DNA of 64,000 bases from Allacma fusca (lineage: Eukaryota > Arthropoda > Collembola > Symphypleona > Sminthuridae): NCBI GenBank assembly GCA_947179485.1, contig OX359246.1, forward strand, positions 31,186,001 through 31,250,000. The letters are read 5' to 3'. Position numbers and translations under genes: made by a program. The first letter of the stretch is position 1; every line of letters starts with the position of its first letter. Below are positions 1-64,000 of the stretch, piece by piece. Below the pieces are notes generated by a model. That model did no database searches. It saw only the letters and a list, made by a program, of their open reading frames with translations, and was not told where the DNA came from.

Positions 1-380
1 TCCGGTCTGGTCCTAGACTTGTATGGTCTGGTCCGGTCTGGTCTAACACTTGGACCAGACCAGATACAATTGGTCCAGCTTCAGGACCAGACCAGACCAG
101 ACCACAGGACCATGGTCCCAAAAGTACGCAAAATAAAAATTTATGAGTTAACGAAATCCTGTGGAACAAATTAAAAATGTCATTTCTGAGGATAAAAAAA
201 ATTTGACTGGATAAAATGTGATTATTCAATTGCTCTGAATGGTTTTCTGGACCATGGTCCGGACCATGGTCTTTGGTCTGGTCTGGTCCGAAAAACTGGA
301 CCAGACCAATGGTCTGGTCTGTGCTTTGGACCAGACCAGTTTCATAAAATCTGGATCAGACCAGACCATTGGCATCACTA
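1..380. mobile_element. Fold-back element with GGTCTGGTCC arms (left end outside window)
   Basis: Bases 1-118 and 243-371 are dense in GGTCTGGTCC and its complement GGACCAGACC, and they flank an AT-rich core, so the piece can fold back on itself. The right end reads GGCATCACTA at 371-380. Its complement TAGTGATGCC resembles the TAG-type ends of the other hAT-like elements in this window. If it is the same kind of element, the next 8 bases (381-388, GTATTTGT) should be its target duplication. The left end lies before base 1, so this cannot be tested here. Confidence 0.6.
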
Positions 381-954
381 GTATTTGTGAATCATCGAGA
401 TGTACATGATTTAGACTGGAATAACGCAAAACATAATTATGTATAGTCATGAATGGAACTCATGTACTGGATTATGGTGGTCTAGTAATACTGATTTCTG
501 GGTACTGACAGCAAGATACCAAGCATATTGGGGATATAACTCGTAAACTTCACAATTGAATGAAAATTTGGAGTGAATAGTTTCAAACAATTTCCAGTTC
601 GTGTCAGAGCGTTTGATTGGAATGTTTACAATATTATTTACCTTACTAGTGGAGTCAAATAAATTCCAGTATGTAAATGTTGTAATATTCGTTAATACTG
701 CTTATTAGATTTGCTGTTTAACATCAAGAAATATTAGCATTCGCAATTTTCTTAACTCCTTGAAGTTTAACAAAAGTTTCTCTCGCCCATTTGAACCTGA
801 TACCAATGACAAACCAATGGAATATCCACATTTCGAACAAAGACAAACATGTGACTATAAGTGTGGACTATTTGGAACGAACTGGGGGTTTTTAGGGTGG
901 TGTTAGCCCCCTAGTAAAATAGCCTTGTCCGTACGTCCGAGTGTCCTTCCGCAC
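381..954. other. Unassigned AT-rich DNA
   Basis: No convincing exon, RNA gene or repeat was seen. Around 925-960 there is a CCGTACGTCCG-like stretch similar to the one at 37455-37480, so this edge probably belongs to an old repeat family. Confidence 0.4.
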
Positions 955-1500
955 GATTACTCAAAAGCTACTGGTCCGATTTCAATGACATTTTTTATGG
1001 ATTTTACTTGTGTCAAAAGTAAGGCTGAGTTTGTATTTGGTTGAAATCGGCCAGATAGTTTTTGAGAAAACAATTCTTGAAATTTTGGATTTCACGTCAA
1101 ATGACGGCCGTTATCTCCAAAACTATTGAATGTATTTCAATGAATTTTTTTGTGAGTATTGCTTATGTAAATAGTAATGTTTATTGCCTATGTGGTTGAA
1201 ATCGGCCCGGCAGTTTTTTCGGAATCTGAAATATCGAACTTCAAGTCAAATAACAGTTATTTCTAAAACTAATAAGTCGATTTCAATGAATTTCCTTTAG
1301 TATTGTTTATTGCCAATGTATCGGCCCAGTAGTTTTTTCGGAAACAAATCTGAAATTTCGAACTTCAAGCAAATGATAGTTATCTCTAAAACTACTGAAT
1401 CGATTTCAGTTAAATTTTTTGTGAATATTGCTTATGTTCATAAATCGTAATGGTTATTGACAATGTGGTTGAAATCGACCCGATTGTTTTTCGAAAAAAA
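955..1500. repeat. Four diverged tandem units of about 110-160 bp
   Basis: Units begin near 964, 1121, 1268 and 1391. Each carries, in the same order, GATTTCAATGAATTTTT-like sequence, TATTGCTTATG, GTTGAAATCGGCC, AGTTTTTTCGG, AACTTCAAGTCAAATGA and TTATCTCTAAAACTA. The copies differ by many substitutions and small deletions, so the array is old. The short open frame across 1450-1650 is a by-product of the last unit. Confidence 0.7.
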
Positions 1501-2160
1501 CTCAAAATTCATCATACTTTGACGGCGGTAGCTGAAGTCTCAAATTATCGCGTAGCGAGGATTTTTTCCTATACTTTCAATTTGGAAAATTTGGGAGTAG
1601 TTAGAAATGTCCCTATTAAACCTTGTATTTTCAATTTACGAAGTAAGTAACATCCCAAGTAGCATTTTGAATCGGATATATGGTGGAAAAGTTACGGATT
1701 AGTGGAAATCAGTTGGCGACGGAAACATACAAAGAGCCGCCGAATCTCCGATGCATTAATATTGTTGGCATTTAGCGTTTAGCTGACGGATTTACTCCTA
1801 CAGATTTCCGCCTTTTTTCCAAATATAAAACTCATTGTCGTTTTGCCAGCAACCAAAAGATAGCTTTTCTCTTCCTGAAATAAACTGCTATTTATGCAAA
1901 GAATTGGCCGTTAGCAACGTACATACATAGAGTGTACGTACGTACAATGTGAATTCCGTTCATTTCCATTTGCAACAGGGGGATATCCTTGGAGCAGACC
2001 GGGAAGACTTATCAATTAATAATTAATAATAATTAAATAATAAAATAATAAAAAATTATAAATAATAATTAATAATAATCAATTAATAATAGGGCTCTCA
2101 AAAAATTTGTTTTTTCCTAATTTATTTTAACAAAAGAAGTAAAAAATCGTCTCAAAAGGA
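1501..2160. other. AT-rich DNA with a TAA-type simple repeat
   Basis: No gene was seen. Bases 2012-2090 are a degenerate TAATAAT/AATTAAT simple repeat lying shortly before the retrotransposon that follows. Confidence 0.5.
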
Positions 2161-2451
2161 AGAGTGCTGTCTCTGGAAGTCAGTTGGGGTATAAAAAGTG
2201 TAAAAAACCCCCAGGAGTGGTTATAGGCCAACGATTGAGAGGAATACTGAAACGGGCGGCGTGGTGCATATGTACATCAACACTACGGATACAATACTCA
2301 GGAGAACTTCGCATAAAAATAATAGCTAAGTCATTTTTGAATAAAGTATACGCTGGGCCGGGCAATTCATACCTGATTTCATAGTGATTATCCGTGTGGT
2401 ACTAGCACCTTTGGATTTTTGTATACGCAGAATACAATACTGGACATCGCT

Positions 2452-3111
2452 ATGGGAACTGTCGACTTTAGTCATGTGGCGGACTTTGCAGGACTAGCAA
2501 GGGCAGTGCAAACTATAATAGACCCAATTCATGCGAGCATCAATCAGCTGAACCAATTTATGGCCAATTATGCTATGAAGGAGATAGAGACTGAAACAAA
2601 GTTACAACAATCCGAAGCAAGAATTACACAGCTTGAAGCCACGGTTGCTAAACATCAGACAACAATTGACAGAATGGAGCGGAAGGAACTGAGTAACACA
2701 ATTATCATCCATGGGTTGATACAGGACAAAACACCGACAGGTGATGCGGAATTTCTGATAAAAGCGTCACTGGTACTGAACACTGTGGAAATTAAAGATG
2801 CAAAACGACTCCCACTGAATCAAAACTCCAAGGTCAAGATCAAACCCCTGATGGTGCAAGTCAAAGACAGATTTGACGTAATGTCGATTATGAAGTGCAA
2901 GGGAGCGCTGCAGAGCACACTCCCAACAGTCTACATCAACAGGTCTCTGTCCAACAAGGATAGAATTATCAATAAAATACTCTACGACGAACTAAAACAT
3001 TTCAGGATCAAAATTGTGGGAAAAGAAGCCAAGTTCATCTCCTCAACAGTAGTGGTAATCGAGGGAAATAAATACACAAGTGATGGTGTAAAAATAATTA
3101 AGCTAAACTAG
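2452..3111 (+). CDS. Retrotransposon ORF1 protein (coiled coil, nucleic-acid binding type)
   Basis: An intact 219-residue frame starting at the first ATG in frame. Residues of roughly 45-85 form a heptad-rich coiled coil (ETETKLQQSEARITQLEA and onward). A basic part with a strand-like NTIIIHGL segment and a Lys-rich C-terminus follows, as in LINE ORF1 proteins that trimerise and coat the element RNA. It lies immediately upstream of ORF2 in the same orientation. It has no CCHC knuckle that I can see. It is the least damaged part of the element, which may be chance. Confidence 0.75.
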   Translation: MGTVDFSHVADFAGLARAVQTIIDPIHASINQLNQFMANYAMKEIETETKLQQSEARITQLEATVAKHQTTIDRMERKELSNTIIIHGLIQDKTPTGDAEFLIKASLVLNTVEIKDAKRLPLNQNSKVKIKPLMVQVKDRFDVMSIMKCKGALQSTLPTVYINRSLSNKDRIINKILYDELKHFRIKIVGKEAKFISSTVVVIEGNKYTSDGVKIIKLN

Positions 3112-3158
3112 GACAAACGCTTATACACAAGTAAGCCGCCAAGTCAACCAACAGGACT

Positions 3159-4237
3159 AAGGATAAGTTTCTGGAATATACATGGTCTGAAGAATTTAAT
3201 ATGTTTAGATGAGGAAGAATGGAAAATAGTTAAGGGATGGGATATAATCGGAATTAGTGAGACTTGGATCGAATCAAATGAATTAATATTAGGTAGTAAT
3301 TTCAATGAATATAAGTATGTACATTCCCCGGCATGTAGAAGTGCAGACAAAGGAAGGGCATCTGGAGGTACAGGTATAATATTTAAGGAGGACGTATTTA
3401 ACTGTTAAAATAATTGCTAATAACAAGCACTTTCTGTTTATAGAATTAAAATGTAAATACAAACCCGAGAGCTATATTGTGGGAAGTGTGTATATGCCTA
3501 ATGATAATAGAATGTGGAAAGAGGTCTGTGATGAGTTAAAAAGTATTATAAATGAACAATCTAACTGTGGTAAAAGTTCTAATTTAATTGTAGGCGGAGA
3601 TTTTAACTGCTGGATTAGAAGTACTGACATCTGCCCTGAAGATATACTAGCAAATTCTAATTTATCTGCTACAAGGAATTCTAAAGATTTAACAGTAGGT
3701 GAAAATGCAACAAGGCTCTTGGAATCCTTAGATGAAAGGGGTCTGATTATTTTGAACGGAAGGTGTGCAGGGGACTGGGAAGGTCATTTTACATATAGCG
3801 GTCCAAACGGATCCAGTACAATTGACCTATGCGCGGTAGACCCAAACCTCATTCAGGAAGTGAAACAATTTGAAGTAATGACAATTGGGAACTCAGATCA
3901 CTACCCAGTGGTAACGTATCTATTTGATTTATCACAAAGTATACACGTTCCTAAAGAATTTACAACTCTAACAAATCTATATGCAAAATCTAACGAATAT
4001 GGAGAATTTTTAAAGGATTTGGAGATTACGGAGCCACCATTGTTGAAGGGGACTCCCGAACATATGTTCGAAAGTTTTGTGGGCGCCCTAAAATCCATTG
4101 CTGGGAATCATGGGTGTATTAAATCCAGAATAAGAACGGCAGTATGGACAAACAAACCGTGGATAAATTATGAATTTAAGGACATGAAGAAACGGATAAG
4201 AGCATTGGGGAGAAAATTAAAGGTTATTTGTACATAG
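3159..4237 (+). pseudogene. Retrotransposon ORF2, endonuclease part (frameshifted)
   Basis: Start of ORF2. The frame from 3159 opens with SFWNIHGLKN and has GISETWI, both typical of the EEP endonuclease that nicks target DNA for LINE insertion. It stops after FKEDVFNC near 3405. The fold continues in another frame from 3479 with GSVYMPNDNR, the catalytic-type GGDFNCW motif, TIDLCAV and the terminal SDHYP motif. The endonuclease motifs are therefore present in order but split by a frame change and cannot give one protein. Confidence 0.8.
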
Positions 4238-4499
4238 AAAACTAGACAGGAGCTAGTAAAAGCTAGAAAGGCCTATACAATCCTTTGTAGTAAATTAAAA
4301 CAAGCATATCTACAAGAAATACAGGATAACGTCAGCAATAGTAGGAATAGCAGTTCTGGGAAAGTATTAAAAAATGCAGGTTTAAAGAACAAATTAAAGG
4401 TCAAGTTGGTATACAAGAATGGGAAAGTTTTTACTCAAACACTATGCCCATGAAAGAGATAGGACTTCGATATTATTGCAATACAGGTGAACACTATTT

Positions 4500-5205
4500 G
4501 GACTCAGATATCACATAGCGGAATTAAAATGTGCCATAAAAATTATTAGAAAAGGTAAATGCCCTGGAATGGATGGAATTCCAAATGACTGCCTCCAAGA
4601 TCTGCCTATAGAATGGGTACATAGATTACTAGACTTTTGTAATAACATATTTCGCTTAGAAACGTGCTCAGATCAAATGGCAGAAATTGAAATGATTACT
4701 TTATTTAAGAAAGGCAATAGAATGGACCCAGCTAATTATAGTTGGATAGCCTTGATCAGCTGTATTACTAAACTTTTCACTCAAATAATTTTAGGCAGAG
4801 TAAGTAACTGAGAGAACAGCTGCAAGATAATACCGGAGTCCCAAGCAGGCTTTAGAAAAAACAGATCATGTGTAGACCAAGTATTCTCCCTATCAGGGGT
4901 AGTACAGAATCACTTGAGAATACCTGGAAGGAAAGTTTACGCTTTGTATATAGATTTCAAGCGAGCGTTTGACTCTGTATCACACAATCTACTATGGACA
5001 AAACTCCATAAATTTGGCCTTAGCGGGAAAATTATAAGACTCTGAATTAATTATTTTAAAATTATAGAACTTCTGAAGGCTATACGAAATATCAGGACGT
5101 CAATGAAGGAGTTCTGCAAGGGGAAATGTTATCCCCACTGCTCTTCTCCATCTTCATCTCAGACATGGAAACATTTTTTGAAGAAAACGGTACCTGTGGT
5201 ATAAG
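4500..5205 (+). pseudogene. Retrotransposon ORF2, reverse transcriptase 5' part
   Basis: Several frames together carry reverse transcriptase blocks: KCPGMDGIPND, FKKGNRMDPANY, QAGFRKNRSCVDQVF, the first catalytic Asp block ALYIDFKRAFDSVSH, and QGEMLSPLLFSIFISD up to the DNA-element insertion. Stops lie at about 4809 and 5043, and there are frame changes between blocks. The order and spacing fit a Jockey/CR1-type enzyme. The coding text is interrupted at 5206 by a transposon and resumes at about 6471. Confidence 0.85.
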
Positions 5206-6462
5206 CAGTGCTCGGCACGGGTTGGGTAATACTCGGGTAAACGGGTATGGGTACGGGTTTGGGTACTACCCGGGTACGGATTTTGTGTACCCGAACCATT
5301 CCGGGTACTACCCGGGTACACTTTGGTCGGCTCAAAATTTCGGGTACGGATACGGGTACAAGGATTTCAAAATAAGTATATACCCACCGGGTACGGGTAT
5401 AATAGTGTCATTTACCCGTACCCGGGACCATTGTACCCGAGTATTTGGATATGTTGAGATTTGAGACATTTTGATGCATTTTATGAAAATAATGGAACTT
5501 CCGTTGGAAAATTATGTCGGTATTTTTAGTAATTCTGAATACATATAGTTTATTGTTAATACCCTTTTAACCTTACAACATGCAGTAACTGGATTTCAGA
5601 CTGTTGCTAAAATATATATTTATATCTATAATGTATATTTTTATGGAAACAGGTTTTAGGAAGAATAATTAATAAACAGATGAGGAATAATATCAAAATA
5701 GAAGTGGAGAATAGGTTTCAACGAAATTTTATACAAAACGTCTTCATAATGTAGTAATTTGTTACTAATTGCATAAATAGTCTGATTGACACGTATGCAC
5801 ATGATACTTAATTAACCACAATGAATACAATTTAAAAATTAGAGTTCCGATTAGTTGGATGGCAAGATATTTTTTGTAATTGGTAGTTCATTAGGAAAAG
5901 GCGGATATTTCTAACAAGGTATTAATGAGTTACATGTACACAGAGCTACTGAGATGAGAAAATTAATGTAAAAGGCCGAATAAATCAAGAAGTAAAAAAT
6001 CGAGTCGCCAAGTCCCAAGCCAAAAATGCAAGTACATATGGACTGGGTGCTATAAAATACTTCGCCCATCAGCCCAACAATCAAATGGGGATAATTTTAC
6101 TTCTAATCAAAAACGCTCTACTCTTTAATAAAAATATATAATGTCAATTACCTCTCTAGCTAGTCAAAATTACCCTTAGTCAGTATTACATTAAAACAAA
6201 TCTGGATAAAGTACCCGGGTACGAGTACGGGTACGACACTGAGATACCCGAGTATGGGTACAATTTTCGAGTATTTTCGGGTACGGGTACAATTCGGGTA
6301 CAGGTACATGGATTGAGATAACATTGCGGGTACGGGTACGAAAAATTTGTACCCGGATATTCGGGTATGGGTACGGGTATAGATACCAGTTATTGAAATA
6401 CCCCCACTTCGGGTACGGATACGGGTACGGGTACCGATTTTTCGTACCCGTGCCGAGCACTG
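5206..6462. mobile_element. hAT-like element with GGGTAC arms inside the retrotransposon
   Basis: Inverted ends CAGTGCTCGGCACGGG at 5206 and its complement ending at 6462 are perfect over 16 bp. The flanking 8-bp duplication is GGTATAAG (5198-5205 and 6463-6470). An 8-bp duplication with a CAG start is typical of the hAT superfamily. Both arms (5206-5450 and 6210-6462) are built from GGGTAC/GTACCC words, and the core is AT-rich without a transposase. Open frames through the arms are repeats of Y-P-Y-P or T-R-T-R type and are not genes. Confidence 0.88.
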
Positions 6463-6470
6463 GGTATAAG

Positions 6471-7670
6471 TATTAACCAACATAATTCTATTATAACACT
6501 AATGTATGCAGATGACACTGTTATTTTATCGTGTAGCCCAGGAGATCTGAAGAAAAAAATTAAAAGTCTGGAAGAATACTGCTCTCTAAATAAGCTTGAA
6601 GTAAATACTTCCAAAACAAAAATTATGATTTCGCCAAAAGGCAACCATGTTCAAAGCAAAACTTTTATTTCAAGGGATCAAAACTAAAAGTAGTCAAAGA
6701 ATATGTTTACCTGGGAGTTCCATTTCACTCGACTGGATCTTTCAGACTAACAACCAGTTTCTTTAAAAAGAAGTAAAATATAGCTAATGTCAGAAGTATT
6801 AAAGATAATCAAAATATTTAAGTGAACTCATGGCAATCAATTATAAAAATATTTGAATCAATGTGCATGTCAAATATGCTGTATTCAGCCTGTGTATGGG
6901 GTTTGGGAAACGATGAGACCTTAGAATCAGTTCAGCCCTCCTACATTAGAAAGGTTCTTTGCCTGAATTACAGTACCTCCTATCACGTTAGCAGAATAGA
7001 GGCAGGACGGTGCAAAATCAAATGAACGATCCTTAAATTAGCATTGTTATACTTATATAAAATTATAAAAATGGAATGCCACCGCCTCCCATATGTTATA
7101 CTTAAGAAACTAATACAACTAGATACAAATAGTGAATACCCACCAGAATGGAACTGGGCAAGACTGATCAGAACAGAGCTTCATAAATTAGGTTTTGAAA
7201 TTAGTTGGGATAATCTAACTTGGGAATGGATAGGGAAACATTTTAATGCAATTATAGAAGCGTCTTCAATGCAATCTCTATTGCATGATGTAGACGCTAT
7301 CATTAACTCTAAGCAGACACCTTTATATAAATATTTTCTAAGAAATGAGGTGTATCCTGGATACCTAACGTCCGATTTGCCTTTCCATAAGAAAAAACTA
7401 ATAGCACAAGTTAGACTAGCGGCGTTTGAGAAATCGTAAATTAGATGTAGAAATTACCTTTGTAAAATTAATGTAAATAATATATGTTCTCTTTGTGGTT
7501 ACAGCCAGGAATCATGGATTCACTTCTTCGCAGAATGTCATGCCCTCGAAAATGATAGGAAACACTATTTAGGTCATTGCATGCAGTATCAAAATATAGA
7601 TATTAAGACAAATTTTGCCAACATAATGTGCAGCGCCGAGTGTATCATTAAACGAGTTATACGAGTTTTT
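6471..7670 (+). pseudogene. Retrotransposon ORF2, reverse transcriptase 3' part and C-terminal Cys/His motif
   Basis: Resumes just after the inserted element with the catalytic LMYADDTVIL block (6499-6530), then CSPGDLKKKIKSLEEYC and a YVYLGV block in another frame. Further pieces at 6822-7025 and 7044-7439 are the thumb-like and C-terminal regions. Near 7470-7570 a motif of the form C-x2-C-x7-H-x4-C (CSLCGYSQESWIHFFAEC) matches the Cys/His tail common in Jockey/CR1-type ORF2. At least four frame breaks are present. Confidence 0.8.
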
Positions 7671-7968
7671 CTACGGTTTGTATAGAACAGCCAAATATAT
7701 ATCTAAGTATATTGGATTTGATAAATAATTATAATATTTCATTAAGAGACGTTTTGTAAAAATGTGGATCTGCTAATACGTTAATTCGAAAAATGAGTTT
7801 TTTCTGTAAATCTTGTGTATGAGCATTCTCAAAAACACAATAAATATACACATACACATTTGCAACAGTTTTGTGGCAGTTCTTGTCTCTGAAGCTCCGT
7901 TCTGTAAAAATACTGTGTATTTCTTTCTCATTTATCTTATTTATCTATCCAAATTCCACCTGGCTGTT

Positions 7969-8168
7969 ATGGAAAGAAAGTATGCAGTGATTGAGTTTAC
8001 GAGTGAAGCATGTGTTGCGTTAGTGCCAAAATGTTGGCTATTTGACTGCAACTCCAAGTGCTTTTGGCCCCCGTTAGAAGGTCAAAGTTTGAAATCCGCC
8101 GTCAAAAAAAGCAATCAATCCAGAAAACAACTGGACGGTTTGTGCAGCCAGAGTAATCCGACAACTTG
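7969..8168 (+). CDS. Possible first exon of an N-terminal 'WPP' type arthropod protein
   Basis: The ATG at 7969 opens MERKYAVIEFTSEACVALVP, followed by CWLFDC, CFWPPLEGQSLKSAVKK and a basic tail, with a good donor (TTG|GTAAGT) after 8168. A start of this shape (AVVEF, VP-x-x-WL, WPP, Lys-rich) occurs at the N-terminus of arthropod proteins often associated with DUF4806 or transposon-related genes; I recognise the pattern only loosely. Joining to the obvious next acceptor near 8275 gives an immediate stop, so the rest of the gene was not found. It may be a fragment left beside the retrotransposon. Confidence 0.35.
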
Positions 8169-8169
8169 G

Positions 8170-9727
8170 TAAGTATAATTATAATTTGTGTAGAAATAAT
8201 TGCTAAAATTATAATTTGCGTTGAGTTATAAATTTAGTTGAGAGCTAAACATTCCGAAAATATTTGTTTTTTTAGAGATGACTACAACGGTGGGTTACAG
8301 CTTGTTTCGAATCTCCACCTGCAAAGCGAGTAACACAACCTTCACAAAAGTCTAATTTTCTACACCAGAAAGAAGAAATCATTCCTGCAACACCTGGTCA
8401 GCATTTGAAAATAACCTGAACTTGGATTAAGAATTTGAAGCTAAGCAGTCCCTTTGAAGTCTACTACCTTGTACAAATTTTCAGCATTTTACTTTTAGTA
8501 AATTAAGCAATATAAATTTTAAATGATTTTCTATTATTTGAATGATATGACAATTGTTACTAGTAATATATAATTAATGATGCAACTGAATGTCACATTA
8601 TTTGTGATTGAAACAAAATGTAAAAAAATTAGTTTTAGTAAATTTACTTCGAAGAATTTTCTGTAATTAATGAATGTAATTAAAATGTTGTTATTGTTAC
8701 TAATATAACGATATATTTAAGTTGTAGCGATGACATGATATGACATGACTACTCATTGTTTTATAAACTTGCAGGATGTACCACCACTACGCTATCCTAT
8801 CCAATGTTGCAAACTTGACATTATGTATCTAACATTGAAGAGATCTGTTAAATTTTAAATATTTTGATGGTGTATAATTTGAAGCATAAGTGTATATTGC
8901 TCCCCTTTTCTTGCAATAAGTTTCTATGCGTCCCCAAGGCAGAATAAATTTTAACTTGTAATTAATTTGTAAAATGCTGACAATTAGTTGTGAATAAACT
9001 TGAACTAACAAAGTATGCAAGTCTTTTTAAAAATTTTAGCATCTGGTTGACACATTATAGAAAGTCGGCATGATGACAATTATCTACGGGCCTATTGTAG
9101 AATTGACTATTGTTTTAGGTCGGAATTCGGTCGGTTCAATATTGGACCATCATTGGTGAGCACATTGTGGGATGTGGTCGGCAAGAACGCGGATTGTGTT
9201 GGATCGTTTGACAGTTGGCAGTGGCGACAAAAACAGTTAGTGGGACGATCTTTTAGCACCCGTATCGGGCCAGTGTCGGTCCATTGAAAAATGTTACTAT
9301 CTCGCGGGGAAATGGGCGACTGCAAACTACCAGTTCAAGGATTCCGGGGTTGCTAGTTTAATTTGGTCGGGATCTTTATAGTACGGCTGAGAATAAATGC
9401 TCTCAGAATTTTGGCATTTACTTGCGTTACGGAATTTGGCAAATAAATGCTATTAATTTTAATTTGTTTTCGCCTGTTGCGCAGATCCGGCTTTCAATCA
9501 TCTCAAACCGTTTGTTAAATTTGTGGAGTGTGACGATTTCGGAGTATCATTAAGTCTTCGTTCTGCCTGTGAAGACTTTGTGTTTGACTGTTGACTGTGT
9601 TGCTGGCAAATTAATGAATTCAAGGAACTAGCTTTAATAATTCAAAAATACAACACAACTCTTATTGAGCAATAAAAATCGAAGATACAAACGCCTAAAT
9701 GGGTTTAAAGGAAAGTTGTGCTTTAGG
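8170..9727. other. Non-coding stretch upstream of the first receptor gene
   Basis: AT-rich, no exon supported. Around 9110-9260 a GC-richer patch contains TCGGTCGG and GGTCGG words and may be an old repeat. Confidence 0.35.
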
Positions 9728-9811
9728 AAGTCAATATTTAATTTCCATTAGAAGCACTATGGAAATTGAATTACGCAGAAGGAATCTGACGTAGTAACTC
9801 TTCCATCAACT
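9728..9811 (+). promoter_or_regulatory. Upstream block duplicated with the neighbouring receptor gene
   Basis: This stretch, about 235 bp before the ATG at 9965, closely matches 14358-14444, which lies about 225 bp before the ATG at 14584. Shared text includes AGTCAATATTT, TCCATTAGAAGCACTA, GAAATTGAA, TACGC and GTAACTC. It is the best preserved non-coding part of the tandem duplication, so it is likely 5' UTR or proximal promoter. Confidence 0.5.
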
Positions 9812-9964
9812 AAAACATTTTTCCCTTACTGGCATTTAAAGCACAAATGGATAAAATTAATTTTTAGCATGAAAATTAACTTTAGCAATGGTCATTTCGG
9901 AATATTGTAGAACTCGTAGCGTAGAAAGTTAAAGCGAGGATATTGCACCAGTAGCTTTTTTAAA

Positions 9965-11468
9965 ATGAGAGGATTTTTGAAGAGTGTGATGATAATTTTG
10001 TGGGTTCAGGGTTTTATACATGACAAATCCTTGTTTTCTATTCGCAATCAAAGATACCCATCAACACGCTGCTATATACATACTACTATTCACGCTATCT
10101 TAACTTTCTTACCATTCATTTATCTTGAAAACATTCTGGGCAATACCAACATACAAGAAACATTACGAGCAAAGACTTTACCAGATATTTTTATTTTACT
10201 CGCAATGAATGTGTTTTATAGATTAGTGCCATTCATTGTACGTCTAACGGCATTTTTTAGTACAACGAAATCGGATCAAATTTTCAGAGCCCTCTGGGGT
10301 TTTAAATTGTATGTAAAAATGTCGCGGAGAGGTAAATTTTTAATTATTTTAGGCTCGACCTGCTTGCTCGTCTTCTGGTTTCTGAACTTTTGTAGAGTTT
10401 TTTTGGAGACTTTTGTATTCCATACAGACAGTATTTTGTACCATGGAAATTCTATTTTGAGTAGATCCAAATCTGTGACAGCCATTTTGTATTATTTACT
10501 GAGACTCTCAAATATAGACGCAATGCTGTGTGCATTTTCCTTCATTTATATTGTTGGAATTCTTCTGGCTGAATTTTATGTGTCAATTTGTACCAGAATA
10601 ACTTTAATTTGGAAACTAATAATGTCAGCTAGTAGTACGGGAACTCCCAATGGAGTAATCAACGTGAATAAAACCGATTTTACGGAAACTGTACATTCCG
10701 TTTTAATCTTCCAAAAATGCTTTAAAATGTATTCGGACGTTGCGGGAATTTATGCAATTTGTGTCATTTGGGTTTTTATTATTGTTTTCATTGACACTGC
10801 TGACCATTTGGTTGGATGGAGAACCCTTACAGCTTACCAGCTAATTATAATGACCATGTATACATATTTTTTTTTAATTTTGTCTAGCTTTGGTTACTTT
10901 ACATATAACCAGGTAACTCTCCATTATGTTCAAGAAAACGTTACTTTAAAGCAGGCTGTTTCCAGATTACTTATTTGGAGTGTTTATTTGAATTTTTGTT
11001 TTATACATAATCAGGTACATGAAAGTCGGGAAAAACTTGCTGATGCTTACAGTGATTTCAAAGTAAACGCAACAGCCGTTGCAGATATTCAAGTAAGTTA
11101 TTATGTCTCAACAAGTTAATTTCTATGTCCAGAAAAATATTGTCAAGAGGCGTACTTGCAAGAATACTTACCTGTGAATAAACATAAAGCGCTGATTTTG
11201 ACGTTGTGCCTTCGTTTTAGTGGGAAGGAGTTACAAAACGGTTTCTGGAATGGCAATGGAAATTCAAAGCCAGGAATGTGTTTAAAGTGGATAGAAATTT
11301 GGTGGGACTGGTGAGTTGTCAGTGCAAAAATGTATTGTGGTTTATGATAGACATTCATTTTTATTTCAGGTCTTTGGCACGGTTTTCACCTATTTCATTG
11401 TCGTCTATAACCTGAAACTAGAAGGACAGGAGGCTTCTCTAAAGATGTATAAGAACAACACGGCTTGA
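9965..11468 (+). CDS. Gustatory-receptor-like seven-TM protein (copy 1)
   Basis: Four exons, all separated by phase-0 introns: 9965-10912, 11015-11092, 11221-11310 and 11370-11468. They give about 404 residues, the usual length for insect-type gustatory receptors (7tm_7 family), which are ligand-gated channels of chemosensory neurons. Features that fit are several hydrophobic segments, a large first exon followed by three small phase-0 exons at the C-terminus, and a last exon with FGTVFTYFIVVYNL, comparable to the family's TY-x5-QF end. The ATG (AAAATGAGAGG) is shared with the paralogue at 14584. No ligand can be inferred. Reading through the first donor gives a shorter frame ending at 11119, which I reject because both paralogues splice at the same place. 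Confidence 0.8.
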
Positions 11469-14357
11469 ATCATACAGACGACAAGTATCTGCAGTTTTTA
11501 CTGTTGACAATATTGATGATTTGGTAAACATAACTATTCTAAATCATTACTCTGCAATTTATTATTGCTCTCTCAGCTCAAGCAACTGTTTTTCGGATTT
11601 GTATTGCTTAATGTGTTTAATTAAAATATTACATTGCATGGACTATTGTAATGTAACAGCTTTATTACATCAAATCAACATAGTGCACAACACTGATTTC
11701 CAGCGACGAAAGAATAAAAACGAAGAAGTCATATAATTTTATTCTAATTTAATAGAGATTTTTAATTATCTCTTAATTATTTCCTCTACTTTAACAACTT
11801 AGTGCATGTATGTATTTTAGGGGTCCCACAATCAAAGTTATGGGCTACTGCTCAGGCCATCAGTAGGTCCATTGCAGATTACTCTATCGAACATGTTAAT
11901 TTACGAATAGCATTGGAAGAGTGAGCATGGGATGTTCACTTTCCTGAATTTGTTTATCCGATTTTGTATCCCTACTCAAGTTATGTCAGTTACAATGATA
12001 AAAGTCAGGGGCTCCGGCTGCTATTCTACCTAGATTAAAATGCAGGTGAGCCCCTGAACTTTATGCATAACCTGAGGAATGTGCCAGATATTGGGACACT
12101 CACCCCCAAGTCAGTACCACAAGGGCAATGACGTGGATTCATGGTTATCACTGCTAAATCCAAATGTCACAAAAGCCTATGGGTGCAAACTACCAGGGAA
12201 TCAGGTGCTGATTCGGTGGTGACAAATAACTAACAGTACAAGGTAGATTTATGGTGCAAGACGCTCACTCGGTAGACACTTGACGGCAGAGATCACAACT
12301 TTCTAAGCAGAGAGACTCGGGTGGTGAAGACAAAAAAAATCATGTGTCTCAAAGTTTTTTTGTAGATCTGCCCAAAGATAAGGGAGCTCAGATGAGCACA
12401 ACCTCACCTTTCGACAGCCTGTAGCAACCCAACTTAGAGCATACATTACATAAATATATTTATAGCTCCATTTGACCACAACATTATATGAAACATTGCG
12501 CGGACTGGGTCGAGCAACCGTATACTCGCCCCCGAATATTGGGTACAAAGAAATGTACCTATACCTGTATCCGTAGATACCCAAGTACTTGGATAAATTT
12601 TTTCATATATAATTATTATTTATATTATTCATATTCATTAGATTTCTGAAAGGAATCATTAGAGGCTTTAGATTGACCCTGGCATGTACGCAGAAACGAT
12701 ATGAAGGAATGGTCCAGAATTGATTACTTGTAACCAAAGCAGTTAAAAGATCATTAAGCCCAATAGTCAATAAGGCATAAATGATTTCTCATTCTCGAAT
12801 TTGAAACCTTATTACGAAACAAGTTTCTTTATTTTACTGTCCGAGAAATTACAATCTGAGGCTCATTTGTTCGGGTTACCTTGTTACATTCAAAACTAAT
12901 ACGCGTATTTTGTATCGAGTATTAACTGACTTTGAAGTTGCATACATAAACAAATAATTCCATATCAAACAATCTGCATCAAGTTTTGCACTTTCGAGAA
13001 ATTGGTAAATAATTTCTCTTCCAAAAGAAACTCGAAAATTGCTAACTTTGGTCCTGAACTAAAATTTGTGGCATAAGTTTGCGATAATCTAATGATTTTA
13101 TGAAAATATCTGCTCAAAATTCCGTGGATTTTCAAAACAAGGAATTTGCTTGGCATTTTCATCTGGGCAGGTATACAACGTGGGCCAATTTAATTTTTAC
13201 AACTTTGTAACAATTATAGTAAACCAATGGAGCTCATAGGTTTTACAGTATGATTGGAAGGAACGGTAAACGAGAAAAATAATATCTGATCGTAGAAGGG
13301 GTTTTGTGTAATGTACTAGTACAAGTTTATTAATTAAACAAATAGCAAATGAAAACACATCAATAAACTCCTTAAAAACTTGTCATAAAAACTTTGTAAA
13401 ATACAAAAATGGTACCGCCACGCTAAAAAGCCCCCCGATCCTCGAGTTTAAAGCTCCGACTATTCTAATCCTAAAAAGCTCCCCCTATCCAAGGCCTACA
13501 CTACCCTCCCTTTCCTAACCTAACAATAGGTAAACAACCTAACATAAACAGATCCCGTACCACTAAAGTACTTTATAAGGAATCAGCTTAAGGGATGCAT
13601 TTTCTCGGTCCCTCCAAAAGCTACATATACGAGATATTGCTAGATATAATTACACAATATTTTAATTATTATAAAAATTTTGATGTTAAAATAATGTTGA
13701 GTAAATAATTTTTTAAGATTCGACGGATTTATTCAAAGAATAGAATCCTGAATTTATTGTGAGTCATTCATCAGTTAAAAATTGTAAGTAAAGAGCGAGA
13801 AATTATGACTTAGGATTTTCCCACGCTCCGGTTCAAGTTGAAGCCGTCATTGTGTCTTCAGTAATATGTGCAAATTACTTATTATTACGTATTATTTCAA
13901 TGAAGATTACAAAATGTTAGATCTACGAATTTTTTGGTCAGGATCATAGCAAGGCTGCGGATTTCTGCTGTAACAATTTTAACATTATTTGCACATAATT
14001 TGGCTACGGTCGAATATGTGCGATTAATTGTAATTTGTTTTCAATTTTTCCACAGACCTGGTTTTCAATTATCTCTGGCCATTTCATTTTGCGCCTGCCG
14101 ACCTGGCTTTCAATAATCGTTGTGTACAATTTTTAATATCAATTAGCAGTGTTTCCACAATTACTACCGTATATAGATACATACATATCAGGGTTCGTTG
14201 TGCCAGTTTTTACACCTGCGTTATACTTTAGTATGTTTTACTACCGAAGCAATCAATAAATTCAAGGAAATAACGTGTTTAAAAATACCGATTCTTCTAT
14301 TTCTGAGAAATAAGGAATGTTACGCCTAAACATATGCTTAAAGAATTAGTATCTTTT
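11469..14357. other. Spacer between the two receptor genes
   Basis: No gene was supported in nearly 2.9 kb. An AATAAA at about 11713 could serve the upstream gene. Bases 12480-12600 contain a short GGGTAC/GTACCT-rich remnant related in wording to the arms at 5206-6462. At 14040-14115 two CCTGG(T/C)TTTCAAT motifs echo the CCGGCTTTCAATCATCTC at about 9487, another trace of the duplication. Confidence 0.5.
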
Positions 14358-14444
14358 GTAAGTCAATATTTGAATTCCATTAGAAGCACTAAAGAAATTG
14401 AAATACGCGGAAAGAATTAGACGCAGTAACTCCTCCACCATCAG
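14358..14444 (+). promoter_or_regulatory. Upstream block duplicated with the first receptor gene
   Basis: Counterpart of 9728-9811 at nearly the same distance from the start codon; see that entry. No TATA box was recognised at either site. Confidence 0.5.
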
Positions 14445-14583
14445 AGATAGATGTTTTCTTCACCTAGAATTAAAAGTAGAAACCGCAAAAATAAATTCTC
14501 AGTTATAAACTAACTTCAGAAAGGGCAGAACCCATGGTACAAAAAGTGTAATCCAGGCATTTCCTGTGTGTAGTATTTCTAAA

Positions 14584-16106
14584 ATGAGAGGTTTTTTGAA
14601 AAGTGTGATACTGATTTTGTGGGTTCAGGGCTTCATACACGACAAATCCTTGGTATCTTGTCGTAAAGCAAGATGTCCCTCTGCTCGTTGTTATATTCAT
14701 ACAACTATTCATGTCCTTTTGACTTTCTCACCCATCATTTATCTCCACGACATTCCGGCAAATAACGACATACAAGAAAAATTCCGAGTAAAGACTTTAC
14801 CAGATATTTTGATTTTATTCGCAATGATTGTCTTTTACAGATTCGTCCCATTCATTGTACGTCTAACTGCATTTTTGAGTACCACAAAATCGGAACAAAT
14901 TTTCAGAACCCTCTTGGATTTCAATTTCCATGTCAAAATATCTCGGCGAAGTAAATTTTTAATTATCGTAGGCTCGATCTGCTTGCTCGCCTTCTCCTTT
15001 GTAAATTTTTGTAGAGTTTTCTTGGAGACTTTTGTATTCCATACAGACAGCATTATAAACCAGGGAAATATGACTATTTTCAGCAAAATCAAATGTGTGA
15101 AAGGGTTCTTGTATTATTTGCTGAGACTCTCAAATATGGACGCAATGTTATGTGCATTTTCCTTCGTTTACATCGTTGGGATTCTTCTGGCTGAATTTTA
15201 CGTCTCGATTTGTACAAGAATAACTTTAATATGGAGATCAATAATAATTGCAACTGGCAGTACGGAAAGGGCCAATGGAGTAATCGACGTGGACAAAACC
15301 GTTTTTGCGGAAATCGTGCATTCTGTATTAACCTTCCATAGGTGCTTTAAAATGTATGCGGATGTTGCAGGGATTTATGTTATTTGTATAATTTGGATTT
15401 TTATCACTGCTTTTGTTGACACTGCGGATCATTTGGTTGGATGGAGAAGCCTCACAGCGTACCGACTGTTTATAATCATCGTTTACACATATTTTTTCTT
15501 TATTTTGTCCAGCTTTGGTTATTTTACATATAATCAGGTAAGGACCTGCTTGGACAGTTGACTTTTATTTCAATGCTAACGTTTCCAGATTGTTTGACTA
15601 AAAATCTCAATTTTGATTCCATGCATAATCAGGTGCACGAAAGTCGGGTAAAACTTGCTGATGCTTACAGTGATTTCAAAGTTAACGCAACAGCCATTGT
15701 GGATATTCAAGTAATTTAGCTCCCACTTCTACAAATTTTAAATTTTATTTTATTTTAAATCTTAAATTTTTAAAAATCAAATATCTAACCTTGAGTAAAA
15801 ATAAGAAACTGATTTTCATCGTTTGCATTTAAATTTCAGTGGGAAGGAGCGACAAAACGATTTCTGGAATGGCGATGGAAATTTAGTGCTAGGAATTTAT
15901 TTAAAGTGGACAGAAATTTGGTGAGACTGGTAAGTTGTCATTACAAAATTATAAAATTCTGGAGGCTTATGAACAAAGGCTTTCACTCTCTTATCCAGGT
16001 TTTTGGCACAGTTTTCACTTATTTCATTATCGTCTACAATCTGAAACTAGACGGGGAAGAAGCTTGTCCCGCCAAATTGAAGATTCAAAAGAACAACACT
16101 GCATGA
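14584..16106 (+). CDS. Gustatory-receptor-like seven-TM protein (copy 2)
   Basis: Tandem paralogue of the gene at 9965 with identical architecture: exons 14584-15537, 15633-15710, 15840-15929 and 15999-16106, all introns phase 0, about 409 residues. Exons 2 and 3 have exactly the same lengths (78 and 90 nt) as in copy 1. Shared stretches include FHTDSI, RLSN-x-DAMLCAFSF, GILLAEFYVSICTRITLIW, DTADHLVGWR and HESR-x-KLADAYSDFKVNAT. The last exon carries VFGTVFTYFIIVYNL. An in-frame GTG upstream is not a likely start, since the ATG aligns with copy 1. The frame is intact, so the gene is probably functional. The duplication covers upstream DNA as well. Confidence 0.8.
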
Positions 16107-17022
16107 GTCGTGTTCAGCAACATGGCAAACATTTGTAATCTGTAGTCTCTACTATTTTGATACTTTAAGTAATTAAAATTATTGTAAATGTAGTAATGCT
16201 TCACGGCTATAATAATTGCTAAAGAAGTATTTGTATTTATTATAATCACTCTTCTGCATACATAAGTGACCTGATACGCTTTCCTACATCAAATGACTGG
16301 AAAGAACAAACATTAACAAAGATTTATTTAAAGGTGCCTACCCCTGGCAGATATTTTTTCCCTGGGAAGAATCTTCTTGGGCAAGGGCATTTTGAGAAGA
16401 ATCATGGAATAAAATAGTACAATTTATTTAATTTGACAATCGATTTGAAAATTTCCTTTTCACATCAGTGATGCATATGTAAAAAAAAATTCAGGAGAGT
16501 GATAAATCACGTTACCCCAAGTCATTAAAAATAAATTGAATAGGCGCTCATTGTTTCTGCAGTTAAGTTATTTCGATCGAAATTACTTAGAAAGATAAGA
16601 GGAAATCTTGGAATAATACAAATTACAAAACTTTGAGGAAACAATGGGGAAAATGAGGTTTAGATATAAGGGACACGCATATTTCTTTGAATTTCAGCTT
16701 TTTCTACGAAGATTGTAAATATTTTGAATCACATGTAGTCACGTTATGTATTTATTATCCCCTGGCACACTTTAGTATTACATGGTAAGCCTTACTCTAG
16801 TATCACTACATCAATTTAATTGATTATGAGTAGCATCTGCTTGGCATTTATTTAAATGGAGATTTGATCTTTCATCATCCTTTGATGAGGCCTCAAGCCA
16901 CGTGGTAGACTTTTTTCCCGCACAACTTCCACAGCCTAGGCATGAGCATGTTGCGTATTTTTCCACAATGCTTAGAATATCTACGTGAAATTATTTGAAA
17001 GTTACATTTTCGGAGGAATATT
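16107..17022. other. Intergenic, nothing recognised
   Basis: About 0.9 kb of AT-rich DNA between two genes that converge (receptor copy 2 on plus, Methuselah-like on minus). Confidence 0.5.
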
Positions 17023-19522
17023 TTATAAGGGAAAAAACACAAAACTTAATAAAGCTTTAATATTTAAACTTAATATAAAAAAATTACTTGCTATTCCTGG
17101 AAATTTAGTTTTCAATGAACTTAGCAGAACTGGCCTGGAGATGTATATGATACAAATTGGAACCACTTGTAAAACACTGATAAAGTTTACGATGCCAGAG
17201 TACCATGGAATGCCAGTCGAGTCACCAGTAAGACGGCTGTGAATCCAAGTTGCGAAATCCAGAATCCAAGTAAAGCCCGTCAAGAAAAATAATTTCCCTA
17301 TTAACTGAAATCTGAAACCAGGGAAAGATGATCTTTGTACAGATTCCGCGCATGTGCAAATGGTACATAGTTCAGTCATAATTAAACATCAAACGTTAAC
17401 TTTTATAAAATGAGTGTTTAGTAGTGTTAAATGTTTACAGCTCAGTTTTTGTCTTCAAGGTTTTTCCCGTCATGGTAGAACGCCTCTTATACTCACAAAG
17501 CTTGCAGGCCGTTACAAAAAAGAATATAAAGTTTAAGCTCATCACACCAGCAACTGGATAATACAGGTACGGACCAAGAGCACTGGGAGACACGAAACAT
17601 ATTTCGAAACCGTACTCTGGTACAACAACCATGTTACATGGTTCGTAGCTGTTAAAAAATTGACAAGTGAACAAATAGCTTCTTTCAAACCAATATTAAA
17701 CTAGGGCATGTATTTACATTAAAACAACAAATGTTTAAGTGTTTCTGAATCTGATTTAACACCTGTACAGCAAATCCAAAATAGCTGATGCCAAAACAAA
17801 TAGGAACGGCATCCCCCATCCAAACGCTACGCATACCATGTATTGTCCGATGTTTTTCGCGCGCGGTTTTGGAGCATTCATAGACCTGATATAAAAGTAA
17901 ATGTGTGTCATAAATCACTAACAACAGCGTGTGAACAGGGTAGGATTTATGGGTTGGTCATTTTGTTTTTACCCTGGGCGGGCCAGGGTAAACAATTCTA
18001 ATTCAAAAACCACCCATATAGTTTGAGGCTTAAGGCCAGGGGATATTCGTTTTATTAATCTGCCCCTATTTGTGAAATTAGTAACACATTATTACATCAA
18101 AAGTTGTAACTTACCGAAATGACCAAAACAAGTTAAATGAAATTACTGCGAGCCAACAAAAATTTGATAAGGCAAAGAAATGTTGCAAAATTCCTGCAAG
18201 TCACCATATCAATTTAAGAGATCAGTTTGAGCTGTACTAAAAATTTAAATTAAAGTAGGTTAAAGTGTCCTTCCATTTTTCTCTTCTTCGGGGTAGATTT
18301 TGGCTAAAATTTTCTCTTAGCCCAGAAAACTTACCAAAAGTAACGCAAAGCTTAGACCTGAGATAACGGTTTGGCATTTTCGGGTCTGACAAGATGCTCA
18401 CTCCCAAGAGGAAATACCAGAAGAACATTGTAGCAGTATGACTCATTACAATCCATCCCTGGATTGTCTGCTCTTTCCAGAGAACAGCATACGCCAGAAA
18501 TGTAAGGAACAGAAAGGCTGATCCCACAATAAATCCCGTTCCAAACAGTATGGAGATGACTTCACCGAGGTACGCATACTAATGGCCAAAAAGGCGTAAG
18601 TATATTAAGTTTAAACTCCATTTTTAGATTACAATTAAATATTACATTACATATACGTGGGCCATACAGTATAGTTTGTAGAAATCTGTATACAAAATTA
18701 TGTAACTTCGGCGTACCTCATAAAGGGGTGTACAAGTCACGAAACCATAAATCTGGCTATCTTTTGAAATATCAACCATAGATTTCCTGTTGGACGAATC
18801 CAGTAATCGGACAGTGTCAATGCAGTAATTTTCTCTAGATATCTTCACCCAGTTGAAGATCCTATCTTGGTACCATAAATTCCCATCTTCTTGGACACGG
18901 AAGCTGGTTTTTGTGTGAACAATTATTGGTACAGTGAGGATGGGGTTATTTTACTTTTTAAAATATGCAAAATTTAATTATTACAAATAAACATGTGGAG
19001 ACAATAAAATTCTCCCCTTACTGACGAGTCTCTTTATACTCTGTATCAAACGGTCTATCCATATGATGGCATTTAAGCTATAAATATACAAAGGCAAAAC
19101 AACCTGGCTTACCAAAATTTGTCATTCAAATGCAAGGTGGCGTTCCTATCGCACCGATTCATGGGATTGTGGATGAAATAGATCGGTTCTTTCCTCAGTG
19201 ATTTCATCGTTATCGAAGAGTACATTTTCGGACTCAAACTAATATTTTCATGGCTTCTGGAGCAAGCTTGTCTCTTATTGGACGTAATAGTAAGTACATG
19301 GTTCACTTCGCAACATTTTGGAAGGCATGCCTTGTTCTTGCATGCCATCCACGGATTCGGCTTGTGAGCCTTTAACTTTGAGTCAATTTGAGTGGACACA
19401 TTTTTGGCTTTGGACTGTCCTGAGACACATCCTATTGAGCTCAACAAGCTTACAAGAAAAACAATTACAGAGAAATATTTTCTCCAAATTGTAGTCCTCA
19501 AGACTTTTCCTACAAAATACAT
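17023..19522 (-). CDS. Methuselah-like class B GPCR
   Basis: Seven exons on the minus strand with matching phases: 19522-19113, 18903-18717, 18578-18335, 18193-18115, 17885-17763, 17648-17439 and 17311-17023, about 513 residues. Exon 1 has a hydrophobic signal peptide (YFSVIVFLVSLLSSIGCVSG) and a Cys-rich ectodomain with the CCEVNH motif. Exon 2 completes the ectodomain (FRVQEDGNLWYQD, then ENYCIDTV), the pattern of Methuselah ectodomains. Exons 3-7 supply seven membrane segments, for example YLGEVISILFGTGFIVGS, GQYMVCVAFGWGMPFLFV, YLYYPVAGVMSLNFIFFFV and FFLTGFTWILDFATWI. I chose the ATG at 19522 over an in-frame TTG at 19534. The peptide ligand and physiology are unknown; the family is linked to stress and ageing in flies. 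Confidence 0.82.
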
Positions 19523-19534
19523 TACTTTGGCCAA

Positions 19535-21212
19535 ATTTAAAGAGACACTGTTAGAGCAAGCTTGAAATATTTTTTAAACAGATCCTGGCATATGAGAAGG
19601 GATTTAAGTTCGTAAATGACAATAAAAAAGATAGCATCCTAAGAAATACCGACCAGGATAGTTTGGACGTCATAAAACCAAAGTTCCATAGAAGCAACGT
19701 CATATATCTATTAACGTATCCACGCAAACGTTTTCGTTAACACCAGGAGGGGTCAAATTTAAAAAATATATTTTTATTAAATTCAATTTCCTTAGAATTC
19801 TTTAACAATCTGTTGAGTTTTCCTTTAATATTGATATTTGAATAACCTGGAACTGGTTTTTTTTTCTTTCAAGGAAACAAATTCATTTCATACAATCACT
19901 CAATTCTCCATATAATTTACGTATATACCATTATTGATTAGTTTTATTATAGGTTTCGTGGTTCACTGCTTTTCTAGGGAACGGGAAAAGAAAATCTAAT
20001 CGATATAATTACTCACTGTCAGTTACCATTGATATATGTGATATAATGCTTTTCAAATTTTGAGCGTAAATGTATACGTAATAAAATGTAGAAACGCATT
20101 TTCTTATCTTTATTGCGGGACGCCTAGTTCTATACGACCGCAGTTGAAGTTCTGTTTGCATTTTTTATCCCATCCTGTGCCCTGCCTTGCATTTATGAGA
20201 CATTAAATGCTAACGTATACCTTTTTACACTGCTCACATCAGCTTGTAAACATGGCTTTCCTGACCTTATTTCTTTGTGAATATCTCTAGCATTTGTTTC
20301 GCAAGCTGTTCAATAACAAGTCTCAAATATCCCATACGGAAGGGATGCATTAGCAAATTTTTTATATACAAATTGTATTGACTAAATGTATAAAAATAAT
20401 TAATGATTAAGTACATGGATGTATTCGTATATGTAAGTAGTGTACAATAAGCTCTGGCTATGAGAGACCCCTTCTTAGCAGCATTTTTCCTATAGTCATA
20501 AAAAATGCATGCTCTCATTTCGTCCCAAGAATCCTCTTAGCCTGTAATTGTATTCTGTGTACCTATATTTGTATTCATTTTTTACGTAATTATTACCAAA
20601 ATAAAAGCTACCTTTCGGGCAGCGTCCTATATTGGAGAACTTAATTTGTGAGCATCATGCACGCTAGAGTCCAATCATAAAACATTATTTTCCTTCCTGC
20701 TGTGTCATTGAGCAAATAAAGAGATTCCTTTGGAGATTAGTTGTAATCGATTTGGGAAAGCACTCAAGCCTTCCGAATGAACTCTCCTTGAAATTATTAC
20801 TTGCACGCAATATGTGAGCAAAACATTTCGGGTAATGCAAAAGATCTGGAAGGGGATAAACCTTACTCATAATCAGTGAGGGATAATATGCAGAGCAATA
20901 AATTCTTGGAATGAAGGACACCGTATGAGCATTAACCTTCTCTCAGAATTTACTTCCTCCAGTCCGGAACTATTTTCACAAGACTTGTAAAATCTCAGCA
21001 CATTGTCAAGTACGAACTTCAAAGAGCAACTACTACTATTATTACTACTCCTGGAAGAACCAGGAGCGTAAAATACTAATAGAAGCATTCCAGCACGAAG
21101 TAGTCTTGTGGTTCAAGTTCAATAACGTGGAAGTATTTGCAAATTCCAACTTGACTTTGCTCCCTCATACCTGTGAAATTTTAGGTTAAAATCGGACAAA
21201 TCATTGGCAAAA
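19535..21212. other. Intergenic, nothing recognised
   Basis: About 1.7 kb. Minus-strand open frames at 20267-20518 and 20685-21088 lack splice support, domains or codon bias and were not accepted. Confidence 0.45.
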
Positions 21213-23757
21213 ATGTGCGGAGATAGGTGTCAAACATTTTGAATTAAAAGGTTTGAAATTATTGCAATTTTTTTTAAAGGAAACAATATTTTTTATTTTA
21301 TTTTCCAGGTACGTTAAACCAGGAAGTGATAAAGAGCTGGAAAAAATGTCCACACGACTTGTCCAAGTGCAGGAGGAATTCCACAAGGGTTTAGCCCAAA
21401 TTGCATCCATGTGCGGACATTTGATTGGATTAGAATTAACCGCTGAGGATGTGAAGTCAGGTAAAGTTGTCATTAATACTTTGGAGCAAATGCGTTCGGA
21501 AATAGACACTCTCAAAACCCAATTCCGCAAGTTCGAACCAGGTAAGCACAAACAAAGCAAATTACAAGGGAGTCCCTTCGCCCTTAAAAATTCAGCCCTG
21601 TCTAACACTAAAAAGGCTGGGTCGAACAACCCAAGTCCCAACTTATGTTCTAGTAAAATTGAAGAACTACCATTAGGTGCGATCATAGCTAACTCTACCG
21701 CTGAGGAAGAAACCTGGCTTCGGGAACAAACTGAGGACATCCGACTTAAACCCTTTGCGCTGGCAGATGGCGCCAGTATGAAAGGTCAAAACATTACGGA
21801 TATTTCTGCAAATATCCCGACTAATGCTGATTGCAAAGCTACCACTACAATACAAATCAGTAATAACAATACTTGAAGAGATTTTCTCGCCTGGGAAAAT
21901 TTAATTTAATATTTGATTACATTTTTGAATTGCAACATTCCATTATAGTAAATTATATGGACGAATCCTTAACCTGCCCCCTATTCGACTTCGCACGAGG
22001 GACCTCTTTCGGGGACATCCCTAAAGTGATTGTCGGATGCACAAGTGAAGTTGTGTGTTTTCAGGGTGACTCGTATGTTGTTTGAGATCATTTTACTCTC
22101 CCTTTGAAAATGTGTCTAAACCAAATTTCCATATTTACAGGAAATTTTCATCCGGATTGTGCTCCTACCGTATTGGAACCTCTGACCTTCGGCTAACTGT
22201 CAAATTTGCTGCTGGACTAAACGGGAAAATCCTTTTGGGTTTGGCTTTCACACCGCAAAACGTACCGGTTAATGGTAAACTCTATTCTTTTAATTCTGGA
22301 AGGCCACCTAGACCAGATTTGAAGTTTATGGTAAGTTTCAAGGGAAATGATTATTACTCCTTTAGAATATTTTTACTCAAATTATTTCTTGGGAGTAATT
22401 ATTATAGAATTTTGATGTTGATTTTTAGTACGACCATGAACTAACTTCTGGGCCGTTAGATTCGCTGGTTCAACATAGAAATCTCCTTGCCAAAGCTGCC
22501 ATGTATGGTGGTCCCAAGGCAGTAGTTGAAGTTTCCGTAATGGAGATTTCCTTTCAGAGAACTTTTGAAGATGCTATCACAAAATCCATGGAGATCATGA
22601 GAAATCAGGGTGGCAAGAATTTTAAGGAATCAGTGGTTTACGATGAGGTGATTCCTCCCGGAATAAAGGACAAATTATCTTGTGTGATTGAAATCAGTAA
22701 GTGCTGCCAGTACCCGGAATTGTCAAAATGTTTATTATTTTTTTCGGTGAAGGGAATGTATAATGGTTATTGTGATTTTGAATTTTAAGCAAATCTTTTG
22801 AACGTGCCTCTGGAGAAACCTACACGTTATATTCAAAACTGCCTCCATCATAACCTCATCCCGTCCACCGTCTTACCATTTACCAGGGAAATATTTTATG
22901 CATCTGATAATGGGTAATTTGTTTATCCCAGATGTCATATTAATAAGCATTTTGTACAAGTACTCAAAAAAAGTAAGGTCAGGCCTCGTTATGATGGCGT
23001 TTTTATGTCGGAATTGAGCGTTATCCATTTTCAGGGACTCTAAGACCTGCACCAATACCATCAGAGTTCTGGGTTCGAATCCTGGTTTCGTATTTAATTT
23101 TTCTCATTTGGAAAGGGGTTTTTCCAACTAGGGTTGCACTTTTATTTAATACTACAAATATTAAATAATTTGCATGTGATCTAAATAAGAAGAAAATTAC
23201 TCTAGATTTTATATAAGTAACTTTGAGTATGAATAAATTAGTTTTAAGAGGATTCCCATTCACAGGTATGAAATTTACAGACGTATTTATGTACATATTC
23301 TTTATGCCGGATAAGAATGAATGAAAGAATGAGTTTTTTTGTATCACATTGTAGGTACGTCAAAGGGATTTTCACTTACGACATACAGTCAACGGATCTT
23401 CAGTTGGCCGTGGTTTTCCAAAACCTGGACAGAGAAGGGAATTCTTACGCCATAGCGTTCAATACGATGTCCGAAGTGCTGGAAACTACTAAAGAAATGA
23501 TGGGGACATTACTTGATTGGCGAGAATGGAAAACGAGGCCAGATCGAAGGTTTTTAGAAGTAAATATTTTCTTTTCTCATTTTGGTCATAATTTTTTAAA
23601 CTGGCTGTTACTTGTGCCGTTGAGTAACATTAAATATATATTTATATTATAGGCAGGTCATGAGGAAGCGTCCATTCAAGTACGAAATGCCATTGCCACA
23701 GCTTCAATGACAACTGATACTAAGTCAGTTCTCCGAATCCTAATTTATTCATTGTGA
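21213..23757 (+). CDS. Coiled-coil protein with two tandem beta-rich domains (actinoporin-like fold suspected)
   Basis: Not recognised with certainty. Exons: possible tiny first exon 21213-21226 (MCGD, phase 2), 21309-21859, 21949-22072, 22141-22330, 22429-22696, 22790-22913, 23355-23559, 23653-23757. All junction phases agree. The N-terminal exon has a helical, coiled-coil part (residues about 10-80 after the splice) and a Ser/Asn-rich linker. Then one three-exon module occurs twice: exons of 124, 190, 268 nt and 124, 205, 105 nt with phases 1-2, 2-0, 0-1. Repeated signatures are Y-x-I-x-(T/S)-(S/T)-D-L-x-L-x-V-x-F, DHE/GHE, and a late RN-x3-A-x-A-x-M followed by alternating hydrophobic strands. 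This order weakly resembles actinoporin-like and fungal-lectin-like beta sandwiches, which bind or perforate membranes. Function is inference only. No signal peptide was seen, but the 5' end is uncertain. Confidence 0.6.
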
Positions 23758-24526
23758 AAAATTGCCAAACAAATATTAATGTTTAAAGAATTTCTTCCCA
23801 AATTATTTTAATTACTTGTATAATATAATATATCCTCATTAAAGTTTACTTAAACATCAAATAAATATTATTGCATTTCTGGCTGGAAACAAACATATCA
23901 ATTAATGTAAACACAAAATTAATACATTCTCAATAAAATTAATGAGCTGTTGGGTTGCGCCGGATCTATCCTCCAGATTAGTGGTCGGACTAATTCAGTC
24001 CATAACCGAAATTTTTCGATCCAATTCGATTCAATTCAATTCGATTCGTAGTTTTTTCGATTCGGTTTACATATTGAACCGAACCGAACGATTCAGTTCA
24101 CACTGCTGGACTGAATTGAATTGTTTACTCTGAATTGCAGTCCAAACGATTAATCATTGCTCAAAACCGGTTAATACTGAAACCTCGTATAGCGTGAAGC
24201 GGAGGCACATGTGAAAAATATGCACACTTTTGTCATAACGTTGTGATTGTTGTTTTGGATCATTCGACACAGGTAACAATCAGTTCTATATAACATGTTC
24301 TGACATCTCATAATTTAATTCAACTTCCAGTAATTTCTGATTATTAATTAAGAAATGGAATTACATCATAATTTTAATATTAAACTTAATTTGAAATTAA
24401 ATTATTATTAAGTCATGTATTTCTAAATGCATGAACAAAACTCATTTACGTGTGGTAGCAGGTACTGCGTGTTTAATTTGTCTTCCCGCAAAAAACAAAC
24501 GATTTTCAATTCAATTCAATTCATAG

Positions 24527-25659
24527 TAGGCCTCCGCTCATGTACAACTCAGACATGAATGTTTCATGTTTGACTCATGTCTCAACTCATGTTCATGTAT
24601 CTGATTATCGAGTCACAAACCATTCATGTGCATTTAAAACATACTTGTCAACAGACATGATTTTTCAAGTCATGTCTTATGTCATGTGCAGGTTACCTTG
24701 AAAACATGACAATATTTTCATGTACACTTTCATGTTCACAAAGGCGGAAGACATGAACTCAAGCTTAAAAACCGAATATTTTCATGTCTCCACAAAGTAT
24801 GCTAGTAATAGCCAAACGTTTCCATGTCGTTCAATTCCTTTCGCGCATTATGCGGGACATACAGTTGAATAAAGTGACCATAGATTATACCCACGAGGCA
24901 GAAGACTACATGTTATTCCATTTGAATCGTATCAGTCATTTTGACTTGTGCACTTATACTATTATGGAAAAGAAGGTTCAAACATGACCGAAAAAGCACC
25001 TGGAAGTAGCAGTATTCAGGAAATTGACATTTCGGGAGAACATCAAGAATTGCCATTAAAAAACGTTAAGAAACAACGATCAAGTGTACATAATCATTTC
25101 ACACTCGAGGAAGGAAATATCTGGAGATATTGTTGTGTACATACAATTTAGTTAGCGGCAAGGACAATGAATACTTTGATTTTAGATACTCCCTTAAAGT
25201 TGAAGCAAATTCGGGAACCGGAAATTGAAGAAGAAATTTAGTGAAGCATCACAAATTAATTTATTTAAAGAAAGAACCTGTCGCATACCACAAGGGTTCA
25301 ATTGTAGAAGCATCTGCTAAACAAGCTAGTGTTATTCCCTTATTGCGGGAATCCGAATCTCTTGTTGTGTACGTTCTTAAATATAAGCTTAATAACTCTT
25401 CTGAAATTTAATTCATGTCATCATGTTCATGTACATGTTCATGTCCAGTTCATGTACTTGAAATTGCCACTTTTCATGTTCATGTAAATTTCATGTTCAT
25501 GTGTGCTTTATTCACATGAAATAAAAATCAAGTATTCGTTTTGAATCACATGATTTAATTCGTGTAATTTTGAAAACTACTCATGTAAAACATGAAAATA
25601 CATGTTCATGTTCAAGTTCATGTTCATGTTTAAGGAAATTGTACATGTGCGGAGGCCTA
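24527..25659. mobile_element. Nested hAT-like element with CATGTTCATG arms
   Basis: Ends TAGGCCTCCGC at 24527 and GCGGAGGCCTA ending at 25659, continued on both sides by CATGTAC. The duplication is ATTCATAG (24519-24526 and 25660-25667). Arms of repeated CATGTTCATG/TCATGT flank a core that still carries a fragment of a BED-finger-like coding region, which supports hAT descent. Confidence 0.88.
24984..25411 (+). pseudogene. Broken BED-finger-like transposase N-terminus
   Basis: From the ATG at 24984 an acidic stretch leads to SSVHNHFTLEEGN, reminiscent of the S-x-V-W-x-H-F core of BED zinc fingers found at the N-terminus of hAT transposases, and then a stop at 25151. A different frame from about 25235 gives NLVKHHKLIYLKKEP, which fits the His-rich second half of such a finger. 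The finger is thus split by a frame change, and the catalytic domain is missing. The element is non-autonomous. Assignment rests on motif shape only. Confidence 0.5.
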
Positions 25660-25804
25660 ATTCATAGAGTAAAACCGAATTGAATTGGATTGTTTTTATA
25701 CTGGACCGAATCACAAAACGGTTAACGATTCAGTCCACATAACTAATTGAATTGAATCGAAAATTTCTGAATTGAATTGAATCGTTCCGACCACTACTCC
25801 AGAT

Positions 25805-26494
25805 TATTATCTTTCGTTACAAATAATCAGGGAAAAATAATTTCAAATTTACATTATTACCGACAACCTTCAAATTACACTATCTTATATGCCACAATGC
25901 CACATACATATTTCTTATGCATATCGCGGTAGATGAAGAAAAACTAACAGGATGGATTGTCCACATACGGCATATGATTTATAAGACTGATGTATTGTAA
26001 ATTATATTGCATTAAAAATTAAAAGACAAATTTCATTGAAGACTACAGTCCGAATTTCAGTCAATTCACGGGATATGGAAGGTAGGCTGAATTTTTTCGT
26101 GAAGTTTGAGGGAAGGCTTCATAAAATTTACCAAAAATCATTCGTCAATGAAGGGCAGGTTAGAAGTCGCCTTCAGATATATTAAAGGTTTCACGTGTAT
26201 AATTCCTTATGGATCAAGTACAAGTTATAGAAGTTTGAAAGCCGTGAAAAATTGTATGAACTTTCACTCATCAGATTCACATTTGACGATGCTTGTCAAT
26301 CAAATCCACTTCATTTTAAACATTAATGTTAATTAAGTTTTGATACAATTTCTAAAATATTGGAATAATAATAATTACATATTATTCCAATATTAATAAT
26401 AATTAAAGTTATTTAATAGAAACATTTTTTTATGAAGGAAGACTTTTTTTTGGAGGAAGGTTCTGAAATGAAGGAAGGCTTTTTTAGAGGAAGG
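25805..26494. repeat. Old repeat with GGAAGGCTT words
   Basis: Bases about 26070-26170 match 37920-38010 (shared words: GGAAGGTAGGCTGA, GAGGGAA, CTTCATAAAAT, TACCAAAAAT or close). GAAGGAAGG words resume at 26430-26494 and again at 27373-27410, on both sides of the inserted element. This suggests an older fold-back element with GAAGG arms. Its ends and target duplication were not identified. Confidence 0.45.
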
Positions 26495-27372
26495 CAAAGG
26501 TGCTAGCCTATCCTACATGTAGGCCTACATGTAGGCCTATTTATAGGGTGCGAGCTATTTGCAGAAAAAATTATAGGCAAAATAGGGTGCACTGGTTTTC
26601 GCAGAAAAAAAGCCTATAAAATAGGAATGCACGCCTGCATACACGCGGTCATATAGGCATATATGTAGGCAGCACGAAAACGCGCTTGTATGAAGGCAAA
26701 TATGAAGGATGTACATATATACACAACTATTTTCTCATTATGGAATAATTTATCTCAATGCTAACCAAAACGATTTTTGAACGTTGGCTACGTTGGAATA
26801 TCAGGCTAATGTAGGGACATATGAGATTTCCCATTCAAAATAATATCCATACATAACTAAGTACATATACATATATTGTATGTGATTGCTCGATGCTTAT
26901 ATACTTACTGTAACGTGCAGTATGACCAATCAATAGGAGTTTTCACATAATGCATGAGTAACATTAATTTTGAAGAAGTACTCACAATCAGTTTGTTTAA
27001 AAATATGATACATAAGAAAGTAACAAACAATTGTGAGTGTTTGCTGAATAATTGTTGCATATGAGGGATAGCCTAATTGTTTTTTAAACTAATGCTATAT
27101 GTCCATAATAAATTTGCTAAAATAAAGACCGCAAAATGTAATTATGAATTTTAATCAAAATATAATTTAATTCTACAGTATAGGGTCCCATGTAGGAAGG
27201 GGCTAACACATTCCGTTACCCCATATAGGCAGAAATGTAGGCAGCGGAAAATGCCTACTTGTAGGCAAGGATATAGGCGTAGCAATTGCACAAATAGGGA
27301 AGAAGGAAGGCCCCTCCTAAACTGAATGTATAGGTAGGATGTAGGATAGGCAAAATCAGTTTAGCATCTTTG
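26495..27372. mobile_element. hAT-like element with TAGGCCTACA arms (copy 1)
   Basis: Ends CAAAGGTGCT at 26495 and AGCATCTTTG ending at 27372. The duplication is GAGGAAGG (26487-26494 and 27373-27380). Arms consist of TAGGCCTACATGTAGGC-like words. The core shares long stretches with the element at 54960-56752, for example TAGGGTGCGAGCTATTTGCA and TAGGGTCCCATGTAGGAAGG, so both are copies of one family. No coding capacity. Confidence 0.88.
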
Positions 27373-27764
27373 GAGGAAGGCTTGATACGAAGGAAGGATT
27401 TTTTAAAGGCTTGAAGTAAGACCATCTCGTTTAGATATCTCGGCTCGGCTGAGTCCAAGCGACTCCTTTCCCCTCGGCGCCGACCATGTGAGCAGCCCTA
27501 GAATTGTTTATTGATACGAGCCACCCTTCAATGTTTATAAACCTATGGGAAAGATGACGCTGACGCGCAATGAGTTATACATTTTCATTCAAGTTTGCCT
27601 ACGGACGTTTTTACTGATAGTTCAGCTTCCCACGATTTTCGAGAAGTCAGTTCAATTATAGTTTTCTAATCATGTAATCTTTGTGATTTTGCAGGTGTTA
27701 ATAATTGTCATATACTGAGTCAGTTTCCAGGAAAGGATGTCATTTAGTTGGAAGCCAGGTCAAT

Positions 27765-30038
27765 ATGGAAAATCGAAGACCAAAAGTTTGTAAAGGATGT
27801 TCTCAGACTGACGCTACCAATTTCAAAATAGCTAAAAAGCAAGAATGCAGATCCAAAGATGTAGATCGGGTCCGGTTTGTGGTCATCGGCATGATGAGGA
27901 TAATTGAAAATAGTAAATCTCCAAGTTTTGTGTCCTGTGTATTTTTGAGTGTGGGTGTAAGTGATTATTACTATTCTGAACTTAAATTAGAATTCATTCC
28001 ATGAGGGACATAGGAATTAGTTGTAAATTTGTTATGTACTAATTTGTGCTCGTGGTATTTAATTCTGTAGATGGATAATTTTTCGGATATTGAAGACGTC
28101 ATACTCTTGCTGCTGAGGAAGGTGATTCAAGTGAAGCTGGACAAAATGGTGATAAAGAAGATTCATAGCCAAGGTACAGAGATTGATGGGAGCGAATGGA
28201 CTGTTATGCCGTTGAGTCAGTCTACAATAAACAGTCAGGTTATTTAAAATATTTAATTGGGAATTTTGACTTGTTGGCATAATGGGGATGTGAAAGGCGG
28301 AGGAGGAAGGATGAAGTACTGACCAATGTGTAAATTAGAGACTTGCTTTGTTCGAATAAAATGCAAATAATGTATGAACAAATGCTAGTGAAGCTTGGGT
28401 GTAAATGAGTGAGCTTTACAAATTTTTTAAATAACAGAATTTCTGGAGAAAGTAGCTGCTCCTGTTAGGGTACTTCAGGAGACATGACGATGGGTCACGA
28501 AATTTGTCTTCCAGAAGTTTGTTGTGCTGGAAGATGTTGGGCTAGAAAGGAACAACCTGGTTGGGGTATTAGTACACTACCTATACCTTATGAAATTAAT
28601 TTATTTCGTGTACTGGTTCTAGAAGATTGATATTTGGACCCTCACGGTGAAATGTCAGGGAGATAGTTTTTTATAGGAATACAAATTTTAAGGAAATCGT
28701 GAATTTCACTCATACTTTTTAGCTACAAACTATTAAGGGGTAAAGCACAACCTATCTCACTTGTTTTCTTTGATGTCTTATGAATTGTCGTGGAAATTTT
28801 TAACAATCCCTTTCCATGATCCTAACTGAAACTATACAGCATTTTCGGGAGATCCGTCATAGATCGTGATCAATGCACATCTAATTTTGTTTGCTTTGAG
28901 ATTCCTAATATATGGATTTTAGTTGAGATACCCAGTTTTTCTGGCTTCATTTGAAATCATGTTAATTTTTCGAAGTCACTCAATATTTATAATCTAGGTG
29001 GAATGCGGGAGGAGAAAATCGCGAGTTTATTTTAACGAAGGTTTACGCCTTCCCAAACCTTTGCTGCCACCAACGCCGGACAACAGTCAGAACTTGGATT
29101 TGTTTCAGTTTGCTTTAAAAGATGTATTGTCGAGTTCTATGGAAATAGAAGAAGTTTCTAGGGGAAATGAGTCCGAGGTTTATTTACAAGATGCACCCCT
29201 GAATTTGTTACACTCAAAGCGAATCGAAAGCCAGGACCTGGACTCCATTGAGACTACATTCGAAGATTCCAACCACATTTCAGTGGAGATCGAAGAAATT
29301 CCCTGGAGATGCAAGTCTGGTGCTCGTTTGAAAGATGGTGTAGAACAGAAGCTGCGGTCGCTATCAATACCAATGGATGATAGCCAGACGCAAAACTTGG
29401 ACTCCATTGAGATTGCATCTGAAGATACACATGAGATTCCTATTAATATTGAAGATATTTCAGGTGGATATGTGGAGTCACAATGTGTATCTGGTGATGA
29501 AGATTACCCTCCTAAATCCGAAATTTTAGAAATTTTAATGAGCTTGAGTCCACTTGAAAATTCTGTTCCTATAATGGATGAGAACGCGTGGTCTAATTCA
29601 GCCTCTTTCTGGGGTAACAACATTATTCAAAACTATCCGATGATGGAAGTGGAGGCACGATCAATCATCAACACTTTTGAAGCTCCTGTTCCGGTATATG
29701 GTTTAATGGGGCTATTTTATCCAGTTGAGAATACCGTCGCCTCACACTCAACAACGTTTTCTGAACTCCCGGAGCCGGGTCAAATGTCGATTATGACCTC
29801 ACAATCAGTTCAGCATTCTGATAACTTCTTACAAGAAGCAGATTTTAACCCAGCAATAACTCCATCTGGTGTGGAGAATCTAGATTGCTCGTATATGGAT
29901 ACGCCTCAAAGCCTCCCGTTAAAAGATTACCCAGTAAGCAAATCTTCTATCGACTCAGACGACCCCACAGAGAACTATCCACCATCAGAGGAAATCGTGG
30001 AGATATTGCATTCATTAGGTTACATCCCAGGGTTGTAA
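27765..30038 (+). CDS. Acidic protein with three internal repeats of about 50 residues, unknown function
   Basis: Not recognised. The secure part is the last exon, 28998-30038, a 346-codon open frame entered at phase 0 through an acceptor at 28997. Compatible phase-0 exons upstream are 27765-27956 (ATG in good context; basic, with VCKGCSQ), 28071-28238 and 28515-28565, giving about 483 residues; these are less certain. In the last exon three units begin with a K/E-S-x-V-Y or similar segment and end with NLDSIE-x3-ED-x3-I-x-V-E-I-E-E-I (units ending near residues 54, 102 and 155). A second pair of motifs, SEILEILMSLSPL and EEIVEILHSLGYI, occurs about 150 residues apart. High Asp/Glu/Ser and Pro content suggests a nuclear or adaptor protein with short binding motifs. 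That is inference. Confidence 0.6.
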
Positions 30039-32389
30039 TGCGTATTTTCACCAAATTATTTTAGAAATATCTTTGAAAGTATACACTTGGAGCAGACAAA
30101 TAATATGAGCTCATGTATGCACGTTTTAAAAAAAATAGTAATCTTTGGAAATAAAAATATGTAAAGTATAGTTCTTTTCTTCAATCGAAGCCCACTCAAA
30201 AACTAAAAGATTCATCAAAAATTAGTAGTTATTACTTTTTATGCGTTTAAAATGTAAATACAGTGCAACTTTTAACATAACTTATAACGATTTTTGTGAA
30301 CTTCGGTAATGTTTTAATGATAAAGTTCAAAGCCTGAGTAGAAAAATGTATGTATATCTTGACCTTCTAAATTATATAATTATTTGTTAAAGAACCAGAA
30401 ATGTTATTATTACACATAGCTTGTAGAAAATTTGTAGTGGATTCATTTGAGTCTGATATTATCTTTCATAACCAAAAATTGCAATGTCATGGTCAAAGGA
30501 TGTAAGGCAAGGATATTTATGATTTCAAAAAGTTGTCTTTAGATATACTAATTTTCTTGGTATTTATGCTTCGATGTCAATAAGACAAATTGTAGAAACT
30601 CTGGACACGAATTTCCTTTCATGTGGGTGTTACCAAATATTTTGTAAGTTACTCCCGCATGAGGGCTATAGAGGACGGCAATCATTTTGTGGCACCGTGT
30701 ACACTATTGTCAGTAGATGTAAAATACGTTATAGTACAAACGAAAAGTTGGGATAAATAGCTTTACAAACTTGTTGGTATGACTGTAATAAATTCTAATT
30801 TTTTGTAATATTAATTCTGCATATGTACACTCTTCCGTGTTCTTTTCAAATTTTTTAAAAGTGAAATTATTACAGTGCACGATTCTATAGTTGGACGTTG
30901 CCTTTAGTTAATACTCTTTTCATTGGTACTGTAATTAATAATCTCCCCGAAATTAAAATTCAAATCGCAGAAATATTAATTATGTAAACGACATGAATTT
31001 ATCATTTTTGTAGTACTGTAACAACATACAGCAATATTGACGTTGTTCTCTAATTTTTGAGAATCTGAAAGAAAAATTGTAAAATCGAACACTTGAATAT
31101 ATGCAGCTATAGGCCAGACTTAAATCTAAATTGAAAATATTGAATTCAAGGTTCAAAGTTGTAAGTAAATTGTCAGTAACTCAGTTTTCATGTAGATGCT
31201 CTGAAAAATAATTTGCTGTAAACTGGTGGAATCAAACTGTAGATATGTAACTTCCTTATGCACTTGAGACCGAGGACAGCAATTGATATGCCCTATGTAC
31301 ACTATACATAATTAAGCAGTTCATATGTATGCATGTATGCTTTACTCCAAACCCTACAAGATTTTCTTTCGCTTACATTTACCGGAAAAGACTTCACATA
31401 TTATGGTAGTTTATAATAATTTATTGTCTCTTCCCCAATAAGAAGTTCAGTTACCTGTGTGAGTAAGGTCTATCTGTACAATCTCCGGAGTCGATTGTAA
31501 ATAGCAAACTGGAATAACTACAAAATTCTCTCTTGTCATGAATTTTGCAGTGTAATCACATTAGTTGAATTATGTCATGCACGAGTTTGAACTCTTACTG
31601 CAGCAGCGTATTTCATTGTAAAAATACCTATCGTTACATACGTAATTACCTAAGGTATTTTTTTTAAATTTAGTATATGTCACGAACAGCTACCAGGCAC
31701 ATTTGCCGTACTATTTTATTACTAAATTACATCATCTTCAGATTACTTATGCATTTTAAAATGACAAATATCTAATTATAAACTGAGTTCAAGGTACTCT
31801 GTCAGAACACCGACATATTCCTACTTTTATGAAATTGATATGTCCCTCGTAATTATTTTTCGTGTGGGTGATTGTATAATTTACAAACTAACTTTTATTT
31901 ATAGTGTAGGGGTAATGTCTTAAGAATTTATTAGTGTTTTTCCCTGCATACTTTTATTTAAGTTGAATTTTAACTTTAGATTATTAAGCATACACGGGTG
32001 TCTTCAATATGCAAAAAAATCAGCTCTTACCTTGGATTTCACAGCTTGAAAACCATTGTTTATTGTTGATTCTGCCCAGAGAACTGAAATAAGTGTGTAC
32101 AATTTATTTGCGTATAGTACAGTAAACTCTGTACGAGAGGAGTCCTGAAATCAGGCAGACTTTTATGCTCATAAATTAATGCTCTTGTAAGGAATGAAAT
32201 GTGTCCGTGTATTTGTGCCCTTGTGCAGAAAATATATAAGTACATTCGTTCATACGTTATTAAGGGGTCTCTCACTACTGGCGTGCACTGTATCCGACTA
32301 CAGTAAAAGTTAATTCGACAGAGTAAATTGAGAAAAAAAACTTGTACAGCAAGTTTAGATTTTTTTCAAATTTTCAGCAACCATTTTTG
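30039..32389. other. Intergenic, nothing recognised
   Basis: About 2.3 kb of AT-rich DNA with AATAAA-like polyadenylation signals soon after the previous stop (around 30150). No exon or element supported. Confidence 0.45.
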
Positions 32390-32397
32390 TATAAATA
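32390..32397 (+). promoter_or_regulatory. Probable TATA box of the DUF4789-like gene
   Basis: TATAAATA, 215 bp before the ATG at 32605. The gap would allow a 5' UTR of about 180 bp. Confidence 0.45.
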
Positions 32398-32604
32398 CCC
32401 ACTGCATTGACCATTGAAGTCATTCAAGGCACACTGCTAATGCCAAACGATTATCCAAAGGCTGGGTTATTATTATTTTCTTACTGTTACACTGTACAGG
32501 TAAACAGTGTTTTAGCCACTCGGGGTAGTAAAGTTTTTCTTCGAATCCATTGCGGTTTAATTCTATTCCCCTTGACAAAATTTGTAAGTCTATTTTTAGT
32601 TAGA

Positions 32605-33611
32605 ATGGTTTTGCTACTTTTGGTTCTAGGAGTTTTGACAAGCAGCTATGCCTTCAGTTTTGAGCTCCAACCGCAAGATACGCCAAAAGAGTATGTTCAT
32701 TTTTTTGAAAATAGTAATAATTACGTAAAATACTTATATTAGTAAAGTAGTGTGTTTTTTTCAGTTAATACATACACCTATAACCCTCATAGATTTTATT
32801 AATTTAGTTAAATGATATTAATGAAAGCCATATTTCAAAAATGGACGTATATTTAAATAAAATATTAATCATTTAATTAACAGAATTTGCGCTGGGTATC
32901 GTGTGTACTACAATCAGACTCGAAAATGTTACTATCCACATCGTCAAGGGCCCTGCGGAAAATTAATGGTTCTTAGGGAGAGCAATGAAAATTATCAGAT
33001 TGGAGAGTGTAATTGTAAAACGTTTCCGGGTGAAACTCGACCTACAGTGCATTGGCCGGAAAGCGGACGCTGCTATTTTTTATTCGATCAGGTAATTCCA
33101 AGTTTTTTCACGTTATTTTTTCAGAAACCTTGTGTAATAATATTCGTGGTATTAATCACGTTCACATTTCGTTTAAAGTATTCATGAGACAGAAATTTGG
33201 CCATAAATAAAATTCTAATTAAACTCAATTCTAATATTCGTATGGTTTATTCAAAAGGGCCCTTGTAAGACAGGGGAATGGTTGGTGGTTTCGGAGGGCT
33301 CTGCCAAATGTGACCTAATCCCATGCCCTGACCTGTATGCAACTCAGCCAAGCCCTGATGATTCAAATGAGATAATAGCGGCGGATCCAGAGTTTCTGTT
33401 CTCGTACCAGGGCAAATGTTACTTCACATTAACTCAAGGTTTCTGCACTGTCGGGAAATTAGCTGCTTTCTCTTCGGACAGCTTCGACCCCAAATGTATA
33501 ACTGAGAGAGTTTATATTGCTCATGGTGTTTCCGGCGGCTCTGATAACAAATGCCCTGATAACCAAGAACCAGATGTTACTGGGGGATGTGAACCCATTA
33601 CAAATATTTAA
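32605..33611 (+). CDS. Secreted Cys-rich protein, DUF4789-like
   Basis: Three exons: 32605-32690, 32884-33091 and 33258-33611, with phases 2 and 0, about 215 residues. It begins with a clear signal peptide (MVLLLLVLGVLTSSYAF). Two similar modules follow, each with an aromatic-Cys-Tyr strand (RKCYYPHRQGPCGKL; GKCYFTLTQGFCTVGKL) and the GPC-x-x-GEWLVV segment, the layout of arthropod DUF4789 proteins. At least 14 Cys suggest disulphide bonding outside the cell. DUF4789 proteins have no established function. The start was chosen because it puts the signal peptide at the N-terminus and the intron phases agree. No membrane anchor is seen. Confidence 0.75.
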
Positions 33612-34216
33612 CAGCACTTTATAAAATCCTATCCTCCTTTTTCATTTCAGTAGGTTAGGAAATGAGTTGTGCACAGCTATTGCATGAAATTAAAATGATG
33701 TTTGCACTTGCATGTAAACGCACCTGGTATTAACAATGTGCTCGATTTTTTAACATGATTCACATGGTACAAAATTGCTCATTGATGTAGTATTTTTTTC
33801 GTCTCTAATGTTCTGAGAAAAGTATTCTCAGGAAGTAATGCTTTCCCAAAATTTTTTTTGCCCCTGAACATTACGGCGGATTTAAAGAAACTGCAGAAGC
33901 AACACTATCACCGTCACATTTGTTGCGTAATTTTTTTCCCCGTTATTTACCTACAATTATTTAAACCAATACAAATTAATTGCTACGTACAAACAGTAAT
34001 TCGAGCTAATTGTAAGTGTAAATACAAATGTGTATTAATTGTACATACATTTGAAATTGTTATTACAACTGAAATGCTCAGAGGTAGGATATAAACGAAA
34101 ATTTAGTAAATCCTGAGGTCACAAAACCCCACTACATTTCTGTTGTTGATCTTGAGATCAAAGTTTCAGAATCAACACTGTATGTACGTATTTAACTAAT
34201 AGTTTCTGTTAACAGC
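33612..34216. other. Intergenic between convergent genes, nothing recognised
   Basis: About 0.6 kb, AT-rich. The plus-strand open frame at 33858-34094 has no support. Confidence 0.5.
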
Positions 34217-35476
34217 TCAATGTTGCAAGGCTATTAAAACGCGAATAGTGTTCAGTACCACAAAAATAATAAAATTTGGGGTAGAAGCACGTTCCAGTCG
34301 GTTAAAGTCCCCCACTAGAAACCCAGCATCCGGAATGGACCGAATCATTCTGCAAATAACCTTTGCCTCCCGTCGATTCATTAACTTTGCTGTCACGAAT
34401 AACTTCCGCTTGAATTTTTGTATATTTGACGGGGTTGCAAAAGCATGGTCAAAAATTGTGACATAGGCTACTGGTATTTCTCCTCCGAATGTTAGCAGTC
34501 CTAATGCCGGAAAGAACATGTCATGAAGTAAATGAATACCAAAAGAAGTGAAAAAAATTGTCATTGTGATGCAGTAAATCTTGATTCCAAGTATACTAAA
34601 GCGCATTCCAGTATTAAACAGCTGAATCCATAGTTTTAATTCAACGATATCTTTACATGACTTGGATATCGCCTTGTACGATATGAAGAAACGTGTCTTT
34701 CTGTAATATACAAAAATGCATAATTTTATTCTCAAAATCCTTTGAAACTGCTAGAAATTGATTAGGTTTTGTTGGCTAAATTCCAATAGCACATAAATAG
34801 TATACCTTAAAGTAATTCTTCTCATTCCAATGTTAACCCGATCGAAACATTTTTGGAAAAATAAAATTACGGTGTAAATTACAAATGCGCCATTGAGCCA
34901 TGTCATTGCACTAACCAGAACCTCAAAACCGCTTAATGCAAACTTAACGGGTCTAGTCTTCCACTCAGCCCTAAGGTTTGCATATGGAAATTGATCCGCA
35001 CCAGGCTCAAGGAAAATTAACAGTACATAGAAACCCACAAATCCCATACAATTCAGGGGTATAACTGTTGTTACAAATTCTGGTATGGTTAGCTTATTGG
35101 TTCCCTTGTAATTCGCCAGCTTCCATCCACTCTTAAACAGCGTGTTGAAAATTGCGACGGTTATTTCTGGCGAGTCCACAAAACTAGAAAACATTATTAG
35201 AAGCCCGATAATGTTCCCTAAAATTTGTACAAAATGAAAGGGCAGGAATACTAACACCAAGTTACGGCTTCTGAAACGCTCAGTAATAATAAGTAAGGCT
35301 ATGATGCCTCTAATTCCAATTGCCACTAAACATAGTCTCCATATATTCAGCCTGAATTTTGAAGTTTGTAAATGTATTGTTCCCCGAGCCGGATTAACCT
35401 TGATAGGGATGATATTTAGGACGGACCAAACGTAAAATATCCGAAGGTTGAACTCAATATGCTTGTGGAGCAACAT
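34217..35476 (-). CDS. Seven-TM chemoreceptor-like protein, family B (gene B1)
   Basis: Two exons on the minus strand, 35476-34806 and 34700-34217, joined by a phase-2 intron, about 384 residues. Four hydrophobic segments lie in exon 1 (for example GIRGIIALLII, FVQILGNIIGLLIMF, FVIYTVILFF) and three in exon 2 (KIYCITMTIFFTSFGIHLL, a TFGGEIPVAYVTIF segment, and FIIFVVLNTIRVLIAL at the very end). The strongest signature is GFLVGDFNRLERAS-x-PNF near the C-terminus, shared by all family members here. Length, topology and tandem clustering fit an arthropod gustatory-type receptor. The usual TY-x5-QF end is absent, so this may be a separate collembolan lineage. The ATG at 35476 aligns with the paralogues. 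The frame is intact. Confidence 0.72.
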
Positions 35477-36395
35477 TTCCAAAAAGTATAATTATGTCGA
35501 CATAAACACTTATTGTAAGAACTCTTAGAATCAAATCTCAGGTTCTTGCTAAGGACCCTCTTGTGACTCATGGAGTAAAATTGAATTTGGCTAGTCAATT
35601 CCTCATGAGATAAAAATTATCCGTGTATATTTCGGTTTAAATTTGTTTGTGAATGGTGAATATGTACTTGGGTCAGGTCGGATATTACTGGCAGTGAAAC
35701 GCAATTCATCGATGTAAACCGCTTAAGCTTATTTATGTAATATTCAAGGAATAATAAGTCGAATTTAATTTGAAATTTAGAAAATTATGTTAGTGGAATT
35801 TAATTTAAAAATTAGTATATATTAAATAGTAAATATTATTCTTTATTAAACCAGGACTGAACATTCATGAATACTTGAGTTTGTTGTCTAAGTTGCTAGT
35901 ACGTATATGTATGATTCAATTTTGTCTGGCATCGCATTAAGTTAACCTACACATATCTGTATATAAATTTAATTTATTGCTAATGCTAAGGAAAGAAGTA
36001 AATAAAAAATGCTGAAGGTTTGTTATGAGTAAGCAAGTAGGAGCAAAAATTCCTGTCACTGAAATTACAGACATTCATTTCAATATCCATTAGTGCTTCT
36101 TTCAGCTACAGCGTATAAAAACAACTCACAAAACTGGCATGAAAAGTAACTTTGTGTACCTATAATTTACATGATAAAATCCGAAAAACACTTTTTTTAA
36201 CGAAAAACTACAAGAAATGATAATTGTTAGTTAAACACAATTTTAAAGGTATATGTCTCTAAACCTGTGGTTTGGAATATATATGAAGAAATAAGGAGAC
36301 TGTTCTAGGACAAGTTTAAAACTATGAAATTCCAACGTGTGTCAAATAATGTTTTATAACTAAAGTAAAACACACAAAGCATGAAACTCACCTCA
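35477..36395. other. Intergenic upstream of gene B1, nothing recognised
   Basis: About 0.9 kb, AT-rich, without identifiable elements. Confidence 0.45.
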
Positions 36396-36711
36396 AGGAG
36401 GTTCTTTTAATTATAATCCATTACGCGGCCAAAATTATTTTGGAAAAATATGCATTCTACGAAGAACAACACTCCCACATTTACAGCACTACCAATGGTA
36501 TTAAAGCTTCAAAGCTGGTCAGTATAAATTTGGTGGTAGAAGTGCAAGTATTGAATACAAAAAATAATCATAAGTTGTCGTATGGAACACTATAGTAGAA
36601 TAAATCAGTGCCAGGGGGAGACAGTTTAAAGGCGCCATTATGGTGATGAACTCCTGAGACGTGAGCTGAAATAGTCCTTTTGGTGTTGCGAGCCAATTCC
36701 TGTTGTTAAAA

Positions 36712-37741
36712 ATCCGTGCACTGCACTGATTTGAGCAAACTTCGTTTGCATGTGCAGGAAAGTGAAACTTGTATTAAAAGATTTATAGTAAGTAGGCATT
36801 GGCATATCGGTCATTTTTTAAATATCGTTAATATCGTTATCGTTCATCCTAAAAATGACGATAACGATATCGATGGACGATATAACGATATTTGTTTCAA
36901 GTTGAAAGGCATCGGTTAATAACATAAAATATAAAAATAGTCGACCGAAGTATTGATGGTTAATTAAATACTCACCTTATTACTATTAATTTTTCTGGAA
37001 CTGGTGAGAACAATAAGGAATCACGCAGGTTCCACCAGGTGTATTTTGATTCCAGCAGAAACAAACTTGGTATTAATTACAGAAAAACTGGTTCTGACAA
37101 TGAGCAAATAAAGAAGTTACACTTATGTTTAACGTATGTTTTTACATACGTATGTTTTATATACGTACGAGAAAACCAGGAATTTACATGGTATTATTAT
37201 GAGCTGACTGACATGATGTTTTGAATTAGCTAATATGCATTAAAATGTTGGGGGTGAATCATTATTTGGGGAATTGAACCACGTATTTACGATATGGAAA
37301 CTGACCGATATATCGTTCATAGGTTACGAGAATTATCGTTCAATTATCGTTTCGAAAAATGTACGATATGGACGATAATATCGTATGGCTATATCGGTAT
37401 GCCAATGCCTAATAGTAAGGTAGGGAAATAGATTTGGATTGTAATCGGTAAAGGTCGCATGTCCGTACGTCAATCCGTTGGAAAGATAGCAAATGCAAGA
37501 TTTTTTTGATAATTATATACAGAAAATAATTTTCTGAGGTCAAACGGTTGACCTCAGGTCACCGAAGTTATCAGAAGGCACAACTAGATTTTATGACCGA
37601 TGTTTTGGTGAAGGTCACATGTCCCTAAGTCATTCCGTTGTAAAGATATGGCTACCACAAGATTTTGTAATGACGGACGGACGGACGGACGGACGGACGG
37701 ACGGACGGAATACACTCGTGCATAAGAAAGTTTCACTTTCT
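36712..37741. mobile_element. Insertion with a GGAC microsatellite inside the receptor pseudogene
   Basis: Non-receptor DNA lying exactly between two colinear receptor pieces, with TAAAAA-like sequence at both edges that could be a short target duplication. It contains a pure GACG/GGAC tetranucleotide run (37675-37709), GTCCGTACGTCAATCCG text like that near 930-950, and a palindromic GAAAGTTTCACTTTC at its right end. It also hosts another element at 36793-37411. Family unknown. Confidence 0.55.
36793..37411. mobile_element. hAT-like element with ATATCG arms
   Basis: Ends TAGGCATTGGCATATCGG at 36793 and its near-perfect complement ending CCAATGCCTA at 37411. The 8-bp duplication is ATAGTAAG (36785-36792 and 37412-37419). 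Arms repeat CGATAT, ATCGTT and ATCGATGG words. The core is AT-rich and non-coding. It is nested inside the insertion at 36712-37741. Confidence 0.87.
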
Positions 37742-37862
37742 AAAAACGAGTTGAATGACGACACCGTAATAGCAGGGTTTTAGTTAAAACTGTTATATGT
37801 ACATCAACTGAAATCCCTCAATGCCAGTCAAGGACGTCAGGACATGAATGGGTAAACCCGTC

Positions 37863-39944
37863 CAGTATTCAAAGGCCAGCCTTCAAAGAAGGCTTCATTG
37901 AAGGTGGCTGACCGATTTTTTTAGCCCAGAGAAGGTTTATGGAAGGTAGGCTGATTTGTTTCCCGAAGGTCGAGGGAATTCTTCATAAAATGTATCAAAA
38001 ATGGTAGGCGAAGGAAGAGCTGGTTAAAATTATACACAGTTTAGTCATTTACTGTAATGAGATTATTAAAAAACTCTCAGCTGTCAACAAATAGACATAA
38101 TTCAAACGAATGCCAATATTTACCTGCGCATTATTATACATTTTTCTACTTTATGAGTTTAGATGCCCTATACGAAAAAACTTATAAACCAAGGTGAAAA
38201 GATTAAATAAGAGTAGTGAGAGTAGCTCCCCCTGCAAAAACCCGGAAGTTATTCGGATCTTCGGCGAGAGCTAGTTATTGATTCGGATAAAAATTTGTTT
38301 GTTTGTAGAGCGCCGAGATTTCGAACCTCTCTCTCGAATAGTTTTTCCCATATGATACCATGCCCCACATGCAAATACATATGTATAGAAACCAGAATGT
38401 TAAGCTTGCGCCATCTGTAATATTCAATTCTAATTTGTTCAGCTTTCGTCCGGACAGATAAAAAGCAGGTAATCCTGACAGTCGCACTAACGATTTTCAG
38501 CTTCCCTGACTATAGACACCCAGACATTCACAATAGGGTCTTTCAGCTTCGCTTCCCCCCTACACACCATCTGTGACTGGCACTAATAAATGCAAAGTCG
38601 CCAAGGCGGCGAAGTGAAACGGCATGGTTGTGTCGATTTTGTAACATCGTTCATAAAAGGTTTGCTCAGGGATATTTGTACTTCGGACAGCGTCTTTAAT
38701 TTAAATGCGGCACTTTTTTGATTCCTGAGGTCAAACGGGTTGCCCGGTATTCTCCAAAATCGGTAGGGTTATTATTATATAAATTGTATTCATTGTATGA
38801 TGTACTTTCTAAATAGAAATGTTAAAGGAGTTAACGTAATTACCAAGTTACTAGAAAATACTGCTAGCAAATTATAAAACCTTTGTAGTTACATATGTAT
38901 GTATATGTAACAATATAACTATAAAAAAATATGGCGCTTTTTGCAAATTCTTTTCTACTACAGTAAAATCTCTTTATAACGGCCGCTTTGTAACGGAATT
39001 CTCATTATACCGGACGCATTTGTTCATCCCCACCAAAAGTAGTTGTGTAAGCATATAATGTCCACTATAATCATATAACGCAATACTGTTTATACCAGAC
39101 AAAAATCCAAGCTCCCTTGCGATTCCGTTATAAACAGATTTTACTGTATAATATCCGTGAATTTCTTTTGTGAATTTCTTACGTGTCGTTAACGTAAGAC
39201 ATTGTCAAATCACATCCATTTCATTAAATGTGAAAGCGTTAAATGCACAAAAATACACATCAACATCGGACGTTACTCACAATACAATGATTAAACAAAT
39301 ATTGTTTTAACCACAAAAAAGTCGAATACATGCCTGTACTTTATATCCGCGGTTATTTGGCAATTTTATTGTCTGGGTCAATTACAAACTGTGCCAATGT
39401 GTCATGTACGCCGAAACATGGCGGTCATCTCAGAAATATGAGCTTAAATTTTTATTCCAAGACCAACAAGGTGAAATATTTTCAATTTCCATCTAGTTTC
39501 TATTAAGATTAATACCACCTCATCCATGGTTGCTTCGGATGTGATATGAATTAAAAACATAGATACATATCATATATGTTCTTGTGTAGCTCATACAAGT
39601 AGGTTAGTATGTGTTGTTTTCTATATCCCTATTGAAGAGAACAATAATTATTTCAATAGATGGCTGATTTTTTAAAAGAACAAAATTTGACGTAGATTAT
39701 GACATCTAACGTTTACTAAAATCGGCTTTCTGCAATGTCATTCTGTAGTTACATTCATGCATGAAAAATATCTAGCGCAATAAATTTATGCGCAAGTAGG
39801 TGACATGAACTTTTAGTTGCGGGCTTAATTATAGGCATGCATAAGTAAAAAACATTTGAATATGGGGAGTGTGTTTACATGCGAGTGTTAAGACATTTTA
39901 TGGGGTACCGTTGAGAATAGAGGTTGGACGGTGTGCCCATCAGG
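37863..39944. other. Repeat-rich intergenic region
   Basis: 37863-38010 is a GAAGG-word repeat like that at 26070-26170. At 38280-38330 a minus-strand sequence with a tRNA-type B box lies next to GGCGCTCTAC and may be a SINE remnant. No gene supported. Confidence 0.4.
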
Positions 39945-41015
39945 CAGGGTTGCTGATTTTTTTGAAAAAAATCAAATAAATCTGATTTTTTTGATTTAAA
40001 TCAATATTTTATGATTTAAATTCAAAATTTTATAGTACGATAGAATTTCCATACAAATTTTTGGATTTTAATTTTCCTAATAATATTGTGCACTGCTGTC
40101 ACCAATGAAACTTGAACAATCAATCAAATGTATTGAGAGAAAATTACAAAGGCAAGTCAGCTACCTAATATGAAATAAAAAGTGGGTAAAGGCCAATTCC
40201 AAAGATAAACAGTATTTTTTATATTGTAACAATTTGGAATTAAGTTGTCTTTGAAGCCAAACACTGTGTAGGACAGATACCAGCTGTCTTATTTGAATTT
40301 TTATTGATTTATGTATACATAAATATATTTATATGTAATTATATAAAATGTGCGCAGTGTGTGCATATACAGTGTTTCGGGATGAGATGGTAGAGTATGT
40401 TGGGACAGAAAAATTATTTGCAAATTGGGAATATACCGTTTAAACAAGTGTGAATATCTCTCCGCACAAGAGTAACATTTAAAAAATGCAAAATTCACAG
40501 TCAAATCTTGCCACTTTAAACGGTACTCTTTTAGAAAGATTGGATATTGGGATGTTTTTGTAGTTACTGAGTTTCTGTTAGGGACGAGACAATTTCGGAA
40601 TGTAAACATTGTCTCCGTGTTATTTCCCTGGATTTTGTCCCTGGATTTTGAAACGAGGCGGAATCTTCTGTGGGGCATAACAATTGTCCCCAGCAGAAAC
40701 TCTAGTATCTGTATTATATAATACTTCAAAACTCACTCATATCCAAATTTTATGGCACTTTGACAGCTTGACAGATAATCAATATATCAACGTGCCCAAA
40801 TTATCCTGAAAATTATCAAAATCCAAAATGGTTTTATACCAAAAATTTGTAAAATCAAAAAAATGCACGTTTTACAACGTTTGGAGACGTAAAATTAAAT
40901 TTTACCTAACCGCAAAAGTTGAAGAGTCAATTTTGATTTAAATCAATGATTTATTTGTAAAAAATCAAGTGATTTAAATCTTGATTTAAATCAAGATTTA
41001 AATCAAGCCACCCTG
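39945..41015. mobile_element. hAT-like element with GATTTAAATC arms
   Basis: Starts CAGGGTTGCTGATT at 39945 and ends AATCAAGCCACCCTG at 41015. The 8-bp duplication is CCATCAGG (39937-39944 and 41016-41023). Arms at 39950-40035 and 40930-41005 are made of TGATTTAAATCAA words, and the core is non-coding. The minus-strand frame at 40301-40729 lies inside the core and has no transposase features. Confidence 0.88.
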
Positions 41016-41023
41016 CCATCAGG

Positions 41024-42256
41024 AGAGTGTTAAGGATAAGTGTAAAACATTTATTGGGGCGCAATGGTGTTATATTGGGAAATAATGTAATACATACGTT
41101 TTATAAATTCAAACATATTTTGTAAAGCGAGCCTGTGTGTAATAAAATGACAATATCAAAAATTGCTTGATATTTTCATTAGGACGATGTCCCCAGCCTT
41201 GCATTCTATTTTTAACACTGATGTCCAAGCCTCCTAATTTAGGCACTTTAAAAATGAGTGACTTACATCGCTATTTGAATAGCACATGACATTTTACAAT
41301 ATAAACCATAAAAAGATATGCTAAAAAGTTTTGTGAGTGAATTACAAACTTTTTGTTATTCCTTAAAAATGTTGACAAGCTTCCCGTTTTTGACTTTTGA
41401 CCAGATTGACAAAAAGTGTTAATCTTTTTTCTGGTGATTATACTCACAGCGGCTTTCACCTTCAGGTATCCCCAAATTCGTAACACGCTCTCTTTATTTA
41501 AACCATCTTTACAAATTCCGTATGAGAACTTTGGCTCTCTGGGGCCATTATTGTCCTCAAGCTGTTCTCGGGTATGACCAATCCGGGGAAAAAACCATTG
41601 GCAAAAGCGTTTCCTCCAATATAACATTTGTTACTGATGTTAGGTCAGTTACAGTATTCGCCCAAGGAAATATTCTTCTAAACAAATGACAAAACATTTT
41701 AGAAAACGCGGAAATAAATTTAATATGAAATTATTACATTTTTTACATCATTATCCCAAAAAATATGGACTGTGATGGTGAAAAGTGTACAGGAGGAAAA
41801 ATAACGGCAAGAATAAATTATCCTTGTCAATTTATTTTGTACATCACTTCATTTTTTAATTTAATAATTATCTTAAATTTGGGCTGGGCAGCTACATTTG
41901 ATTCAGTTGTCTCAAATGTGCAGACTTTTTGAAAGTTTGCAATGCGATCGCATTGGGCAACTAATTTTTGAATTCGGAACACGAAATGGGTATGCGATTT
42001 TTAGCTTCCTGAACCTCGTCAACAACGATATGTATGTAGGAGGTTTGTTCCCAAAATGAACCCTCCTTCATTTGTTAGAAGATTTCGGAAGTTAGAAGCT
42101 CACACAATGTACATATCCAGTTCGTTATCTGAGAACTTGCACTGAGGAATTTTTACACGGTACAAGTGACAAGACATTCAGAGGCATCTATGAAGGTTAT
42201 GTGTTATATGTCTTTCTTTCTTTTAAAAATCGCCAAAGCACAATATTCGAAAAGTT
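41024..42256. other. Intergenic; one unexplained minus-strand frame
   Basis: A 118-codon frame at 41271-41627 (minus) has no recognisable domain. Possible splice donors occur in it, but no partner exons were found, so it is not called as a gene. Confidence 0.4.
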
Positions 42257-43518
42257 TCAGTGCTTCAGAGAAATTAGAACCCGAACAGTATTTAGTACAA
42301 CAAATATAATGAAATTCGGGCTCGAGGCACGTTCCAGTTTGTTGAAGTCACCTACAAGAAACCCAATGTTAGGAATAGCACGGATTCTTCTGCAAATCAA
42401 TGGAGCATCCCGGAAGCACATCAATTTAGCTGTAATAAGTATTTTCCGCTTGAATTTCTGTATGTTGGCAGGTGCAGCAAACGCTTTATCGAAAATAGTG
42501 ACATAGGCAGTGGTGAGCTGAAAGGAAATTCCCAAGTACATTATCGCATCAAAAAGGGAATAGTGTATCCTGTAAACTCCAATTGATGCGAAGAAAATCG
42601 TCATTGTAATGCAGTAAATTTTGAAAGCAAACATATTGAAGCGCCTTCCGAGATTAAATAACTGAATCCAAAGTTGTAATTCTACAATATTTTTGACCTC
42701 ATCACGTAATTCTTGAACAGATATAAGTAGGCGCCGTTTTCTAGGATAAGTTTAAAGTATTTTATTTCATTCCTTAATAGCATCATTTGAATAAACGTTT
42801 TTACTAAATAATCTGTGCGTTGTGAAAACACACGAAGCTTGAAACTCACCCCAAGGACATTCTTTTGATCCCATTTAATACTCGGTCAACACAATTTTGG
42901 AAAAATATAGTCTATGAAGAGCAACACTCCTACATTTAACAACACTACCAGCGGTAATAGAGCTTCAAAGCTGGTCATTACAAATTTGATAGTAGAACTT
43001 CTCAATTCAGGTGAAAGCATTGAATACAAATGGTGATCATCACTTACCCTACAGAATACTCTATTTGAATGAATCAGTCCGAGGATTACACAATTTGAAG
43101 GCGCCAACATGGCGATGAATTCTTGAATCGTGAGCTGAAATAATCCTTTTGGTTTTGCTAACCAATTCTTCTTTTTAAAGAGGGAGTTGAATAATGACAC
43201 CGTAATTTCGGAATTTAAATTAAAACTGGCATACATCAATTGAAATCCCACGATGCCGGTCAAGGACGTCAGAATATGATGGGGTAAAGTTTGGATCCGT
43301 AAAGTTCGGTTAGCAAAGCGTACCAACATTATTGTTGTTGCTAGAATACCTCTGAGTCCGATCACAAATGTGAATCCCGTCCACATCTGGCGTCGTAAGT
43401 TAGAATTTTGTAAATATATTTTTCCAATATCAGGATAAACCTTTATAGGGATGATATTTAAAATCGACAATATTTTGAACAGCCGTAGGTTGAACTTGAT
43501 ATAACTTGGATTTACCAT
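42257..43518 (-). pseudogene. Family B receptor with a 2-bp deletion (gene B2)
   Basis: Same two-exon layout as its neighbours: exon 1 43518-42850 and exon 2 42740-42257. Exon 1 is 669 nt, against 671 nt in the close paralogue at 46551. The missing two bases lie near 42906-42912, in the segment coding the fourth membrane helix, and the frame then stops at 42886. Exon 2 (484 nt, exactly as in two paralogues) is intact with NIGFLVGDFNKLERAS. The copy therefore gives a protein cut after four helices unless the deletion is an assembly or sequencing error. A 236-bp block is identical to the paralogue; see findings. Confidence 0.78.
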
Positions 43519-45798
43519 GTTGTAATGTGAAATTTTTTATACACTTTAAAGAATTCTCAAATGTCTGTAAGGAAGCTAGTCCTTTAGAGAGACTCAGAAT
43601 CTGCAACAATTGTAGCGTCGAGTTTCAATTACAGAAGTATTCATTTCGATAATAGTTGTAGGAAGTTTATGTGGTGCATATTTGTGTGCACAGTTTAGTC
43701 ATTTACTTTAATGAGGTTATTCAAAAACTCTCAACTGTCAAAAAATAAATGCTTCCTACATTGATTATTATATATACAAATTTTATTTACAAATACATAC
43801 TTCATAAATAGAAATGACAGTGGAACTAAAGTAAATATCATATTAAGTTAATGGACAGTCAGGAAATTTGTTTTGTAGTTTTATTTAAATTGAATTGGTA
43901 GAACCCTTTTGAAAATGTATATTTTACTGTCACATTCGGGAAATTATATTCAAAGGCATACATTACATTCGTGTATAACATGTTGTTAAATTACATTCGA
44001 CTCATAAAAGATAAAAGCAGAACGTTAAATATGGATCTTACGCTATAATTATAGACAAAAATGATTTCCACAAAATACATAGAGCCAAAAGCATTACGTT
44101 GTTGTATTTACGGGTAGGCCGCGGTAAGAGTAAAAAATTCAGGGTCAGGGTAAGAGATTTCAACTTCGAATGTTGGGAAAACAAACTGCTGTAGAGTTAA
44201 ACTATGTGTTAGTGAAGCTTTTAAGCATATCATTTGGATTACATACCTTGTCTGAAAATGCGTTTTCCGTTATATGTTATAATATCTAATAAGATTTTTT
44301 AGACATTGCCTTTTTAGGTTTTTAGACAGTGACAATTTTGGCAAAACTACTTGCAGTCTGAAAGTGTTTTTCGGGCTTCACCGTAGACAACTCCAAATTG
44401 AAATCATTAAAAAGATTATACGGGGCTACCAGTTAAATGCATGTACATATGTAATGAACAAAAATTGTCATTAGATAGATAATTTTATTGGTCGGTTTGA
44501 CCTTGGCCCTTACAATCTGCACCAATTCATTACATTGCTTCAAAAAATATGAGAGAATTAGAATTTGGGTAAATAATAATTTAAGTATATGCATAAGTAA
44601 TAAGATATAGAGTGAATATTCGAAATTTGGTATGTTTCGAGCGGGCATAATAATGCTTTGGTATAGGTAAAAAGGTCCCTTGTCATTAAAAGGGCCATTA
44701 AAAAGTTCTGTACATTATTTCCTTATATATATTGAGATACATACAAAGCGAGATCTTTAAACCTATTCAAGTGCATAATGACTAAGTAGGGTGTATTTTA
44801 TGTGAAGCAAGATTTTAAGTGAATTGATACATTGATTTTAGTGTGTTGAACCCAACCTAACCTAAACTTTTCATTAACTTAAACCTGATTTACGTTGCTT
44901 TTACAGAGCTTAAAGCACTTTCTTTGGACCATCAAAGTTTAAATGCACAGTTTAAAATTCGTATAATTTAGAATAGCCGAACAATCCTAAGTAACGAGAC
45001 CCTACTTTAATAATGCCGTAAGCTGTTTTTATTTTGTTCATATGAAGCTAATAAGCCTAAGTGCTCTGAGTTCAATACTTATAGTTCTATAAAATATAAC
45101 CCCCTGAAAAGAAATGTTTGAATCTCGTAATGAGGCTACACTTAAACGTAAATTTTACCTGATTATATAGTTCAGAAGTGTGTTCGAATAAGGTGGACAA
45201 TTACGATTAAACTAAATCTTTAACGAATTCTAACCCTAATTCGAAGGTATTTGTTTTGTAAAATTAAAATTTCAATTCGATTTATTCAAATATTTGGAAT
45301 AAATCGAATTATTTAAGAAATGTTCATGTCTGAAGCTATGTCCTAAAACACGATGACTTTACAACTACATTTAAGTCAGAAAGTGTTTCGTATCTAAGGT
45401 TGCAAGATGCCTACTTTTTAGTAGACTAGCTACTATTTGGCAAGACAGTCTACTGTAAAAAATCGTGGTTTACTAAGACTACTATTCTAATGAAAATGAA
45501 TCTAATGTATACTTTTTCAGGTTTAGTTAATAGTAATTATTCTAAATTCATAGGCGACACCTACTTACCCTTTCAGATATTGGCATGCATATTATTTTGG
45601 GGGAAAATTTGTTTGCAAAAAGTCTAATGTAGCTGCTAGTGTTACCGTATATGCCAGACGCGCTTTAAAAATATTTTTAAACAAATAAAACTGATTTTCA
45701 GCTGTAATATATTTCAGTTTAAAAAGTGTTTTTACAAAATAATGTTAAAATTGAAAACTTGCTAACGCCAATTAAAGTTTTTTCATAGTCGTACCGAA
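43519..45798. other. Intergenic, little recognised
   Basis: About 2.3 kb AT-rich DNA. Near 45400-45490 a GTAGACTAG/CTACT-word patch resembles one arm of a fold-back element, but no partner arm was found. Confidence 0.4.
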
Positions 45799-46412
45799 TA
45801 GAGCATCTCGGGCGGTTAAAATTTGCGGGTAAACCCGTAAAAAGCCCGGCCCGTCCGGGCTTCGGGCGGGTACGGGTAAAATTTATTACGCTTGACGGGT
45901 TACGGGTGGGTACGGTCTTTTCAATACGGTTAAAAAAGACCGCGAAAGCCCGTAAAAGCCCGTGAAACAATTCATGAATGGTGCATGCAGGATAAGGGGT
46001 TTTATAAGTACATTGACTTGAATACATGGAACGATTTTCAAACATTTGTAATTTGACCTTTAAAACGAAGCCTTAACATTCAACGTCAACGAATTAAATG
46101 ATAGAAAATAGCCTGAAAATCGCAAGTTTGGAAAACATTTAAACAGATATTGGCTGACTACATGTTTCCATAAATTATGTGAAGTGCAATGAGTGCAGGA
46201 ATATTTTAGCAGGCAATCGCGCCAAGTAGAGACATCATCTCTGACTAAACATAATTGTAAGAATTCTGCAGTGGAAGCAACTCTTACCAATTTCCGTTAA
46301 AAAAAGTCGAAAATGCAAACTTGAATGAACAAATTGTTCTGGGTCTATTGCTATGGATTTACAAGCTGAACTAGTATTAACGGGCGGGCTACGGGCTTTT
46401 TTAAATTTTACG
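45799..46412. mobile_element. hAT-like element with CCCGTA arms, right end decayed
   Basis: The left end TAGAGCATCTCGGGCGG is preceded by GTACCGAA (45791-45798), and the same 8 bases follow the right end at 46413-46420. Arms contain CCCGTAAAAGCCCG and GGGCGGGCTACGGGC words. The right terminus lacks the mirror of the left end, but a solo copy of that mirror (CCCGAGACGCTCTA) is seen at about 55442-55456. Confidence 0.7.
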
Positions 46413-46550
46413 GTACCGAATGACCGGTTATAGTTTAGATTCACATTGGAATTGAATATCAGGTTCGGATCCAAGTTCAAGTTTGAATTGACGTTCGAGT
46501 TTTAATTTAGGGAGATATATAACTGTTATGTCTCTTTCTTTTCAAAAGTT

Positions 46551-47791
46551 TCAATGTTTGAAAGCAATTAGAACCCGAACAGTGTTTAGTACAACAAATA
46601 TAATGAAATTCGGGGTCGAGGCACGTTCCAGTTTGTTGAAGTCACCTACAAGAAACCCAATGTTAGGAATAGCACGGATTCTTCTGCAAATAAATGGGGC
46701 ATCCCGGGAGCACATCAATTTAGCTGTAATAAGTATCTTCCGCTTGAACTTCTGTATGCTGGCAGGTGCAGCAAATGCTTTATCGAAAATAGTGACATAG
46801 GCAGTGGTGAGCTCAAAGGAAATTCCCAAGTACATTATCGCATAAAAAAGGGAGTAGTGCATCGAGTAAATTCCAATTGATGTGAAAAAAATCGTCATTG
46901 TAATGCAGTAAATTTTGTAACCAAACATATTGAAGTGCCTTCCGAGATTAAATAACTGAATCCACAGTTGTAATTCTACAATATTTTTGACCTCATCACG
47001 TAGTTCTTGAATAGATATGAGGAGACGGCGTGTTCTAAAATAAGTATAAAATCTTTATCCCTGTAACCTTAATGTGACAGTGTACTTGTGAAGTGAGAAA
47101 AAACTAAGCTTGAAACTCACCCCAAGGATATTCTTTGCATTCCATTTAATACTCGGTCAACACAATTTTGGAAAAATATGATATCTACGAAGAGTAATAC
47201 CGCCGCATTTAACAACACTACCAGCGGTAATAGAGCTTCAAAGCTGGTAAGTATAAATTTGATGGTCGAACTCCTCCATTCTGGTGCAAGCATTGAATAC
47301 AAATGGTGATCAGCACTTGCCCAATGGAATACCAAAATTGAATGATTCAGTCCGAGGATTAGACAATTTGAAGGCGCCAACATGGCGATGAATTCTTGAA
47401 TCGTGAGCTGAAATAGTCCGTTTGGTTTTGCTAACCAATTCTTCTTTTTAAAGAGGGAGTTGAATAATGACACCGTAATTTCGGAATTTAAATTAAAACT
47501 GGCATACATCAATTGAAATCCCACGATGCCGGTCAAGGACGTCAGAATATGATGGGGTAAAGTTTGGATCCGTAAAGTTCGGTTAGCAAAGCGTACCAAC
47601 ATTATTGTTGTTGCTAGAATACCTCTGAGTCCGATCACAAATGTGAATCCCGTCCAAACCTGTCGTCGTAGCTTCGACTTTTGTAAATACATTTTTCCAA
47701 TGTCCGGATAAACCTTTATAGGGATGATATTTAAAAGCGACCATATTTTGAATAGCCGTAGGTTGAACTTGATATAACTTGGAATTACCAT
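46551..47791 (-). CDS. Seven-TM chemoreceptor-like protein, family B (gene B3)
   Basis: Exons 47791-47121 and 47034-46551, phase-2 intron, about 384 residues, intact. It opens MVIPSYIKFNLRLFKIWS like its paralogues. Membrane segments include WTGFTFVIGLRGILATTIML, HHILTSLTGIVGFQLMYASF, LLPLVVLLNAAVLLFVDIIF, KIYCITMTIFFTSIGIY and NFIIFVVLNTVRVLIAF. The C-terminal GFLVGDFNKLERAS motif is conserved. It is very close to gene B2 (42257), which it probably duplicated with. Likely a sensory receptor at the neuronal surface; ligand unknown. The family assignment is by topology and clustering, not by a classical gustatory motif. Confidence 0.72.
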
Positions 47792-48099
47792 GTTTTGGTA
47801 TGAAATTTCTTGAAGATTTTGTTCAAATGGTTGTATCGCTGTACTGGAATGACCCAGAATGTACCGAATTTATAGTGACTGGGGATTCGAGTTTCAATTA
47901 CCATATTCACTTCGATATTAATGCGAATGTTCTTTTGATGTATGTACATATGCAAATATAAATTGTTTTACTCACTTAAGAAATTGAAATTATTCAAAAA
48001 TTGTTTACTCTGTAAAATTGTTTCCGACAATGTTTATTATTTATACAAACTAGATATGATTGTAGGAATACTTACTAAATAAGAAAGTCATTCGCTATG

Positions 48100-48310
48100 A
48101 ACATGATAGGTGAAATCTGGAGCCTTCACGTTGGATTAGTAGAGCGTACCAATAAAATTATTGTTACTATAAAACCAATTAGAGTGCGATAGCAAACGAT
48201 CGTATATTACACCGTTTTAAGTATATTTTCCCAAGATTTGGCCGAACTTCTGTGATGATAATGCTCAAAATCTGCCATGTTTTGAATAATCGCAACTTGA
48301 ATTTGTTATG
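48100..48310 (-). pseudogene. 5' remnant of a family B receptor
   Basis: The strip 48140-48310 aligns with the first ~75 codons of gene B3. Shared words include AGCGTACCAA, ATTATTGTT, TATTTTCCCAAG-like, GATGATAAT, CCATGTTTTGAATA and CAACTTGAATTTG. The frame is not open and the rest of the gene is missing. The remnant is cut off at about 48312 by the next repeat. Confidence 0.65.
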
Positions 48311-48311
48311 A

Positions 48312-48893
48312 TGAGGGTAGTGCATCGCATGGGTTCAAAACAGTCGAACCTGAACCAAAACCTGGACCCAAACTTTGGGTACCTCAAAAGTGTGAACCTG
48401 TACCTGAAAATGTACCCATTTAACAGGTTCAAATATTTCGATCCTGAACCTGACATAATTGCATTTTTGTAGTACCCGCACCTGACTAGTACCTGATCCC
48501 GAAAAAGTACCCAACAGACAACCTGAACCCGGGTATTTTTGAACCGGACCTGAACATGTTTGGGTACTTGAGAATCCGAACTTTTTTAAAATTTTATCTT
48601 GTATTAAAAGTACAAATATTACAAAATATATTTAAAATGAATAAGAATGCAAGTTCTCTGGTTCCTGGGACACCCTGCCATTGCTTTTGCGATGGAAATT
48701 ATCTTGGAAGCTTGAAATTCTCCGGCCTTTAACTTTCAATTAATGAACCCAAACATTTCAGATCTTTTGTGATCAGGTTCAGGTCTTTCATGTGTTACAC
48801 CTGGTCCTGACAGGTAAAATCAAAACGGGTTTTTCTCTGTACCTGGTCCTGAACCTGTACCCAATTTCACGGGTAAAAAATATTGTACCCAGA
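48312..48893. mobile_element. Element with ACCTGAACC arms, right end not found
   Basis: Left terminus GTAGTGCATCGCATGGGTTC at about 48316, followed by CTGAACC/GTACCC words to 48560. An AT-rich core runs to 48770, and complementary GGTTCAGG/CAGGTCCTGA words continue to 48890. The expected right end (GATGCACTA) is absent, and a minisatellite begins there instead. It looks like the other hAT-like fold-back elements but lost its right end. Confidence 0.6.
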
Positions 48894-49617
48894 AAGGAGA
48901 CGCAATACCTATTTCAGAGACGCAATCCCATTTTCAGAGACGCAATCCCATTTTCAGAGACGCAATACCTATTTCAGAGACGCAATCCTATTTTCAGAGA
49001 CGCAATCCCATTTTCAGAGACGCAATCCCATTTTCAGAGACGCAATACCTATTTCAGAGACGCAATCCCATTTTCAGAGACGCAATCCCATTTTCAGAGA
49101 CGCAATTCCTATTTCAGAGACGCAATCCTATTTTCAGAGACGCAATCCCATTTTCAGAGACGCAATCCCATTTTCAGAGACGCAATCCCATTTTCAGAGA
49201 CGCAATCCCATTTTCAGAGACGCAATTCCTATTTCAGAGACGCAATTCCTATTTCAGAGACGCAATCCCATTTTTCGAGACGCAATTCCTATTTCAGAGA
49301 CGCAATACCATTTTCAGAGACGCAATCCCATTTTCAGAGACGCAATCCCATTTTCAGAGACGCAATCCCATTTTCAGAGACGCAATACCTATTTCAGAGA
49401 CGCAATCCCATTTTCAGAGACGCAATTCCTATTTCAGAGACGCAATACCATTTTCAGAGACGCAATCCCATTTTCAGAGACGCAATCCCATTTTCAGAGA
49501 CGCAATCCCATTTTCAGAGACGCAATACCTATTTCAGAGACGCAATCCCATTTTCAGAGACGCAATTCCTATTTCAGAGACGCAATCCCATTTTCAGAGA
49601 CGCAATCCCATTTTCAG
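48894..49617. repeat. 20-bp minisatellite, left part (about 36 units)
   Basis: Tandem units with consensus AGAGACGCAATCCCATTTTC and a few variants (ATACCTATTTC, ATTCCTATTTC, ATCCTATTTTC) in mixed order. Unit length is kept at 20 bp throughout. The plus strand has no stop in any frame because a 20-bp period reads as one 20-residue peptide in all three frames. The long open frames here are therefore artefacts of the repeat. The array continues at 50967 after an inserted LTR. Confidence 0.95.
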
Positions 49618-50966
49618 TGATACGCTCTTTTTAGCGTAGAAATAAGTATTTGATACGTACATAATAACGTAAGATTTTATGTAATGGTAGTAATGAGAAT
49701 AGGATGTTAGAATGAACGTAGGAATGAGTACATGTGAATAGCACGCAAATAAACTTGCTGACCGTTGGCTTTAATAAAAATGTCCAGAGTTGGAAAAGTT
49801 CTTCTCTGTGTGTGTAGAAATTACCCTTTGGCTCCTCTCAGTCCGAGCGGATGAGAAGAGGAGGGAAATCTCTCCATGCGTAGGACGTATATATATACAA
49901 GTTATTAGTGCGTAATAAGCTTGAGACCATTGTATTTTAGAGTGTAAGACATTTTCCCAGGGAGAACAACTTTTGATTTCAAAGCATGTTAGTACATAAG
50001 TGTAACCATAGTTACGGTCTTATAACCATAGGGTTAGGAGGAAGTTGTTTTGTAAATAAGGGAGACAAAGTAATTTTGTTCCGGAGCTCATAAGATTTTA
50101 CGAGGGTGAGGGTTATAAAAACTCCTTCCTAAGTACTGGGATCTGTCTCGGACAATGGGTTCGATCTTTACGGTAATAAATGTAAACTTTGATAAGACCT
50201 AAGATTAAGAAAGTAATTGAAAATGATATTGCTTATGTATGTATTGCCATGTGTTTAAATGCAAAGCAATCTCGAACCGGCGCCAGGATGGCGGGGTTGG
50301 AACTTGGTTTCGGCCAGATGGTCCGGTCATAAAAATCTATTCAATTGACTTCGGATTTTGAGAGTACGGTTGCGGCCGAGTATAAATACCCCAGGAAAAT
50401 CTTACAGATTCACAGTCGATCTGAACACGCCGATCCGAAACGCTGTCCTCTTGGACTCTCACTCTCTCCCTCTTCGTATAGCACTCGGGTTTCGGTTCTC
50501 TCCCTTTTTACTCCCATTTTATCAAAAATACTCTTGCTCTCAGAATCGAGTAGTTTTTCTGAAAGATAGCCTTTACTCTCAGAAGAGGAAGGATTTTACC
50601 ACAGCTCTTCAGGCTGGTGGATTGTATTTCGAGAAATTTTGAGAAAGCATTTAGAATTTTGATAGGAATTTTGGGAAACCTTTTGGGCAACCCTTTGATA
50701 ACTTGTAATAGGAATTACACTTGAACTTTTATAACTTTATTAACTTTGTAGTTAGATTTAGAGAAGGTCTTCTTTGAATTAATATTTTTAATCAGAATTA
50801 AATCTTAGTGTTAACTTATAGTTTAGAAAATCAAACAAAGATATTATTAAGTTCCATTTTTGTATTTGTCCAAAGTTAAATAAAATCTCTTCAACATTTG
50901 AAGAATCAAAAGTAAACTTGAGGGAAATCATAGAACGTTATTTCCACTCAACTCAGACCCCTAACA
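49618..50966 (+). mobile_element. Solo LTR inserted in the minisatellite
   Basis: A 1349-bp unit beginning TGATACG and ending CCTAACA (TG...CA). It is flanked by TCAG on both sides (49614-49617 and 50967-50970). Removing it together with one TCAG restores the 20-bp repeat register exactly. It contains a TATA-type box (TATAAATA at about 50381) and an AATAAA near 50878, the layout of U3-R-U5. No internal retrotransposon genes are present, so it is a solo LTR left by recombination. Open frames at 50345-50642 are not genes. Confidence 0.85.
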
Positions 50967-51540
50967 TCAGAGACGCAATCCCATTTTCAGAGACGCAATC
51001 CCATTTTCAGAGACGCAATCCCATTTTCAGAGACGCAATTCCTATTTCAGAGACGCAATCCCATTTTTCGAGACGCAATTCCTATTTCAGAGACGCAATC
51101 CCATTTTCAGAGACGAAATTCCTGTTTCAGAGACGCAATCCCATTTTTAGAGACGCAATACCTATTTCAGAGACGCAATCCCATTTTCAGAGACGCATTT
51201 CTTATTTCAGGGACGCAATCCCTGTTTCAGAGATGCAATCCCATTTTCAGAGACGCAATACCTATTTCAGAGACGCAATCCCATTTTCAGAGACGCAATT
51301 CCTATTTCAGAGACGCAATCCCTGTTTCAGGGACGCAATCCCATTTTCAGAGACGCAATCCCATTTTTAGAGACGCATTTCTTATTTCAGAGACGCAATC
51401 CCATTTTGAGAGACGCAATTCCTGTTCCATGGGCGTAATCGTATTTTCATGGACGTGATCCCATTATCATGGGCGCAATACCTGTTTAATGGACGCATTC
51501 CCAGTTTGTTGGACGCAATCACATTTTCATGGACGGAATC
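50967..51540. repeat. 20-bp minisatellite, right part (about 28 units)
   Basis: Continuation of the array at 48894-49617. Units are uniform at first and become diverged after about 51410 (ATGGACG, ATGGGCG variants), the usual decay at an array edge. Confidence 0.93.
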
Positions 51541-52329
51541 CCTGTTTCATGTGGGCCAACCGTCTTTCAGGGCCGGTATCACTGATTTTCAGTTGGCGGT
51601 TCTTCTTATTGTTTTCGCTGCTTCAAAAAATTAAATCCGGTTGTTTTTTATAAAATCATAGTTGCTCAATAGAGGATCCCGGATTTTGTTGAGCAAAAGT
51701 AGTATGTTTTAAAGAATTTCCTATTTTTGATGTAAATTTCAGTAATATTGTTGAGCATAAGAACAACATTTATTAAAATAGTCTTGCTTTTGAAAAATCC
51801 GATCATGAACGCATAGATATCGAACCCCGGTTCAACAGTAGTCTAATTGTCATTTAAGCATTATAACAACAGGAGTAAGTAAGTCATGTACATAGCCATT
51901 TTTTAAACGATAATAGTTATCTTTAATAACATGCTTCGTATTTTTTGCTTAATTGCCACCATTTGGTAGTATGCTGTACCATTGTGTCACTTTACTTCGA
52001 TCTAGCCTCTCCTCCCAACAATTTTAGAATTGAAAATTAGTTTTCATGTAAGCCACGGTACTGATTTTAACCAAAATAGACTTACGAGTCTAGGGCGATT
52101 CGCTTTAGAGATATATCAACTCAGATGATATCATATATCTGCGTGTCATTAACTTTAAAATCACAGCGAAGTGAATAGAAACCATTTGACACATTGTATA
52201 GTCACATCCAAAGGCTCCAGATTAACGACTACAGAAATGTAGGTACTTTGAAATCTCGTGTATGCAATAATTGACAATAAATTGTTTTATTAAAAATACT
52301 ATATATGTATGTGCATATTTCACGCGAAC
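51541..52329. other. Intergenic, nothing recognised
   Basis: About 0.8 kb AT-rich DNA before the 3' end of receptor gene B4. Confidence 0.45.
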
Positions 52330-53561
52330 CTACGATTTACGTTGAAGCATGATCAAAACCCGAATAATATTTAATGCCACAAAAATAACGAAATTTGGAG
52401 GAGACGCTCGTTCTAGCCTATTGAAATCCCCCACCAAGAATCCAATCTCTGGAATGGCGCGGATCATTTGACGAAGGGCAGTAGCATCAACTGTAGAGAA
52501 CGATTTCTTTGTCGACAATAGTTTCCTCCTCAGTTTCTGAATACAACTTGGCAATACAATGGCTTTGTCCAAAATAAGAATATAAATTGTTGCAACCTCA
52601 CACCCTATGAACAATTCTGTTAAACCGGCCAAAATGTTAATGTGAAGGATGTAGATTCCAAAGGAAATGTAGAAAATTGTCATCGTTGTAAAATACAATT
52701 TTGAGGCATACAAATTAAAGCGCATTCCTCGGTTAAAGAGCTGAATCCACAGTTGTAGCTCTCGAATCTTTTTGTAGACCACTTTAGTTTTACTGAATGA
52801 TATGAATAAACGTTGTTTCCTGGGAAACAATGCTAAACAAAATTACTTCTGTCAATATTTTTATAGTAGATAAATTATTATTTAAAAATCACCTACCTTG
52901 AACTAATTTCAGTAACCAGGAGCAATGATTGGTCATGACACTTTTGGAAAAATAATAGGTATGTAAAAATTATGAAGGCAGTATTCATTGTGGATACTAT
53001 GGGCAACAGAGCTTCAAAAAATGTTAGAAGTATTGTAACAAATAGAGATTTTGAATTTGAAGGAATCAGTGGTAACAAAAAATGATCGGAATTCGGTTTC
53101 CAAAATGCAAATATAGCGTACAAGGTCATTACCACGGAGATGTTACCAGGGATAAATACTGCCATTAATTCCTGGACAGATAACTTTTTCGTTCGCGTGA
53201 CCATTCTAATGTTACGTTGGAAAAGGGAGTTAAATATTGCAATGGTGATTTCAGGATACCTGATGAAACTTGTGTGTATTACTTGAAAGCTAGTGAAGCT
53301 ACCGACCATGTTTGCAATATGAAACGGTAGAAAACTCAGCTTGATAGTTCCATTTGCCCCGTGAATAAAAACAATGATTATTGCTAGTAAACCTCGAATT
53401 CCAACAGCAAATAATAGAAAAATCCAGAGTTGTCGTCTAAATTTCCTAGTTTCCAATTTTATGACTCCCCAGTACGGGTTCACTTTAAAAGGGATGAGAT
53501 TCAGAGTAGACCAAAAATGAAATATCCACAAACACATTCGTATTTGCTTGGGTCGGAGCAT
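52330..53561 (-). CDS. Seven-TM chemoreceptor-like protein, family B (gene B4)
   Basis: Exons 53561-52897 and 52819-52330 with the same phase-2 intron as the other members, about 384 residues, intact. It starts MLRPKQIRMCLWIFHFWS. Hydrophobic segments include LWIFLLFAVGIRGLLAIIIV, LPFHIANMVGSFTSFQVI, AFIIFTYLLFF and NFVIFVALNIIRVLIML. The C-terminal IGFLVGDFNRLERAS-x-PNF block is kept. It is the most diverged gene of the cluster together with B1, while B2 and B3 form a young pair. It lies beyond the minisatellite, so the cluster spans at least 19 kb. Role inferred as chemosensory receptor. Confidence 0.72.
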
Positions 53562-54951
53562 TTTTAGTCTTGGGACGGCTAAAATTTCCTTGTAATTCTT
53601 TTCTTAGGCCCTACCTTTTAAGTGACTAACAATAAGATGTGCAAGACCACATAGGCTGAGAAAATATAAATGCTTACTTTAGCAAGTAAGTCACAAATAA
53701 GTATGATTCTAAGCAATTGAAATAATGTGTACAAAATGAACTGTAATATTATCTGCGATATTAAAATGATTTCCCGGAATTCAACAGTTTAAAATGTTAA
53801 AAATAAATGATTAGGTTGAGTTAGCATGTGCTCATTTGAGTTTTGAGACGGAAATAGTAATATGTCAACATAGTAATACCCTGCTTCCTTAAGCTTTTAT
53901 ATTTGACCTGCCAGCTTCAAATTTGGGTGGAAGCAATTTGCAAATGTTCAAAGCCCAGAGTGCTGGTAACGTTTATCAAAATTATAGTTTCTGTATAAGC
54001 GTATAAATTATTTCCACATTTCCGGAGAAATACCAAAATTAAAAATAATTCCTTAGAGAATACTATATAATGTAAGACATATGTGCACACGGAATAGGGC
54101 TTCATTCTTGCAAGCACTCATATTATTTTTGGGCGGTCTAATAATGAGAACCATTTAGGGATTCCAGCTTGGAAATACTCCACCGTGGGAAGGTATAATA
54201 TAATAAAATTACAAGTATTATTAATAAACGCTTGTGCTCGGTATCAGTTTTCGTATGAATGTTCGAACAGGTTTGTAATTTCGTTTCTGATTTTTTTAGC
54301 AATCAATTTCATTTTTGTAATAGTTTCATGTATCAATAAGTTGCTTCACCATGATTTTGGTTGTAATGTGAGCAGGTCTAATTTTTAATGACATATTTAT
54401 AGCCGAAATTGTACAACTGCACGTGAGCAGAGTTACAAAATTGAACATGCCTCGGGTTTTATGCCTGCCGACCTGAAAATCTAATGAAACTGCCCTAAAT
54501 GCCCTCAAATGCCCGGTATTTTGCCAGAAATATATACGCTTATAACCATTATTGCTCGTCTGGTGTACATTGGGGAGTTTTTAATCAAGCTCGTCCAGGA
54601 CAAATGTTATGGTTCATTTTCTAAATTTAAATTGGCCTAACTCGTAAATTATGGTCAGTGATTAAATAATTAGTTGTTTAGGATTTCACAAACCCTTAAA
54701 AAATTTAATTAAAAATTTAATTAGAAACGTTATAAAAAACTTTCATGGGGCTTTGAAAGAATAATTTGCCAAGTTCCGAATTTCGACAAAGACTAGTGAA
54801 AAATACCAAATAGAAATAAATATATACCGAAACTGAAGTTTTGTAAGATGAACTTCGGATTTTGCAATTTCATTACATAAGATGCGGTTATAATTATTTC
54901 AAAACTTGGACAAAGCAATTTGGTGCCGACTTTGGAAATTGCATTTCATCA
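53562..54951. other. Intergenic, nothing recognised
   Basis: About 1.4 kb AT-rich DNA upstream of gene B4. Short open frames at 53917-54508 are unsupported. Confidence 0.45.
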
Positions 54952-54959
54952 GCCCAAAT

Positions 54960-56752
54960 CAAAGATGCTGGCCTATCCTACATGTAGGCCTATTTTAAGG
55001 GATGTGCCACAAATGACGTCATCCAAAAATCTGGCAAATTAAGACTGACTAACTGGATGATCATTCGCCGTCACAACGCAGTCCGACTGACTATATATCA
55101 CGTCTTGTGTGCCTGTATACATACATGGGTATAGTACAATACTACAGGATGCTTTATAATTCAAAACTGAGCTCGTTTGCGAAAAAAAATTATTATCGCT
55201 AACAATTAATCGGCTTTGTTTGACTAGTTTTATTGTCGAGATTTTATTATTGGTCACCGTTATTAGCCATTGATAAACAGAGCATAACATTCAGTTTTAA
55301 TGTCAACAAGCGTTAAACAAAAATCATCAAATCAAAAATCCCATATATGAGCCCCGTAAGTTTTTACACGTACCCGCCCAAAGCACGTGCGGGCCAGGCT
55401 TGTTACGGTTTTTTAATTCATCCGCTTAATAATTCTAATCACCCGAGACGCTCTACCTTACACTACTGTAAAAATGTACCAAAAATGTGCGTTTATATGT
55501 GACCTATTCTATTCCATTTTTAGATAGATGACCCAACCTCCTTTAAAATCAATATTTTTGACTTTTTAGATAACGTATCACCGTGGAAAGGAATTCATGA
55601 TATTTAAAACTATAGCACGGATTAGTAGGCTCGTACTGGATACTAAGGGTTTTCCCATTTGTCAATTGATTTATAACCACACATTTTAAATTAAAATGGT
55701 TATATCGAAATTTTAATCCACCGTTACTTAAATTGCGTTGGAACGTTGGAAGCACCTGCATTAAAAATCTAACACCAGTTACTCTATGCCGTATATTACT
55801 TTTCGATCGATATAACTGTGGCTTTCCGAATTATGGATAGTCACTATAATGCTTTCGAATGCTGAAACCGTTGTTTAAACTTACGATTTCACGCGGGATT
55901 TTATGGAAGAGTTATAAAGGGTGTGGATTAAATAGGCGATGAAAAATGACGTCATGTTATGAAGAAGGGACTCACTGAGTACGTCGTGTGTTAAAACATC
56001 CACGTACATTATGACTGACTGACTAAATGCATGACGTCATTTGTGGCATATCCCTTATAGGGTGCGAGCTATTTGCAGAAAAAATTATAGGCAAAACAGG
56101 GTGCACTGGTTTTCGCAGAAAAAATTTCTATAAGTAGGAAATGCACGTTGGAATATCAGGCTATTGTAGTACCATCTAAAATTTCCCATTCAAAATAATA
56201 TCCACACATAACTCACAATAAGTATACATACACATATATTGCATGTGATTGCTTAATGGCTTATATACTTACTGTAACGTGCAATACGACCAATCAATAC
56301 GAGTTTTCACATAATGCATGAGTAATATTAATTTTGAAGAAGTCCTCACAATCATTTTGTTTAAAAATATGATACATATGATAGTGTAACAAACAATTGC
56401 GAGTGTTTGCTGAATAATTGTTGCATATGAGCGATAGCCTAAATTTTTCCTAAACTAATGTAATATGTCCAAAATAAATTCGCTACAATAAAAACAGCAA
56501 AAGTTAATTACTAATTTTAATAAAAATATCATTTAATTCTACAGCATAGGGTCCCATGTAGGAAGGGGCTAACACTTTCTGTCACCCTATTTAGGCATAA
56601 ATGTAGGCAGTGGCAAATGCCTACCTATAGGCAAGGATAAAGGCCCTAGTAATTAGACAAATTGGCCTAGAAGGAAGGCTGAACGTAAACGTAAACTGAA
56701 TGTATATGTATAGGTAGGAAGTAGGATAGGCAAAATCAGTTTAGCATCTTTG
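54960..56752. mobile_element. hAT-like element with TAGGCCTACA arms (copy 2), carrying a second element
   Basis: Ends CAAAGATGCT at 54960 and AGCATCTTTG ending at 56752. The duplication is GCCCAAAT (54952-54959 and 56753-56760). It is homologous through the core to 26495-27372, and its extra length is explained by an insertion at 54998-56055. No transposase. Confidence 0.88.
54998..56055. mobile_element. TA-flanked inverted-repeat element (mariner-type MITE)
   Basis: Inverted ends start AGGGAT(G/A)TGCCACAAATG and run into the palindrome ATGACGTCAT, 25 bp with one mismatch. TA lies on each side (54996-54997 and 56056-56057). It interrupts the copy-2 element at a place where copy 1 (26495-27372) is continuous. 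Inside, 55365-55456 is a remnant with the terminus CCCGAGACGCTCTA seen in the element at 45799. No transposase frame. Confidence 0.75.
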
Positions 56753-56760
56753 GCCCAAAT

Positions 56761-57820
56761 ATAACAGTGCAATCCTAGGAGTAAAAATTTACAATTCAAA
56801 AATTACATATGGCTGATGGTCTGGTGTTATTGGTATGGCTGATAACGTGCGCACAGACAAGCAGACACTTCAATATCACACTAATGCCTGTCCGCCTCGC
56901 CTATTATTGTGCCTGCTCCTTCTTTCACAGCTGTAAGTAGATGGGTAGGCTCTAATAGGTACATGACGAGGTTTGGCAATACACAGGTAAACAGGTGCAT
57001 GCTAACCCCTTGCTCTTCCTCTCCTGCTCTGCGTTGAGACAACATTGGGATTGGAACAGTAGCAAGTGGCAGTCAGTCCACAATTGAACTCATACTCACC
57101 GGGATTGTTTAACTGTTTACTTTCACATACTCACTATATTTATGTAGTTGTAAAGAATCAGAAGGGACTGAAGGACTATTATTTCCATGATTAAACCAGA
57201 ATTATTATACATTAGTGTCATTTAATTTGTGAGTATTTCAAATCCTACAAAAGTTCTACAAAATATAGTGTGAACGGGCGTCATATTTATAATTAAATTA
57301 TTTGTTCAGAATCTCCTTACAAATTGTGACTTCCAAAATAGCACTTGCTCAGTTTTATTTTGGAATGTTTACAGAATTGTGTTCATTCGTGTGTATTATG
57401 TGTGTGAGTGACTTAATGTTGTAGATTCATCTAAAAATAGCGGCAATTCCCTTTGTCCATTTATTTGTTTTGTTATTATTCCAGGTCTAGACGTTCATTC
57501 CAATCACATCCAGTATTGGGAGTTTAAATGTGAATTATTGTTGAACGAAGTTATTTCTCCCATTAATGGAGATAAAGAGAGGAAGGACATTTAATAAGAG
57601 GAACGCTTGACGAGTATTTTTCCATTCTGATGTAATAATAATTATGATTGTAGTGTCTCGGAATAGTTTGTTTTTCTGAACTGGACTCGGAGTGGTTTGA
57701 AGTGAAAAAAATTGTTTACAAATAGTGTATACTTTGATATATTGATGTTTAAAATTATACGGACGTACAAGAGGAATTTCGGATTTTTATATTAAAAGGA
57801 ACTAGACATTTACTGTAGAA
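56761..57820. other. Upstream region of the F-box gene
   Basis: About 1 kb with no exon called. It probably contains the promoter and 5' UTR of the gene starting at 57821. No TATA box stands out. Confidence 0.4.
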
Positions 57821-60250
57821 ATGACGATGGAGGAACCGAGTCGGAATAAAATTAGGAAATTAGAGCATGCGGAGGAAGATCCAGAGGTGGGTTTTAATGT
57901 ATTAAATTGGTTTTGTAAATTTGGACGTGTTTGTGCTTTAAATGAATTTTTTCCCAGATTTTGGGATTATAAATTGTTTTTATCACGAGTATCTCTGAAA
58001 CAGATCCCTGTGGATTTAGCAGTTGAGAAGACAATGGGGATACCTTTGGTAAGTTCTGTTATTTTTGTGATTTGAAGATTTTACGTTGTTTTTTTGTAGT
58101 AATATTGTATTAGGTGGTTATTACAATCTTTGGTAGATAGGTGTTAGTGTTGGGGATGATGATTTGTTGAAGTTGTTTATTTGTTTTTTTAAAGATTGCA
58201 GACGAAATTTTAAAGTTGCTCCCCACGGCGGATCTTCTCTCTTGTTCGTTAGTGAATCTCCAGTGGAATTCCGCCTCCCGCTCGGTTTTGCGAAAGCACC
58301 GGATATGCTTGGCGTCAATTTCGGAGACGAACCCTTGCGCGAGTATTAAAAATTTGAATGAGCTTCTGGAGAATTCTCCCACCCCACCGTTTAATGGGCT
58401 GGCAATCTCGACGGAAATCCCTTTCAGACACAAGTGTTCATTCCAGTCGAGTGGAGAAGACACACCGCAGCTCCTGACAAACCTCCTTTCAAAAATCTAC
58501 CTCAAAAATTTGAAAGTGTCCTGGTCTGAGCATACTAATTGTCTTGCGGTGTCTCTAATCAAGAAAATCTTCCAATATTATCCGTCTACAATTGAACATT
58601 TGTGCTTGGATAAACTACCCCTCACAATCCCATGCCTGAGTAAATATTTTGGGTATAGTGCTGATAACCGGCATGAATGGTTCCCGAACCTGAAAACTTT
58701 GCAAGTTAAACCTACGCTTAAGCACCAGAGGACGGATATTTTAGAAGACGTTCTGGCGTCAGCTCCGAACTTGCAAGAACTTGTTGGGAGTGTCTGCCCC
58801 AAAAATGTGGATCTCATTTTGAAACACAACAAGTTCCCCACAATTAAACACTTTGATCTGGTCAATTTACACAAGCTAGAAGATACCTCAGTTCTAGTTA
58901 ACTTTTTACGGATGCAACCATCTCATTTAAAGAAATTAACCATTTCTGGAGTTAGGTTCTTGACTGAAGAAGCTCTTCCTAATTGGCTAAGTACTTTGGA
59001 GAGTTTGTGGAAATGTTGTTCATTGAGCTTGGATGAGTTGGAAATTAATCATTTGGATCTGATTGTATTGTCAACTGCTGGTTTCCCTGCCCTTCCACAT
59101 GTCAGCACTGTTACGGTCACTTTCGATATTTGCGTGGTCAAGAGGGACGGTCAACCCAAATTGCGTTGTATAAATTTCCCCAGAATGTTCCCTAACCTTA
59201 AGGTTGTGAAGGTTCATCCTGACTTTGACGAACCACATAAAGGTCGGGACATGATTGTGAGCAACAAATTTATGGACGATGATGAGAGATTTGTTTGTAG
59301 GACTGTTACAACTTTTGTTCTCGTCAACATCTATGATGAACAGCCGAGCCGCGGAGACAGACAAGATCCAAGTTTGCATTGGACAGTGGTATTGTCCATG
59401 GCAAAAATATTTCCTACTGTCAAACATTTTACTGTGAGAGGATGCCCGGAAGTTGCGTACTTTTGCGAGGCTCTTTGGACGGCTTGGAAGGATTTGGAGA
59501 GCATTTGTTTCACTTCTGTCAAATGTTCAAGCAGTTTCCATATTGACCCTTGTATCATTGGAATTTCTGAACCAGAGTGGAAATACTGGAAGGATATTAA
59601 AGAAGATCTTAACTTTGATAAACTTCAATTTGCTCCCGTTAGGTCTTCTCTACGGAATTGTTCAAGTAAGTTCTGATCTGATTGGAGCAACATTTTTTGG
59701 AATGCAGGACTTATTTTCTATTTTGAAGGCGAATATTTCGTTCGTACTTGTTGTACCGAAATTATAACCACTCACAATTTTTAATCACAAATTGTTTTTG
59801 GTGATTTTCAGAACTGAAGAAATTACGCTTAGAATTCACTCACCGGAAGGACTCCTGCCGCCCGTTCCAACTCACGTTGCTTACGGAGCTCTCGGGTGCC
59901 TGTGCTTTCTCTCGTATCCCAAATCTTCAGGTTGAGATCGTCCGGTCCAAGTGCAGCGCAGAGTACAATTTCAATGGGATTCTGGATCGGATTCCCTGTT
60001 GTAAGCCCTGAATGATCCTACTTGAAATTACAATTTACAAAGAATAAAATATATAACAAATGCTACATTTGATACACAAATTAATAATAAAGTATACAAT
60101 GATTACTACACTCATTTAATAATTTCATTCCTATGCACAAAATTTCCAGGTTTCGCCCTAGACACGCTAGCCCCTTACGTAAGGTTTGTGAACTCGGAGC
60201 CCCACGAAGTGATTCATCCTAGAGAGCAATTATGTTCCTGGCCGTTTTAA
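57821..60250 (+). CDS. F-box protein with leucine-rich-repeat-like region
   Basis: Four exons with agreeing phases: 57821-58048, 58195-59665, 59812-60000 and 60150-60250, about 662 residues. The F-box straddles the first junction: MGIPL joined to IADEILKLL, then DLLSCSLVNLQWN. F-boxes bind Skp1 in SCF ubiquitin ligases. The rest has irregular leucine-rich repeats (LKNLKVSW, IEHLCLDKLPL, FPNLKTLQV, NLQELVGS, LKKLTISGVRF, FPNLKVVKV) that would hold the substrate. Stopping at 60011 is possible, but a GTAAGC donor at 60001 and an acceptor at 60149 extend the frame by 33 codons with matched phase, which I prefer. A polyadenylation signal lies at 60267. The substrate is unknown. In exon 1 an in-frame part (57880-57990) might be an extra intron. 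Confidence 0.78.
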
Positions 60251-60266
60251 TTTCTCGCCAAGCAAT

Positions 60267-60272
60267 AATAAA
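60267..60272 (+). terminator. Polyadenylation signal of the F-box gene
   Basis: AATAAA, 17 bases after the preferred stop codon ending at 60250. Confidence 0.5.
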
Positions 60273-61066
60273 TATTAATAGTACATTAATCAAGTATAAT
60301 TTCGTATTGTAGCTCGTCACAATTATCGATGTTTATTATGTATCATAATGTTTGATGCTACGAATATATTAATATTCGATTATATTAACTTATAACTATA
60401 TTTTATATTATGTACAAGAATTGTTTAGATACTTATTCGATTTCTATGTAGTGATTACTTGACTGAGCAATATTCAGTATTACTATTTAGTACTTCTACT
60501 TCTAACCTTTTCAAACTCGGGGTTTTTCAAGAAATGATGTTCCAATAAAAAAATCCGAATGATTTTGTCATGGACTAAAGATTTTGTATTGTCATTTATT
60601 ACTTCAATTTTTACTACAAGATTTTGTTACTTGGAATTACAAAGCTCTTCAAAGGGATAACTTGAATATCTCAAAAGCTCAATTATTCGAATCCGAACTT
60701 ATTTTTCTATTTTAGGATTATAAATATACATCTGCCTCCATCTGACATCTATGCAAGCAGCTGTCTATTTCCTGCCCTGCGTACATCCTTAGCTTAGCGG
60801 GAAGTTTATTTTTTCACATGTTAACATTATGTAATTACAATAATAACTTAAGTTATTTCATTAAAGCGTCCAAACTCCAAGAATTATCGAATAACACACG
60901 TTCTTTGATATTAATGATTTCATCTCGAACATTTTGTATTTTACTTTTGAGAATAAAAATAGCCTAAAATATAGTAATAATTTTTTCTACACTCATAAGA
61001 TATAGATTTACTGTTTGAAATAATTTTTAAAATAAATTACCCTTAGTCTGGATTTTAGAGCCAACC
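60273..61066. other. Intergenic, nothing recognised
   Basis: About 0.8 kb AT-rich DNA between the F-box gene and RPC4. It presumably includes the RPC4 promoter. Confidence 0.45.
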
Positions 61067-63019
61067 ATGTCTGACGACCAAGGTTCGGACCAAAGGCTTC
61101 CAGGGTTTCAGGTAATGAAATAAAAATATTACAAATTTTTGGGAATAATTTTTAGACATTCAAATTAACTATTTAAAGTAGATACAAATTATCAAAAAAA
61201 AAATTGTTAATTATAGGGTCCACGTGACCTGAAGCTGAGTCTACCTCCAGCTCGAGTGGCAGCACAGAATCGAAGGACCTTCGCTCCAAACATTCCTTCA
61301 GGGAGGAGCAGAGCTGCTGCTAAGGCTGAGTCCTCAAAACCAGAGTCTTCAAAGGCTGAAGGGTCTTCGGAGAGGGGGAGGAGAGGTCGAGGTGGTTTCA
61401 AGCCCAACGTTCGAGGAGGAAAGAGGGAATCGAATTTATTACAAACCCAAGGAGTGTTTCAGGATGGTGTTGGATCTGCGTCTACGAGTAAGCATCGGGC
61501 TCCTATTGCATCTGCAAGTTCTGGTGTCTCCAGAAAAATCTCATCTCTGGTGGAGAGTGGAGGTGCTGGATTGAAACAGGAGATCAAATCGGAGAGGAAG
61601 GATTCGTACTTGCCATTTATTTCTGATGGGGGGACCTATGATGAGTTTTTGGATCCTGTGACAGTTCCTTTGTCTTCTTGTAAGAGCGGGATTGATAATT
61701 TATTGATTGGAGTTGATTTAAATTACTAGTACATGAAAAATATAAATTGATGGACGGAAATTAATTTAATTTTAAACTTTGGTAAAAATCTTAGATACTC
61801 CTCCAACTTTTGAAGGCCATACGGAAGAAGATATCGAACTTTCTCGGGCCCTTAGCTTTGCAAAGAAAGTCATGGAGGTTCCGGAGGATGGAATGGTAGT
61901 GCTGTTGCAATTACCGGAGCAACTGCCCTTAATGTTGGATAAGGATGAAGTCAAGGACGTGATGTTATGCCCTGATTTAACTAACTTTCCGGAGGGACTC
62001 GCCGGCTCTACACAAATCCTTTCCAATGGGTTCTCGAAACTTTCTATAGGTGACAATCAGTTTAATTTGGAGGCAGGGACGGACCCGCCATTTTATCAAG
62101 TGAGTTCCAACTTAAATATGTAGACTCAAACCATTAAATATTGCTCATTTCATTATATCGCTTCGCTCATAAAAATAGCAATAATTCATTTTTTTCGTTG
62201 AGCAATGATTCTTGGAGAATTTGTAAAAGACAGAGTCAGGGGTCTCCTCCGATTGTAGAAACTTCCAACACAGTTGGCTTCTACACCCTGAGTGAAATTA
62301 CTCTGTGGAAAAATTTTTGGACTACAAACAGTAAGGTCCGGGATACGAGCAGTTCTCGCTTGTATTGGGCAAACGTCATTTCTAGGGAACGGAAAGTGTG
62401 ACTGGTGATTTGGAAAGGGGAAAGAATGATGTTTGTTATAATTTGACGGCTGTAACAAACCTTGAAAATGGTTTAATTTCCAAAATTTTTAAAATCTCAA
62501 ATTGTTTTCGGTAATTCGAACTAGATTATCCTTGTTAACCACATTCGATTTTTTTTAAGTTTTTAGAAATTGTATGAAACTGATAATATAGAGGAAATTT
62601 TTCAAAAATTTTAGACCGTTTAATTTTGTCCAGTTTGTAGTATTATTTTCTCTTTAAGAATCGCAAATAAGATATTAATTCAGACCACAGACTTTCTGTT
62701 CAATATAAATGTCCTACAGAAAAAAACATTAGTTATCGGCCGCTACTGTCCATATGTTCAATAAATATTTTTGCACAGCGAGTTTTATCCTTTGATGAGC
62801 TTCATCATGCTTCAAATAACTACAGTCGGAGGACACCCCTACTTTGGTTTACATATTCCCAATAACCCAAACAACAGTAATGTAAGCATGTACGTAACTA
62901 AATAATTGTTTCCGCAGGAATTGGTCCTAGCGACGGAAGATTCTATCATATCTCTGGGTCCAATACGGCATAAGTTTTTGTGCACGCCCGACGTGGATAG
63001 CTTTTTGAACCAGAGTTGA
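61067..63019 (+). CDS. POLR3D: DNA-directed RNA polymerase III subunit RPC4
   Basis: Four exons, phases 0, 1, 0: 61067-61111, 61217-61679, 61795-62099 and 62918-63019, about 304 residues. RPC4 pairs with RPC5 on RNA polymerase III and helps initiation and termination of tRNA and 5S genes in the nucleus. Diagnostic features are RRTFAPNIPS near the N-terminus, an Arg/Gly-rich stretch (RGRRGRGGF), the LLQTQGVFQDGVG box, and a conserved C-terminal fold split by the last intron (FSKLSIGDNQFNLEAGT joined to ELVLATEDS, then LGPIRHKFLCTPD). The length is somewhat shorter than vertebrate RPC4 because the central linker is reduced. The start ATG is in good context (ACCATGT). The 818-bp last intron contains an open frame (62141-62401) that I do not regard as an exon. 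Confidence 0.93.
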
Positions 63020-63038
63020 TTCAATATTCAAATCTTAA

Positions 63039-63044
63039 ATAAAT
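63039..63044 (+). terminator. Polyadenylation signal of RPC4
   Basis: AATAAA 20 bases after the RPC4 stop. Only 199 bp separate the RPC4 stop and the stop of the convergent gene. Confidence 0.6.
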
Positions 63045-63128
63045 GCCCATTTTTGTATTTTCATGTCCATGTCTAACCAATGAAATCGGTATTCATTACA
63101 GTTGAACGACGAATTTTGGAAAATCTAT

Positions 63129-63134
63129 TTTATT
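63129..63134 (-). terminator. Polyadenylation signal of the MRPS7 gene
   Basis: TTTATT on the plus strand is AATAAA on the minus strand, 85 bases past the MRPS7 stop, so the two convergent 3' UTRs lie close together or overlap. Confidence 0.5.
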
Positions 63135-63218
63135 GTTACAGTAATAATTATTATCCTCTAATGTAAAACACAAATAATTGATGGTATTAAAGTTGATTTC
63201 CAATGCAAACTTTAGACC

Positions 63219-64000
63219 TTAGGCCCACCGGAAATGAGCATAGGCTCGGTTGGCTTCACACACCTTATGCAAATCCTGCTTTCTCTTCACCACCCGACCC
63301 TACATATCACATGGACACAAGTATTTCCAATTAAATTTCTCTAACAGCATTAACATTTCAATGTCCACAGAATTACATATCCTCACGTCACATATTCTTC
63401 CAATATCATAAAAATCATAGTATTTCATCCCATGCATGTTATATTTATCAAAATACTCACAATATTATCAGCACCGTCTATGATCTCCCAGGACAATTTA
63501 GTATAAAACCTGAGTTCACTCTCCTTATCTTTTGCAGCCTCCACTAGCCACTTCATGGCTAGAAACTGTGACTTTTTTAATCCTAAAGGAATTGGGACAC
63601 GATACGTGGTTCCACCCCTCTTCATGGGAGTTGTCTCCAACAACGGACGACAATTTTCAACTGCCCGGTGAAATATCTCATAAGGATTGGTTATGATCTT
63701 GTCTCTTTCGGCATCTGTCGTGGCTTCGTAGTATTTTTTCAATTGGGTCCGTTTGATATTTTCAAAAGCCTAGTAATGACAAAATCAATTAATATTAAAC
63801 CGTAAGACAATTATGAAAGGTCTGACCGAATTAATAAAAATATTTTTTTTAAATTTAATAATCATGATCTACAAATCACATCTAAAAAATAATACAAAAT
63901 ATTCCAGAACTGATACCAGGATTTAAAAATCAGCTCACCTGCTCCAGTATACTCCGAGCCAGTTCTTTTTTACCCTTTCGCATGATAATATTTACAAATT
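63219..64000 (-). CDS. MRPS7: Mitochondrial ribosomal protein uS7m (3' part, runs off window)
   Basis: Three exons of the 3' half on the minus strand: 64000-63939 (incomplete), 63769-63461 and 63299-63219, both visible introns phase 0. uS7m binds the 3' domain of small-subunit rRNA and nucleates the head of the mitochondrial small subunit. Family features in order: MRKGKKELARSILEQ, NPYEIFHRAVENCRPLLE, GGTTYRVPIPL, FLAMKWLVEA, KLSWEIIDGAD, then the C-terminal VVKRKQDLHKVCEANRAYAH followed by FRWA and stop. The bacterial-type order of these motifs and the ending close to RW are those of mitochondrial S7. The start codon and transit peptide lie beyond 64000. Confidence 0.93.

Follow-up and report, generated by a model that had tools for sequence, protein, structure and literature searches.

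Family-specific short words in the subterminal arms of elements with hAT anatomy from the springtail Allacma fusca

Sea urchin TU elements have 8-bp target duplications and end domains built of short repeats, and the plant elements En/Spm, Ac and Tag1 carry many short subterminal binding motifs; all four are single families. A library search found no paper on TU elements, and term searches of the open-licence literature found none on hAT word arrays in springtails.

Among the closest described systems is Hermes, which like the Allacma fusca elements treated here combines a hAT transposase (with a BED finger, putative in Allacma), an 8-bp target site and many short subterminal sites (PMC10368747, in excerpt). 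The Hermes sites, AAG(T/C), number 17 at the left end and 14 at the right, some as palindromic pairs, and are short and scattered (PMC10368747, in excerpt), whereas the Allacma arms are 100–300 bp long and largely made of one 5–6-bp word, and Allacma holds many families in a single genome, each with its own word. The domesticated hAT transposase Kat1 of Kluyveromyces lactis is similar in having the hexamer TGAATT six times near the ends, repeats that its authors suggest aid activity, but the excerpted account is of one locus with few word copies and no family radiation (PMC4763223). Mutator-like elements of Aedes aegypti (Muta1 and others) also comprise many families, whose long ends bear family-specific subterminal tandem repeats, whose non-autonomous copies vary in repeat number and whose duplications are of 8–9 bp; they differ in superfamily and in that their 9–15-bp repeats lie inside true long inverted repeats (PMC5225508, in excerpt). 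Galileo of Drosophila likewise has repetitive long ends in which the DNA-binding domain of the transposase has several sites; footprint and gel-shift assays tested these, and the authors suggest a role in specificity, but Galileo belongs to the P superfamily, with a THAP domain and inverted repeats longer than 1 kb (PMC3688188, in excerpt).

We analysed a window of 64,000 nucleotides from A. fusca chromosome 2, in which an initial annotation had described nine fold-back elements with word-filled arms and 8-bp duplications. The listed places do carry word-filled arms, but they are not nine separate places, the element at 24527 sitting inside that at 23979. Feature intervals below are given without strand. 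The window start cuts element H (1–388), which has GGTCTGG/GGTCC words in its arms and none in its middle (122–240), with 13 exact GGTCTGG copies and 39% word coverage; these words also occur 3′ of two transposases, L068 and L071 (a link by words only). Element A (feature 5198–6470, element 5206–6462) has the duplication GGTATAAG on both flanks, the terminal inverted repeat (TIR) CAGTGCTCGGCACGGG and the word CGGGTAC in each arm. Among 40 scored matches to A, 35 others are full-length, and its pattern CAGTGCTCGGCACGGGT has 547 + 533 genome matches against 0 for the reversed control. Two pairs of A ends lie ∼3.3 kb apart (C1:8673932–8677238 and C1:8923381–8926677). Element B (23971–25804, element 23979–25796; duplication CTCCAGAT, TIR TAGTGGTCGGA, words GAATTG/GATTC) contains element C towards its right side, has further copies in L012 and L014, and yields 564 + 555 pattern matches in the genome (control 0). 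For element C itself (24519–25667, element 24527–25659; duplication ATTCATAG, TIR TAGGCCTCCGC, word TCATGT) there are 85 + 79 (control 0), and L014 supplies a near-unfilled site differing by one base.

Element D1 (26487–27380, element 26495–27372) has TIRs CAAAGGTGCT/CAAAGATGCT and the word TAGGC/TACATGTAGG every 12 bp; its relative D2 (54952–56760, element 54960–56752; duplication GCCCAAAT, TIR CAAAGATGCT) is interrupted in the left arm by a further, nested element. Element E (36785–37419, element 36793–37411; duplication ATAGTAAG, TIR TAGGCATTGGCAT, words ATATCG/ATCGTT) is located within a duplicated segment, and its pattern occurs 121 + 116 times in the genome (control 0). Element F (39937–41023, element 39945–41015) has the duplication CCATCAGG, TIRs CAGGGTTGCT/CAGGGTGGCT and the word TTGATTTAAATCAA. 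Element G (45799–46412), with CGGGC/CGGGTA words, is truncated at the right and has its TIR, TAGAGCATCTC, at the left end only; L017 holds a complete copy with the duplication CCTCAAAC. An Rfam search gave nothing at the gathering cut-off, and a tRNA search found no tRNA.

All eight duplications proposed in the initial annotation are present on both flanks of their elements, and seven of the eight elements (5206, 23979, 24527, 26495, 36793, 39945 and 54960) have matching ends of 10–16 bp; hAT TIRs are described as short, 10–25 bp (PMC3942097, in excerpt). The exception is G, which had been listed with the others: its right terminal repeat was not found, and its alignment to the complete L017 copy ends 110 bases before the end of that copy, which makes GTACCGAA doubtful as a duplication, and we reject it for an element without a right end. 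The duplication of D1, GAGGAAGG, is weak evidence because it occurs nine times in the window, partly in the GGAAGG-rich tract bordering the element. Scanning the window and a 200-kb sample for duplications with matching inner ends gave 99 candidates at 6 bp, 17 at 7 bp, 27 at 8 bp, 2 at 9 bp and 2 at 10 bp, a comparison that is not a clean control, chance candidates being expected at short lengths. Within the window there were eight 8-bp candidates, six of them listed elements; D1 is missing, its two-letter duplication having been filtered out. The sample contributed 19 candidates, of which 6 were counted as elements and 13 dropped (10 in L021, 9 of which fall within a TACA repeat; 2 in L017 whose outer words are palindromic; and 1 that overlaps an element in L012).

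Most of the copies fetched from the genome keep the duplications. Sample copies, having been selected by duplication, were excluded from this comparison; among 22 copies fetched without a duplication filter and drawn from the best matches, the 8 bp are exact in 17, two match at seven of eight positions, and in three the duplication is absent or not delimited. Setting aside L002 and L003, whose flanks are in common with the window copy, leaves 15 exact of 20. At the E locus L008 the element limits could not be drawn. In the pooled duplications (n = 29), position 2 is T in 40 of 58 strands, which we take to fit the Ac group of hAT.

The arms are filled with words, as had been proposed. The top 6-mer of the outer arms occurs 5–30 times per element (0.07–0.81 expected from the window) and 0–2 times in the middle. 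Word coverage is 25–58% in 15 arms, 0–6% in 8 middles and on average 0–7% in random window segments, although maxima of the latter, which may land on elements, reach 13–58%, values that the left arms of 26495 and 39945 do not surpass. Steps between word repeats in 32 arms peak at 5, 6 and 12 bp, multiples of the unit being what tandem repetition alone yields. The fold-back description did not survive. Beyond the terminal repeats, direct similarity between the two arms exceeds inverted similarity in 8 of 10 elements, equals it in one and is lower in one; against the best of 30 shuffles, direct similarity is higher in all 10 and inverted similarity in 8, the latter as would be expected of words lying on both strands. 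One arm is not a plain inverse of the other, and we reject simple fold-back arms and growth driven by hairpins, the process that had been suggested and that the comparison of direct with inverted similarity does not indicate. Nor are palindromic words general: 6-bp palindromes have a density of 1.3–4.7 per 100 bp in the arms and 1.93 over the window as a whole, and are clearly raised only in the GATTTAAATC element (4.7) and L022 (3.3), so that a palindromic word as a general rule is rejected.

A hAT relative that shares the arms, as anticipated, exists for C. L063, of 4.4 kb, has C-family ends, words and an exact duplication around hAT transposase exons, with TCATGT/ACATGA 29 times in 610 arm bases and once in the 3,787-base middle. 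Its transposase matches the hAT dimerisation domain PF05699 at 38.4 bits (cut-off 21.4) and a BED zinc finger at 18.8 bits, under the curated cut-off of 20.6; for a related Allacma protein, P0002, PF02892 is listed. The window copy aligns to L063 in two blocks at 84–85% identity with ∼3.25 kb missing between them, and derives from such a 4.4-kb hAT element by internal deletion. C is the one family found to have ends in common with a coding element while its window copy has lost the coding part, as in deletion-derived non-autonomous (MITE-like) elements. Another C end (C1:18084007) has a second hAT domain 480 bases away, and these two are the pairs found between C ends and the listed transposase places. 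For B, L075 has the exact family terminus 3′ of a hAT transposase domain, its right arm matching at 74% over 167 columns (3′ terminus only).

For A, D, E, F and G no transposase came to light. The window and the 200-kb sample gave only weak hAT domain matches (best E 0.0082), the first 100 listed ends of each of the families A, B and E, compared by eye with 150 + 150 listed transposase places, gave no pair, and an NCBIfam search with one domain gave no match. L061 was rejected as a family A transposase, its A-like left end starting 1,290 bases past the domain start and probably being a separate insertion; L081 has a weak family A likeness (69% over 151) without a terminus. The earlier hAT assignment holds for C and B, is linked by words to two transposases for H, and is tied to no transposase in A, D, E, F and G: the window elements are best explained as non-autonomous hAT DNA transposons, securely for C, on strong indications for B and by anatomy only for the others.

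Some of A, D, E, F and G could therefore belong to another superfamily with 8-bp duplications, such as the Mutator-like elements, for which Aedes aegypti offers a precedent in its long-TIR families, 10 of 12 with subterminal tandem repeats of 9–15 bp and with 8–9-bp duplications (PMC5225508, in excerpt). We regard this as quite unlikely, given that the terminal repeats of A, B, C, E, F and G are short and end in the C/TAG manner (those of D are CAAAG, not of this type), an arm layout like that of the hAT-linked families, and the T at duplication position 2. The Allacma hAT arms take the subterminal repeats already known from hAT elements to an extreme.

L063 also bears on whether the arrays are bound by regulators, of the host or of the element itself, and act in expression (promoter or silencing) rather than in end recognition: its arrays lie between terminus and coding part at both ends, a possible place for regulatory DNA. 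Yet arrays are retained in deletion copies that have no frame for a transposase, extend beyond the 3′ end of the gene, and differ in word by family within one host, all of which would argue against such a role and make it highly improbable.

The words can be compared across transposases. Slices of 401 bases were taken beyond the dimerisation domain, and a top 6-mer occurring at least 7 times was scored as a dominant word. One is present for 15 of the 20 members of a group of related transposases and for 5 of the 20 in a first, broader set, against 4.75% of 4,000 random slices, the slice offset having been chosen from the related group itself. Both sets were hand-picked from 150 listed places, several similar ones being omitted, and the related group was chosen by profile start of match, not by tree; four pairs of near duplicates reduce its 15 word-bearing members to 11 distinct ones, and five members are without a dominant word. 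Three of the five broader-set positives (L053, L054 and L059) resemble the related group by eye, L053 distantly. A free scan of longer flanks in the broader set turned up, for 12 of 20 (a raw count), a 250-base window in which a 6-mer occurs at least 7 times, and arrays are visible at L055 and L056, outside the related group. Dominant words are commonest in one related hAT transposase group, with weaker arrays in others; the claim of several unrelated families growing arrays independently is not supported, although the broader-set scan and the arrays of L055 and L056 speak against confining arrays to one group.

Word similarity follows domain identity among 14 enzymes (Mantel r 0.63–0.64, 0 of 20,000 permutations), as it does for the arrays alone (r 0.63, 0 of 5,000), whereas pre-array DNA, a small control with 9 usable, gives r −0.10 (3,323 of 5,000). 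BLASTN links 8 of 91 array pairs and no pre-array pairs. This co-variation is partly expected from common descent, and repetitive arrays align more easily. It would also follow if the arrays were neutral, replication slippage having spread a chance word near the ends that has no binding role and is held in common by descent. Family A, with its 6-bp word, fits such slippage in that its arm indels of at least 6 bp measure 12, 6, 12 and 12 bp, and in that its arms are not more conserved than its middle (pairwise difference 1.1% in the left arm, 2.2% in the right, 1.7% in the middle). That all arm indels are whole words is rejected, however: family A also has some 1-bp gaps, and such indels of family E, within or bordering the arms, measure 9, 8, 11 and 7 bp and so fit no single unit. 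We consider neutrality unlikely, since the arrays adjoin each terminal repeat and not the middle across families, can still be recognised when the DNA beside two transposases has ceased to align, and are seldom matched by random slices.

The words are probably best explained as expanded subterminal sites for the BED finger, diversifying with the enzyme. Each family word would be the predicted site that the transposase of that family binds with its BED zinc finger, and an array would offer a multimeric enzyme many docking sites, half or a whole helix turn apart, raising occupancy and picking out the right ends. The ordinary hAT route of cutting and 8-bp staggered insertion would follow. Deletion copies retaining both arrays could be moved in trans, slippage would change array length, and enzyme and words would drift together, giving related enzymes related words. 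In Hermes, subterminal AAG(T/C) is what the BED finger binds, a pair of fingers acting jointly on a quasi-palindrome (PMC10368747, in excerpt). The proposal that the words are transposase-binding sites gains indirect support from their co-variation with the transposase, but Hermes speaks partly against a need for inner sites: in the structure the BED domains are not on sites inside the right end, the authors consider it unlikely that auxiliary transposase binds deeper in the ends, and ∼70% of activity remains when inner left-end sites are mutated (PMC10368747, in excerpt).

More tentatively, and with rather less than even confidence, we suggest that one hAT lineage radiated by changing its recognition word, BED finger and array co-diverging as lock and key under a shared half- or whole-turn spacing, until families and their deletion copies ceased to cross-mobilise. 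Subterminal repeats have so far been known in single hAT elements, and how a transposase changes its site yet keeps its ends is a question. One Allacma genome seems to supply about a dozen related transposases, each beside a dense record of its preferred (predicted) site, and deletion copies with the same sites add to the set; the genome may thus hold a natural collection of matched enzyme–word pairs. It could allow BED-finger specificity to be read by comparison, and provide independent pairs of transposase and ends. If the arrays are neutral slippage tracts, the story is a striking but ordinary one of repeats; if the lock-and-key radiation is true, change of recognition would be a motor of transposon speciation.

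In the window (G000:C8:31186001-31250000) the initial annotation had listed eight elements with 8-bp duplications, and all eight duplications were found there. Matching ends accompany seven of them, A (5206-6462), B (23979-25796), C (24527-25659), D1 (26495-27372), E (36793-37411), F (39945-41015) and D2 (54960-56752); the right terminal repeat is absent from the remaining element, G (45799-46412), whose alignment to a complete copy at genomic locus L017 stops 110 bases before the end of that copy. The duplication of D1 (GAGGAAGG, at 26487) is weak: the window contains nine occurrences of this sequence, and D1 adjoins a GGAAGG-rich tract. C is nested within B, and in L014, a copy of B, the place of the C insertion is unfilled and differs by one base. 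Each element has arms filled with short family-specific words, which cover 25-58% of 15 arms versus 0-6% of 8 middles; mean coverage of random window segments is 0-7%, with two arms not exceeding the highest random segment. The same annotation had taken the arms to fold back, which was not confirmed: arm likeness in direct orientation equals or exceeds that in inverted orientation in nine of 10 elements.

Several further features were seen alongside. The left arm of D2 holds a nested element (54996-56057) with 30-bp inverted ends (TAAGGGATGTGCCACAAATGACGTCATCC) and an apparent TA duplication. A tract of GAAGGAAGG (26426-26495) adjoins D1; similar words follow the transposase at L046, and BLASTN of the tract against those words gave no match. 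Two tandem arrays (48897-49617, 36 copies; 50967-51542, 29 copies) have one common 20-bp unit, GAGACGCAATCCCATTTTCA, and are open in more than one frame. Similar, repeated open frames at about 9920-15561 and at 34217-53603 resemble by eye a membrane chemoreceptor gene cluster, and a perfect GACG repeat of 9.5 copies lies at 37672-37709. L017 has long inverted-repeat structures at 4476-8622 and 7362-9814, whose arms show full identity for the first 185 bases and for 300 or more, respectively.

The genome searched comprised 392,743,791 bases in 91 contigs; the published Allacma fusca assembly has 392.8 Mb in 95 scaffolds, with 75.61 Mb for chromosome 2 (PMC10427803). End patterns with up to one mismatch were counted 85 + 79 times for C, 121 + 116 for E and 564 + 555 for B, and the exact A pattern 547 + 533 times, while reversed-pattern controls for these four gave 0 each. 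Two pairs of A ends are separated by about 3.3 kb. In 20 sampled 10-kb stretches outside the window, drawn from six chromosomes, six elements combine an exact 8-bp duplication with matching ends; two belong to B, one belongs to G, and the ends of the other three differ from these (CATACCTCGGC, word GAGTTC; CAAAGCTGGGC, word TATGTA; CAAAGATGGGC, word CCTATA). The duplication scan of sample and window gave 99 rows at 6 bp, 17 at 7, 27 at 8, 2 at 9 and 2 at 10; from the 27 at 8 bp, 13 in the sample and 2 in the window were discarded as non-elements. The expectation that copies elsewhere also carry the duplication was borne out among copies picked without a duplication filter, where it is exact in 17 of 22, or 15 of 20 excluding L002 and L003. 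For A it is exact in nine of 12 copies, seven of eight bases in one and absent from two; for E, the nine loci beyond the window copy include seven exact, one with seven of eight and one not delimited; and it is exact in L063, a C relative. The E copies L002 and L003 have the flanks of the window copy, so that the three are one duplicated insertion. At least 60 flank bases per side of the window E copy (36785-37419; L001-L003) are common to two other places, which puts it in a duplicated segment.

Within family A, whose word is 6 bp long, arm indels of at least 6 bp measure 12, 6, 12 and 12 bp (1-bp gaps are also present), versus 9, 8, 11 and 7 bp in or at the arms of E; word-wise slippage is thus visible in A only. 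Differences between A copies are about equal in arms (1.1 and 2.2%) and middle (1.7%). Raw counts of 4-mer repeat spacings over 32 arms peak at 5, 6 and 12 bp and rise less strongly at 10, 11 and 24.

A genome search for the hAT dimerisation domain returned at least 150 matches among 860 candidates. C ends paired 4.4 kb apart define L063, with the exact duplication CTCTAGAT and 29 TCATGT/ACATGA words in its arms versus one in its 3,787-base middle. Among its five exon peptides, one matches the hAT dimerisation domain above cut-off, one matches a BED finger below cut-off, one has a far-below-cut-off match to an unrelated model and two have no match. The window C aligns to L063 in two blocks at 84-85%, about 3.25 kb of the middle being absent, and is a deletion derivative of an L063-type element. 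A second hAT domain (C1:18084007) sits 480 bases away from yet another C end. Part of the transposase matches an annotated Allacma protein at 94% identity; protein relatives include sequences from Allacma, Orchesella and fungi, several named ZBED1- or RICESLEEPER-like, and a second query adds Folsomia. Besides those of Allacma and Orchesella, many top relatives of the L063 transposase are from mycorrhizal fungi (Entrophospora, Rhizophagus; 25-33% identity), and a transfer between springtails and fungi may have happened long ago. A stretch of L063 at about 2200-2760, rich by eye in AGGTTC and GGGTACAGG, is perhaps another nested word-armed element.

Word arrays also follow other hAT transposases. 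In a related set of 20, one 6-mer occurs seven or more times within a 401-base slice past the hAT domain in 15 (all except L064, L070, L076, L079 and L082), and in 4.75% of 4,000 random draws. The exact B terminus is present in L075, where the B right arm aligns at 74%; words of H, the element cut by the window start, recur in L068 and L071, with matches in pieces of 20-68 bases; other members carry CTTGAC, CAAGTCATG, AAGTTCATGG, GGGAACGGG, GTTTCAG, CTCGAGTTCG or GATTCAATTC. In a first set of 20 hAT transposases, five equal slices reach seven (L045, L046, L053, L054, L059). Confinement of dominant arrays to one transposase lineage is tentative, since the slice offset was derived from the related group and then applied to the first set, a free 250-base scan brings 12 of the 20 to seven, and arrays are visible also in L055 and L056.

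Word similarity tracks domain identity across 14 transposases (Mantel r 0.63-0.64 for k = 4 to 6; 0 of 20,000 permutations each), also with arrays alone (r 0.63; 0 of 5,000). DNA before the arrays, a small control with nine usable, gave r -0.10 (3,323 of 5,000). BLASTN linked eight of 91 array pairs versus 0 pre-array pairs. The co-variation is partly predicted by descent alone, and arrays also align more readily.

Short subterminal repeats of Hermes are bound by its BED finger, with a pair of fingers acting jointly on a quasi-palindrome, and residues S66, N67 and R70 contact the DNA; inner right-end sites were unbound, auxiliary binding is judged unlikely, and about 70% of activity is left after mutation of inner left-end sites (PMC10368747). 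Read by eye without alignment to Hermes, the putative DNA-contact motif is G-N-R-R-R in P0001 and S-N-L-I-R in P0002, a related Allacma protein. Parallels come from Kat1 (PMC4763223), Galileo (PMC3688188) and Aedes Mutator-like elements (PMC5225508). The Allacma arrays are probably many-site docking platforms for the transposase of their own family, which would bind the words, and this binding would contribute to specificity; elements would move in trans, and words would drift with the enzyme. A further reading, that a hAT lineage radiated by changing its recognition word, BED finger and array co-diverging, is in our view rather doubtful, if conceivable; its odds are lowered by the limitation of whole-word change to A and by the tentative nature of a single-lineage confinement.
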